DNA of 64,000 nucleotides, taken from Bugula neritina (taxonomy: Eukaryota > Bryozoa > Gymnolaemata > Cheilostomatida > Bugulidae). The position numbers were made by a program, and so were the translations under genes. Shown here in pieces: positions 1-64,000 of this stretch. How positions within the stretch are numbered: the stretch's first letter is position 1; each line of letters begins with the position of its first letter. A model generated the notes under the pieces. It was not told where the DNA came from, ran no database searches, and worked only from the letters and a program-made list of their open reading frames with translations. The DNA lies in assembly GCA_964035545.1 (NCBI GenBank), contig OZ037770.1:3515662-3579661 (forward strand). Reading direction: 5' to 3'.

Positions 1-903
1 GTCTCGACCTCCCGCAGATTGCGGGAGGTCGAGACTGTTGGGGTCTATGTCTTTTCCGTTCAGCTGGAGGAAGTGGGGGAGGGAGTGTGTATGCCTGAGT
101 GTCGACTCTCTGTAACACGACACGGGGAAGTGTCTGCGGTCGACGTATGGAGTCGGGGGGGGGTGGAGAGATAGAGGACCCAGGGGGTTTGACTACTGGT
201 CCTGGGGTGATTGGTCTTGGTGGAGGGAAGCCTTGCTCCAGGGTCTAATGAGGTTCAGAAATGAGAGGTAAGAAAGTTCATCCACGTCGTAGATGTGCCC
301 CTGGAAACAGTGCATTGTCCGTTGGTGTCGTAACACGTAATCCCTATTATAGCTATACTTTCTGCAGGGGCAGAATGTTGTTATGAAGTGCTGCGGCAGA
401 TGGATTCTCAGCCACCAATGTGTCGTGAAATGTTGTTGGCATAAGCGGCATCCCCGGTTGCTGTCGTCACCCCGGTACTTCTTTATCTCTGTCTCCGTGG
501 CGGGAGTAGTCCAGCTTGGTCTGGTTTCCAGCTGGTGTGGTAGGTGTTTAGTAGTGGAAAGTTGTGAGGTAGGTTCCGGATCCCATGCCATCTCTATTGA
601 GGGCATCCCCGGAGAGCCGGGAGCGAGTGTGTCTTCTACAAAAGTAGAATTATTGTCAGATCGTGGTGGATCTTTATAGCATAATTCTGGTGACGGTCGA
701 CTGTTACTAGTATGAAAGTCACAACTTTTATAAGGCACTCGAGAGACCAGTTGACCACGTGTAGACTGACCAAGAAGGACAGTGTTTAGCTCCAGATCTA
801 ACAGACCGTCGGGCATTACTGTGTCCTCGTCGTCATTCACGTGAAATGTGGTCTCCACTAATTCTGATTCAATCCGACTGATTAGTTCAGAATTTACTAG
901 CAT
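1..903 (-). CDS. Accessory ORF3 of gypsy element A: finger-like and coiled-coil protein
   Basis: The open part is 193-903 (236 residues), and the same protein continues, frame-broken, to position 1. The N-terminal half is acidic and Ser/Thr-rich. A Cys/His module follows, with C-x2-C then His residues (CRLCQQHFTT, HLPQH), then C-x-C (FCPC) and a conserved YSYNRDYVLRHQRTMHC segment. At the window edge the minus strand encodes RNLREVE, which matches the start of the C-terminal coiled coil in element D near 63270. No family was recognised. It lies after the integrase tail, where some gypsy elements carry env, but no signal peptide or membrane helix is visible. A nucleic-acid-binding role is inference only. 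Confidence 0.6.
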
Positions 904-976
904 CGAGCCTGTTTCTGTGGATAGGAATACAAGACTTATACTGGCTTACCTGTGAACTTGGTATTAGCTTCCATAC

Positions 977-2219
977 TCAACGTTCAATGGTAATAGTTTG
1001 AGGTAGTTGCAAGGTACGTCTGCCCTTGGCGATGTCAGCGTAGGAAAAGGCTGGGCAGTGTTTCTGTGGCACGAGGTTGGAACTATTTGCTTCACGCGCA
1101 TTAATTCCTCCCACTATTCCGCCCTTGCAAAAGTTGATATTTGCGTAGGGCTTACAACTCCTACATTTTCCTGCTAGTTTTCTTATACGGTTTTCCCCTA
1201 GACTTTCATACGCGCCGCTTTTAATGCAGTCACATACAAAGTCTTTTAAATATGATGGGGGTTGCCTCGTACGTTGTCCCCGCTCCAGGGAAGGTGGCGC
1301 ACTCACTGGTGGACGGACTAGCAGGGGCCTCTGGCTGTGCCCCTACTTCACCGGTAGTGGTTACTTCTTCCTGTTCTCCGGATGGAGCCCCGCCCTCCGT
1401 GTGGGTTTGCACTTCCGGAGCCGGCTCGGTTTCTGGAAGTGACGGAACCAGACTTGGCGTAGGAGGTGGCGGACGCACTTCTGTAGGCAAAAGCGGTCGC
1501 TCGTCTCGTACCAAGTCTTCTTTCTGTGGAATGACCACTTCATATTCAGGTCCATGCCGCCGTCGCCCGCGCATTGTCGTCTGCCTCCTGGGCTCCAACA
1601 ACGGGGGGCTTCTCCCACTGCATCTGGGCTGGCCCAATACGGCTTCAAGCAAGCCTCATTCTGGATAGACACCTGTCCTGAGCGCTCGATCTTGTAGGTG
1701 TGGTTGGGCATAGCCTCGACTATCACGTAGGGTCCCACGAACTTAGGCTGTAACTTAGCCAGCCGCCTGTGCGCGACGCCTACGGTAATTGACCATCCAC
1801 ACCCAATCTCCTGTCTGATAGAGGGGTGGCTCCTCGGAATCCTCGCACCGCACCTGTCACTGCTTTTCTCGCAGTATTTCGTGTGCAACCCTCATCCGTT
1901 CCACTAGTTCGCTGGCATACTCGCTGACCGAGTTGTCTTGCTCTGGAACGTGGTAGGTAAGATGGTCAGGGACACGAGTCCCTCTCCCGAGCATCAGTAG
2001 GTTTCCGGCGGCGTGGTTGGCGCTGGTGGGGCTCGGAGCTCCCCACTGGACCTTCCGGCTCCTCTTCTTGAGGTAACCAGTGGAACCGGTTAGCGAGTGG
2101 CAGGGAAAAGGTACTCGGCCGCCGTGAGGGTCGGCTAGTCCTACGTGGTACCTGCCACTCGGGGGGGGGGGGGGCATACCGTCGTGTTTGTACAGACAGG
2201 CGACGGCGTGTCTCACCAT
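977..2219 (-). pseudogene. Integrase C-terminal tail of element A
   Basis: Overlapping minus-strand frames encode the end of a gypsy pol. The N-terminal part ends with NLLMLGRGTRVPDHL and a helical segment, typical of the region just after the integrase core. Next comes a GPY/F-type module (KLQPKFVGPYVIVEA), then a long Pro/Glu-rich stretch, and finally the basic RTRQPPSYLKDFV motif common at gypsy pol C-termini. The reading frame changes at least twice (about 1880 and 1650), and the catalytic integrase core is missing. The same tail occurs in element C at 59011-59409 and in element B around 31600. Confidence 0.75.
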
Positions 2220-2272
2220 GTTCCTTCAGTCTTGGCTCGCGGAGAGGGAAGGCATCCGCGGGCCGTGACAGT

Positions 2273-3178
2273 TTAACACCCCCTCGTTCTGGGGTCGTCC
2301 TTGCTGTGTGCGGCTCTGGCCGCCACAGGTGCTGGGGACAACCGCGGGGCCTGGCCGGGGCCAGTGTTAGCAAGAATTGCTACTAGCTGTCCCAGCATCT
2401 CTACCATACAATCTACTTCTGCTTCCAAGGAGGGAGCTTCGGGGACCGCCGTAGCTCGAGAAGGAGATTGTAGCGCCACAGGTCCTCTTGCAGCATTAAC
2501 TCCAACCGGCGGCGGGTTTCCTTGTCCTCGATGCAGTTGGGTAGCCAACATGTAAGCCTCTCCTGCCTTCAGGGCATCCTCCACTGTGGTTATTCTTTTG
2601 GCTTGTAGTTGGTGGTGTAGGCCCAGGTCATTCAATGACTGGACGAAAGGGTCCTAGGTGTAACGCTCTTGGTGTTGTGCTGGTAGGTCGCCATATGCAA
2701 TCAGCGCCAACTTCTTAACCATAGCGGCATACTCTTGTAACGGGGTCCGCCGGGCGCGGCACAACCTTTCTAAACGGACCCTGACATCTACTGCGGAGAT
2801 GCCAAAGCGGGCCCGCAGCGCAGCAAATATCCTGTCTACGTCCGTTCCTAGCCCGTACGGCTTAGCTTGCTCCTCCAATGCCCTCTGCAATTGGATAAGG
2901 GCCACTCTCTGTGGCCATCGAGCAATATCCATTACTTCTCTGAACTCCTGTATAAATTGTTCAACATCTTCCGACCCAGTTAAGGTGGGAGCTTTCAACC
3001 GGTAGCGATAAGCCTCCTCCTCTTGTAATGCTAGGCCCTCTGGAACTATTATAGTAGCAGGCTCACATTCTCCTCGTCGAGTTGGTGCTCTCGCCATCTT
3101 GGTTGTCGTCTTCAGTTTAGTTGCATTCGTGTTAGTATACAGAATCCCACGGCTGCCACCACTGTTATAATTTTGCAA
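2273..3178 (-). pseudogene. gag of element A
   Basis: Two minus-strand frames (2654-3178, then 2273-2635) cover a gypsy gag. The first contains the FTGSEDVEQFIQEF-like capsid region (here LTGSEDVEQFIQEF), VALIQLQRAL and FAALRARFGIS, which align with element C at 56028-56471. The second contains DALKAGEAYMLATQLHR, also present in C. They are separated by a stop or frame break at about 2640-2654. The start lies just downstream of the 5' LTR and primer-binding site. The protein would form the virus-like particle of the element; it is broken here. Confidence 0.75.
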
Positions 3179-3469
3179 TTATAATAAGAGTGGGAGTTTG
3201 TGTATTATCTAGTTATCTACGTTGCATGTTGAAGTACTAGACGGAGAGTTGCGATAGAAGATATATTTAATACACTAATAGAATACGAGTAACACTGGTC
3301 GAGAAAATACATATAAAACATAAGACTTCTAATAACATACAGCATCACGCTCTGACTGAGCACACTAACCATACACAAACTACAGTTTAGTTATAATGCC
3401 GGGAACAGATCACGTGTTGTACGTGATTGGCTAGTGAGCGCATGGCCCGACGCTTCACTGCCCACTACA
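3163..3469 (-). repeat. 5' LTR of element A
   Basis: On the minus strand this begins TGTAGTGGGCAG and ends TTATAACA, followed directly by GTGGTGGCAGCC, a TGG-type tRNA primer-binding site. The 307-bp length matches the 301-bp 3' LTR of element C (60878-61178), which has the same ends. It marks the upstream boundary of element A. Confidence 0.8.
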
Positions 3470-4546
3470 ATATAAAAGCATTTGTAGTCTACGTGAATGC
3501 TAGACAAGCTATTTGTTGTAGAGTAGGCAGTGAGCAAAGTGTGAGAAACAGAGATCTTTGGCTTTAAATATCTGCAAGTTAATAGTAGTTCAGTTCTTTC
3601 GGTGAAAGTGCACAGATTTGTTTTGTATGCAATCTAAATATATTTCGACAGGCATTACAGAACAGTCTCGTATGAATTTCTTTTATTTTTTTTTACACTG
3701 ATACTGTATTTTGCTGTTTCCAGTCGTTTTAGTTACGAAGGGCTACTTTTACCAGCTGACACAAGTACTTGTTTTGTAATGCAGTGTATAAAACTAGAAG
3801 TTGAATTTTGCACATTCTAATGCAATATTTTGGCACTTCATTATAGCCTGCTTGAAAGATGAATAACTTGCAGATGTATATGAATAAAATTTGACAGATT
3901 TTATAATTGATATTTTTAGATTATAAACTTATAATTTTAATCACAGGTTACTGAAGTTTGATTTTAACATGCCAATTGGAAATATCATACAAGCAAACGT
4001 CAGCTGTTATTTTTAGATTATGGATTGATTATTGCAGTCACCAAGTATACTGAAGTTGAACTCTAAAAAACCTTGAAAACCATTTAAAAGCAAACATTTT
4101 AACATATTATATTCGAATAAAATTTATTGATAAAATATGAAGAGCAAACTTTGATATACTAACAAGCTAATTGATATAATAATATTGATAACATGGCAGT
4201 TAGAACATGTGCTTGAGGCTTAACCTAGTCAGAACTTAGTGTCACATCAAAATAGAAGGAATAATGAAATTGGCTAAATAAAAGGAGTGATATAAGTAGA
4301 GATTGGTAATGTTTAAAAAAGCATAAAATCAACTGTTACAGTATATTAATAACAAATAGTATAATATAGCAATCTCTATACTGTAGGTATAATTAAAATA
4401 TAGCAGTTAAAAGTCTTTGTTAGGTAGTGTGGCTGTCAAGTAATAGTAAACAAGTCACACAGACTCGCTCTTATATGTTTGAAGTCAAGAATCTTAAATA
4501 GTTAAATAAAGCTTTGTGTAGCTTCAAATAGGAGTTATGTACTGAG
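3470..4546. other. AT-rich intergenic stretch
   Basis: No coding frame, RNA gene or inverted-repeat element was recognised. It lies between the 5' LTR of element A and the 3' end of the LRR-Roc-COR-caspase gene and probably includes that gene's 3' untranslated region. Confidence 0.4.
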
Positions 4547-6418
4547 TTAAGGGTTGTTCTTTCTATTAAACCCATCGAAGCCAGGAAAAAGGTAAAGTAT
4601 TTTACCATAAGGAAGAGTATTCCAGATTACAATCAAACTTCCGTTTCTCTCTGAATCTTCATCTGCATAGAGTTTCTTCACTAGTTTAGTCTGTACCTGT
4701 AGAGTAAGTAATGACTAGTAAGATTGTTTATCAATTCACTATTATAGCTGAGACAAGACGTAAAACTAAAAATGTTATTAAAACTAAAGTAGATATTTTT
4801 TTTCAGAGGACAAAAGGATTCAAACATAGAAATGAATAGAATGATATGATGAGAAATAATATTTTGATTTCTTAAATAAAAATTGAAATAGCAAAAAAAA
4901 TTTTGATTTTTAAACATGCCTGCTGGAAGATGGTGTAGAGATCACGGTGACAGGCATGTTTGTAGATTGAAGATACTAGGGCTCTAATCATAGGAGATCC
5001 ATACTTAAGATGTCTTTTTGATGCTAAAATAAAAGTATATGTTGCAGCTCAAAGCATATGGTGTAGACAGAGCAAGCTTAAAATTGTGTTGAGTTTTTTT
5101 TCTGTTTTTAGCATTAGCACGCAATATGGTTAGTACACGGAAAAGCTTACATAACATAGTCAAATTAACTTTAGAAAACAGGCAACAAACTTTTACATTG
5201 ACAAAAAACTGTAGTTGCACACTACTAATAAATAACTATCTCTTGTTATACTTACAGCAGACGTTACTCTTTAGAACAAGAAGATCATCTATATCTCGTA
5301 AAGTTCTACACTCTTCTATTCTAGGTTCTGGTGGTGAGACAGGTCTGATTGGTCTTATCACACTGGGTGTTTCAGGATATACAATATCATCATTAGCTTC
5401 AGAATGTGTAGAAGAGACAGCTTCAGTTTCTTCTTCTTGAGCTGCTGCAAGACTTGATCTGTCTGGACTCACCTCAATGTCTGCTGTGAGACAAACATTG
5501 CAAATATCTTAACTTTGTGAACTAAACAATCTCGAGACACCTAGTTGCTCAAGCATCAAAACTGTGAATCAAGTTAAAGTGTATATTGATTAGATGACTG
5601 GTCTCTGACAGGAAGTCTTCACTAGTTTAACCATTGAACTAAAAGTTCCAGTTTATACTACAAAACAACTACCTCCATTGCTGGCTTCTAGGATGACAAC
5701 TTTAGGTTTTCTCTTCATTCCATCGAAATACAAAGGAGTAAGTAAATCATGAAGTTCAGTGAGGTTGACCTTCTTAAGGTCAGTTCCATAGATGCAATTA
5801 TCTTCCCCACCATGAGTCATGACAACCAGCATATGACATCCCAAGTCTCTGTGTGTTTCTTTTTTCACCTCAGTCTTCACAGTAGACAGCATTTCCTACA
5901 AATTTGAAAATATGTATATAACCAACATAATAAATTCACTTTATTTCAAGTTTCCAAATGACTGTGATTTATGCAATGCAAACAAAAACTTTTCACATGA
6001 ATCTATCTATCGAAAGACCAAACAGTGAAAAAAAAACCAACAAGCTCCAGAAATTTTGATGCAGTTGTAGAGATATTCTAAGAACAATAAAAAAAAACAT
6101 AATTTAATGGATGTAAAAAATAATTTTATTTTGCTAAAATATTTTACATGCTTCAAAAATATTTGATTAAAGGACAATAAACATTATATATGAAAATTTA
6201 CTTGATGGTCAAATAGTGTTCGCATTACCTTCACCATAACAACATACCTCTGCCTTTAGGTCTGTGTGTGTCTCAACATCAAACTGAAGAGATTTCAACA
6301 TGACAGACATATTCTCAACATCAGCATCTGAACCTTCCCTGCATAAGTCTGGTCTTTCAACAAAGTTCTTATTGTTTATTATCAAAGCTCTTCCTCTCTT
6401 TCCGGTCATACTGAACAC
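4547..6418 (-). CDS. Caspase-like (pseudocaspase) domain, five exons
   Basis: Exons 6248-6418, 5673-5895, 5256-5483, 4920-5023 and 4547-4696. The p20 part starts MTGKRGRALIINNKNF, then CREGSDAD (the S1-pocket Arg is kept) and MTHGGEDNCIYGTD (the catalytic His is kept). The catalytic loop reads KPKVVILEASNG where active caspases have QACRG, so Ser replaces the nucleophilic Cys. A linker of about 65 acidic and Pro-rich residues leads to p10, with DDLLVLKSN, GSPMIRAL and YTIFQQ in place of the usual SWR and GSWFIQ. It ends LPYGKILYLFPG, like the caspase C-terminal strand, and a TAA at 4547-4549. The intron between 4920 and 4696 appears to be GC-AG (CAG/GCATGT). It is probably proteolytically dead and may act as a scaffold or decoy. 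Confidence 0.85.
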
Positions 6419-9400
6419 CTGGATATAAATATAGTTAGAGTATCACATACAGTAGTGACACACATGAGCCAAAGTTGAGAGTACATAGATAGTGGCATAG
6501 TTTTAAAATAAATAGTAATAGTTAATTCAGATCTCAAGATGCCATATATGATGCCTCCAATTTCTAGGTCTGACAAAAAGCAGCAAAACACTCTGTTAGT
6601 TGCAAAATCAACTTTATATCTTTATGCTTAGTTTTAGGCTTGTTACTTTTTAGGTTAGGTGAACTAAGCAAACTCTTGTTTAAGAGACCAGTTGTCATTT
6701 TTTCCAACAAAACATGTAAGTAGTCAACTAGGCATGCTGGTTGTTTTTACAAAAGTCATTCAGGATATTATTGAGGTTACTGCATGATTCTACTTCATTG
6801 GAAATAGCTTATATTTAACGTTAAGTTTTTACAAACCAAGCATGTATTTGCAAGGCTGTAGAAGTAAATAAAAACAATTTATTGCTATAATAAAATTTCT
6901 TTGCATATAACACTTTACTGGCCCAAAATAGACTATGGTCTATTTTATGCAATCAAAGTTTCTAAGACCATCTGCAAAACATTTACCTAACTTACAAATA
7001 CAGTTGATCGAAATAGAAAATTATGGTAAATTCAACTTCAAGCTAAAAGGTCAGAAAAGAAATTATAATATAAAATGTTTGCCCCACTAGGATTACTCTA
7101 TGACCATAGGAGTTACTGGGAAATCCCAATCCTTCATTCTAAGCAATTCTTTTGAACTCGATTTACAACTCCTTCAGTCTTCAGGTTCTCTTAGCTTCTC
7201 ACCTCCTTAGAAGCACTGCTACTGCTACTACTACTCTTTACAAAAGGTTAAAAGAGCCCACAAAAATGCCTCTCCCGACGAGAATTCAAATGGCAGAAGT
7301 CCAGCTTTCGAGCATGCAAGGCAGGATAAACATTACACCACAAGGACGAAGAAGTAATCTCTACACAAAAGATGCTTTCTAATCATGACAAGCAATTGAA
7401 CCCTAAACTAATAAAAGCAGAGCAGAAACTGTTATGGTGAAACCAAAACGTATAAGTATAGTAAAATGATGGAATTTGAAAATCTGCATGCCTTCAGATC
7501 AATTGATTTTTAAATCTAATTGAACTGCACATGACAATCTCAGTAAAAGAAGTTTTTAGAGACCGAAGTAGTCTACTGGGTGGAGAAAGGAGAGCTGCTA
7601 TAACTTGTGTTCATCAACTGATACGTTCACCTTGTCAGTGTTTGAGAAAAGTTGTTTTATCCTTGGGTTGGTTGTTGGCTTTAGTTCAAGTTGTACCAAC
7701 TTCATGTCTTTCTCATTCTCTTCATCAGGGTACAGATTGTCATCATCTTCAGAGAGATCACTCAGATTATCATCATCAAATTCATCTGCAGTCATATGGT
7801 TAGACAGATTATCGTCAACATTTGAAATCGTAGACTGCGTATCTCGCCTAGTCAACAGAAGCTGAAGCAAATAATTTTAAAAGAAACAATTAGACATGAT
7901 TTGCAGATAATTGTAAGGCAAAATTTGCAAAGCCTATTATTTTACTAATAATGTGGGTTTGAAAATTTAGTCCTGTCTAAAAATTTTACCATTTGATTTG
8001 TTCTGCTCTCTTCGAACTTTGAGCTCAGAAAGAAACTTCTTCAATTGATTTGTTTCTGCTTCAGACAAAGTCTCACCTGAGCAAAACAGACATAATTAGT
8101 AACATTAAAACTGGATGAGAGGCATTAGAAAAATATGAGACATAATCAAAAGCTCATGTATCAAGTTTATACTTTATAAGTCAGCCTAGAAGTTCAATAG
8201 AGTAGCTGTGTAGTTTGCTAATGTCCATCTAGCTGCTATTAAAATTTATCAATGCATGAAAAAACAGTAAATACTATTTAAAAACATTTGGGCAAACCAA
8301 TCAAAATTGAATCATAGTTGTAAACATACATGGATGAATTAGAGCACTGGGTATTTCTTCATCGTTACACAATATCTTTGAAGATCCATGACACTTCTTG
8401 ACATTTGGTGGCAGTTGGTTTTTTGGAGAACGGAGACACCATTTAGGATGCAAAAGCTTTTTAGGGCAAGAAACCCCCAGTAGCATGCAGTGAGCACAGA
8501 TGCAGGCAGTAACTGGTCGACTAGCAGTCCAAGTTCCCATCACATGTCTGAGAATGTTGTTTGTGGCTGAAATGAGTTTTTCCCACATCCTTGGAATGTG
8601 AGGAGCATCGGATGACACATAGAGTAAGACTCTTCTAGATTCATAATCATGTGTCAGCTGTGTGTATGTCTCATCTTGATAGACATTAGCTCCATTTCTC
8701 TTCACCTTCATTGTAGCAAACTCTTTAGAAAACAGTTCTAGCAAACCAACTGTCATTTGATGGTAGACATGCTGCGGTAAAGCCAGGCCCTTAAACTTTA
8801 TCTCAGTGTGAAGGGCCATTTCCTTTGGTGAGGTGTATGACACACCTTGATGTTCCTTAGCAAACTGAGGGATGATGAAGTACGATTCATGGACATCATT
8901 TTCCAGAGGGCCATACAACAAACGGAATGTTTTAAGCAAGCAAACAGCAGTTTCAACATCATGGGAGCTTTTGAATAATGTTTCCTTTGCGATCAAATAT
9001 GTTAGAAGAGATTTCATCATCAAGCCCGTTGTTTTGAAGCAATTCACAGACTCTTCAAACTCTTCTGTTTCAATTCTCAACCCTTCTTCGGAAATGCATG
9101 ATTGGAAGTGATCAACTCTTTTCTGCCAGATCTCTGGGTCATGATGATACAAGACACAGAGTAGTTTGGTAACTTCCGTGATCTTCTGAAATATGTATGG
9201 TTTGAGTGCTTCAATATTCTTATACCACAAGACTTTACCGCAGTCGTGCATGTATGTGAGAATAGTATCTAGCTGATGTGGCTCAACCTCAATACCTTCT
9301 TTTCTCAATTCTAGCAGAATAAATGAAAAAGAGCTGAAAGCTCTGGTTAAAGACAAAACTTTCTCATTCACTTCTTCCCAGATCAGTGGCAAAAGCTTAA

Positions 9401-12400
9401 CAAAGTGCTGACTACTTAGAAGGAGCGAGCTCTTTATCATTTCAAACTCAACATACTTGTCATCCTTTCCAATCTCATAAACATCTTCACTGGCAAAAAC
9501 CTTTCCATTTGATGAATTGAAATGCTGAATTTTCGAAAAATCTCCATCTGAACTTTTCTCTTCATCAAGAACCTCTTTGCACAGCTGTTCAGATACTTCA
9601 AGAAAGTTTTCTTTAAGCTGTTGGAAGTGTTGACTCTGAAACTTATCCTTGTGTGTGAAGACAAGCTTAGGTGGGCCAAGAGTAGGATGGGCGAGATAGA
9701 GGTGAGACATAAAGTCAAAGGCTAACTTTCTGACAGCCTCTTTGTTTGTAAACTCATTTGAAATCTGGTCATACTGCTCCATGTTGACAACAATTACCGG
9801 TACACAATTCTGTCTCAGTGTTAAATGGTATGTGATATGATAGACCTCCTGGCCTCCCATGTCTATGAGACGAAGAGTTGTACCATCCACCTCCACCTCT
9901 TCCACCTTAACCCTTACGCGATCAATGGACCATATATGTCCCTCAAAGCGACACTATCCACAGATCAATGGACCATATATGGTCTTTTAGGTAAACAAAC
10001 AATAGCGCTTACTTTAAACTTCCAGTTTTCAACCGAACAGCCTAAAAGTTTTTGTAATTGATGCTGATACTGTAGCTTGGTAATTTTGGGATAATTATAG
10101 CCAATAAATTTGATTAAATTAATAGCTACCAAGCCAGCTAGTTGCTTTTCAATTTAATCCTTAAATTTCAAAATTATCGGTAAATTTTAACGCTACTTTC
10201 AAATGCAAGAAATTGCTGTCAAATTATAGAGAGCCAGTTTATTTTATTTAAATACCATTTAGAAGAACATCTAAATAAACAGAAATGTTAAAGTCACTAT
10301 ATTTTGAATCATATTATAAATTAATTTTTTCATTTTGAGTTTTCAATTTTAAAATGGCGGTTCTGAGAGGTCAAATTTAAATGACTGATTTTAGCTAGAA
10401 TTAAGGTCTCCCTTCGCTTTAAGAAGCTTTTTATAATAGAAAACACTCTTAAAATTATAATAACCAGTTTATTTAGGGCCAAAATCAAGTGTAACTTTTA
10501 ATAATGAAATTGAAAGTTATGCAAAATTTGCTAGCAAAATTCGCGATAAACTCAAACGAGGCATAAAATTACGTAACTTCAAAGTTGATCGCGAAAGGGT
10601 TAAACACTTTTGTGGTCTCATCATACTCTGCATTCGAACTTCTGTCAGTCAGAACTCTCCTCCTGTCAGTGCTCTGTAATGTTCTGATTAGACTGGTTTT
10701 ACCTGCCATTGTGTTCCCCAACACCACTATTGTAGCAAATGGCAGATTTCTACCAGCACCCTTAACCAAATCTGTGTAGTATTGTCGCACAGCATCTAAT
10801 CCTCTTTCACAAACTTCTAGTGGAGGAGATGTAAGAGCATTGCAATCATCTGTATCCAGTCTGTGAAGACGTGTTAGCTGTAGTATCTCAGGGTTCAAGG
10901 ATGTCATGGATCTGTTGTCGGATATATTCAGTGTGTGCAGATTACTCACCGTGCACACTGAAGATGGGAGACTGGTGAATTTATTGGAAGATATGTCAAG
11001 TATCTGTAATTTTTGTAGATTCTGTATCCTAATAATACATTACATTCATATTATCAGCACATACTAGATGTGAGTGAGATCTAATTATAGCTGTCATAAA
11101 TCTACAATGATAGTGAAGCAATTATACACAGAATTTGGACGTATGAAGTGGCAATGGCTACAGTGACCTTATAATATAAAACCCTTTAAAGTAGTATGGG
11201 ATATAATTGTAATTCTAGAATTTTCATTTATTGATATTCTCACAATTATCAAGTGCTATTTTTGATATTTTAAATCATTTACAAAACTACAATTACAATG
11301 AATTGGTAAAAGATATTAAAAAAGTAATTTAGTGTCACAATTCATAATGCTTCCATAGACAATGTTGTTTTATATAACATGTAGTTGAGTATAACTGCTT
11401 AGACTGATATTTTATTAGATATGTGTAGTATATATATTATAAATATGTACCATGTATAATACAGTTATAATCAAACTATATAGAGGCAAAGTTATTATAT
11501 ATGAGTCTGCATGAAGTATTACAGAAAGTATGCCAGGGAAAAACACAATTCTCAGCATTACACTTTAACAAACAATGCTAAGAAATACACATTAATATTT
11601 GTTGAACAGAAAGTTCAATTTTTATCAATTTTGCTATATGATGAACTACAAGTTCAGGGTACCCTTTTACTATCTTGCAGGGATATTACGTGTGCATTCT
11701 TTAAAAGAAAGTTTTGTAATTTAAAAAGGAGAGCAAATCATTGAACATGTTATAGATATGAACAACTTGTCATGTATATACCATTTCTAGCTTTACATAG
11801 GAGAGGTATGAACACCATAATGTAGTTTAACTGTGTTGACTATTCTGCTGAAAAAAATGTTTTAAATGTGACACACAAACCTCTCAGGTAGAGTAGATAG
11901 TTTACATCTCCTCATATTCAACTCTTTAAGTGATGTGAGAGATGACACAACTTCTGGTATTGTGTTGAGAGAAGTACCTCCTATGTCTAGTTTCTCTAAC
12001 TGAGTCAGCTGACACAGACTGTAATATAAAGTGTATGATATATGTAGTCTGCATAACTATAGTATTTTATACTATATACACATTTTGTTTTCAACCAGGT
12101 AAAATTATATACAACTTAACTACCAAGCGACTGATTGTAGCATTGTACATGCAAAGCATGAAGAAATATCAGTTCATTATAATAATGTGAAAGTATAAAA
12201 TTATTAAACTCAGTGAATGCTAATAAACTAAAAATAACTGCTGACTATTCACTAAATTTTATAGCGCAAGAATATATAATGGCCTATCTTAAAATTATGT
12301 TATTTCCACCATATATACAAACTACTACATATATATAAATTCCTTTAAAAAAGTACATTTCATGTTGCAGAGCATGAGAAGTTAACAGTTTATTACAATA

Positions 12401-15400
12401 GTATACAAGTATTCAATTATTATATATACTCAGTGTGTGAATACTAACCAACTATACAACTGCTTACTATTATTTACATTTTATAGCACAAGAATATATA
12501 ATGGCATACCTTAAATTATGTTGCTTTTTCAATATTACAGTCTATATTTCATATAAAATTAAAAAAAAATTGCATTTCACATATTTTTCAATTAAATAAT
12601 GACAAGCCCTAGTTTTACTTGGTAGGAAACTCTTTTATGATTTCAAGTATTAAATTCTTTAAACAATACAAAAACTGTGACAAACAAACCTCTCAGGTAG
12701 AGTAGATAATTTACAGTCCCACATATTCAACTCTTTAAGTGATGAAAGTGATGACACAACCTCTGGTACTGTGTAGAGAGGATTCCCTCCTATGTTTAGT
12801 TTCTCTAACTGAGTCAGCTGGCACAGACTATAAACATACAGTGTTTGATATATATTTTAGTTTTACTTATACAGAGTACAATTACTAGAGTTGCTATAAC
12901 TACCACATGATTATGAAGGATAAAAAACTATACTATCAATTTATTCCTTCATAACAGATCTATATAATGTAACATACTATCATAACGCTGGACTGCTAAG
13001 TAAAAATATAACAGTTTATTATAATAGTACACAAGTATTTATTTTTAAACTCAGTGAATACTAATAAACTAGAAATTATTGCTTACTAATAATTACACTT
13101 TTATAGCACAACAGTATATAATGGCATATAACCTTAAAATTGTGTTATTCCCACAATATTATAAACCATTGCATATATATATGTGTGTAACTTCAAAACA
13201 TTGCATTTCACATTTTTCCAATTATTTTTCAATTATACAATGGCATACCATATAATTACACTTGGTAAGCATATAAAGTTGTCAAATATTAAATGTTTCA
13301 AACAATACAAAAACTGTGACAAACAAACCTCTCAGGTAGAGTAGATAATTCACATATCCTCATATCCAACTCTTTAAGTGATGTGAGTGATGACACAACT
13401 CCTGGTACTGTGTTGAGAGGATTGGACCCTATGTCTAGTTTCTCTAACTGAGTCAGCTGACACAGACTGTAATATAAAGTGTATGATATATATGTAGTCT
13501 GTATTACTATAATATTTTATACTATATTCACATATTGTTTTCAACCAGGTGAAACTATATACAACTTAACTACCAAGCAACTTATTAAGTAGCATTGTAC
13601 ATGCAGAGCATGAGAAGTTAACAGTTTATTATAATAGTATACAAGTATCCAATTATTATATATACTCAGTGCATGAATACTAATAAACTATACAACTGCT
13701 TACTATTATTTAAATGTTCATAGCACAAGAATATATAATGACATATACCTTAAAATTTCACTATTTTCCCAATATTACAGACCATATTTCATATAGAATT
13801 CAAAAAAATTGCATTTTACATATTTTTCAATTGTATAATGACATGCCCTAATTACACTTGGTAAGAAACTATTTTATGATTTCAAGTCTCAAATGTTTCA
13901 AAAAACACAAAATCTGGGACAAACAAACCTTTCAGGTAGATGAGATAATTTACAGTTCCACATATTCAACTTTTTAAGTGATGTGAGTGATGACACAACT
14001 TCTGGTACTGTGTTGAGAGGATTCCATCTTATGTTTAGTTTCTCTAACTGAGTCAGCTGACACAGACTATAAACATACAGTGTTTGATATATTTAGTTTC
14101 ACTTATACAGAGTACAATTACTAGAGTTGCTATAACTACCACATGATTATGAGTGATAAAAAACTATACTATCAATTTATTTCTTCATAACAGATCTATA
14201 TAATGTAACATACTACCATAACGCTTGACTACTAGGTAAAAATATAACAGTTTATTATAATAGTACACAAGTATTTATTTTTAAACTCAGTGAACACTAA
14301 TAAACTAGAAATTATTGCATACTATTAATTACATTTTTATAGCACAACAATATATAATGGCATATAACTTTAAAATTGTGTTTTTCCCACAATATTATAA
14401 ACCATTGCATATATATATATGTGTAACTTCAAAACACTGCATTTCATATTTTTCAATTATACAATGGTACACCATAATAACACTTGTTATGCATATAAAG
14501 TTGTCAAATATTGAATGTTTTAAACAATACAAAAATATTGTGACACAAACCTCTCAGGTAGAATAGATAATTTACAGTTCCCCATATCCAACTCTTTAAG
14601 TGTTGTGAGTGAAAACACAACTTCTGGTACTGTGTTGAGAGTATTCCAACCTATGTCTAGTTTCTCTAACTGAGTCAGCTGACACAGACTGTAATATAAA
14701 GTGTATGATATATGTAGTCCTCATTACTATAATATTTTATACTTTATTCACATTTTGTTTTCAACCAGGTAAAACTATATACAACTTAGCTACCAAGCAA
14801 CTTATTGCAGCATTGTACATGCAGAGCATGAGAAGTTGACAGTTTATTATAATAGTATACAAGTATTCAATTATTATATACACTCAGTGTGTGAATACTA
14901 ATCAATTATACAACTGCTTACTATTATTTACATTTTTATAGCACAAGAATATATTATAATGGCATACCTCAAATTATGTTATTTTCACAATACTACAGAC
15001 CATATTTCATATAGAATTAATAAATTGCATTTCACATATTTTTCAATTATATAATGACATAACCTAACAATACTTGGTAAGAAATTATTTTATAATTTCA
15101 AGTATTAAGTGTTTCAAACAATACAAAAACTGTGACAAACAAACCTCTTAGGGAGAGTAGATAATTCACAGTTCCCCATATTCAACTCTTTAAGTGATGT
15201 GAGTGATGACACAACTTCTGGTACTGTGTTGAGAGGATTCCATCTTATGTTTAGTTTCTCTAACTGAGTCAGCTGACACAGACTATAAACATACAGTGTT
15301 TGATATATTTAGTTTCACTTATACAGAGTACAATTACTAGAGTTGCTATAACTACCACATGATTATGAGTGATAAAAAACTATACTATCAATTTATTTCT

Positions 15401-18400
15401 TCATAACAGATCTATATAATGTAACATACTACCATAACGCTTGACTACTAGGTAAAAATATAACAGTTTATTATAATAGTACACAAGTATTTATTTTTAA
15501 ACTCAGTGAACACTAATAAACTAGAAATTATTGCATACTATTAATTACATTTTTATAGCACAACAATATATAATGGCATATAACTTTAAAATTGTGTTTT
15601 TCCCACAATATTATAAACCATTGCATATATATATATGTGTAACTTCAAAACACTGCATTTCATATTTTTCAATTATACAATGGTACACCATAATAACACT
15701 TGTTATGCATATAAAGTTGTCAAATATTGAATGTTTTAAACAATACAAAAATATTGTGACACAAACCTCTCAGGTAGAATAGATAATTTACAGTTCCCCA
15801 TATCCAACTCTTTAAGTGTTGTGAGTGAAAACACAACTTCTGGTACTGTGTTGAGAGTATTCCAACCTATGTCTAGTTTCTCTAACTGAGTCAGCTGACA
15901 CAGACTGTAATATAAAGTGTATGATATATGTAGTCCTCATTACTATAATATTTTATACTTTATTCACATTTTGTTTTCAACCAGGTAAAACTATATACAA
16001 CTTAGCTACCAAGCAACTTATTGCAGCATTGTACATGCAGAGCATGAGAAGTTGACAGTTTATTATAATAGTATACAAGTATTCAATTATTATATACACT
16101 CAGTGTGTGAATACTAATCAATTATACAACTGCTTACTATTATTTACATTTTTATAGCACAAGAATATATTATAATGGCATACCTCAAATTATGTTATTT
16201 TCACAATACTACAGACCATATTTCATATAGAATTAATAAATTGCATTTCACATATTTTTCAATTATATAATGACATAACCTAACAATACTTGGTAAGAAA
16301 TTATTTTATAATTTCAAGTATTAAGTGTTTCAAACAATACAAAAACTGTGACAAACAAACCTCTTAGGGAGAGTAGATAATTCACAGTTCCCCATATTCA
16401 ACTCTTTAAGTGATGTGAGTGATGACACAACTTCTGGTACTGTGTTGAGAGGAATCGATCCTATGTATAATTTCTCTAACTGAGTCAACTGACATAGGCT
16501 ATAAACATACAGTGTTTGATATATTTAGTTTTACTTATACAGAGTACAATTACTAGAGTTACTATAGCTACCACATGATTATGAGAGATAAAAAATTATG
16601 CTATCAATTTATCCCTTCATAACAGATCTATATAATGTAACATACTATCATAACGCTTGACTACAATATAGGTAAAAATATAACAGTTTATTATAATAGT
16701 ACACAAGTATTTATAATTTAAAACTCAATGAACACTAATAAACTAGAAATTATTGCTTACTAATAATTACATTTTCATAGCACAGCAATATATAATGGCA
16801 TTTAACCTTAAAATTGTGTTATTCCCACAATATTATAAACCATTGCATATATTTGTGTAACTTCAATACATTGCATTTCATATTTTTCAATTATATAATA
16901 AATGACATACCGTAATAACACTTGGTATAAGCATATAAAGATGTCAATTATTGAAGGTTTCAAACAATAAAAAGAATTAGCAATACAAACCTCTCAGGTA
17001 GAGTAGATAATTTACAGCCCCCCATTTGCAACTCTTTAAGTAATGTGAATGATGACACAACTTCTGGCACTGTGTTGAGAGGATTATATGCTATGCCTAG
17101 CGTCTCTAACTGAGTCAGCTGACATAGACTGTAATATAAAGTGTATGATATATATGTAGTCTGCATTACTATAATATTTTATACTTTATTCACATTTTGT
17201 TTTCAACCAGGTAAAACTATATACAACTTAACTACCAAGCAACTTATTGCAGCATTGTACATGCAGAGCATGAGAAGTTAACAGTTTATTATAATAGTAT
17301 ACAAGTATTTATAATTTAAAACTCAATGAACACTAATAAACTAGAAATTATTGCTTACTAATAATTACATTTTCATAGCACAGCAATATATAATGGCATT
17401 TAACCTTAAAATTGTGTTATTCCCACAATATTATAAACCATTGCATATATTTGTGTAACTTCAATACATTGCATTTCATATTTTTCAATTATATAATAAA
17501 TGACATACCGTAATAACACTTGGTATAAGCATATAAAGATGTCAATTATTGAAGGTTTCAAACAATAAAAAGAATTAGCAATACAAACCTCTCAGGTAGA
17601 GTAGATAATTTACAGCCCCCCATTTGCAACTCTTTAAGTAATGTGAATGATGACACAACTTCTGGCACTGTGTTGAGAGGATTATATGCTATGCCTAGCG
17701 TCTCTAACTGAGTCAGCTGACATAGACTGTAATATAAAGTGTATGATATATATGTAGTCTGCATTACTATAATATTTTATACTTTATTCACATTTTGTTT
17801 TCAACCAGGTAAAACTATATACAACTTAACTACCAAGCAACTTATTGCAGCATTGTACATGCAGAGCATGAGAAGTTAACAGTTTATTATAATAGTATAC
17901 AAGTATTCAATTATTATATATACTCAGTGTGTGAATACTAATCAACTATACAACTGCTTACTATTATTTACATTTTATAGCACAAGAATATATAATGGCA
18001 TACCTTAAATTATGTTGTTTTTACAATATTACAGTCTATATTTCATATAAAATTCAAAAAAAATTGCATTTCACATATTTTTCAATTATATAATGACAAG
18101 CCCTAGTTTTACTTGGTAGGAAACTCTTTTATGATTTCAAGTATTAAATTCTTTAAACAATACAAAAACTGTGACAAACAAACCTCTCAGGTAGAGTAGA
18201 TAATTTACAGTCCCACATATTCAACTCTTTAAGTGATGTGAGTGATGATACAACTACTGGTACTGTGTTGAGAGGATTCCCTCCTATGTATAGTTTCTCT
18301 AACTGAGTCAGCTGGCACAGACTATAAACATACAGTGTTTGATATATATTTTAGTTTTACTTATACAGAGTACAATTACTAGAGTTGCTATAACTACCAC

Positions 18401-21400
18401 ATGATTATGAGGGAGAAAAAACTATACTATCAATTTATTTCTTCATAACAGATCTATATAATGTAACATACTATCATAGCGCTGGACTGCTAAGTAAAAA
18501 TATAACAGTTTATTATAATAGTACACAAGTATTTATTTTTAAACTCAGTCAATACTAATAAACTAGAAATTATTGCTTACTAATAATTACACTTTTATAG
18601 CACAACAATATATAATGGCATATAACCTTAAAATTGTGTTATTCCCACAATACTATAAACCATTGCATATATATGTGTAACTTCAAAACATTGCATTTCA
18701 CATTTTTCCAATTATTTTTCAATTATACAATGGCATACCATAATAACACCTGGTAAGCATATAAAGTTGTCAAATATTATTTGTTCCAAACAATACAAAA
18801 ACTGTGATAAACAAACCTCTCAGGTAGAGTAGATAATTCACAGCTCCACATATACAACTCTTCAAGTGATGTGAGTGATGACACAACTTCTGGTACTGTG
18901 TAGAGAGGATTCCCTCCTATGCCTAGTTTCTCTAACTGAGTCAGCTGACACAGACTGTAATATAAAATGTATGATATATATGAGTCTGCATTACTATAAT
19001 ATTTTATACAATATCCGCACTTTGTTTTCAACCAGGTAAAACTATATACAACTTAACTACCAAGAAACTTATTGTAGCATTGTACATGCAGAGCATGAGA
19101 AGTTAACAGTTTATTACAATAGTATACAGGTATTCAATTATTATATATACTCAGTGTGTGAATACTAACCAACTATACAACTGCTTACTATTATTTACAT
19201 TTTTATAACACAAGAATATATAATGGCATAAATACCTTAAATTATGTTGTTTTCACAATATTACAGACCATATTTCATATGGAATTAAAAAAAATTGCAT
19301 TTCACATATTTTTCAATTATATAATGACATGCCCTAATTATACTTGGTAATAAGAAACTATTTTATGATTTCAAGTAATAAATGTTTCAAACAATACAAA
19401 ACCTGTGACAAACAAACCTCCCAGGTAGAGTAGAAAATTTACAGCTCCTCATATCCAACTGTTTAAGTGATGTGAGTGATGACACAACTTCTGGTACTGT
19501 GTTGAAAGGATTATCTTCTATGTGTAGTTTCTCTAACTGAGTCAGCTGACATAAACTGTAATATAAAGTGTATGATATATATGTAGTCTGCATTACCATA
19601 ACATTTTATACTATATTCACATTTTGTTTTCAACCAGGTAAAACTATATACAACTCAACTACCAAGCAACTTATTGTAACATTGTACATGCAGAGCATGA
19701 GAAGTTAACAGTTTATTATAATAGTATACAAGTATTCAATTATTATATATACTCAGTTTGTGAATACTAATCAACTATACAACTGCTTACTATTATTTAC
19801 ATTTTATAGCACAAGAATATATAATGGCATACCTTAAATTTTGTTATTTTCACAATATTACAGACCATATTTCATAAAGAATTAAAAAAATTGCATTTCA
19901 CAGATTTTTCAATTATATAATGACATAACCTAATTATACTTGATAAGGAACTATTTTATGATTTCGAGTATTAAATGTTTCAAACAATACAAAACTGTGA
20001 CAAACAAACCTTTCAGGTAGAGTAGATAATTCACAGCCTTCCATATTCAACTCTTCAAGTGATGTGAGTGATGACACAACTTCTAGTGCTGTGTTGAGAC
20101 GATTCCATCTTATGTCTAGTTTCTCTAACTGAGTCAGCTGACATAAACTGTAATATAAAGTGTGTAATATATGTAGTCTACTGTATCATATATATAATAA
20201 TATAATCTGTACTCAGCTATAATGTAAATTATGGAGCAAACAATTTTGTTGAAACAGGGTACAGCAAAAAAAAGCTATTATGCCATGTTATACGTGTAAT
20301 GGGTGCCCTGTGTAGAATTGAGTGATTAGATGTACATGTATAAAGACATCCTGTAAGTTTAATAGATAAGGGGTACATCTACAATGTAATGCGAGTATAT
20401 AGTATGATTTATAATAATAAATGGTTTACTTTGTTATAGCTAATCCGACACAAATTAGCATGTATTTAATATTCCGAAAATATTTTATTTTTAAGTATAT
20501 ATGGCTACATATAATATGCTTATAATATATTATGTGTTGCAGATAAACACCTTCTGTATAATCCTACATGTATACATGTACTGCAATAATATGTTACTTC
20601 TGTATTCAACTACATAAAACATGTTTTAATTTATGATAGCGTGTGTAACACTACAGTTTCCCACTGTCTAATTTCTACAACTCGTTCAGCTGGTAGAGAT
20701 ACAATGTTATACATATTACTATAGCTTTATATAGTGCATGATTACATCATGAGTATAAGAATGTACTTCAGCATTGACCCAGATACATGCATCGTGGGTG
20801 ATAATTACCACAACTAAACTCATTTAACATTTACACAGCTATCATAATAGACACTCACTTGTCTAGACTTGCTCTGTCAGTCAGGTGAGAAACACGTAGA
20901 CGCAGGGCTTTACCAGCAATCTCTCCAATGTTGTTTGGAATTCTCCCTTCCAGTTTCAGATCTCTGATGCAATTTCTCCCAACTTCATGTTTCACCTCAG
21001 CAGCAGTATATGACTTGGTATTAGCTTTCCATACATCCCACCAGTCTACAGGAGGCTGACCAGAATGTCTGAACCAGATTCTCATACTCTCTGTAACATC
21101 ATACAATGACAGTTTAATTATTACACAGTGTTAGCAGGTGATGTCTGTCATTCTGAAACCTGTCACATATATCTATTATTTGCTGCATGTGTGTCAGTCA
21201 CCATAGCTATATATAGACATATCTGACTACTTTAGGTTTATGAAAGTAAAATCTGCAAATTTAAAATGATCTCTATTTTTTTAAAAACAACTGCTTTGTG
21301 TAAAAACTTTGAAATTATGCTGCTTCAGTTTCAATGAAGATCTTTTTAAATAATGTTGACATATATTAAAAATTATATAAATATATTAATACATTTTAAA

Positions 21401-24400
21401 ATTGTTGTATTCTTACCTTCGTATGATGATGTGAACGTTGCAGTCAATGACAAGTACGTTACTAGTAGTAAAATAAGAATTTAAAAGTATTTCTATGGCT
21501 GGCCAGCCGAAACCTAAACTTGACTTCTAACATTCGAAATCTCGCTTCTGCCCCGCTGGGGGTATATCCGGTGTGACATTGTAACACTAAACACAACATC
21601 CTCCCTCTCAACAAAGAACGGTGATAACCCGTGTAAAATAAACGTAACATCCTTTACCAGTAATATGACAGTAACAGTGAAGATGAACATGGAAAGAAAT
21701 AAAATAAAAAGTAACATATATGTGTAGAATCTCCAAAGAAGACAGGACAATAAGAGCTAACTGACTGAGTGTAGTAAAACAAACTATGTACAAAGTAAGG
21801 AGTATCAAAGCCTCCTAGTTCATATCAAAATCTTTAAATCTTGATGGAAGCACCCCTCTACTGGACCTAACACCTCGCCTACCGATAGGGGGGACAACAC
21901 TGCGAGTTGGGGTAACTGCTTTAACTTCCTGGTCTGACACAACTGGTGTTGGAAGATTGGGGTTTGGTAGCTCTTCAGTATCCGTTGGGCTAGAAGAGTC
22001 CAGCTCGGAACTAGGACGAACAATCGTGTTATTGGGTTTCAAATGAACTCGATTTCTCCTTAGGAGTCGAGACCCATTATCAACGAGGTATGACCTCGGT
22101 GCACCATGATGTCCAACCACACATCCAGGTGTCCAGATCTTTTCTGGACCAGCTCTCATAAATACTTCAGAGCCTAGGGGTAAATTGGGTAGTTCCTTTG
22201 TCCGCTGATCGTAATATGCTTTAGCTGTCTGTTGTCTTGCTTTGAGAGCACCAGTGGAATTTACTGTACTTGGAGTCAGGAATGCGGTAGTCGTCGGGAG
22301 TCCAGTTCTCAAATTCCTGCTGAAAAGCATCTCTGCTGGACTATATAGACAACCACTCAGTGGTGTCTCTCTGTAGACTAGTAGAGAGTGATACACATCA
22401 ACCTGAGACTGTTCACACTTCCTTAAAAACTGCTTCACAGTCTGAACATACCGTTCAGCAAGACCATTTGACTGATGATGGTGTGGACTGGAGGTAACAA
22501 TATCAAAACACCAATCCTTACCAAACTGTTTCATCACATGACTTGTAAAGGGCATATTGTCCGCCATAATGGATTTGGGCACGCCATGAATTGAAAATAT
22601 GGATTTCAGGGCCATGACAACATGTTCTGCAGTTTTTCCACCTAATAAACGTAGTTCGGGAAAGTGTGACATGCAGTCAACTACTAACAAGTAGTCCTGA
22701 CCGCGAAACTGCATTATATCCATGGCTACAGTGTACCACGGCAATGTGGGCGTGTCATGAGGCATAAGTGGCTCCTTTGACTGCCTGTTCGCAAACATAG
22801 CACACTCACTGCACAGGCTAACCTTTGAATAGATGTCCTGATTCAGTCCCGGCCAACACAGTTGGTTTAAGGTCATACTTTTCATTTTCTGGCTCTTTGC
22901 CAGGTGCTTTATGTTCTATATGAACAATGTTCCACTGATAGCTCGAACAGGTTGAATGTCACAGGAACAAAAAAAATATGAAAAGATAAAGAAATTTATG
23001 TTCTCCAATATACTTTTTTATTTTTTTCAAAAGCCAATTCATGTTTAAGTTATAGCTTGTTGAAAAACACAGTCCCCCTTCCACATTCTTTTCAATTTAT
23101 ACGCTCCTGACTTGTTATTGTGTCTCAATATGCCTTGTATTTGAGTGCTTGTTAGTCTCGCTTCACTAACTTTGCCTATACTTCACAAGTGCCAGTGCTG
23201 CTGGCTCAAAAGCTAAATGTTATAAACTGTCAGCTAAAACCCAATCTTGTATTCCTAGGTTGGTTGGCCTAAATAAAACAATAGTCAAATCATGATTTCA
23301 TGTTTTAAAAATTTACTCTATTCTAACCTGCTGCCTAGCTAGTTCTATTTTTGATGTATAATTACAAAATTTGTGATACATTTTTTTGGCAACCATGTGA
23401 TTTATAAAATGCAGTAATGGTACTTATAATATTATATTATTATCATTATAATATATTATATAGTATTATGTGTGTTTTTATTATACTGCATAATATCTAT
23501 TTTATTATTGTTGTTGTGCAAACAAGTGCAATTAACCTAGTTTTCAAAATGTACCTCTAAATTATCAGAATATCAGTTTAGATATTTTCATGCTTTGTAA
23601 GGTAAACCTAAAAAAAGAGGCTGTATTCCCAAAGTAAAGGGTGTTGAACTATGAACTATATTAGATTAGCCACTCTGCTACCAAGTGCGTCAGTATAATA
23701 TTATATGAATAGCTCTGATGCTTTGTCTCCGGTGGCTGGCTGCGATATGATAACTTGGCCAACTTCCAAGAGTTTAAAATTGGCGCAATTATTCAAGAGG
23801 TTACATACTGCACAGAGCTAGCAGTGATAGTAACCTTGCTATTGGCAGTACTTATTACAACTGCCAGCATATAAGCTGCATTGTAGAATGCCGTTGGGGT
23901 AGGCTATTAAAACCAAATTCTGCTCTCTAATATACCTAAGACACAATGCAGCAACATAATTGTTCATTTCAAATTACATTGCCACCCTTACATGAGCTGT
24001 GGGCTTCATAAAGATTCATATGATTAGAGATTTATGCTATAGGCTAGCTATGATGAAAATAACACACCATTGTCAAAGTTAACTTCAAGTATGTTGTTTT
24101 CCAGAAACTCAGTAATGTCCATTTATCTCTCGCATACAAATACTTATGTAATAGCATACAGTTTAAGTTTTATTTTAAAGCACATCTGCAAACTCTACAA
24201 TAAGAGCTTGCTTCCAGTCTATTTCAGACCTGTTTTTGTAGCTAGTAATACGCAAGCTACTTATTTTTAAACTTTTGGGTTATTTGTTCAAAACCATTAG
24301 CTTTGCTAGTAACCCGAGACTATTGCAACAGTTGACTGCTATCAACATGAATTGACAGCCTAATAATTATAACCCGTTTGCGCGCGAAATATTTATGTAA

Positions 24401-27400
24401 TGATAGTGACTCATATAGTGAGCAACCCATTAACGATGACTGCGTGGTCTAGAGGTTAGAGGCGTCAGCGACGAGTTGGTTGGTCATGGTTCAACCCTGT
24501 TTTGTTGCAATTTTTTTTGTCAATTTATGCAAATCCTACGCATGTATAATAAATATGGCTATAAGTGTAAAGTTTTTTTTTTAACTTTTGTTCAACAGTA
24601 AGACAACATACATGCATAATAATTAGATACTGAACGCTGGACTAAACCTTAAATTGATCTTATAGAATACAATGTACTTAAAATAATCATATGTGAATTA
24701 GAGAAACTGAAAGTACACCTGCTGTGCTATAGACCTTTACTGACAAGACTGCAAAGTGAAGTGATTTAGCTGAAATTAACTCTGCCAAACAAACAAAGAA
24801 TTATGTTGTGCTAAGGCATTTTCAATATATTATTGTAACATAGTGAGATGATTCAGCTAAGTGCTAATGTAAAACAGGGAACATTATCTTGGCAGAAATC
24901 CAATAGATTGCCAATTTGTGCGAGAGGGTACTATATGTTATTGTGATAGCGCAGAGCGGCAAACGTACTAGGAATGTTATAATTAGTCACAGGAGCGTAG
25001 CTAGAACCACCATATGAAGAATTTAGAAAATTGCAGTGAAACTTGCAAAATGGTGTATGTTTTTACCAAATTGTGAAGAGCATAAACAGAATTTCAAAAA
25101 ACAAAGAAAGTATATTAGAGAAAACATATCAAGGAATGTCAAGTTTAACTTTTAGACTTTATAAAATGAATCCCCTGTGCTACAGCAGTGGAACATGGAG
25201 GGTATAAAATTTTACTTATTATGCAACAACTTTCTCAGAAAATTTTTTATTGAAAAATTAAAAAAGTATATGAAAGAGGAATGCAAGAGCTATCTTTTCA
25301 TGTAAAATTTGTTAATGTGAGACAAAAACTGTTCGAGCTATCCCCTGGAAACCGTTTATATATAACATAAAGCAGTGCTTGAATCTGGAAAGTAATGACC
25401 TTAAACTAACTGTGAATAAACAGACCTACGGGCTCGCTCTTTACACTTCTGTATTCCCAAATGTCCCTGGTGAATCTTGTTCAACATTTCTTTTCGTGCA
25501 CCAACCGGAACAACTAGGCGCTCACCTACGAAAAGAAAACCACCAGCTTCATATAGTTCATCTCTTACCAACCAATAGGGTTGTAGGTTGGCAGGTGCAT
25601 GACTACGATGCGTCCAGTCCCAACCCTCTTGGCACGCCTGCTTGAGATCCGACATTGTTGTGTCATCCGAATATGCCGTACTCAACCAGTCACTCATCTC
25701 ACTTGCAACCTCCAGCGAGTGAACCATCACTACTTCATCCTCCAGGTCAGCTTGGGTCGACGGAGTCTTAGTGCTATACGCTCTAGACAGAGTATCAGCA
25801 AGATAGAGATATTTCCCTGGGACATAGGTGACCTGGGCTACTTCATAACGTTGTAATCTCAGGAGCAGTCGTTGTAGCCGTGGAGATGCTTTATGTAAAG
25901 GTTTCTTCATTATGGATAACAAGGGACTGTGATCAGTCTGTAGTGCTATAGGACGACCATAAACATAGCTATGGAAGTACTCACAGCCAAAGACCATAGC
26001 TAGTAACTCTTTATCAATTTGGGGATAATTGATCTCAGCACTGGTCAGGGCCCGAGAGCCATAGGCTACAGGCCTACCCTGCTGTAGTAGCACAGCACCA
26101 AGCCCAGACTTTGAGGCATCTACTTGGAGATTTACCGGCTTGTTTACATCAAAGTACTTCAAAACACTGTCATTCATGAGAACACTTCTGATATTGGCCA
26201 TGGCTGATTGCTGTTCTGGACCCCAGAACCAATCCACATCCTTCTTCAAAAGGCATCTGAGAGGTTCAGTAATTGTGGACATATTCGGGATGTAGTTCCT
26301 AAGAAAGTTGACTGTGCCCAACAGCCGTTGTACACCATTTCTGTCTGTGGGTTCAGGCATGTCTGCAATAGCTGACACCTTGTTTGGGTCAGGCTTTAGA
26401 CCATCTACGGACACAATATGCCCAAGGTAGTTGACTTCTTGCCGATTAACTTGAATTTTTTCTTTGTTAAAACGCACATTGCACTCCCGGGCTCTCTGCA
26501 ATACTTTGTGGAGGTTATTGTCATGTTCCGCCTGCGTGCGACCGGCCACAATTAGGTCATCAAAGTATATGGAGACCGCTAGATCACCAAAAATCTGTTC
26601 GACACGTTTTTCGAACACTTCGGCAGATGAGTGAAGGCCAAATGGTAGTCTTTTATAGCAATATCTGCCAAATGGCGTGTTGAACGTAGTGAGAAGACTA
26701 CTTTCAGGGGATAGGCGGATATGCCAATAGCCATGCTTCATATCCAGAATAGTAAAGCGTTTCATGCCATTAAACCTGGTGGCAGCGGTATTTGTTTCGG
26801 CTCCTGTGTCAACTTTGAAAGAATTTCTTTCACTGTCCTTCAACTTGACATCCACAAACCACGACTTCTTAGCCTCGACTGTCTCTACCATTCCGATAAA
26901 CAAGGTTGAAAGATTTTTATCCAGCACTTCTTCTCCAGTCTCGACTCCAACGGCATGAACGAGCTTTTTTGGGCATCGTTTTTCAAAGTGATTTAAACCA
27001 TGACAACTGTTACACTTTTTGCCATATGCCGGACATTTGCCGTAGACATGTTCATACGAACAGAATCTGCATTTTATCTTCTTGTCAGTGGTAAGTCCAC
27101 CCTTGTGAATGGGTTTGTTGACAACAGTGGCAACCTGTCTCATCGCTAAACTAGACTTATCCCCATCAGCAATCAGGCTCAGCTGTGCTTCAGTCATCTC
27201 AGTAGCCCGAATATCCTCTACGGCTTTTTCTAAAGTCATCGTGTTGTCACGAAGTAATCTTTCCTTCAGCTTTACAGATGTCAAGCCAAAAACGATACGA
27301 CATAGCAACATCTTTGACTTCACACCCTCTGGAAAGTCACACCGCGATGCCTGTGACTTGAGTCGCTTTAAATATACATCTATAGGCTCACTTTCAGTCT

Positions 27401-28695
27401 GCGACATCGACCAGAACACAAACCACTCATAGAGCTCATTTTTTCTCGGGTTACAATATGTATCAAACATATCCAGTACATCACTTAGTACCGTCTTACT
27501 TTTCCCAGCTGGGGCCTCCAACTGTGAGAAAATCTCATTGGTCTCGTCGCCAGCAATATGCAGAAACATTGCTATCTGCCTCCGGGATATGGCTGCATTG
27601 CCGGCAGGTTCAGGGTCTGTGGGATTCGCTTTGGGAGTTAGAACTACATCAATAGCCATCAAATAATTTTCAAAATTTCTGCGGAATCGTTTCAAGTTCT
27701 CCGACACATTGCCCTCAAAACACATCCCAGAAGGCTGTCTGAGACCATCCATGACTTTATCAAACAACGGACAAATTCACAAATAACAAAAGAAAACCAC
27801 CACAATACTAAACTCAAACTGCAACCATCAAAAGAGCCGCAAGTTCAACATAAAAAGAAAAAACAAACACAAAACTTCAGGCAGAACAACAGCAAGTATC
27901 AAACAAACAATTCAAATCACTGGAAGAGTAGAGAAAAGCCGTCAATGAATTGATTGCTCACAACCAGTGAATCATATAATCAGACTTAATCTGCAGCTGA
28001 AGTTAGTACGCGCTGCCACCATGTTGTATTCTTACCTTCGTATGATGATGTGAACGTTGCAGTCAATGACAAGTACGTTACTAGTAGTAAAATAAGAATT
28101 TAAAAGTATTTCTATGGCTGGCCAGCCGAAACCTAAACTTGACTTCTAACATTCGAAATCTCGCTTCTGCCCCGCTGGGGGTATATCCGGTGTGACATTG
28201 TAACACTAAACACAACAAAAATGATTTGAATTTAAAGCAGCCAAAAGACGCCAAATTATTATTTCATATCTATGCATGCACAAAAAAGGTACAAATAGCA
28301 ACATCAAGTTAAAACTTTTTATATCTGACACTGCATACTTCTTACCCTATGAGTCACACAGTCAATATTTACAGGATGATTCTAGAAATACATGGACTAG
28401 TATATAGCTAGAACACTTTCTGATAGTGAGATATATAAAGTTGATTATTTGAATGTTACTCATATGTTTACTATGGAAACAAGCAAACTACCACAGAAAA
28501 GTTTTTGAAAACTCATGTCCCAATAGTTAAAACATTTACTAGTTTTGCTAAAATGAAACTCACACCCATGCAGAGCTAAATTTGTTTAAACCTATATTCA
28601 TAGTAACAACCAGTAGATAACTTTGGTTGAAAGCAAAACTTGTAACTAAGTTTTTCATCAAAAATCTATCAAAACAACTCACCATCTGTTGCCAT
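4547..28695 (-). CDS. LRR-Roc-COR-caspase-like gene (about 23 exons)
   Basis: Minus-strand multi-exon gene. Exons in order: 28683-28695, 20859-21090, fourteen 138-nt LRR exons between 20147 and 11881, 8330-11028 (interrupted by a MITE), 7990-8076, 7631-7861, 6248-6418, 5673-5895, 5256-5483, 4920-5023, 4547-4696. The phases fit throughout (1; 2 for every LRR exon; 2 to 1; then 0, 0, 1, 1, 0), with one exception between 7990-8076 and 7631-7861. The order is a short novel N-terminus, about 31 LRRs, Roc GTPase, COR, acidic linker and caspase fold, roughly 1,790 residues without the MITE. Roco proteins are GTPase switches that dimerise through COR. A C-terminal caspase-like output would make this a receptor of NLR-like logic; that function is inference. 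Two gene models are possible if the phase break is real: a Roco protein plus a separate caspase-like protein. Confidence 0.8.
7631..7861 (-). CDS. Acidic linker exon before the caspase-like domain
   Basis: A 231-nt exon, phase 0-0, from acceptor TTGCTTCAG to donor AAG/GTGAAC. It encodes about 77 residues rich in Asp and Glu (ADEFDDDNLSDLSEDDDN), then a basic-mixed stretch ending NTDK. It joins in frame to the caspase exon at 6418. It contains an in-frame ATG near 7797, so it could be the first coding exon of a separate caspase-like gene. Acidic Asp-rich linkers are plausible caspase substrates, but that is speculation. Confidence 0.6.
7990..8076 (-). CDS. Short helical exon after COR
   Basis: This 87-nt exon has acceptor GCTCAG and donor GTAAAA. 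The only open frame fits the phase 1 left by the Roc-COR exon and encodes a charged helical segment (LSEAETNQLKKFLSELK). It leaves phase 1, but the next exon (7631-7861) is only open in phase 0. Entered in phase 1 that exon stops after four residues. Either the Roco protein ends here, or there is a missed splice variant or a frameshift. Confidence 0.6.
8330..11028 (-). CDS. Terminal LRRs, Roc GTPase and COR domain exon, split by a MITE
   Basis: Phase-2 acceptor (ATTATTAG) and GTATGT donor. It begins with about three more LRRs, then a Roc GTPase with P-loop GNTMAGKT near 10700, a switch I region DETTKVF ending at 10604, switch II DMGGQE near 9860 and G4 motif THKD near 9650. A COR region of about 300 residues follows, with GKVLWYKN and a YFIIPQF-like segment, and a Cys-rich tail (CICAHCMLLGVSCPKK). 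The reading frame stops inside the 689-bp insertion at 9911-10599. Leaving out the insertion and one TTAA copy gives 2006 nt with correct phases at both ends. Roc-COR proteins bind GTP and dimerise through COR. As sequenced, the exon is interrupted between switch I and switch II. Confidence 0.85.
9911..10599. mobile_element. piggyBac-type MITE inside the Roc coding exon
   Basis: The 689-bp element is flanked by TTAA on both sides (9907-9910 and 10600-10603). Its inverted ends are CCCTTACGCGATCAA and CCCTTTCGCGATCAA, with a second inner match around ggaccatatatg. TTAA target duplications and CCC-starting ends are the signature of piggyBac elements. There is no transposase frame, so it is non-autonomous. 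Joining the flanks through a single TTAA restores the Roc frame without adding or losing a codon. Confidence 0.88.
11881..20147 (-). CDS. Array of 14 LRR exons
   Basis: Fourteen exons, each exactly 138 nt and phase 2-2, encode two 23-residue leucine-rich repeats apiece (SLCQLTQLEKL ... VPEVVSSLTSL ... LSTLPE). Exon coordinates: 20010-20147, 19418-19555, 18817-18954, 18184-18321, 17589-17726, 16991-17128, 16361-16498, 15767-15904, 15145-15282, 14551-14688, 13929-14066, 13329-13466, 12690-12827, 11881-12018. Those I translated have no stop. The acceptor is usually TTACAG or TATAG and the donor GTTTGT. Variation concentrates just after the LEKL and LKEL strands (for example DIGGTS, GIAYNP, HIEDNP), the part of an LRR that faces ligand. 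The introns fall into two alternating sequence classes, so growth was probably by exon pairs of about 1.2 kb as well as single units. The LRRs probably bind ligand or act as an autoinhibitory scaffold. Confidence 0.88.
14041..16470. repeat. Recent 1216-bp tandem duplication in the LRR array
   Basis: Sequence from about 14041 recurs at an offset of 1216 bp up to about 16470, covering two LRR exons and their introns. It is near-identical by eye, and an 83-codon intronic stretch at 14315 and 15531 is the same in both. The exon at 15145-15282 is a hybrid: one half matches 16361-16498 and the other matches 13929-14066. The crossover therefore lay inside homologous LRR coding sequence. Confidence 0.85.
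16690..17886. repeat. Recent 598-bp tandem duplication of one LRR exon
   Basis: The blocks from about 16690 and 17290 repeat at an offset of 598 bp. Each contains one LRR exon (16991-17128 and 17589-17726) encoding the same amino acids, with near-identical introns. The junction falls in a shared intronic stretch, acagtttattataatag. Alternatively it could be an assembly artefact, since the copies look identical. Confidence 0.8.
20655..20705 (-). pseudogene. Relic of a decayed LRR exon
   Basis: On the plus strand tgtctaatttctacaact and the following ttcagctgg align with the conserved 5' half of LRR exons (tgtctagtttctctaact, gtcagctga). The rest has decayed, and the frame reading LYQLNEL meets a stop. 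It sits between the N-terminal exon and the first intact LRR exon, where another unit would be expected. Confidence 0.45.
20859..21090 (-). CDS. N-terminal domain exon of the Roco-caspase gene
   Basis: This 232-nt exon has a TTACAG acceptor and a GTGAGT donor. It encodes about 77 residues with a Trp-rich start (IWFRHSG, DWWDVWKANTKSY) and a charged helical remainder ending in RASLD. It leaves phase 2, matching the first LRR exon. I do not recognise the domain. Its position before the LRRs suggests a capping or adaptor role, without direct evidence. Confidence 0.65.
21403..21598 (-). repeat. 3' LTR of the intron-1 retrotransposon
   Basis: 196 bp, the same as the copy at 28022-28217, bounded by TG...CA ends. 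The polypurine tract is at 21599-21608 and the aaaat target duplication at 21398-21402. Confidence 0.95.
21815..22885 (-). CDS. Integrase part of the intron-1 retrotransposon pol
   Basis: The 356-codon frame starts in the flank of the nested insertion, then continues with CWPGLNQDI and C-x2-C (CSECAMF), the second half of the integrase zinc-binding domain. The catalytic core follows with Asp in VVDCMSHFPEL, Asp in MADNMPFTS and Glu in NGLAERYVQ, the D,D,E triad of retroviral-type integrases. The C-terminal part has GSEVFMRAG and VHLKPNN, then a Pro/Ser-rich tail. The D,D,E residues are intact, but the N-terminus is cut off from the rest of pol by 2.5 kb. Confidence 0.92.
   Translation of the reverse strand: MKSMTLNQLCWPGLNQDIYSKVSLCSECAMFANRQSKEPLMPHDTPTLPWYTVAMDIMQFRGQDYLLVVDCMSHFPELRLLGGKTAEHVVMALKSIFSIHGVPKSIMADNMPFTSHVMKQFGKDWCFDIVTSSPHHHQSNGLAERYVQTVKQFLRKCEQSQVDVYHSLLVYRETPLSGCLYSPAEMLFSRNLRTGLPTTTAFLTPSTVNSTGALKARQQTAKAYYDQRTKELPNLPLGSEVFMRAGPEKIWTPGCVVGHHGAPRSYLVDNGSRLLRRNRVHLKPNNTIVRPSSELDSSSPTDTEELPNPNLPTPVVSDQEVKAVTPTRSVVPPIGRRGVRSSRGVLPSRFKDFDMN
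22857..25414. mobile_element. Nested 2.56-kb element with 20-bp inverted ends
   Basis: The ends are CACAGTTGGTTTAAGGTCAT (22857-22876) and, inverted, CACAGTTAGTTTAAGGTCAT (25395-25414), 19 of 20 identical. It interrupts the integrase zinc-binding domain. The coding frame of the host element would continue directly across it if one AA dinucleotide is counted once, suggesting a 2-bp target duplication. The interior is AT-rich, with no transposase and only a 66-codon frame, so it is a non-autonomous DNA element of unassigned superfamily. It includes a tRNA-like SINE at about 24437. Confidence 0.75.
24437..24560 (+). repeat. tRNA-derived SINE head
   Basis: Pol III promoter boxes are visible: A box TGGTCTAGAGG (24445-24455) and B box GGTTCAACCC (24488-24497), followed by a T-rich stretch. 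It is too diverged to fold as a functional tRNA. It lies within the nested element at 22857-25414. Confidence 0.5.
25401..27767 (-). CDS. Fused gag-pol ORF with in-frame protease/RT deletion
   Basis: The main frame is 788 codons. The gag part (about residues 1-240) ends in Cys/His-rich zinc-binding sequence including KCNSCHGLNHFEKRCP. The protease starts with its DTGAE catalytic motif near residue 318, but within a few residues the sequence is already in the RT palm (RFTILDMKHGYWHI). Most of the protease and the RT fingers are therefore missing, without a frameshift. The RT active site YFDDLIV, the RNase H motifs (DASKSGLGAVLLQ, TDHSPL, YVPGKYLYLADTLSR) and the start of the integrase zinc-binding region (HQGHLGIQKCKERARR) are present. 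The last residues come from the nested insertion. The product cannot be an active protease or polymerase. Confidence 0.9.
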   Translation of the reverse strand: MFDKVMDGLRQPSGMCFEGNVSENLKRFRRNFENYLMAIDVVLTPKANPTDPEPAGNAAISRRQIAMFLHIAGDETNEIFSQLEAPAGKSKTVLSDVLDMFDTYCNPRKNELYEWFVFWSMSQTESEPIDVYLKRLKSQASRCDFPEGVKSKMLLCRIVFGLTSVKLKERLLRDNTMTLEKAVEDIRATEMTEAQLSLIADGDKSSLAMRQVATVVNKPIHKGGLTTDKKIKCRFCSYEHVYGKCPAYGKKCNSCHGLNHFEKRCPKKLVHAVGVETGEEVLDKNLSTLFIGMVETVEAKKSWFVDVKLKDSERNSFKVDTGAETNTAATRFNGMKRFTILDMKHGYWHIRLSPESSLLTTFNTPFGRYCYKRLPFGLHSSAEVFEKRVEQIFGDLAVSIYFDDLIVAGRTQAEHDNNLHKVLQRARECNVRFNKEKIQVNRQEVNYLGHIVSVDGLKPDPNKVSAIADMPEPTDRNGVQRLLGTVNFLRNYIPNMSTITEPLRCLLKKDVDWFWGPEQQSAMANIRSVLMNDSVLKYFDVNKPVNLQVDASKSGLGAVLLQQGRPVAYGSRALTSAEINYPQIDKELLAMVFGCEYFHSYVYGRPIALQTDHSPLLSIMKKPLHKASPRLQRLLLRLQRYEVAQVTYVPGKYLYLADTLSRAYSTKTPSTQADLEDEVVMVHSLEVASEMSDWLSTAYSDDTTMSDLKQACQEGWDWTHRSHAPANLQPYWLVRDELYEAGGFLFVGERLVVPVGARKEMLNKIHQGHLGIQKCKERARRSVYSQLV
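28022..28217 (-). repeat. 5' LTR of the intron-1 retrotransposon
   Basis: 196 bp, the same as 21403-21598. The primer-binding site TGGTGGCAGCGCG follows at 28021 and lower on the minus strand, and the target duplication aaaat is at 28218-28222. Confidence 0.95.
28223..28682. other. Remainder of intron 1, 5' side
   Basis: AT-rich sequence between the retrotransposon and the putative first exon. No gene or repeat recognised. Confidence 0.4.
28683..28695 (-). CDS. Putative first coding exon of the Roco-caspase gene
   Basis: The minus strand reads ATGGCAACAGATG followed by a strong donor GTGAGT. This gives Met-Ala-Thr-Asp and leaves phase 1, exactly what the exon at 20859-21090 needs (acceptor TTACAG, phase 1). 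The assignment rests on phase, start codon and donor only, because the exon is too short for similarity. If it is right, intron 1 (21091-28682) is 7.6 kb, of which 6.8 kb is one inserted retrotransposon, so the ancestral intron was under 0.8 kb, like its neighbours. Confidence 0.5.
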
Positions 28696-28894
28696 GGTTA
28701 CTAAAGATTTTACTGCTGATTTATTTCAATTCTGTACATCTAAAGGTTGGCAGCCCCATCTCTACAAAATGTACATGCAGATTCCTAAAAAAATGGCAGG
28801 TTTGAAAATAATAGATTAGCTGCAATATTTTTAACTGCCACTATTAAGCACTTTATACACAAATTTGTATAATAGTCAACAGTTATTTAACTAA

Positions 28895-29360
28895 TGTAAT
28901 AAATTAGTGAGGTTGGAACAATAACGTAAAAACATAACTCCTTGTAATTACTAGAAAAGAAGGTATCTTGAAATGTGTAGAAATAACTTTATTGTAGATA
29001 GCAATATCTAAAAGTTATCTGTATCTGGTGAGCTCCAGCCTTAGATTCACTCTACACTACAAGCTCCCCTCCTTCTCCACTCAGGAAACAGTCCTTTCAA
29101 AAATTTCTACCAATTTTCGGTTACAAATATCTTATGTCAGATGTGATGGAGTCTCCGATAGAACGCCGACACTCCGACATGATCGCCATTGGTCAAATCG
29201 AACAAGTAAGAGCTTTGACTCAAATGTCCGACATGCCTTATGTCAGACGAAGACCGGTTTACAGCATACAAAAGTAGAAGAGGCCAAAAAAGAATAAGAA
29301 TATTGTTGCGCTAGGGTAAATAATAGTAAAATAAAAAAGAACTCCAAAAGTCCCACCACT
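28895..29360 (-). repeat. 3' LTR of element B
   Basis: On the plus strand it starts TGTAATAAATTAG and matches 33678 onward with many substitutions. It is flanked on the internal side by a C-run polypurine tract complement. The outer boundary is approximate. Confidence 0.65.
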
Positions 29361-29639
29361 CACCCCCCCCCCCCCATTGAAAAGTATCTTTTTTTAATAA
29401 CTACCAAAAATGACACACAGAAAAACAAGATGCAAAGAACAAAATAACATAATACAAAAAGTCAACACACACCAGAATTGCAAAAAACAAAGTTACACTC
29501 ACACATACATATAATAAGATTAAACCAAATTTACAAGCCACCACTGGATTAAATAATGAATTAGGTAAGAATATTGTTCATACATGATTATTAAAGTGTA
29601 CATAATACAGTCCCCTCTCTCCTCGATGCTCAAGGCAAG

Positions 29640-30200
29640 AGATATGTCGCTTGAGGTAGAATAACGTCTCCTAATGGCGGCACATCGGCCGCCTCAGCTG
29701 ACATGCTTTGCTTTTGTAGGAGCTACATCTGCTGCTGGAGTAGCCTGCTGTTTCTTGACTTTTTCTTCTGTGTTGTTGTTGTCTGCTTGGGTACCGGACT
29801 GCCGTTAACCCGAGGTTGGGTGGCCGCTGACAGGGTGGCAGTGGCTGGAGTGTTCTTCTTGTTGGTCTTGTCAATTGTTGGCCGGAAGGCCAGAAATCCT
29901 AGAGCAAGAACTGCCTGTTTGTGGGGTTCTCCACGTCTTGCAAGATTAGCTCTAGGAACTTGTGGAATATGCCCTCATCGACCACAAATGTCTTGCCCAT
30001 GTGGCAACGGGCTATGTGCTAGTGGGGCAGTATCAAATTCTGTTAATGGTAGGAATACTCACCACATTGGCTAAATACACTGCTGAAATACACTGGTGAC
30101 ATGCTGACAAACGTGTACTCTCATTCTCCGGTAGGTGGAAAACCTCCAATCGCACTTGCGGCATTTGACATTACCCTATCCACCACACATTCGGTAAATC
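29640..30200 (-). pseudogene. Degenerate ORF3 of element B
   Basis: The minus strand encodes CRKCDWRFSTYRRMRVHVCQH at about 30110-30180, the same C-x2-C ... H-x-H pattern seen in ORF3 of elements A, C and D. Basic and Gln/Ser-rich remnants follow (QQQHRRKSQETAG), interrupted by stops. It shows that the accessory frame was present in this older lineage as well. Confidence 0.5.
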
Positions 30201-31582
30201 TGGAATCGTGTCTTGCTGGCTGTCCAGTAGCGCTGCAAGGTGAGGAGCCTGTGTAGCCTTAAAACATGACGGCCTTTTTCTTTGCCATCAAGTTAATTGG
30301 TGGTAGCTGCCCTACCGCTCAGGATGGTCTTTTCCTCTTCGTCAGACTGTCGCAGATCTACAGGGTCAAAAACAGACTCATCAAGGATGACTGGGGAGAC
30401 CACTTTGAGCTGTTAATAGCCGTGCAGGGTTTTGAGGAAGGTAAGAGTCAATGGTGTCAAGGTGCCTTCATACACTCAAGTAGCTCAGGCATACCTAGGA
30501 GAGTTATCAACTCTGCTTCCTAATCTAGAAGGTAATCATAAAGAAACTCTCTTCCCAGTTCCACCCGAGCCTCCTCAAAATCCACCAACTTAGTTTCAAT
30601 CCAACGGATTGTTTAATGAGTAATTTAAGTCTTGCTATACTCTTAAGGCAAAGGATCTAGCCCGAAAGAAATACCTGGCTGACTAAAGCTAGTGTTTTCT
30701 GGCAGAGTAAATCCCATGTCGTGGCAACAGTTATCCGAAAAAACACGTCTGCTCGTTGGGGAGTATTTAGTTAAAGTGCCTGAACCACATGTTATCAGGT
30801 TTTTATCTGACAACTTTGCGGTAACGCGCCCTGTCACCCAGTTCACTAATTATCACAGGGACAAATCTGAAGAGTGGAATTCCTTTAAGTTTTGACACCG
30901 TTCTTTAGCCACTTTTTGGGAATTTCTTCTTATCCCAGGATTAGTCTCAGTATTGGACTTAAAGCATTTACCCGTACTGAGTGTACAACTCCTCCCCTGG
31001 TAGCATCTCCAGGTGCCCAACATGGTAGCCAACCAGATACCTGGGCGATTCCCTACTTTTTTTTGGCTTTCATCTAGAACTACAGGTATTGATGAGGTTT
31101 GTTGTTCTGCAGGTTCTACAGGTGGACTGGTCTAGCCCTCGCCCACCTTAAGGATACAGGGCATCCTTTACCCCTAAAGCCACTGGGGCAAGCCTCAGAG
31201 CTGGATGGACCAGCGTTTGGATTAAGGAGCGGTTCCAGTCCGCTGTTAGGCCTAGAGATAAAGATCTGCTATTTCCTGGGTTGAACTGTGTTCTCTCTTG
31301 TGATGTGCCACTAAGCTGGCTCTTGTAGTAGAGGTGCTTGTCCTGCAGCGTCTGGGCCGGCTCTGAATAGCTTTAGCCGCTGCTTACAATAAACCGAGAT
31401 TTGTTCAGAGTGCTCCACTCAATAGTTGTGGTTGGGCAAAACCTCCACCACACCTTAGGGTCTAACAAATTTGGCAGGAGGCTTAGCAAACTGTTCGTGA
31501 TGCCTACGATAACTGATCATCCAAACCCAGTCACCTACCTGTTACAGAAGAGGGGGTTCTCTAAGTCTTCCATCGGCACTTT

Positions 31583-32323
31583 TCATTGTTTCTCCTGCAG
31601 AACTTCATGAGCTGTACTAATTCTCTCTATCAGTTTCTCCACATACACATGTAGTAGGGAATTGGGCACTGGAACAAAATAAGACAGGCATTCTGGAACC
31701 CTGGTCCCTCGGCCAAGCATCAGAAAATTTGGAGTTCCTCGGCCAAGCATCAGAAAATTTGTGGTTTCTCGGCCAAGCATCAGAAAGTGTGCCACTCGTT
31801 TTTTTGACCAACATTACTGGTGAGCTTCACACATCGTGGGCTGGCTCAATCAAGTCATGGTCAAGAAGGTTTCGCACCTGTCGGCCCGCTCTTTCTCCAG
31901 GCCCTGCGGTTTAGTTGGCTGCCTTATTGGCACAGTGCCTGCTGCCATGGGAATCTCATGGTGGATAATTTTAGTCAACCCCATATCATCACCTCCACAG
32001 TTGAATATGCCACTGTACCCTAGGAGTAGTTCAGCCAGTGTTTGGCACTCTGAGCAACTTGTACAGCTTCCACAAGCTCTTTCATACAGGTAAGCCACAT
32101 GCTGCGAAACCATTCTCTGTATGGTCCAAGAGTGGGTTCCCTGGGCGCTGGTCACTTTTTCCAGTACCAGTCTCACATCTTCTTCTTGGATAAAGTAGTA
32201 GTTTGCTACCAGTGCACCAGTCAGCAGTTTGATGGGTTGATGCATTGCTCGAGAAGCTCCCCAACAGTCTAGCCAACTCAGGCTGTTTGTCAGTTGAGTC
32301 TTTCTATACATGCCTTCCACCAC
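31583..32323 (-). pseudogene. pol remnants of element B
   Basis: The frame 31850-32323 carries the stretch between protease and RT (MGLTKIIHHEIPMAAGTVPIR), which matches element C at 57667-58344 (VGLTTAVRHEIPLTARTVPIR). It is followed almost directly by the integrase tail LMLGRGTRVPECLSYFVP, where a short segment (FLMLGR...) is triplicated at 31715-31795. The RT, RNase H and integrase core are deleted between the two. Confidence 0.65.
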
Positions 32324-32369
32324 TTCAAACTACGTAATCATCCTGCAGTTGACTCTGCAGCATAGAGTC

Positions 32370-33660
32370 ACCTGAGATTGACCTGGTACCGTGCAGTTCT
32401 ATATTACTTGGGTTTTTCCCACTAAGGACCTGCCAAATTTGTCAACACAGATAAGTTTTTCTCCCAGCCATCACAATAGCTGACTTTTAGAAATCCATGT
32501 GACACTGGTGTTTCTCCAGAAATAAAATGCCAAAGATGGCATTCTCCTTTACCTAGTTGAAGATGAAGGTCTTGTAGATCACCTGATCATGAACTGGCCT
32601 AGGTAGTGTAATGATGCCGTAGAAAGGAAAGCCTGACCAGTCTGCTAGCGTACCATGTGCACCTTCACACGGCTCACGGCTTGCCGGGTTCTGAGCTCAA
32701 AAAGTTTTGAAAAGATCCTGATTCACCATGTTCATTGTGGACCAGTAGGAAAACCCCAGTTTTACCTGTAATCTAATCGAGTAGAAAGTAGCTGCCACTG
32801 TACGACTGGGTGCTCCTAAAGCTGCCAGTGTCTGGTGGAAACACTTCTTGGGTTCTTGACCAGACAGGAACATTCCATGGCCGGGCATATGCTGACTAGC
32901 TTGAGTCTGCAGCATTTTTATCACCGCTGTCTGCAGGTCCTTTACTGTATCCAGCAACATGGGGATTTTTGTAGAGGCCGGCTAGTTCGTGGTATCAGCC
33001 GCGACTTGAGGTCCTGGCTTGGTGGGTTTGACCGCCTCCTGTGCTGTTTCTTCGTGATTGTTAGCAAGCAAATGTTCTCCTTTGGTCTTTTCACTTGGCT
33101 ATAGGTTTTTCCCATCTCTCCTGCTACTTCAATAGAGTCCACCTTAGCCACCAGGAAATAGCGCAGTAGTCCTGCATTATTTAGTGTTTTTAAAACCTAC
33201 TCATATGCCAGGTTTTGTGCTATTTCTTGTTGGTTCGACTGTTGGCAGTTTGTGACAACCTCTCTATCTGATTATCGCGAACTTGAAAAGTTGTCCTACG
33301 GTCTCTTTTGAGACTCTGCAGCTTTTCTCCTGCGTCTTGAGCGGTCATATCAAATTATATCCCTAGGGCCTGAAAGATGTATGTGGCTCACGTCAGGACC
33401 CAGGTCTTAACAATTCGCCTTTTCTGTTAAGCAGGTCCAGAGCTGGAAGAGTCCCATCGGCGCCAGCAATTTGGCGATGGTGGCCACATTTTCAAACTCG
33501 AAACTGTTTGCAGATGCCGCCTGCCCAGTCCGGCTGACGTCTCATGGGACTCTAACCTATGTCTTCATTGTGAGGGCTCCTTTTTTTGGCCGTGCTCCTT
33601 CTGCACTGCTCATCTTGCCCTTCTGTCTCTCTATTTAAGATCACCTAATTGTTCCAAAAC
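32370..33660 (-). pseudogene. gag/protease remnants of element B
   Basis: Only fragments remain in broken minus-strand frames, in the position expected for gag and protease between the primer-binding site and the RT linker. No intact zinc knuckle or Asp-protease motif can be read with confidence. Confidence 0.4.
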
Positions 33661-33677
33661 TCCATCGCTGCCACCAA

Positions 33678-34110
33678 TGTAATAATTTGGTCTAGTTAGA
33701 ACAATTAAGTGGAGAACATAACTCCTTGTATTTAATAGAGAGAAGAGAGTATCTTGAAATGTGTAGAGATAACTTTATTGTAGATAGCAATTTCTAAAAG
33801 TGGTTTTTGTCTGGTGAGATCCAGCAGTTGAATGGCTCTACACTGCGAGCTCGCCTCCTTACATACACTGGAAACATTTCTTCCAGAAGACTCTATCGGT
33901 CTTCGGCTGAAAGTTGATCATGTCGGAGTCTTCAATCAGACGCCCGACATTCCGACATAACCAACATTGGTCATGTTGGACGTGTCGCAGCTCCGACTCG
34001 ATTGTCAAACACTCCGACATGCTAGATCTCGGACAAAGACTGTTTCTTTCAGTATAAAAAAATAAAACAGCCCAAAAAAAGATTACCGTTGCGCTAGGTT
34101 AAATAATAGA
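33678..34110 (-). repeat. 5' LTR of element B
   Basis: On the plus strand it starts TGTAATAATTTGG, next to the primer-binding site complement ctgccacca. Similarity to the other LTR fades near 34110, where a tandem repeat begins, so the true 5' end is lost or altered. Confidence 0.6.
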
Positions 34111-34470
34111 ACAGTAATTATATACTGAAAAATACTGCAATATGTTGTAATATGCTGATTCATACTGTAATAAATTGTAATACACTGTGTTATACAGGAA
34201 CAGATTGTAATATACTGAAAACTACTGTAATGCATAGTATTATACTGATATGTAGTTTGATATTTTGTAATATACTGTAACACACTGTAGCAGATTGTAA
34301 TATACTAAAAATACTGCAATCCAACATAATACGCTGCAATATACCACAATAATATAATACACTGTAACAAATTGTCAGACAATGTAGTATCCTGCTTAAT
34401 ATTCTGTAGGAAACTGTAAGACATGGCAATACAATGTAATGAAATGTAATATTGTTGTAGTTTTCAAAAC
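34110..34470. repeat. Degenerate tandem repeat of a TACTGTAATA-type unit
   Basis: The unit tactgtaata/ttgtaatacactg recurs with many substitutions and reappears at about 34855-34970. Frames across it encode only Tyr/Cys/Ile-rich low-complexity peptide. Confidence 0.7.
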
Positions 34471-36960
34471 TATGTGATTGTGGGTACTTGTGCATGTTTC
34501 TAATTAGTACATCTCCAGGATGTTATGCAATTAACTTCATGATAGATCAGAAGCATAAGAATAAAGTGTATTAAATAATAACAATATAACAAAGAGAAAA
34601 CTCTACTACTTTCGCAGGAGGCACACAGCTATTATTTATCTCTGGACCACGTGTTGATATCCAATCCTGATTGGAGGGAACAGTTTAGTATGACCCAGTC
34701 CCATTGCCCCCCCCCCTCCCTGCATATGTCAAGCTGGCAGACTAGAAGGCAAACGCTATGACGTACTAACTAGATTATGTAGCATATGTGTTAGTGTCCA
34801 TAAAAAGAGAAAGAGACGAGTCCCCTTTTTGGCTCTCTATGAGCCATTACAATATATAGTATAATACACTGTAATACACTGTAATATACTGTAATATACT
34901 GAGATATACAATAATACATTGTTATACACTGCAATACACTGTAATATACTGTAATACATTCTACTAGACAACTCCAAAGCTCAGCAAACTATGCACTCCT
35001 AATCATTTTCCCCAGAACCATTAGAATCAGTGGCTATGCCTGCTCAGTTACATATAATGCATGCGATATGTTGATCACATTTTGTACTACTTGCATTTAT
35101 ACAATGCACAGCTTTGTGTAGCTATTAGTGACTGTGAAACAGGTTCACTAGAAGTAAACTATAAATAAAAGCTTATATAGAGTTATTATAAAATACAAAA
35201 CCTTGAAACTTACTTGGCATGATTAGTGTGAGCTGTTGATTGCTAGTTGCCACCTGCTAGCTACTTTCCAGCTGCCATTTGCTAATTGCCAGTTGCCCTT
35301 TGCTGATAGCCAGCTACCATTTGCTAGTTGCTGTTGTAGTTTCTACACCTAAATGATCCTGCAACCTCGACTTGCAATGTTGAAGTAAAACTCAACTGCC
35401 TGTTGATTTGTTACTCCTCCTGTTACTATGCAGCTGTAACAAAAACATATAATTGAAATACTAATGCATATACTGAGTGCATAGCAACATACACAACAGT
35501 TAATAGAAATTTTAGGGTGTTGTTTAGATTTGCTGGCTCAAATATTAATGATCATTGTGCTCAGCCATTGTGTATATTTTTACAGCATTGTTTAGATTTA
35601 CCAGTTCAACTAAAAAGTTCTTTGAAAGCAGAAATAATACTCAATATAATTTTAATTAAGAAGTAATGCTGCATTTTGTTCTCTTTGTGAGAAAATTGTA
35701 TCGGTTAGAGCTAACAATAATGCTGTCAAATTTAAACATACAGAGTCAACTATTTGTGTTATTCTCTCACACAGTTTAAATACCTACTAATATTATAGCA
35801 GTAAAATAAGTTAGAGCAGGTAAAGAAGTTCCTATATAACACAAAGCACAAGCAGTGCATAGAAGTTTTTACTGAAAAGAGTTACAGAGAAGTATACTAT
35901 GAAAGCCATAAAGCCATATACTCTTGTGTCAGCTTTCCATGTAACTTGATGAGAGTCATCTACATTGCTGTCACAATAAAATTAGTCAGCTATAAGTTGA
36001 CAACTTATTCAATCACCTTGATCAAAACCGAGCCATGATTCCCTCTACAAACCTAGTCTTTCTCCTTTGCTTGTCCCACGACCTATAGGAGTGGTAATTA
36101 GTAAGATTGTTAGCTGTGCTGTGTATGCAGTGGTTAAAACTTTGTTACTGTTAAAACAACAGTGGTTAAACTACTATAAAAATATGTTCACTAAACTTTA
36201 TAGCTGGGCTTTTTGTGAGAAACTCTTGATGGAAAAGGGATTTTGTTAAATATCGGCTAAAAATAGTTGAAAAAAATTTATTATATGCCACAAATTTTCT
36301 TGTTTGTGATAATATTATATTTAGTTTATGAGTATTGAATTTGTTATTTAAATTATACACATAACTCTTGCAACAAAATAGAATTATGTCTGTGAATATA
36401 TTCTAAGGATGAAATCTGGACAATATGCATCTAATAGCTGATGCTGTCTTTTCATCACAGTATTTTACAAACTTGTTTTATATATTTCTGTTAATGTGAC
36501 ATTCATCATAGTCATTGAGCTGACTGTGAGAGAATATTATAATAAATAACTTGTATAGTCAAGCTTTAGACCCTCATGGATAACTTATATATGATACTTG
36601 GCTCTTATTGAGTTATTAGTGCTTTTACCGAGTGTATATAGCAACATGAACAAGATGTATTATATATTATTGTATCAGTTATATTGTGTATATTATTATA
36701 GCTTAGTTAAAGAATATATATTGGTATGTAGTATAGAAAGGAGTATTGAATTAAGCAGGTGAGCATCCACACTAGCTTTTGCTTAACTATTTGCTAGTTC
36801 AATGAACAACTATGTGAACTAATAATGCAAAGTCCTATATTAACCCAAAGTATGGAATTTGTGTTTACACAAAGAAGACTATTGAAGACTATATAATAAG
36901 CTGCTTTACTTCTTTGTGCAGTTTAAATTGCTTGCAAAAAATGATTTAGAGCAAGCTTTG
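34471..36960. other. AT-rich intergenic DNA
   Basis: No gene recognised. It includes a second patch of the tactgtaata repeat (34855-34970) and a short degenerate ttgctagttgcca repeat at about 35240-35335. Confidence 0.4.
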
Positions 36961-36964
36961 CCTA

Positions 36965-37056
36965 GTTGTGTGTGTTGTGTGTGTTGTGTGTGTTGTGTGT
37001 GTTGTGTGTGTTGTGTGTGTTGTGTGTTGTGTGTTGTGTGTTGTGTGTTGTGTGTG

Positions 37057-37105
<49 letters not shown>

Positions 37106-37132
37106 GTGTGTGTGTATTGTATGTTGTGTGTG
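36965..37132. repeat. GT/TTGTG microsatellite
   Basis: Runs of tgtgtgt with regular ttgtg variants. Long frames on both strands here (Cys-Val or His-Thr repeats) are repeat artefacts. Confidence 0.95.
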
Positions 37133-37904
37133 AGTATCAGAAGTTTTTACTACAAATAGAACTTTGCCACCCCCCAATGTTAAGCCTCGCCCAACTGATA
37201 TCTACTATAACTATATGAAATGTTATATTTGGGTTCATGTTGTAAATATGAATTATATTATTTCTTGCATTACTAATACTAAAACATATGAATGGCTGTT
37301 GCGTAATAATAGTAATAATTACAAAGCTAAAACATATAAGTTTCTGCTACATAATAAATGTAAATTATGATATTTGTGAGATTTGTATAACAGTAAACTA
37401 ACAAATATTTTGATAACACAAATGCTCTGCTATTATATGCATAAGAATGGTTGGCCTCCAGCGACACCTAAAGTGTTTCCAAAAATAAATTCTTCAGAAA
37501 AGAGTTTAAGTGAGTCCGATTATGGAAAAAAAACAGTGCACAACAAAAATGATCATGAAAACTATAATTAATCAACCGTGAAGCACTTATTTGGAGAGTT
37601 GTCTTCCTCAAAATTGGTGCAAAGAGCGAGACTTATGTTACCAAAGTTCAACGTGCAAATAGCCACTAAGCTACACGATGTTAAATATGCCGCTTCAGTA
37701 AAAGCTTTACCGAATCCATGTCGTACACTTCTACACCTAAGTCGGTTATTAAAACATTGATCATAAAAATTAATAGTTAATTTAAGTGCTCCAGTATCCC
37801 ATATAATTCTTGTTTACTTTATGATCATACATTTTTAGAACATGTCCGGTGACATTAATAATGCTCATATAGTTATATATAATTATTGTTGGTAATGCTA
37901 ATTT

Positions 37905-38480
37905 TAATAGTATTTAGTACTACTAATACTAATAGTAATACTAATAGTAATAGTAATTATTTATTGTAATACTAATACTAGTAATAGTAATACTAATACT
38001 AATAGTAATAGTAATACTTAAAGTTATACTAATACTAATAGTAATACTAATAGTAATTAGACTTAGTAAATGTTATTACTAAAACTAGAAGTAAAATTAA
38101 AAGTAAATTACTGTTAGTATTACAGTATGAGTATTAGTATTACTATTAGTAAAACTAAATTAGGTTAAAAATTATTATTAAATTCAATTTGTAAATTGAT
38201 ATTATCATAATTTTAATTATTATTAACAAAATCATTAATATTCATTAAACTTGAACAATACAATTGATATCCTAATCGTTGAAGTTGATAAACTTCAGTG
38301 TCAGTGTTAGACTAATACTATAGTAATACTAATAGTAATACTATGATATTCATAGTGACTTATGCTATTAGTATTAGTATTACGATTAGTATTACTCACT
38401 ATTATTATTAGTATTACTAATACTAATGGTAATAGTAATACCATTACTATTAGTATTAGCAATACTAATAGAGTAATAGT
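37905..38480. repeat. AGTAATACTAAT-type satellite
   Basis: Imperfect arrays of aataatagta/actaatactaat trinucleotide-based units occur on both strands in alternating orientation (for example 37915-38060 and 38380-38470), so the region contains large AT-rich inverted repeats. No coding content. Confidence 0.75.
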
Positions 38481-39198
38481 GTTAGTGTTTTAGTATGACT
38501 CATGTTGATGATAATATTAAAAGTGACTTCATGTTATACCCGATCACAATGAATATGATTGACAAACTTATAATGCTGATATGGTACTGCATTATGAATC
38601 TTTTGCTTGTATTATATATGATGCTCATACACTTTGACTTACACTGATTCCTATTAATTTCCATAATGATCATCAGTGATGATGTTATTGTAACTGATTA
38701 GTGGGTTGCAAAGACTGATGAGTGAATGATTATTACGAATCAGTAGTATTTGATAGTTTATTGTTGTAATCATGTCGTCATTAACACAGCTACAATACTT
38801 CATTACTGATCATACTCGTAGTGGTACTAATAACCTAATAGTAATAGTGGTAGTGCTAATTATAATCATCATGATGCGAGAATGTTAAGTGATCACTCTG
38901 GTTAGTTGAACTTAATAAATATTTTACCTTCAATATTTACTGAAAAGCTGTTTGATGAAGATGTGTTCTTATTTTGTATGAACACTCGCAATGACACTGT
39001 CTACTGTATTTGTCAGTTATATATCACGTTTTCATTGAGATCACAATTTTAAAAATGACCCCAAATTGTTTTACTTCTGTCACTATTACTATCATTTTAT
39101 TAATTTACCTTTAAAATTAGATTTCTAACCAAACTTATCATTGATTTAAAAATACCATTTACTTTTTAGGGATATGTGATGTAGTCTGCCATTGACTG
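38481..39198. other. Region upstream of TMTC3
   Basis: AT-rich, with no recognised element. It should contain the TMTC3 promoter and 5' UTR, but no TATA box or splice acceptor could be assigned. Confidence 0.35.
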
Positions 39199-42100
39199 AT
39201 GATGCTATCTGACAAGCTATGTCTTGGTCTGTTGGTGGCTGTGTGTCTTGTAGTGTACCAAGGAGCTCTCCACTGTGACTTTGTGTTTGATGATGTGTCT
39301 GCGGTTAAGGAAAATAAAGACCTCAGGCCAGACACATCATATCTTAACTTGTTCTATAATGACTTTTGGGGCACTCCCATGAATAAAGTATGTTGTTTAT
39401 TCTAGTCCTCATATAGCTTATCAAACTGTTCAGTAACTGAGTTTATTTAATAATAGAGTTTCCTGATTGGTCAGCTGTATATCTAGCTAAGTTTTCATAC
39501 AGATTCTGTTTGTTGCAATAATTTGGTTTTTCTTAAAGTTCATGAACTCAGCTCCTTGATAAAAGTAAGTTTTCTTTGAGTTTATATAATGATATGTTTG
39601 AAATTTATCTCTTTGTATGCTTTTGTGGTAATAATTTAGTGTTTTATTTTGGTATTTGTTTATTTTGTGTCGCCACTTTATTTTCTCAAGTTACTCAAGT
39701 TGTTATGTTTATTTTTTAGGCTGCACTAACTATACATTTATGTTTTTAGTTATTGATTAATCAATGTTAGTCTCAAAAACCTGTAAACCTTTTGAGTAAA
39801 TACTTTTGTGATTTTATGATAATTTCAACAGTTTCCCGCATTATAATTCTGAGATATTTCTTGTAGGAGAAAAGCCACAAATCCTATCGACCTCTAACTG
39901 TACTCACTTTCAGATTGAATTACTGGTTTGGAGAACTGGAGCCGTATGGATATCATCTTCTCAACGTCATTCTACACTCATTAGTCACTGTCCAGTTTTA
40001 TTGGTGAGCTCAGATTTTCATTGTGTGGATTAGATCTTGAATATAATAGGTTTTTTGTTATACTCAAGTATTGTATACTCTCAGGCTATGTAGAGATATA
40101 CTCAAGTATTGTATACTCTCAGGCTATGTAGAGATATACTCAAGTATTGTATACTCTCAGGCTATGTAAAGATATACTCAAGTATTGTATACTCTCAGGC
40201 TATGTAAAGATATACTCAAGTATTGTATACTCTCAGGCTATGTAAAGATATACTCAAGTATTGTATACTCTCAGGCTATGTAAAGATATACTCAAGTATT
40301 GTATACTCTCAGGCTATGTAAAGATATACTCAAGTATTGTATACTCTCAGGCTATGTAAAGATATACTCAAGTATTGTATACTCTCAGGCTATGTAAAGA
40401 TATACTCAAGTATTGTATACTCTCAGGCTATGTAAAGATATACTCAAGTATTGTATACTCTCAGGCTATGTAAAGATATACCCAAGTATTGTATACTCTC
40501 AGGCTCTGTAAAGATATACTCAAGTATTGTATACTCTCAGGCTATGTAAAGATATACTCAAGTGCTGTGCGATGGCTAGCCTCAGTTCCTCACTCTTATT
40601 TGCCGTTCACCCGGTGCATGTTGAAGCTGTGACTGGCGTTGTGGGTTGGGCCGAACTACTTTCTGCCTCACTGGCTTTATTAGTCATGCTGGTATACGAT
40701 AAGTCAATCCACAGCAAAGGAATTGCCAGTAAGTGTTTTGCCATTAGAGTTATCTTTCCTATTTTATTCTAATACAGTGCTCCCTCCATATCTCACTAAG
40801 CTGCGGGTCCTGAAACCTCAATTCATGACATACTAGATTACTAGATTTAACTCATGGATCTATTAAAGTCACCCATCTTGTCCCTATATACATGTACATA
40901 AGGGACAAAACAGGGTCCAAGCTCTTCTAGTGAATTATGGGATTCCCTGAGATATGGAGCCGTGAGATATGGAGGGAGCACTGTATTTTCATGCTGACAC
41001 ATGTCAATGAGGTCATCACTAATGTTTCAGAGACTAGGATCAGTCTAATTGATTTAATCATCTATTTAATTCTCTATTCAATTTAGTCCTTAGCTACATG
41101 AGTTTACTATTACAGCATGAGTCAGCTTTGTGTTCAGTTGAAATGGGGTTTTGTATTCTAAAGCAAAAAGAGTATTTCATGGAGTACTTTCATTTTTAAA
41201 GTACAAACTTCATTTTCACATGAAATATGTTTTGGAGTTGTTTCCTTTTATACCAACTGATCAGTTTGCCTATCTACCAATATATTTTGTGTTTATTTCT
41301 ACTTTGTGAATGGCAGATAAACAGTCTACTAGTAATCACTCTCCTGTATCTTCACTACTCTGCTACCTGTTAACTCTGAACCTTTCAGGTATATTTGGTT
41401 ACCTGTGTACTGTACTGTTGCTGTTGGCTGCCACTCTGTGTAAGGAACAAGGCATCACCATCTCTGCCGTCTGCCTGCTTTACGATCTATTTATAGTACA
41501 ACAGGTAAGAAGTACCTGCACCTTGGTGTCACTCAATGCGTGAATTACAGCAAAGCTGGCCAACAGGTGGCCCCAGGGTCGGATGTGGCCCCCAGCTTAC
41601 ATTTATGTGGCCCTTGAAGGCATAACAGATAAACTTATATATGAATTAGAGTAGGAAAACCTCCCTTTAAATGTCTTATCTTTATATAAATTAAAAACAT
41701 GCAGCCTGCAGTAGTGATAAACACTTTATTGTGTAATGATTCATAGGAATTTGGAATAAAGTTATTAGAAATTTACTGATACTTTGGCTCCCCCAGCTCA
41801 AGCTAAATTTACAATGTGGCCCTCACTACCAGAATATTCCCTTTCAGTGACCCTGAAAAGGTTGGACAACCCTTAATTACAGTTTAGTGATAAGTGATGA
41901 CCTGTTTAGTAGTACCAAGTATTTAATCAAATACAGTCCAGGCTGCATCACCTAAACTCTATGGAAATGGTAGTAGATTCTAACCTACACTGTGGTTGCT
42001 ATGGAAACTCATTATATACTATAATTAGACCAACCAAGTGTTTGAAAATATGCTGCAGTCAATTTTACATAATGCACATTTATACAGTTGATTTTGCCTT

Positions 42101-45100
42101 CCTGTAACATAAGATGTACTTTTCTGGTGCACATAGTTTCTTTACTCAGTAAATCTTAGCATTCTATCACAAAGTGCCAGTTTACAAATGAACTTCAAAT
42201 TAAAATGTCCTTTAAATAGAATATGTTAATAAAACATACAAACTTAGACCAGAGTATTAGTAATGTTGATGTTAATGAACACGAATATGGCATTGTGATG
42301 TCTTATTAACTTGTATTGCAGATGGTATTGAAAGATGTGTTGGATTTAGCAAAGAAAGTGTTGACTTTGAAGTTGTCTTCCCTTTCCTCGTCACACAAAC
42401 AGCTGATATACAGAGCTGTGTTCATGGTTACTTCAGTCATTCTGATTTTGATACTTCGAGTTGGTGTCATGGGGGCACAACTACCTGTATTTACCACGTG
42501 AGTTATGAAATCGTCTATAAGCAGCTCCGAGTTCGGGGTGACTGAGTGCAGTAATTTGAGATTCTCAATTTTGGAGCTGGGGGTTCCAACCTGAAGGCCT
42601 AGCCTCACGCTTGTGAGAATCACAAGGAATTTCGTGACGATTTTCGTGAGTTTTCCTCTCGTTATGACCAGCCACACACTCGTTCGACGAAAAACATATT
42701 AAACAGCTTGTGGATAAGTCTTGCACAAGGTACAAACAGCAACGATTCTCTATTGTCAAATAGATAATCGTAGTAAAAATGAAATAATTGCTAAAATTCT
42801 ATTGACCAAATAAATGGTAAGCTACTTATTGTCGATTGTGATTTTTTGTCCATTGTTGTGTACACCCAACGAAAACGATTTCGTTTGAATTCCCTCACTT
42901 TTCCTCGTTCGATTATTTTTTTCGTGTCAAATAGACAATTTCGTGGCCAGACCTTAAGAGTGCCAGTGTGTAAAATCAAGTAACAACCTGAGAGATAGTT
43001 AAAATAACAAAAGAAACATAGTATATGCCCTAACAGTGCTTATACTTCCTCCTGTTGAAGTTAAACTGTTAGAGAAACGAGGTAGAAATCAAATAATTAC
43101 TGTTGCTAAATTTCTGTTGACCAATCAAATGGTGTTTATCGTTGATTGTAATTTTTCTTCCATCATCTTCGTTGTGTACACCCAACGAAGATGATTTCGT
43201 TTGAATTCCCTCAAATTTTCTCGTACGAATGTTTTTTCGTGTTAAATAGACGTCTTCGTTTGATTCTCCTGAGTGGGTGGCAAGTCCTCATCTTCCAACT
43301 ACTGCACTCAGTTACCCAGTAAGCAGAGCTGCCTATCCGTGAGGTATAATGTTGGGTTGATAAATATTGTTTCATGTAAGTAAAATTTCATTCCAAGTTC
43401 TTATAAATTTAGCATTAGCAAGTCTGCACTGTTGACAAATTCTTTTTAACAAAGTGTAATATCTGATTTATTTTGCGCCCTCAGCTACGTTGGAAAGTTT
43501 TGCAAAGTGACTTTATATTGTTTAGCCTGAGTGTCTGCTACTCCAGTCTTCTTACTTTTCGGGTGCCGGTTTAGCAAACCTCATTTTCTAGACGTTTTCA
43601 GGAAATTTTTTTTTCAACCAATTTGCACTAATCAGTGATTTCCAAATCAATACTTGATGCAAAAATTGTTGTGTAGTTTGGAAATTCAGTCAATTTGTGT
43701 TATAGCCTCAGTCCTAACCCTAGTTTACAGAGTTTGGTAGATCTCAGACTTGCTTTATTATTAGTAAAACGAAGCTGTAAATGCTATACTCTCCTCATAA
43801 TATTCTCCCTTCTGTTTATTCTGTAGATTTGATAACCCAGCTAGTAATGAGACAATTCCGTACAGACAACTGACTTACAACTATCTAGTAGCTGTTAACA
43901 TGTGCTTGCTGGTATGCCCCGCCTACCTCTGCTGTGATTGGTCAATGGGTACTGTGCCTGTCATACAGTCCTTTCTAGACTATAGGAATGTGTGTACAGT
44001 TGCAGCATATATAGCAGTCTTCAGACTAGTCAAATACTCCATTCAGTTCAGATCTACCTTCTCAGACAGGATGTTTATGGTAAATAGCTCTTTATAGCTG
44101 AAAATATTTAACTTTTTGAAACTATTATGATATATTGGTGTAGTTATCTTTCCTTAGCTTACACTGTTTCACCAGTATAGTTAATGATTAAACCATTGTC
44201 TATTGTCTTGTATGTTGTAGTCATTAGTGCTGATAGTATTTCCATTTCTACCTGCCAGCAACCTGTTCTTCCCTGTCGGCTTTGTTATAGCTGAGAGAGT
44301 GCTTTATATACCTAGCTTAGGATACTGTCTTTTGATTGGCTCAGTATTCACCTACCTGTATAACCAACATAGGTAAATATACATATCTGTGTGTGTGTGC
44401 GTGCGTGCGTGCGTGTGTGTGTGTGTGATAGCGCGCGCGTGTGTGATGGCGCGCTCGTGTGTGATTGTGCGCGTGTGTGTGATAGTGCGTGTGTGTGTGT
44501 ATCAGTGTTGCCATGGCGTAATGGTAATTGGTTGTAATAAGTTAATTTTTTTAATTAAATGAGTGTAATTTTTCTATTTGTCCCTTGTGAAGACAAAAAT
44601 AATTGTAATTACATTACATTAGCATATAATTGTAGTTAATTACATCAATTTTAACTGTAATTATAACTGTAATTGACAAATTTTCATTTAATTGTAATTT
44701 TAATTAATTAAATTCATATGTTATTGGCCCCAACCCTGGTATATATATACTTGTATATGTGTCCATATAAGGTGTGTTCATATAAGGCGTGCGTGTGTCT
44801 TCGTGCCTATGTGTGTGCGTGTGTGTGCTTGCGTGCATTCCCATGTATATAACTATTATTTTGAAGTTCTAATCTCCATATTTAAAAACATAATTTGCAT
44901 ATTTTTAACCTCCCTTTTAATTAGGAAGGAAATATATAAACTATTATTATAAACTGTTGTACTATATCATAGTTGTTATGATGTTATATTATATAACTAC
45001 TTCTCTTGTAGACAGTCTATATACAGGTATATCCTAGCAGGGAGTTATCTTCTCCTCATTATCTCTGGTCTCATGAGAACTGTGTCCAGGAATAAAGATT

Positions 45101-48100
45101 GGGAGAATGATTACTCATTATTCAACTCTGCTTTGAGGTTAGTTACATTCTATTATATAACATTCATTAGTACGAATTCTATTACAATTATATATTATAT
45201 AATTACATTGTTATATTAGAAATAATTAATTAATTAATTAAAACAATTTATTATAATATTATTTTATTATAATTTAGTTTGACATTGTTTTGTGACTTAT
45301 TGTTGCAGCTGTAAACAGTAAGCTCCAGTAACTGATAATGTAAACAAACTACAAAGTAAATAGGTAGCTATGATGTCACAATAAACTATAATAGTAATAT
45401 AGAGTAGTATTGTATAGTAGTTGACAGGAAATGATGTAATAATGTAAGATGAGTCATCATGTTTAAGAGAGTTGAAAAACTGAAATATGGATTCAACTTG
45501 TTCACTTAGGAATAGTTGAATTCAGAAATATTTGTCTATTCTGAGTTGTAGTATTAACAAGGTATAAGGTTATTATATTACATTATATTATATATAATAT
45601 TATAGTATATTGTATCATATATCATATTATTTATATATAATATTATGTTATATATAATATTATATATAATATCATGTTATATATAAAAGTATATATATAA
45701 TATATATAATCTAATATTATATTATATATAACAGTATTTTATAGCAAACTTTTAGCAAAATGCTTAACACTTCTCAGCTATCTCTCCGAGGTTCTACATC
45801 TCACTGTTATATAAGCAACAGAATAAAGGTGCTGCTCATTGTTACTGACAGCTTGTGATATTCATTCTACTCAAAGCTAAATTTTGCTGCTACTCATTTA
45901 GTACACCTGCACCTGTAACATGGATGTCAACATGTTTTCATGACAAATCTTCTCATTCCATACGTTTAAATTTTAGATTTACTGAGCAGAATGCTAAAGC
46001 GTGGAACAATGTGGGACACTCTCTTGAATCGGAGGGAAAGTTTGAAGAAGCCTTGCACTATTTCTACAGAGCTGTTAGGTAGTTATCTTCTCCTACTTGT
46101 ATCTAAGATGTTATTATAAAATAAGAGATATTGTACTGCTAGTCTTACACTCATTACAACAGAGTACAGCCGGATGATATTGGGTCACACATCAATGTAG
46201 GCAGAACACTGAAGGAACTGGGAGACAACTCTGGTGCTGAAGTTGCCCTTCGTTCAGCCTTGGAGCTTCTCCCACCCGTGAAGAAAGGTGAGTCATTTAA
46301 GGATCATATCAAATGTATTTTATTGTTATTGAGATTCGGGTTAGATTTTTTAGTGTTATTGATATTTTAGTTAGGCGACACGTTTAACATGTATATTATT
46401 GTGGTGTGTATTTTCTAGGAAAGTCTTACACTGCTAGAGTTGCCCCCTCTCATCTCAAAGTGTTTCTCACACTCGGAAATCTCATCTCCCAGAATGCTTC
46501 TCGTTACTCAGAGGCTGAAATGCTCTATAAGAGAGCTATTAGCATGAGACCGGAGTTTATTGACGTATGTTAAGTATACATAAACATCTATAAGCATCTA
46601 TAAGCATGGGAACTGTAAGCATATAAATATTTTTCTGTGTGGAGGGAACCAGTTACTGCTGTTAATCTATCTAGATTATCTCAAAGTTGCTTACTTTGGC
46701 CAGTTTCACTAACAAACAAGATTTCCCTGTAAAAGTATAAAAGTTTCCTTTCAAATGTCATAGCAGAGTAATAGTTTTGAAATACAGTGCACCCTCCATA
46801 TCTCACGAATTCTCATAGGGAAGGAGAAGAGCTTGGACCGCCATTTTGTGGCTTATGTGTATGTGTAGGGACAAAATTTAACAGAACCACAAGTTGAATT
46901 TGGTATTCTACTATATCAGAAATTAAGGTTTTGGGACCCGCATCTCAGTGAGATATGGAGGGAACGGTGACGGTCATACTTTCTCCCAATTAAATGTGCT
47001 GCTTTTTGTACCATTCTGTTGAATTAAAACAATTCCGATGTTTTTTTCAGGCATATCTGAACTATGGTGAGTTGTTGATGAAAATGGGACGTAGGAAAGA
47101 AGCCTCAACCCTCTACAATAAGGCCTTAGTCTATGATAAGAGAAATGCTGACTTGTACTACAACCTAGGAGTTGTCTTCTTAGAGCTCAAGGATGCTAAG
47201 CAGGCTATGAGTCACTTTGATTTGGCTCTCTCTATCCACTCCAAGCATCAGGTATGTTAAGGCAGCGTAACAGAGGCAGCGTAGGCAGATAGGAAAATGA
47301 ATTCACCAACTGCTTTGAGTTCTTTAATTTGATTTGTCTTTTATCAAAGTTAAGAGAAGCATTTGACTTGTAATTTTGTTGTATTCTGTGGAATCAGTTT
47401 ATAAGATTTTACTGGTGAGAGTTTGAGGGTTTTCTTGTTGCTGGTTGCTTCACTTGACAAAGTTATAAGCTATTTTCTATCTAGTAATTTTATTTAATTA
47501 ATTTTACTTGTGTCCTCACCTGGGAATTGTCATCTCGTGGTAACATCTTTTTTAGTCAAACTAATATAAAGTAGAAAGTATCTATATATTGTAACATGTT
47601 GCAGTTGGCTCTCTACAACTCAGCTCTGCTCATCCAAGAGTCGGCCCAACAAGAACTTTACGGGGAGGGGCTGAGACGCCTCGATCTCCTCATTGAACTC
47701 GACCCTAAGGAACCCCGCAACTATTTCTCCGCCGCTCTGTTGGCCACCGACAGCCAGCAGTTTGCTTTGGCTGAAAGATATTTTATTCAGTGTTTAGAGG
47801 TGAGAGATTTCCCTCTAGTCTAGTCAAACGTCTTTCAGATGTTCTGACTTTTAACAACAAATTTTATTCCGAACTAAAGGCGGAGATTTTGAAGGACTTT
47901 TTGTGTGAAAAAAAACAGAATTTATTCAACTGTTCCTCAGCTTTTTATATCCTAAAACTGATTTCATTTCCTTGTATTTTGTGGTGTTCTCTTCCACTAA
48001 TATTTTCTGCTTTCCCTTCAAAACTGTGTGAGGTAAACTGAAGTTGCCCTTCTTTTTCTCTAATGCTATTTCACAGGCTGATCCTAGTTTCAAGGGAGCG

Positions 48101-50525
48101 CTATTTAACTTAGCCTTACTTCTAACAAACAGTTTACAGCGGCCGTCAGACGCCATCCCCTACCTGAATAGAAATATCCAACTATATCCTGACCATGTTA
48201 AGAGTTACCTTCTCCTGGGAGATATCGCCATAAATCATGAGAAAGACCTCCAACTGGCTGAACAGGTGAATTTCTGATGTATATTTAGTATTTCAAGTCT
48301 CCCTTGTCACTTTTAGAGTTCAAATCAACATTTGAAGAAAACTGGTGTAAAAAGCATGGCTTAGTTTTATTTATTTCTATTTATTATTAATTTGTGTTAA
48401 AATTAGAAGCAAAACAGACTTGTTAATGTTGATAATTTGATAGCGAGTAGAAAGTTGAACTGAGTGGTTCTATAAGCAGCGCCAAGTTGGGGGTAACTGA
48501 ATGCAGTAGTTTGTGTTCTCGTGTTTGGAGTTGGGGGTTTCAATAAAGCAATAAACTCCAACTCTAAAGAGAACTGCTGCACTCAGTGACCCCCAACTCA
48601 GAGCTGCTTATAGAACCATTCAGTTGAACTAGTTTACTTTGTATACATGGTATTATTTACTGCTTCCCTCAGTGTGTTGCATTTCATGTACAACCAAGTA
48701 TTTAGAAATATTAACTAATGGATATGCAACATCAAATCTATATAGGCCTCAGCTATTCAATATAAATCAATTAATTTATATAACTATACAGTTGTATATG
48801 CATATTGCTATGTAATCAATAGTAGTAGTATGAAGTACTGTATATAACAGTGTTGTACTGTGGGTAGTTAACCTATAGTATAATATTATAAGTACTTCAC
48901 ATAGTAATATGAACTCTATTTAGTCTAGTGTCTAGCTATATTCACATTTCTTCTAATCAATAGTTCACCCACCTTTCCCTCAATAACTACCATTTCTAAC
49001 TATAGATTTATTCAACATTGATGATTTAGAAATCTAAGAGTTGTCTTCCTTTGAAGACAGTTATAGTTAATCATTACGACACAGAAATTAATTAATAAAA
49101 AGGATATTGGTTTTGTCTTTTTTTTCATTTTTAAACATTCAATTTTTACTAGTTATGAATTTTTAATTATGTTTCAACTTTTATTGACCTTCTGTGTTTC
49201 TATATAATATAATGTAATATAATACCATGTTATTATGACCATTATGTTATTATAATTATATATTAAAAAGTTAGTTATATATAGTAACATAATCACAGCA
49301 CACTATCCTATATATCACAGACCAAGGCTACATATTTGCATGTTCTTCACAACTTGGTAGTAAAATACTGCTAATTACAGGCAATTATTCAGACATTACT
49401 TTCACAACTCTTTCCCCTGGTAACTATAATATGCTATTTATTGTTATCCTCCATCTCTGTGTAAGTAGTGTTTAGCTACTGTAGGTTATGAGTCTCTGCA
49501 GAGTTGACAACTTCATGTTATTGATTGCTCATATAACAGTTTATTAGTTACATCTCTATTCACACTTCATTAGTTACATCCTTCTCACATGCTGCCTGCT
49601 GTCATAGCTACTTCTGTCTTCATTTTCTAGCAGCTGCTTAACTTTGTAACTCCATTTCACTTTTGCAAAGTCCTTGAAATCTCTCGTCATACTAAACTCT
49701 TAAACAAAAAATAATGTAATTCAAAAAATTGACGTCAATTTAAATTAAAAACTTGATTTTAATTTAAATTAAAACTTTCACATATAAGCATTGAGCAATA
49801 AGTTGCACCAGATGTAGAAAATAGTATGCTTCAATTTAAAGAGACTGTTATAGATAGAAACTGGGTCCCTTGTTATACTCAGGTTACCTCTAAACTTGTC
49901 AGCTTTGAGCACTGGACCAACTATTCAATGTAGACAATTGCTAATATTCTAAGTGATGGAAGTTCTGTAAAATATTCTTTAGTGTAGTATAATTATTGCT
50001 CTTATGCATAGGCCTTCCTCAAGTAAACATTGATGTCACCAGTTTATGCCGTGATGTCACTAGTTTAGGCTGTGTTGTCTCCGATTTCTGTAGTATTTAT
50101 ATAATTAACTTATCCATTGCTTTCACTATAGAATAGAATAATCAAATAATGTAGTCATGTCAACAGTTTGCACAGTTGACATTAGTTTATATTATGGTGT
50201 CACTAGTTTATGTTGTGATGTCACTAGTTTATGTTGCGATGTCACTAGTTTGTGTGGTGATGCCACTAGTCTATGTGGTGATGTCACAAGTGTATATATA
50301 ATGAAGTCACTTGTGTTGCAGTGTTTCTCCAAAGTAAAGAGTCTAGAACCCAGTAACATCCAGGGCCAACACAACCTCTGTGTAGTCTATGTGGAGAAGG
50401 GAGAGCTGGACCTAGCCGAATCTTGTCTTGCTGCCATCATGGCTGCCGCCCCCACTGAGCATTACGTTCAGCAGCACCTTGCCATTGTCAGACAGCGTCT
50501 GGCAGATAAACTAAGACCTACCTAG
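39199..50525 (+). CDS. TMTC3: Protein O-mannosyltransferase TMTC3 orthologue
   Basis: Fifteen exons: 39199-39387, 39867-40003, 40541-40728, 41317-41504, 42322-42497, 43827-44079, 44221-44372, 45012-45137, 45977-46078, 46163-46287, 46419-46564, 47051-47251, 47605-47799, 48077-48265, 50322-50525. All splice phases agree and give 856 residues; vertebrate TMTC3 is slightly longer. The N-terminal half has several membrane segments and the TMTC signatures [67 protein letters not shown] and [19 protein letters not shown]. The C-terminal half is a run of TPRs ([20 protein letters not shown] onward), ending ADKLRPT. TMTC proteins are ER-membrane enzymes that add O-linked mannose to cadherins. The luminal Asp pair in FVFDD is kept. 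The match is closer to TMTC3 than TMTC4 ([15 protein letters not shown]). The gene looks intact. Confidence 0.95.
40059..40563. repeat. 38-bp minisatellite overlapping the TMTC3 exon 3 acceptor
   Basis: About 13 copies of a 38-bp unit (ggctatgtaaagatatact, then caagtattgtatactctca) lie at the end of intron 2. The last copy contains the real splice acceptor (CTCAG/GCTATG at 40540/40541) and the first 23 nt of exon 3, which encode LCKDILK. Every earlier unit repeats the same acceptor and exon start. The array is almost perfect, suggesting recent expansion. Confidence 0.93.
40775..40983. mobile_element. Mariner-type MITE in TMTC3 intron 3
   Basis: 209 bp with inverted ends CAGTGCTCCCTCCATATCTC, flanked by TA on both sides (40773-40774 and 40984-40985). 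TA duplications fit the Tc1/mariner group. No coding capacity. Confidence 0.85.
41540..41882. mobile_element. Possible old hAT-like non-autonomous element in TMTC3 intron 4
   Basis: The left part has cagcaaagctggccaac and the right part ggttggacaacccttaat, imperfect inverses of each other, in the style of hAT ends. No clear 8-bp target duplication was found. It is non-coding. Confidence 0.35.
42510..43345. mobile_element. Non-autonomous inverted-repeat element, long form, in TMTC3 intron 5
   Basis: The ends are related inverted copies (ctataagcagctccgagttc on the left; the right, inverted, reads ataggcagctctgcttactg), each followed by gactgagtgcagta or close variants. Inside, a segment of about 150 bp is duplicated (gtgtacacccaacgaa at about 42860 and 43175). 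The ends match the short element at 48450-48635. Confidence 0.6.
44385..44505. repeat. GT/CG microsatellite in TMTC3 intron 7
   Basis: Interrupted tgtgtg and gcgcgcg runs. A second GT-rich patch follows at about 44760-44835. Confidence 0.85.
45560..45735. repeat. AT-rich tandem repeat in TMTC3 intron 8
   Basis: Repeated tatataatattat-type units immediately upstream of exon 9. Confidence 0.8.
46785..46969. mobile_element. Second, decayed mariner-type MITE, in TMTC3 intron 11
   Basis: The left end CAGTGCACCCTCCATATCTC and the right end gtgagatatggagggaacgg match the MITE at 40775-40983, with more substitutions and an indistinct right border. Confidence 0.75.
48450..48635. mobile_element. Short hairpin MITE in TMTC3 intron 14
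   Basis: A near-palindrome about 180 bp long. The left arm has tggttctataagcagcgcc and the right arm ggctgcttatagaacca-like sequence (agctgcttatagaacca), with the complementarity extending outward through gttgaactga. It is the short relative of the element at 42510-43345. Confidence 0.75.
50040..50310. repeat. Degenerate 18-21-bp tandem repeat before TMTC3 exon 15
   Basis: Copies of gatgtcactagtttatgttg recur up to the acceptor of the last exon. The frame across it is an artefact and is removed by splicing at 50322. Confidence 0.7.
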
Positions 50526-52980
50526 TTATTTATTAGTCTATAGGGTAGTTATCTGGGATGTTATTATATTACTCTGTAAATCTACACTCACTTATCAGGA
50601 GCATTAATCATGAATCTCATTAATTCTAGAATTTATTTTTGCAAAAACCTATTCTATACTGTTTGCTAGTGCTGAGCTGGTATCGTGGATGTCTTAGCAT
50701 TTTCAGTACTGATTCTTTAGTTCTGAGCTTTTGGTGTTTTCAAATGTGTTCACTAAATACCAGAAGAAATCTTGTGTATTTTGAGGTTAAGTTACGTAGT
50801 GCTGAAAACAGCAATTACCTAAAATGTCAAGAACTTTTAATAGGCCCAAAACTTAAAAGTTGTTACCAAATACTGTTACTGGTGCAGCCCTACTATCTGC
50901 TTCACTGATAGCACAGCTCTAAAGACATTAAGTTACGGATTAGCTTAGCTTACTTCTATATTATGTATACTTAATAACTGTTGAGAATTGAACTAATGAT
51001 ATTAGAAGAGCATATATTATAAAACTAGTTTTTGTACATTTTATTTTATTGTTGAATTTCCATTTTACTATTAATTTGCTAAGCAGGGTATCATTCTAAC
51101 TACTTGAATTATGATCTGTACATTCCTACTCTGTGATGAAATAAAATATATTTTGTAAATTGACATGTTATCAGTCTTCACATCCTGTGTATGATCTGAA
51201 TCCACCTTTGATTCATAATCACTGAGGAGGTCAATTTTTGTGAATAAATACCTCTAATAACTCCAAACCAGGTGTTTATGGTTTGTGACTTGAAACTTAC
51301 TCAAGTTTGACTCTTACATGACTTGTAACTACTTGATGGTCACCCATCCTAATAAATTTCACAGCATAATAAATTACAGTATAATTTAAAACACCTTCAA
51401 TATAGTATAGGCTATCTTTTTCAGTGCATTGAACTATATATGTCATTTAGACTTAATTCTGTATACATACCATCTAGAGTTTAGACTCAGTTTTATATTA
51501 TGTTCTAGTTGTTGGGACTTTACATAAGCTGGGAAAGCTTTTCCCTAATGCATTATAGCTTTTCACATATCATCTCAGCTATGCCAGCTTTTTCCACATT
51601 CATTATAGCTACTACACAATAGCTAACTTCTTTTACTAGTATAAAAACCCAGCATTTTTCACTTGTCCACATTCTGGTCTCACACTTGCAACTTATAACT
51701 TATGATATAACCTTCTTCACATTGCTATTTTCTTTCATCATGTGATAATAAATATTTCTATACACTTAAAACACAACACTAGTTAGACTCAGTGCTATAT
51801 ACACAATTTAGACTGAGTATCATATGCTAGTTAGACTATTTGCTATGTTATTTTACAAAAAGTGGTGGTGCTAACCCCCCCCCCTATATCAGGGACTGTG
51901 GGCTGTAAGGATACCAGTCTATATTCTATTAATATGATTCAAGTGCACTTAGTTTACAGCTCCTGTCTGGAATTAGTAATTTGGAGTGGCTCTTACATAA
52001 TGGACCCTGACCTCTGAGAACTAAGGCTAATCTTATTAGTTACCTGCATGAAGAATTCAGTCTCTTTATTACTCTATATTACTCTACCTGCAGTCTACTC
52101 AAATTGTGGAGTTTATTGTGTGATTATATGAAGCCCCTCCCTGAATACCCTTCATCCACTCCTTTATACTTCTACTCACTACTTTTACTAATTACATAAT
52201 TGTTTAATCTATACTAAAGTCGAAATTTTATTGTATGTTTCTTAAGTTTTGATATGGGAGGGATTTGAAAGAAACTTATTTTGTTTCTGTAACAAAAGTT
52301 TCTCATGTAACAGTGTAACTGTGGTACTACTATATGTATATAATACTTAGATCTAGCTGTAGTGCAGTTCCATACTAAACACATATAACTTGCATATTAT
52401 ATTATATGTGTTTAATATTTAAACATGAAATAAATTGTTCTTTGTTCAACAAGTTTTATCTGGCTTTGTTCAATTTTCCCATATATTGAGTATAAAAGGC
52501 AAATTGTGAATAACTTGTATTGTCATTATTTATATAATATACAATGTGACAATTCATATGTTCTCTCACTCCACCCTTCTGAGTGAGCTTGAATATTACT
52601 TTATCTACTTGCGTGGCATTAAATTAACTATACTTCCACACCGTGACTCAACTGAATAGTATTTTATATAGTTAATAGGACTCACAATGCTATATATAAC
52701 ATATTACACGAAATAATATAATATATTCAATTCTATAATATATATTTTAATATACACACAATACAGCATACCTACACTGTTTGATATACATATATGCAAT
52801 ATGTTATTGTATTCTTTATATTTAATATATATTATAGTGCATCATATAGCATTGTGTTTTAATACACACTGTTACACAATGTAGCTTGTAAAATAAATCG
52901 TATAATACGTTATATATATTTTATATTAACATAGGTTTTTGGAATATTACTTATTTTTAGATAAAATGCTTTTTTGCACC
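50526..52980. other. AT-rich intergenic DNA downstream of TMTC3
   Basis: It probably holds the 3' UTR; a polyadenylation-type AATAAA occurs near 51140. No gene or clear repeat was recognised, apart from short C and AT runs. Confidence 0.4.
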
Positions 52981-52989
52981 TTAAAAGTT

Positions 52990-53170
52990 TGCAGGCAGGC
53001 TAAGGATAATGCCCTTCCCAATGCTATTTAAGGTTTCAGGGCTAATATATGTAGGACAGTGGTAGTAATGACCTGATGCTCTTCATAACATCACCACTGG
53101 CACAGCTGGAGTTCGGACCTGTGACAAAGGTCATGCTAGGCCAGTGCTTTGACCGCTGGACCATATATAC
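52990..53170 (-). repeat. tRNA-derived SINE
   Basis: The minus strand has A box TGGTCCAGCGG (53153-53163) and B box GGTCCGAACTCC (53108-53119) at tRNA-like spacing, followed by a non-tRNA body. Its tRNA-like head differs from that at 24437. Confidence 0.6.
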
Positions 53171-54150
53171 TAGCTAGTACTAACCATCTGGCTATACCAT
53201 GGCATTATATAATAATAGCATCAATTTAGCAAAATAATGCTAATTTTAGTTTTATTTAACGGCTGTAACAGTTTACGATGTAGACCAGAGGCTTGAGGCA
53301 TGGCACTGGGGCTAATTTACTTTTGGAATGCCTCAGAGATTAAAATTACACAACCTTCTTGGTTCTAGCTGATTGGAATGTGATTGTATGAAGTATAGAT
53401 CAAAATGAGCTCGAAACTGCAGTTTAATACAACAATATACGCACACAATATGTATAGACAATAAAAGTACTCACAGGTATTTTAAATATTTTCAAAATGC
53501 TGCAGTTTTCATTCTGCTGTAATAGAGTCAATGCAGCTCAAGCTAATATTACTGTGAGTTGAACTTCAAATCAAAACATTCTTTAGATAAGCAGTAAATC
53601 GTGAGTTTTAGCTGTAATAAATCATAGTATATGATGTAAACAGTATATTTGTGAGTACATTTATAGATAATGGAATATGATTCCCACCCCCATTGATTCA
53701 GTTAGCCATTAAGTAAACAAGTCGCTAGACAAACTCATTCATCATTACTGACCGCCAACACTACACTAATCACACGCACGTGACCGAAATCATTCAGCCA
53801 CGCCACTACATTTCTCCGCGGTTTATTTTACTATAGTTCCGGTAACTGACTTTTCCATGCACTTAGCGTATTGTAAGCTAAATTTTATTGTAAGTTGCCA
53901 CAGAAGCATGGTTTGAGCCCCACCGCAACGCCTAGCTAGCTTTCTAATTTCTGCACTGTTTCATGCTGGATCGGAAAATGTATAATATAAAACTGTAAAT
54001 TTAGTGCGTTTTTAATTCAATGAACCCGGTCGCTATAAACAAAGCTCATTTTAAACTGGATTACTAGCTACTAGCTTAGAGTCTTTAGACATCAGAAATT
54101 ATAGCATACCCAGTAGAATTATTGCTGTTGAATAAAGTAATCTTGTTATG
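53171..54150. other. Intergenic DNA between SINE and gypsy fragment
   Basis: No gene, RNA or repeat recognised. Confidence 0.35.
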
Positions 54151-55660
54151 CAACTAAGTCAATACGATTATAGTATTGAGTATCGCACGACCAGCAAACA
54201 TGGCAATGCAGATGCACTTAGTCGTCTGCCAGTTGGCCCAGACTTCAAGTTTGATGAGGAGGAAGATGGCGATGATACAGACACGATATGCACGATATGA
54301 CTGATTTCTCAACAATTGAAGCCAACAGATCCTGGAGTACTTCTAAAAGAAGCCTTGAAAGACCCTGTTCTGTCTACAGTAATTCGCTATACAAGAGAAA
54401 GATGGCCTAAAACACTAGAAGAGACAAACACAGAAGATGAGGACCAAGCTCATAGTGCAGCTTACAACATACAGTGTTTCAAGAAGTTGTCTGGCTCACT
54501 CTCTATCTCAGATGGATGCTTGCTCCACGGTTCAAGAGTTGTAATACCGCTTACCGTTCAGCCACAAGTCCTGCAGATTCTTCATCTAGGACACTTTGGT
54601 ATGCAGCGGATGAAACAACTCGCAGACATCATGGATGCTTATAAACAGTGCCGCTCTTGCGCTGAGCACCAGAATCAACCAGCCAAAGCTCCTCTCCATC
54701 CTTGGGTGATTCCAGAAAAGCCATGCAATCAACTTTCTGGGAAGCAACTGGCTAGTAATTGTGGATGCATACTCAAAGTATCCCTGCATACCTCCAACTA
54801 CATCAACATCTTCGAAAAGAACTACAGACCTTCTAGAACAAGACTTTGCACACTTTGGATATCCACACACAATTGTATCCGACAATGCAAGCACATTCAA
54901 GTCTGAAGAGTTTCAAAGCTGGTGCCGGGATCGTGGAATAGTTCATCTATCTGGAGCCCCTTATCACCCTGCCACAAATGAAGCAGCTGAAAGACTAGTG
55001 CAATCATTTAAACAGGCTCTAAGAAAATCTAATTTACCACCAAATCTAGCTTTGACTGAATTCCTGATGCACTATCGACGCACACCCTTGATAGGAGGAT
55101 ACTCGCCCAGTGAACTGCTGAATGGGAGACAGATTCGTTGCAAAATTGATGTTCTGCTACCATCACCAGCACACCATGACCAAGGACGACAATCAAAAGA
55201 AGTGGAAAAGTCTACAGACCAGAAATCCACTGTATCCAAAGTTCACACCTATACAGTTGAAAGTCCTTGCTACGCACTCTATTGTGGACCCCGAAGAGAC
55301 AGAGAACCGCGATGGGTCCCTACCATTGTTACAAAAGTATTGGGACCAAGAAATATAAATGTCAAAGTCACACCAGGAGGACCAATATGGAGATGTCATA
55401 TTGAACAACTTTTACCACGCTACGGAGTTGAGGAAGATTCTGAACCAGCAGACGATATGAAATCTGAAGTTCAAATGGCTGATGTTTCAAATGACGATAG
55501 TACTGCTAACCAAACACCTCAACCATGGAGAAATCTCAGACTACCCACAAACTGAGCGTATGAACATGAAAATCTTAGAAGGTCAAAGAGATTGGCAGCT
55601 CGCCAAAATACATAGATGCATCAAAGGCTAGTCGGAGGATAATACATATGCAACGGATGC
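54150..55660 (+). mobile_element. Fragment of a second gypsy lineage (RNase H end and integrase)
   Basis: It begins abruptly with the end of RNase H (LSQYDYSIEYRTTSKHGNADA, then LSRLP). A stop and then the integrase region follow: zinc-binding domain with HLGHFG and CRSCAEHQ, then the core with VSDNASTFKSEEFQ and NEAAERLVQ. The frame shifts near 54760, splitting the zinc-binding and core parts (frames 54316-54906 and 54761-55555). The tail has WRCHIEQLLPRYG, and after a stop RRSKRLAAR, a typical gypsy C-terminus. No LTR was found at the 5' end. It belongs to a different lineage from elements A-D. Confidence 0.88.
54316..55555 (+). pseudogene. Integrase of the truncated gypsy fragment
   Basis: Two overlapping plus-strand frames together cover the zinc-binding domain, the D,D,E core (first Asp near VDAYSKYP, second in SDNAS, Glu in AAERLV) and the C-terminal chromatin-binding part. 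A frameshift between residues of the zinc-binding domain and core, plus loss of the rest of pol, makes this non-functional. Confidence 0.85.
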
Positions 55661-55703
55661 TGCTACAGGACTGACTATGACAATTATATCATACCATAAA
55701 TAA

Positions 55704-55967
55704 CAGCCAATTCAATTATGTATCAGGTGATACCCCCAGCGATGCGTGTACAGAGGGAATTACATTACTAGTTAATAGAGTAGATAGCGTGCTAGTGTAT
55801 AGACGAGATGTAATTTTATAATAACGATATGAGATGTATCTCTTTTCTTGCTATATAGTAGTAAATAAAAACATTCTAACTCTCAAAAAACCCTCAATTA
55901 TTGCGGATAATTGAAACCATAATAACAGGCTAGGAAACCACGCATAGTAATTGTGCAAATTACAACA
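55704..55967 (+). repeat. 5' LTR of element C (start missing)
   Basis: It matches 60917-61178 closely and ends CAAATTACAACA just before the primer-binding site at 55969-55988. The TGTAGTGGGG start seen in the 3' LTR is absent. Confidence 0.85.
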
Positions 55968-56027
55968 GTGGTGGCAGCGGTGAGATTCTAGTTACTGTTG
56001 GAGACAATGAAAGGACATTAAGATATC

Positions 56028-56990
56028 ATGGCAGAAAGTACAGCTTCAAGTGAGGAAGGTGAGCGAGATACTATCATAACCCCTCTCCAGGCTGGAGAGG
56101 AGGCGCATAAGTATAGATTAGAAGCTCTCGTCTTCACGGGCCTAGAAGATATTGAACAATTTATTCAGAAATTCAACGAAGTTAAAGCCATTACTAAATG
56201 GCCGCCAAGAGTAGCTCTGATAAAACTACGGATGGTGCTGACGGAGCGAGCCAGGCTGTACAGACTGAGATCCAGCGTAAACGAGATTTTTGCTGCGCTG
56301 CGGGCTCGTTTTGGCATATCTGTCATAGACGCCAGGGCCCGTTTACAAAGGCTGCTCCGTGGAACACACGCACCACTCCAGGACCACGCTACACTAGTGA
56401 AGAGATTGGCGCCTGCCAGAAACACATCGACGACACTATACCTTCGAGGCCTTTGTACAGTCCCTCAATAATCTGGGCCTCCATCATCAGCTTCAAGCGA
56501 GAAGAGTGACCATGATAGACGCTGCGCTACAAGAAGGCGAAGCCTATCTGTTGGCCGAACAACTCCATCGAGCGACTGTGAACTCCCCGCGACTCACCAA
56601 AGGGCCAGACCACCCGGTCCGGGTAGCTGTCGCTACTACCAACCCCTCCTTGGAAACGGAGGTAGACCGCCTAATGACCATGCTAGAACAGTTGGTGGCG
56701 ATCATAACATGTGTCAACCCCGCAGGATCCAGGAGACCGAAGATAGAGGTTCCATGACAGGCTGCCTTATGTTGGAGATGCGGCACCAGGGGACATCTCC
56801 GCTCGAGTTGTCCACAACCTCAGAAGCAGTTAAATCCACGGCCCGCGGATGCCTCCAAAACTCCGCAGGCCAAGAAAGTAGGAGCCACAGGGTGGATACC
56901 GCCAGGCGTCTGTACGGACTCCGCAGTATGCCCCCACCAGTGCCAGACACCCCGTCGGACCAGTCAACCTGACCGGCGGCGGGAACCTTT
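56028..56990 (+). pseudogene. gag of element C
   Basis: The first frame (56028-56471) begins with ATG in MAESTASSEEGE and has FTGLEDIEQFIQKF, VALIKLRM and FAALRARFGISV, as in element A. The frame is broken near 56430 and 56500. It continues with AALQEGEAYLLAEQLHR, then a zinc knuckle CWRCGTRGHLRSSC at about 56775-56816 (C-x2-C-x4-H-x4-C). The product is the particle protein; it is not translatable as one chain here. Confidence 0.8.
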
Positions 56991-57205
56991 CTTACTGCCT
57001 CTCACTAACCGCTTCAGCCAGCTACTAGAAATGGAGCCGGCTGACAGGGTCCCTTCGGACATCGGAGGGGAACAACTCACCCCTCCGCAAGGAAACTCTC
57101 ACCTCCACCGGCCCGCAAACCGCAGAACAAACGGGCACCGCCCCGTTCGGCCGAGACCGAACACGCTGGGGAGTAAGGGTACAACCTCATGGAGATAACT
57201 ACTTC

Positions 57206-57727
57206 TTGCCAGGGAAGGTGGCCGGCAATGCTGTCACATTCCTGCTAGACTTTGGGTGTACCACTAATCTCCTCAGCCGTCGGGTCTTCAATACCCTCCC
57301 CTCCAGGGAGAGGGGAGCCTTAGCTCCTTATACCGAGGAACTTGGCACCCTTGCAGACGGGTCGCATGTCCCATTCTACGATATCATAGAACTGACTGGA
57401 CGCATCCACGACCAGGCCATTCAGGAGACCTTCGTCATCAGCCAGCTAGAAGAGGATGCCATACTAGGGATGCCGTTCTTGAAGCGACACAGTTGCCGCA
57501 TTGACTTTAGCAAGTCAGCCATGCTAATGGCCGGCAAGGAGCTCACCTGTGTCGACAAGTTCGGCCGTCCCCTAGTGGGAGGCGTGCAGGTAGTACGGAA
57601 GTGTACAATACCAGGCCGCTCCTGCGCTACCATTCACTGCAGGGTGAACAATAGCAAATCTCGGGGTTGGGAGTTGTCGAAGGCGCGCACACAAGAATCC
57701 AGCTTACCAGCAGTCTTAATCGGCTGA
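57206..57727 (+). pseudogene. Aspartic protease of element C
   Basis: The frame carries FLLDFGCTTNLLS, equivalent to the retroviral-type protease motif D-T/S-G but with Phe in place of Thr/Ser. The second conserved strand is present as DAILGMPFLKRH. It is followed, through a frameshift near 57670, by the RT linker. The Asp is kept, so activity is uncertain rather than excluded. Confidence 0.75.
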
Positions 57728-59010
57728 CTGATCGAGGAGAGATCTTGGTGCAGTGTGTCAACCCCTTCTCCGAGGCGGTGAAACTACCGTCAAGGTCCAT
57801 GCTGAGCCGGTTCCATTCTGTTCAGGAAGAATATATAGGGCCGTCGCTAGGAGATGCGGCGGAAGGTTCCCGACAAAGCCTGTCATTGAGGCGGGGGACC
57901 ATCCCACAACACGTCCAGGAGCTGTACCAGACAGCGTGTGACGGCTGCGCGGACAACGGAGAGCGCCAGGCTATGGCCCAGTTGCTACGCGAGTACAGCG
58001 ACGTGTTCAGCAGTGGAGACCATGACGTAGGCCTAACAACGGCTGTCCGTCATGAGATACCGCTAACTGCAAGGACTGTCCCTATCCGGCAACCCACTAG
58101 GAGGTTGGGACCAGAAAAGGAGAAGGAGGTCAGTCAACAAGTCCAGGATCTTTTGGACCGCAGCCTCATAGAGCCAGCACATAGTGCGTGGAGCTCGCCG
58201 GTTGTCTTGGTCCGAAAGAAAGACGACAGTTGGCGGTTCTGTATGGATTATCACAAGCTGAATAGCGTGACCATACAGGACGCCTACCCCTTACCCCGGA
58301 ATCGACAAATCTCTAGACGCCCTAGCCGGCAGCAAGTACTTTAGTACACTAGATTTGCTGAGTGGCTATTGGCAGGTCTCCCTCAGTCTCGACGCCCAAG
58401 AGAAGGCGGCGTTTATCACGTTGGACGGCCTATGGAAGTGGAAAGTCCTACCTTTTGGGCTGACTTCCGCCCCTGCCACCTTCCAGGGCTCATGGAACAG
58501 GTCCTCAGTAGACTCCACTGGAAGACACTGCTGGCATACCTTGATGACATCATTGTGATTTCCCCAGAATTCCAGACCCACGTCAGTCGTCTGCAGGAGG
58601 TGTTTGAACGACTCAGAGGTGCCGGTCTAAAGCTCAAACCCTCTAAGTGCGTTCTCTTGCAGCCAGGGGTGAAGTACCTGGGGCACATCGTCGGCCCTCA
58701 CGGCGTGACGACAGATCCCAAAAAGGTACGAGCTGTAGGAGACTGAGTTACCCCCCAGGATTTGACCGGACTCCGGGCATTTCTAGGGCTGGTGGGGTAT
58801 TACCGACAGTGCATACCAGACTTTGCAGGGGTGGCTCAGCCGTTAAATCGGCTCACCGCAAAGGGGGTGACCTGGCAGTGGACTTCCCTCGAACAGAGGG
58901 CGTTCGACTTCCTCAAGGGCCGCCTGCTAGAGGCTCCCATCTTGGCCTACCCAGACCCCGCTCTGGAGTACATCCTAGACACGGACGCCAGTGACCAGAA
59001 CGACAGGTAG
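57667..59010 (+). pseudogene. Reverse transcriptase and RNase H start of element C
   Basis: RT motifs appear in order over three frames: WSSPVVLVRKKDDSWRFCMDY and DAYPLPR (frame to 58344), then LDLLSGYWQVSL and the catalytic YLDDIIVIS (58535-58562), LGHIVGPHGV, a stop at 58744, then FLGLVGYYRQCIPDF and the RNase H start LDTDASD. It ends with a stop at about 59008, where the sequence jumps to the integrase tail. The rest of RNase H and the whole integrase core are therefore deleted. Confidence 0.85.
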
Positions 59011-59409
59011 GAGACACCACTAGTGGAACCTAATAGTCCACCAGTGAGTACGCCGCCCCGACCAGCAACCATACCATCTTCCCCAGCTAGTATGCCGCCT
59101 CCCCTGGAACGGGGACAACGTACTAGACAACCCCCAGCATACTTCAAAGACTTTATATATGACCGCGTTACAAGTGGCAATTATGAAAGTCTCGCTGGGT
59201 GCCGTACGGAGAGACTGGCAGCAAAACGTGGGAGTTGTGAACACCACGGAAATACTAACTTTTGCCAGGGCGGAGTAGTGGGCGAAATTACTATGGCGGG
59301 AAAAACTGTTCCGGCCTTGCACAACAAATACGCTGTCCGGTCTTTTCCTACGCTGACATCTCCAAGGGCAGACGTATTAAATCCACTAACATCCAAGCTT
59401 AAACGCTGA
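59011..59409 (+). pseudogene. Integrase C-terminal tail of element C
   Basis: A Pro/Ser-rich stretch, then LERGQRTRQPPAYFKDFIYD and the segment YESLAG...GVVGEI, aligning with the minus-strand frame 977-1306 of element A. It follows the deletion junction directly. Confidence 0.8.
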
Positions 59410-59467
59410 GTATGATTTTAAATACCAGGTTCCAAAGTAAGCTTGCCTAGACCTAGTATTCCTATGT

Positions 59468-60559
59468 ATGGAAACGGGTCTAACAGCTAATTCTGATTTA
59501 ATCGCTCTGATTGAATCACAATTACTGGGGACTGAGTTACACGTGAAAGATGACGAGGACATAACAATGGCCGACGATCTACTAGATCTGGAGCTTGACA
59601 CTATGTCCCTCAGTCAGTCTACACGCCACGACGCAGTCCTTCAAGTGCCGTATAACAAGATGCATGACTCTCAGACTAGTAACAGTTGGTTGTCATCAGA
59701 ATTATGCTGTAAAGATCTCACTCGATCTGACAATAATTCTGCTCTTCCAGATACCACTAGTCTTCCTAACCTTAATGATATGCCGCCATTGGAGATGGCT
59801 TGGAACGAAGAACCTATCCCCGCCACGCTACCGGAAACACTCCTAACCCAGTCCTGCTGGATCACGAAGGACACCGAGACACTTATCCAACAAAGCAGAG
59901 GCAACGATCAGTGCACCACCTGCCGTCTGTACCAGTTACACTTTACCACCCTCGCAGACTCAGATTCCAAGTCCCCCAACACTATATTACCACCTTCTGT
60001 CCCTGTGGTGAATATAGTTACCACAGGGACTACATCCTCCGCCACCAACGAACAATGGGGTGCCACGCTGGACATCTTTATGAAGTAGACAAACCTTCTT
60101 TTCCTCATTTCCTCAATCTCATCAGGCCATTTATCTTTGATCTGACTCGTTATGAACGGCTGCGCCAAGAATTCTCCGCCTCGCGTATCATTACACAAGG
60201 ACCCTGTCCCAAACCCCCGGGGTTTAAGAAACCCCCGACACCTCACCCGTCAACCCCCGCCTGCACCGTACCCCCGTCTCAACTCTATACCCCAAGTCGT
60301 CTTACAACGAATAGAAGTACCCCAGAGATGGAGCCCCTTTCCTCCAGTTTCTCCTCGACCCTCTCGTAAGCGCCGTTGGTGGTCTTCCTCTCCCAATCGC
60401 CACTCTTTTCCTGCTAGGAATCTGAAAGAGACGAAGCAACAAATACATGAGTTAGAGAGAGAAGTTCAACAGTTGGCACCTAGCATATCTGCCGCCGTTT
60501 TCGAGCTCCAGGCTCTCAGTGACTCCGTGGTCCAATTAAAGAGGAATGCCCAAGACTGA
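59468..60559 (+). CDS. Accessory ORF3 of element C (one frameshift)
   Basis: The frame starts METGLTANSDLIALIESQL and is acidic for about 140 residues, aligning with element A ORF3 along its length. A frameshift near 59950 moves it to the frame with QVPQHYITTFCPCGEYSYHR and DYILRHQRTMGC, then FLNLIRPF. Another change near 60160-60370 leads to a Pro-rich stretch and the C-terminal coiled coil (LKETKQQIHELEREVQQLAP). It ends in stop at 60557-60559. In this copy the first Cys pair reads CRLYQLHF in one frame, so one finger position is altered. Function unknown. Confidence 0.65.
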
Positions 60560-60796
60560 GGGTCTACTCCCTCCCTTCGTCCCACTCCACTATCACTTAA
60601 CTACGCCGCGGGTGGTGCCTCACTTACCACCTTCTACATATCACTTCCCGGTGCTATAGTAAAGACTCTCAATACAGACAATTTATTAGTTAGTGCGCAA
60701 TTATTTTTTTTTATAGTTTTATATAGGCCGTCGGCCTAAAAACACCTTGTGATTCTGTTAACGCTGTGTCGTTGTTTATTTTTGATTGTGTTTATA

Positions 60797-60820
60797 TATA
60801 TATATATATATATGTACACA
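60797..60820. repeat. Short AT microsatellite in the element C 3' untranslated region
   Basis: tatata run between ORF3 and the 3' LTR. An equivalent, longer run is present in element D at 63550-63650. Confidence 0.85.
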
Positions 60821-60877
60821 TTTCTTTTTAAATTTTATTAGTATTATCAGGAAGGTGGGCTTCCTGCTGGGGGGCGG

Positions 60878-61178
60878 TGTAGTGGGGTACGCGGTATGTG
60901 CCTCCACGTGCTCCCTAGCCAATCAATTATGTATCAGGTAATACCCCCAGCGATGCGTGTACAGAGGGAATTGCATTACTAGTTAATAGAGTAGATAGCG
61001 TGCTAGTGTATAGACGAGATGTAATTTTATAATAACGAGATGAGATGTATCTCTTTTCTTGCTATATAGTAGTAAATAAAGACATTCTAACTCTTAACAA
61101 ACCCTCAATTATTGCGGATAATTGGAACCATAATAACAGGCTAGGAAACCACGCATAGTAATTGTGCAAATTACAACA
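60878..61178 (+). repeat. 3' LTR of element C
   Basis: Starts TGTAGTGGGG right after a G-rich polypurine tract (ctgctggggggcgg) and ends TTACAACA. It is 301 bp, with AATAAAG near 61075. It is the same LTR family as 3163-3469 and 63823 onward. Confidence 0.88.
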
Positions 61179-61866
61179 CTATACTTATACGAATCAAACT
61201 ACGATATCTTAAACCGATTAGAAAATCTTGCAAGGAATAGGACAATTTTAAACATGTTCACAACTAAAGTTTAGTTAAATGAGTGTACAGATATATTCAG
61301 TACTACTAATTACTAATAAATTATATGGCATAAATTTTATATTTAAAAATTGAGAATTCAACAATGAGCTGAAAATAAAAGTTATGTAACAATTTAATGT
61401 AGGGAATTCCAAAGTACCCATGAGCTACTCGAAATTAAAAATGGCTGTAATTAGATTACTCGTGCTAAATATATTATTAATCATGTCTTTAGAAATTTGT
61501 AAGATAAATTCTGTAGTATTCAGTGATGAGCACATCTCACTAGTAGTGTTCAGTTTTTTTATTCAGTGCAGGTAAGATTTCATACAGCTACTATATGAGT
61601 TTCTTCAATATACTTCATATTTTATTATGCGTTAAATTTGTCTCAATAATTATGTTGTTTATGCATGTGCAAATAGGTAACTTAACAGATTAATTGATAT
61701 ACATAATTATACAACTGCACTCATTGAAGGGACAGTTACTATATATGAGCTTCTTTTTATTTTTCATATTTTAATATGCTGTCATTGCCTATAAGAAATG
61801 GAAAATATATTTTGTTTAAATATTGTATCACCTTTTGATAAAGCCTGATCTGTTTCCTTATTGTTA
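61179..61866. other. AT-rich DNA between element C and the orphan exon
   Basis: No gene or repeat recognised. It may be intronic if the exon at 61867 has an upstream partner. Confidence 0.35.
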
Positions 61867-62318
61867 GGGTTATCTTCTCAAAACAAAGATGCAGACATCC
61901 CAGAAGAATCTTCAAAATAGATAACTCAAGTCAGACATCAGAAGATTTTATCATATCCGGAGCAGAAAATCTACAAAATTCACCTGACAAGAAGAAATAT
62001 GTGCCACAACAAGCACATAGAAACTTGGTAGAGAAGTTAGATAGTATCAGCCCTGAGATGCTAGATGAAGCAGAGGAAAAGCTAAAGGTAGCGGAGAACA
62101 AACTTAAAGAGTTGGCAAATGATATAAAACTATTTGACAACACTTGGGAAAATTTATTAAACAAAGATGAAAAGATGGTGGAAGGCTTTACAGATGACTT
62201 TGGCTCCTTAAGCTTAGAAATTGTAAAGAGTAAGCTAAACTCTGGAAACTCACAACAACCAACAGATAGAACTGGTGTTGTGAAATTATGCTTCACTGCA
62301 ATCACTCGGTCTATTTAA
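61867..62318 (+). CDS. Unassigned coding exon, probably 3'-terminal
   Basis: It is open from a possible acceptor (TTGTTAG at 61861-61867) to a TAA near 62318, about 149 codons. The product is charged and helical, with a predicted coiled coil (DEAEEKLKVAENKLKELAND) preceded by NSSQTSEDFIISGAEN. No family was recognised. The last 15 codons run into sequence that looks repeat-like, so the true end may be earlier, at a GGTGTTG donor near 62272. It lies alone between gypsy elements and could be a fragment of a displaced host gene. Confidence 0.45.
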
Positions 62319-62799
62319 TGAATGTCACTACGCCAGGTTTTACTAATTGCTAAGAGTTTATTTACTTCAAATTACACGCATAAAAGATTAACACAAACTA
62401 ACACAAAACGATTACATAAATGAGAGCTAACTGTACACAACTTCACCCTAACAAGTCCAAGTTCTCTCTGCCGGTTACGCTGCCTATAACTGGCTTCCAC
62501 TACAGTTAGCAGCTACGCCTACTAACTAGCATGTCAGTCCTCACTGATTGGCCAAGACGATCAGGCCACCCAAGTAACATGACACCAGCTGCATCACTCA
62601 CTGTCGGCAAGAGGTATCCTTTCAATACAAATACAAAATACTAAAATCTACTAATAATACAATTATTAATACAATTAACACATTATGAAACACCCTTACA
62701 CTCTCCCTTCCTATCGAAAGGTACTGCTCTAAGAAAAACAATATAAGAAATATAAAATAATACAAGGGTAACACAATAAGAATATGGGAAATCCACAAA
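62319..62799. other. Unclassified repeat-like DNA
   Basis: Moderately GC-rich then A-rich sequence with no coding frame. Its style (gattggccaagacg near 62549) recalls LTR sequence on the minus strand, but no partner copy was found in the window. Confidence 0.3.
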
Positions 62800-62814
62800 A
62801 CAGGGACGATGAAG

Positions 62815-63413
62815 GTAACACTGTTTGTCGGCTCTGCCAACAATAATTCACCACCCACCGCCAGCTGTGTGTACACCTCCCGCAGCACTCCTTCTGTTCC
62901 TGTGGGGAGTTTATAAGCTACCACAGGGACTATATACTAAGGCACGAACGTACCATAAATTGTTTTCAAGGGAATCCACATGAGGTAAATGAAGCCTCCT
63001 ACCCCACATTCCTCAATCTCATACGACCGTTCATCTCAGACTCCGCTCGGCTAGAGCGTCTTAACCAGGGATTTTCTGCTCCCCGGCCCATCACCCCTGG
63101 ACCCACTACGAAGCTTCCATGATATCTGAAGAACTCCCCTTGATCTATCCCTCGTGTCTTACTACAATGCATCAAAATAAGTCTTACAAACTTCTTCCTT
63201 TTTCCTCTCCTACAGACCGAAAGAGACGGTGGCAGCAACCCTCCCCTCCACGTTCTTCAGCGTTGGCCCGCAACTTGCGGGAAGTAGAACTTGGAGCCAA
63301 CAAACTTGAACAGGAGGTACATCGGCTTGCTCCTGGGGTTAAAGAGGCAGCAAGTGAGTTATGATCACTAGAAGAGTCCATAGCCCAGCTCAAACGAGCC
63401 GTCAAAGATTGAT
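62815..63413 (+). pseudogene. Partial ORF3 of element D
   Basis: The plus strand encodes TVCRLCQQ, a stop, FTTHRQLCVHLPQH, then a frame shift to YHRDYILRHERTINCFQG and FLNLIRPFIS. After another stop it continues to ARNLREVELGANKLEQEV and the coiled-coil end SIAQLKRAVKD. It aligns with ORF3 of A and C through finger and coil. Three stops or shifts make it non-functional. Confidence 0.7.
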
Positions 63414-63549
63414 ATAGTATTCTCCAACCCGCCACAAACTCCCTACTCAGAGTGACCTGCTCCCCTCCATGACAAACTGGTGCTCAATAGGTGATATCGA
63501 AATATAACTGTACATATGGTAGACAATCACTATGGTTCTTTGTTTTATT

Positions 63550-63556
63550 GTTTATT

Positions 63557-63606
<50 letters not shown>

Positions 63607-63618
63607 TATATATATATT

Positions 63619-63649
<31 letters not shown>

Positions 63650-63650
63650 G
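63550..63650. repeat. AT microsatellite in element D
   Basis: Long tatata run with aaatat interruptions. The Tyr/Ile-repeat frames over it are artefacts. Confidence 0.95.
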
Positions 63651-63822
63651 TGTGTCTCGATGGATGTCATTTTCTTTTTATATATAAGTTTTTTTAGATA
63701 AACACCTTTTGTAAAAATTGCCTTAGATAACTTTGTTTTTGTGCATATAATAGTTTTTTTATAGTACGCTTCTCTTCCACTCTGGATTTAGCAGGAAGTA
63801 GGCTCCCTGCTAGAGGAGGTGG

Positions 63823-64000
63823 TGTAGTGGCCAACGAAGCATACTAGTTATACATATGCATTAAAGCCAATCATATGAAAGCACGTGATTACCCCCCCCC
63901 CCTGGCGAAGCAGAATGCTTCCGCACAGTTTTTATATAGCTGCAGTTGAGAGTAGTATGTGAAGATAGATAGTAGACCTTTGAATGTGTTACATAATTTG
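63823..64000 (+). repeat. 3' LTR of element D (cut by window edge)
   Basis: Starts TGTAGTGGCC after the polypurine tract. It shares the agccaatca and cacgtg features of the other LTRs of the family. The window ends after 178 bp. Confidence 0.75.

Follow-up and report, generated by a model that had tools for sequence, protein, structure and literature searches.

Bacterial proteins that join leucine-rich repeats (LRRs) to an AP-GTPase of the Roc type and a COR domain can carry at their C-terminus one of 24 or more domains, a caspase being among them (PMC8195603, in part). The family described here, from the bryozoan Bugula neritina, is alike in having an LRR sensor, a Roc-COR switch, a C-terminal effector (possibly a caspase in bacteria) and multiple paralogues. 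A bacterial genome, however, varies the effector, whereas Bugula keeps the effector constant and varies the LRRs, and while the counterpart system is bacterial, structure comparison places the bryozoan caspase nearest, among solved structures, to the effector caspases of animals. In brown algae, LRR-ROCO genes (9 to 47 per species) carry single-LRR exons in phase 2, arranged in arrays, with positive selection on the concave, ligand-binding face (PMC11378527, in part). There too the family is large and the LRR units are separate exons of one same phase. The algal exon measures 72 bp and holds one LRR, against 138 bp and two LRRs in Bugula, the algal LRR-ROC-COR chain has no caspase, and the genes are mostly dispersed in one algal species whereas those of Bugula are clustered. 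The likeness to the algal genes appears to be functional, in that both would work alike; common descent is not implied.

Among animals, a review of Roco proteins distinguishes three groups, none with a caspase, and the word "caspase" is absent from the text of the review (PMC6337361). MFHAS1, LRRK1/2 and DAPK1 share the Roc-COR fold with the bryozoan family, and MFHAS1 and LRRK the LRRs also, but their output is none, a kinase, or a kinase plus a death domain, not a caspase (PMC6337361, in part). MFHAS1 is restricted to deuterostomes, and Trichoplax has at least 17 Roco genes, with CARD and TIR among the partners (PMC4104024, in part); in Aplysia, Roc-COR is joined with TIR or lies within MyD88-like proteins (PMC9334734, in part). 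The Trichoplax set, as given in that source, is likewise an animal expansion with immune-type partners, but with a caspase-recruitment domain and not a caspase. NLR receptors combine sensor repeats, a nucleotide switch and a cell-death output. The bryozoan family would work like them, but the NTPase differs (NACHT or NB-ARC in NLRs), and the NLR caspase is recruited in trans where here it is in cis.

A first-pass annotation of the locus had supposed that no animal Roco with a caspase was described. For the literature this held: no description of an animal Roc-COR-caspase protein was recognised in open-licence papers, covered mostly at abstract level, which leaves the absence unproven, and the main text of a paper on bivalve caspases (PMC7836458) contains none of the terms Roco, Roc domain, COR domain, ankyrin and leucine-rich. 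It did not hold for the databases, and bacterial cases are published. An uncharacterised Mytilus edulis protein in NCBI (P0083) unites ankyrin repeats, where the bryozoan chain has LRRs, with Roc, COR (COR-A was found) and a caspase whose QACRG is intact. Its caspase aligns with that of P0029, a protein of the cheilostome bryozoan Watersipora subatra (25% identity, E = 6×10−12, BLASTP), and its Roc-COR gives no alignment beyond a weak P-loop match. Since only the caspase aligns clearly, the Mytilus chain was either put together separately or parted very long ago from the bryozoan one; it is apparently a Roco-caspase type of its own in a mollusc. A search with the caspase region matched five proteins, four from Watersipora and this one, though such searches rely on shared short words and may miss distant phyla. 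The LRR-Roc-COR-caspase arrangement is already described in bacteria; the animal family is notable for its scale, wiring and phylum. Taken as a whole, the data below are probably best explained by a diversified family of single-chain LRR-Roc-COR-caspase receptors.

The gene in the window and its family

The window, that is the whole stretch of 64,000 nucleotides that was analysed, is C6:3515662-3579661 on chromosome 6 of B. neritina. Along its minus strand, a start exon and an N-terminal exon are followed by 14 LRR exons, one Roc-COR exon, two linker exons and five caspase exons (Table 1). The first-pass annotation had read 28695-4547 as exons in compatible phases leading from a large LRR array to a caspase fold. 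The motifs it quoted (GNTMAGKT, DMGGQE, THKD, RALIINNKNF, THGGED and KPKVVILEASNG) are all present in the window, and Pfam Peptidase_C14 matched twice. The exon chain is real and phase-compatible: in the spliced reading the first 16 exons give 725 stop-free codons, and the last seven (8076-4547) give 372 codons covering p20 and p10, with one terminal stop. It is nevertheless broken within Roc by an insert of 697 bp.

Table 1. Features of the LRR-Roc-COR-caspase gene in the window
Feature	Positions	Strand	Remarks
Start exon	28683..28695	-	ATGGCAACAGATG (MATD), phase 1 exit; canonical donor gtgagt; in frame with next exon; start codon inferred
N-terminal exon	20859..21090	-	ESMRIWFRHSGQPPVDWW...SLD; AG/GT borders; in frame
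14 LRR exons	11881..20147	-	each 138 bp = 46 aa = two LRRs; AG...GT; one phase
First bases of the LRR exons	20147, 19555, 18954, 18321, 17726, 17128, 16498, 15904, 15282, 14688, 14066, 13466, 12827, 12018	-	spacing 592-809 bp
Exon of last LRRs, Roc and COR	8330..11028	-	single exon of about 2 kb in the relatives read; interrupted in the window copy
697-bp repeat, presumed non-autonomous transposon	9907..10603		between P-loop and switch II in the Roc exon; TTAA at both ends
Linker exon 1	7990..8076	-	CETLSEAETNQLKKFLSELKVRREQNKSN; AG/GT, in frame
Linker exon 2, acidic	7631..7785	-	DEFDDDNLSDLSEDDDNLYPD...LFSNTDK; in frame
Caspase exon 1	6248..6418	-	VFSMTGKRGRALIINNKNF...; PF00656 positions 1-49, match at 6212-6442, E 5.9e-10
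Caspase exon 2, p20 end	5673..5895	-	PF00656 positions 50-129, match at 5656-5895, E 4.6e-8; THGG His kept; Cys replaced by Ser (EASNG), codon AGC
Caspase exon 3, inter-subunit linker and p10 start	5256..5483	-	in frame
Caspase exon 4, p10 core	4920..5023	-	SKRHLKYGSPMIRALVSSIYKHACHRDLYTIFQQ; donor GC, not GT
Caspase exon 5, C-terminus and stop	4547..4696	-	in frame, single terminal stop

The N-terminal exon has 62 matches in the genome, that of the window included (32 on C6, 15 on C1, 10 on C7, 4 on C8 and 1 on C102), and gave no Pfam family at E≤10; by eye, the N-termini of two Watersipora proteins (P0072 and P0076) resemble it. Within the first intron, 21462-28263 is an LTR retrotransposon, Ty3-like by eye, with minus-strand open stretches of 791 and 366 aa and an end sequence repeated near 21.5 and 28.2 kb. 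Three other parts of the window (1-3200, 29.6-33 kb and 54.3-60.4 kb) are G+C-richer, and short gag/pol-like frames of further retroelements were seen there by eye.

The genome searched comprised 215.8 Mb in 295 contigs; the genome note, in which "immune" and "caspase" do not occur, gives 216.00 Mb and 320 scaffolds, and 33,722 gene transcripts for assembly GCA_964035545.1 (PMC11480708, in part), so that some small scaffolds are missing from the version searched. Three Roc-COR queries and the Roc profile yielded at least 85 other distinct Roc-COR exons, the broken window copy excluded. As only part of the candidates were scored in each search (66 of 157, 66 of 234, 76 of 112 and 150 of 338), 85 is a lower bound, and the gene treated singly by the first-pass annotation is one of at least 86 loci. 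In the first search, 63 of 66 Roc-COR rows were open and stop-free. A caspase p20 exon was found on the same strand, at most 15 kb downstream, for 83 of the 85 Roc-COR exons (79 within 5 kb), and on the opposite strand for none. This pairing used 111 searched caspase rows plus three that were added because they adjoin Roc exons, and amounts to 80 of 85 without the three. For one of the two unpaired exons (C6:2607455), a caspase row does lie on the same strand, at 15.4 kb and so barely past the limit. Among the first 66 exons 64 were paired within 15 kb, whereas 200 local shifts gave 5.5 pairs on average and never more than 12, so that the pairing is far beyond chance. Such a family of paired exons rules out a single-gene curiosity. 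Conversely, 31 of the 114 caspase rows, the window's own among them, have no Roc partner among the exons found. The loci are clustered: C6 has 29 of the Roc-COR exons between 2.4 and 6.4 Mb, and C1 has 24 past 32 Mb.

We read 24 loci, namely 19 genes chosen for co-located Roc and caspase matches, four further ones (two duplicates having been dropped) and the window. Linker exon 2 and caspase exon 1 were each recovered in 23 of them, caspase exon 2 in all 24 and the p10 core in 21. In the 18 loci retained for the selection analysis below, linker exon 1 was found in 11, caspase exon 3 in 12, and caspase exons 4 and 5 in 15 each; the first linker exon and the third caspase exon thus vary more in occurrence than the others, and in divergent loci a number of exons were not recovered. 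Roc motifs (P-loop, switch II, THKD type) are present in 23 of the 24 loci, the remaining one (L016) being cut before the motifs, and three loci (L019, L026, L027) have a stop within Roc-COR. The Roc profile PF08477 scores 31.8 bits in L012, for a cut-off of 27. COR follows directly after Roc as judged by fold; the Pfam COR-A profile stays below threshold in the Bugula exon (19.8 versus 35.3), and the assignment rests on the fold and on the relative P0030. A caspase fold with p20 and p10 is found in the family. A predicted structure model holds both the Roc-COR and the caspase folds; it was obtained from a 29-row alignment, a 14-row alignment having left the caspase blocks mostly under pLDDT 40. 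No NACHT or NB-ARC match was found by Pfam among the Bugula and relative proteins profiled, and the NTPase is Roc. In Watersipora, profiles for Roc and C14 matched and COR was recognised by fold, as a search proposed in the first-pass annotation would have it. From their sequences, intact members are predicted to encode a chain in which LRRs, two to an exon, precede the Roc GTPase and COR, and in which an acidic linker leads on to a complete caspase of the metazoan type.

The strongest Roc-profile matches lie on small contigs (C58, C90, C99, C144, C186 and others). Ten of the top 11 rows have TAA or TAG inside the match, and none has TGA; they may be small GTPases from an organism that uses a different genetic code, either a symbiont or a contaminant.

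Selection, probable diversification and possible purpose

Omega was computed as pairwise medians over 18 of the 24 loci (six were partial or too divergent and were dropped), for pairs with dS between 0.1 and 1.2. The median was 0.25 for Roc-COR, 0.41 and 0.36 for linker exons 1 and 2, and 0.16, 0.27, 0.54, 0.14 and 0.45 for caspase exons 1 to 5. All eight exons from Roc-COR onward thus have a median below 1, and in caspase exon 5 omega exceeded 1 in a single pair out of 98. For the LRRs, 12 positions exposed according to LRR geometry gave an omega of 1.76 (bootstrap over exons 1.08-3.51), compared to 0.35 for the other 34 positions; a narrower set of six sites gave 1.90, and all 46 positions together 0.84. 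These values come from 15 distinct exons (17 were read), 12 of them from the damaged window copy, and the copies are related, not independent; the exposed sites were chosen by geometry, yet after the peptides had been seen. Because of the late choice of sites, the use of exons from a damaged gene and this kinship, the excess of amino-acid change at exposed LRR sites is only suggestive. In brown algae, selection on the ligand face is reported as positive, whereas the Bugula value stands on 15 related exons with sites picked post hoc.

The border between the LRR array and the Roc exon has the same phase as the borders between LRR exons. As all LRR exons enter and leave in one phase, units may be gained or lost in any number without a frame shift. 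Two pairs of LRR exons are identical (14688 and 15904, 17128 and 17726; window 14551-17726), and from these exact duplicates the array seems to be lengthening in steps of roughly 0.6 and 1.2 kb. Tandem duplication of the exon unit, together with selection on ligand-face residues, would diversify the sensors, and we consider it likely, from the sequences, that the family forms a diversified receptor repertoire.

Whether immunity is the purpose of this repertoire we regard as an evenly balanced matter. Bryozoans are colonial, and their zooids are renewed via degeneration. The family could serve colony biology and not defence, in self/non-self recognition between colonies or in programmed zooid regression, and diversified receptors with caspases suit allorecognition as well as immunity; the sequence offers nothing to separate allorecognition from pathogen defence, and we consider this use of the family unlikely.

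State of the window copy and catalytic residues

The P-loop GNTMAGKT precedes the insert in the Roc exon of the window copy, and DMGGQE and THKD follow it. The open frame of Roc stops shortly past the start of the insert, and the 3′ part of the exon is open in one frame, 9906-8330. With the exon split, either half alone falls under the Pfam cut-off for Roc, and the P-loop piece gives a weak match to AAA_16 (E = 0.11). The insert has inverted ends of 19 nt, TTAA included, which are 95% complementary, and is present in at least 40 copies in the genome, itself included (of 113 candidates, 40 were scored); the 39 copies besides it show 91-97% identity. Its TTAA target and inverted ends resemble those of piggyBac-type elements. 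Could it be removed by splicing? On a matrix built from the family's own splice sites (19 donors, lowest score 3.7 and median 15.0; 20 acceptors, lowest score 6.0 and median 16.6), no good splice was found among the 27 in-frame GT-AG pairs near its ends. The best pair sums to −1.6, far under the family's own splice scores, and an intron is therefore unlikely. As read from the sequence, the transposon in Roc has either disabled the window copy or truncated it; with Roc disrupted and the catalytic cysteine missing, this copy does not amount to an intact sensor-switch-protease.

It is improbable, in our view, that this copy still functions, the insert being a rare allele or being removed from the transcript and the product acting as a pseudo-caspase regulator: the remainder of the chain is open, the Roc-COR halves have an omega of 0.28 against L027, and the serine is common to a supported clade of five, but none of the 27 pairs comes near the family splice scores, one window donor is GC, and the relative L027 itself has a stop in Roc-COR. 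The replacement of the QACxG cysteine by serine had escaped the first-pass annotation, as had the GC donor and the two identical LRR exon pairs.

The serine was examined in 44 caspase exons, from the 24 loci and 20 further short sequences. The nucleophile position is cysteine in 34 and serine in 10 (codon AGC in eight, TCC in two), the histidine is kept in 43, and the Cys-His pair in 33; the window copy, with histidine kept and serine at the cysteine position, does not qualify as an active caspase. It falls inside a clade of five serine members (support 98/96), by which mere decay of the window copy is ruled out as the origin of the serine. Well supported branches of the tree (77 columns) force at least two changes of the Cys/Ser label. 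Branches and codons together argue for two origins of the serine caspases, which we hold to be probable from these sequences, though a gain and a loss would fit too. The gene adjoining the window (L009 and L010, C6:3580000-3599400) has its serine through TCC, where the window copy has AGC, and a stop-free Roc-COR; a pattern search over 8 kb of its upstream sequence detected no LRR exon. One member (L011, C6:4699500-4709400) is the only one of the 44 to keep the cysteine with the catalytic histidine changed to leucine (MTLGR).

With 10 of 44 members lacking the nucleophile and one the histidine, some members must have a function other than proteolysis. The serine members, with their two codons and at least two label changes on supported branches, might even mean that the caspase domains are mainly binding modules controlled by the switch, proteolysis being lost or secondary; this we judge quite unlikely, as the Cys-His pair is kept in 33 of the 44 and the cysteine in all seven Watersipora chains that we read (P0029, P0033, P0068, P0070, P0072, P0075 and P0076).

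A single chain and its possible mechanism

From the Roc-COR exon on, L012 splices by GT-AG into a chain of 1037 aa, which matches P0029 (1219 aa) over 99% of its length with 31% identity, the gaps falling in the acidic linker. The NCBI predicted proteins of W. subatra hold LRR, Roc-COR and caspase in a single polypeptide, and several are named MFHAS1 by NCBI. P0029 used as a query returned 17 proteins, 16 of which are named Watersipora subatra, with isoforms X1 and X2 among the names, and PF00656 is present in 11 of the 17 according to precomputed domains. In the window, the interval between 8330 and 6418 contains one AATAAA (at 6883), and a motif scan found no ATTAAA there.

Roc-COR and caspase domains exist separately in animals. 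That an LRR-Roc-COR gene and a separate caspase gene next to it co-duplicate here as a unit is hardly credible: this separate existence, a Roc-caspase gap of up to 11.6 kb in some loci, the caspase rows and the two Roc-COR exons found without a partner within 15 kb, and the 6 of 17 proteins without PF00656 speak for it, but the Watersipora models unite the domains, the linker exons are recurrent, phase-compatible and under a median omega of 0.36-0.41, the caspase exons are open and in phase with the linker, and the interval has that one AATAAA and no ATTAAA. LRR, Roc-COR and caspase therefore almost certainly belong, judging from the sequences, to a single-chain gene family. The first-pass proposal of sensor, switch and effector in one chain stands for the family, through the 83 of 85 co-linear pairs, the Watersipora chains and a linker omega below 1; it does not stand for the window copy, in which Roc is split and the cysteine is a serine.

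In the mechanism that we propose for such single chains, the LRR arc would bind a ligand, and a nucleotide-dependent rearrangement of Roc-COR would alter the dimer state. Drawn together in one Roc-COR state, two caspase domains would activate themselves. Initiator caspases do likewise when assembled on an adaptor platform; here, however, the protease would be in cis with its sensor and its switch. The Roco protein of C. tepidum changes between monomer and dimer with the nucleotide and is mainly monomeric with GTP (PMC6337361, in part); activation via GTP-driven dimerisation is thus not directly implied. We see even chances for a caspase activated by proximity in this way. The serine members, the clade of the window copy among them, would be pseudo-caspases, which may either modulate the active members or pair up with them, or else bind but not cleave.

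Tentatively, we propose a repertoire specific to the bryozoan lineage and diversified by exons, made of at least 80 single-chain LRR/Roc-COR/caspase receptors with Cys-to-Ser pseudo-caspase partners, as a further architecture beside NLRs and Toll-type receptors. To our knowledge, little is known of immunity and allorecognition in bryozoans, and if this reading is true, either subject could be approached directly through more than 80 chains of sensor, switch and caspase. The catalytic cysteine was probably lost more than once, which leaves a ready-made natural set of pseudo-caspases. Such a family would show that animals, like bacteria, can connect a protease to the Roc-COR switch, of which LRRK2 is the best-known bearer, and it would permit a clean test of the control that Roc-COR exerts over an attached output.
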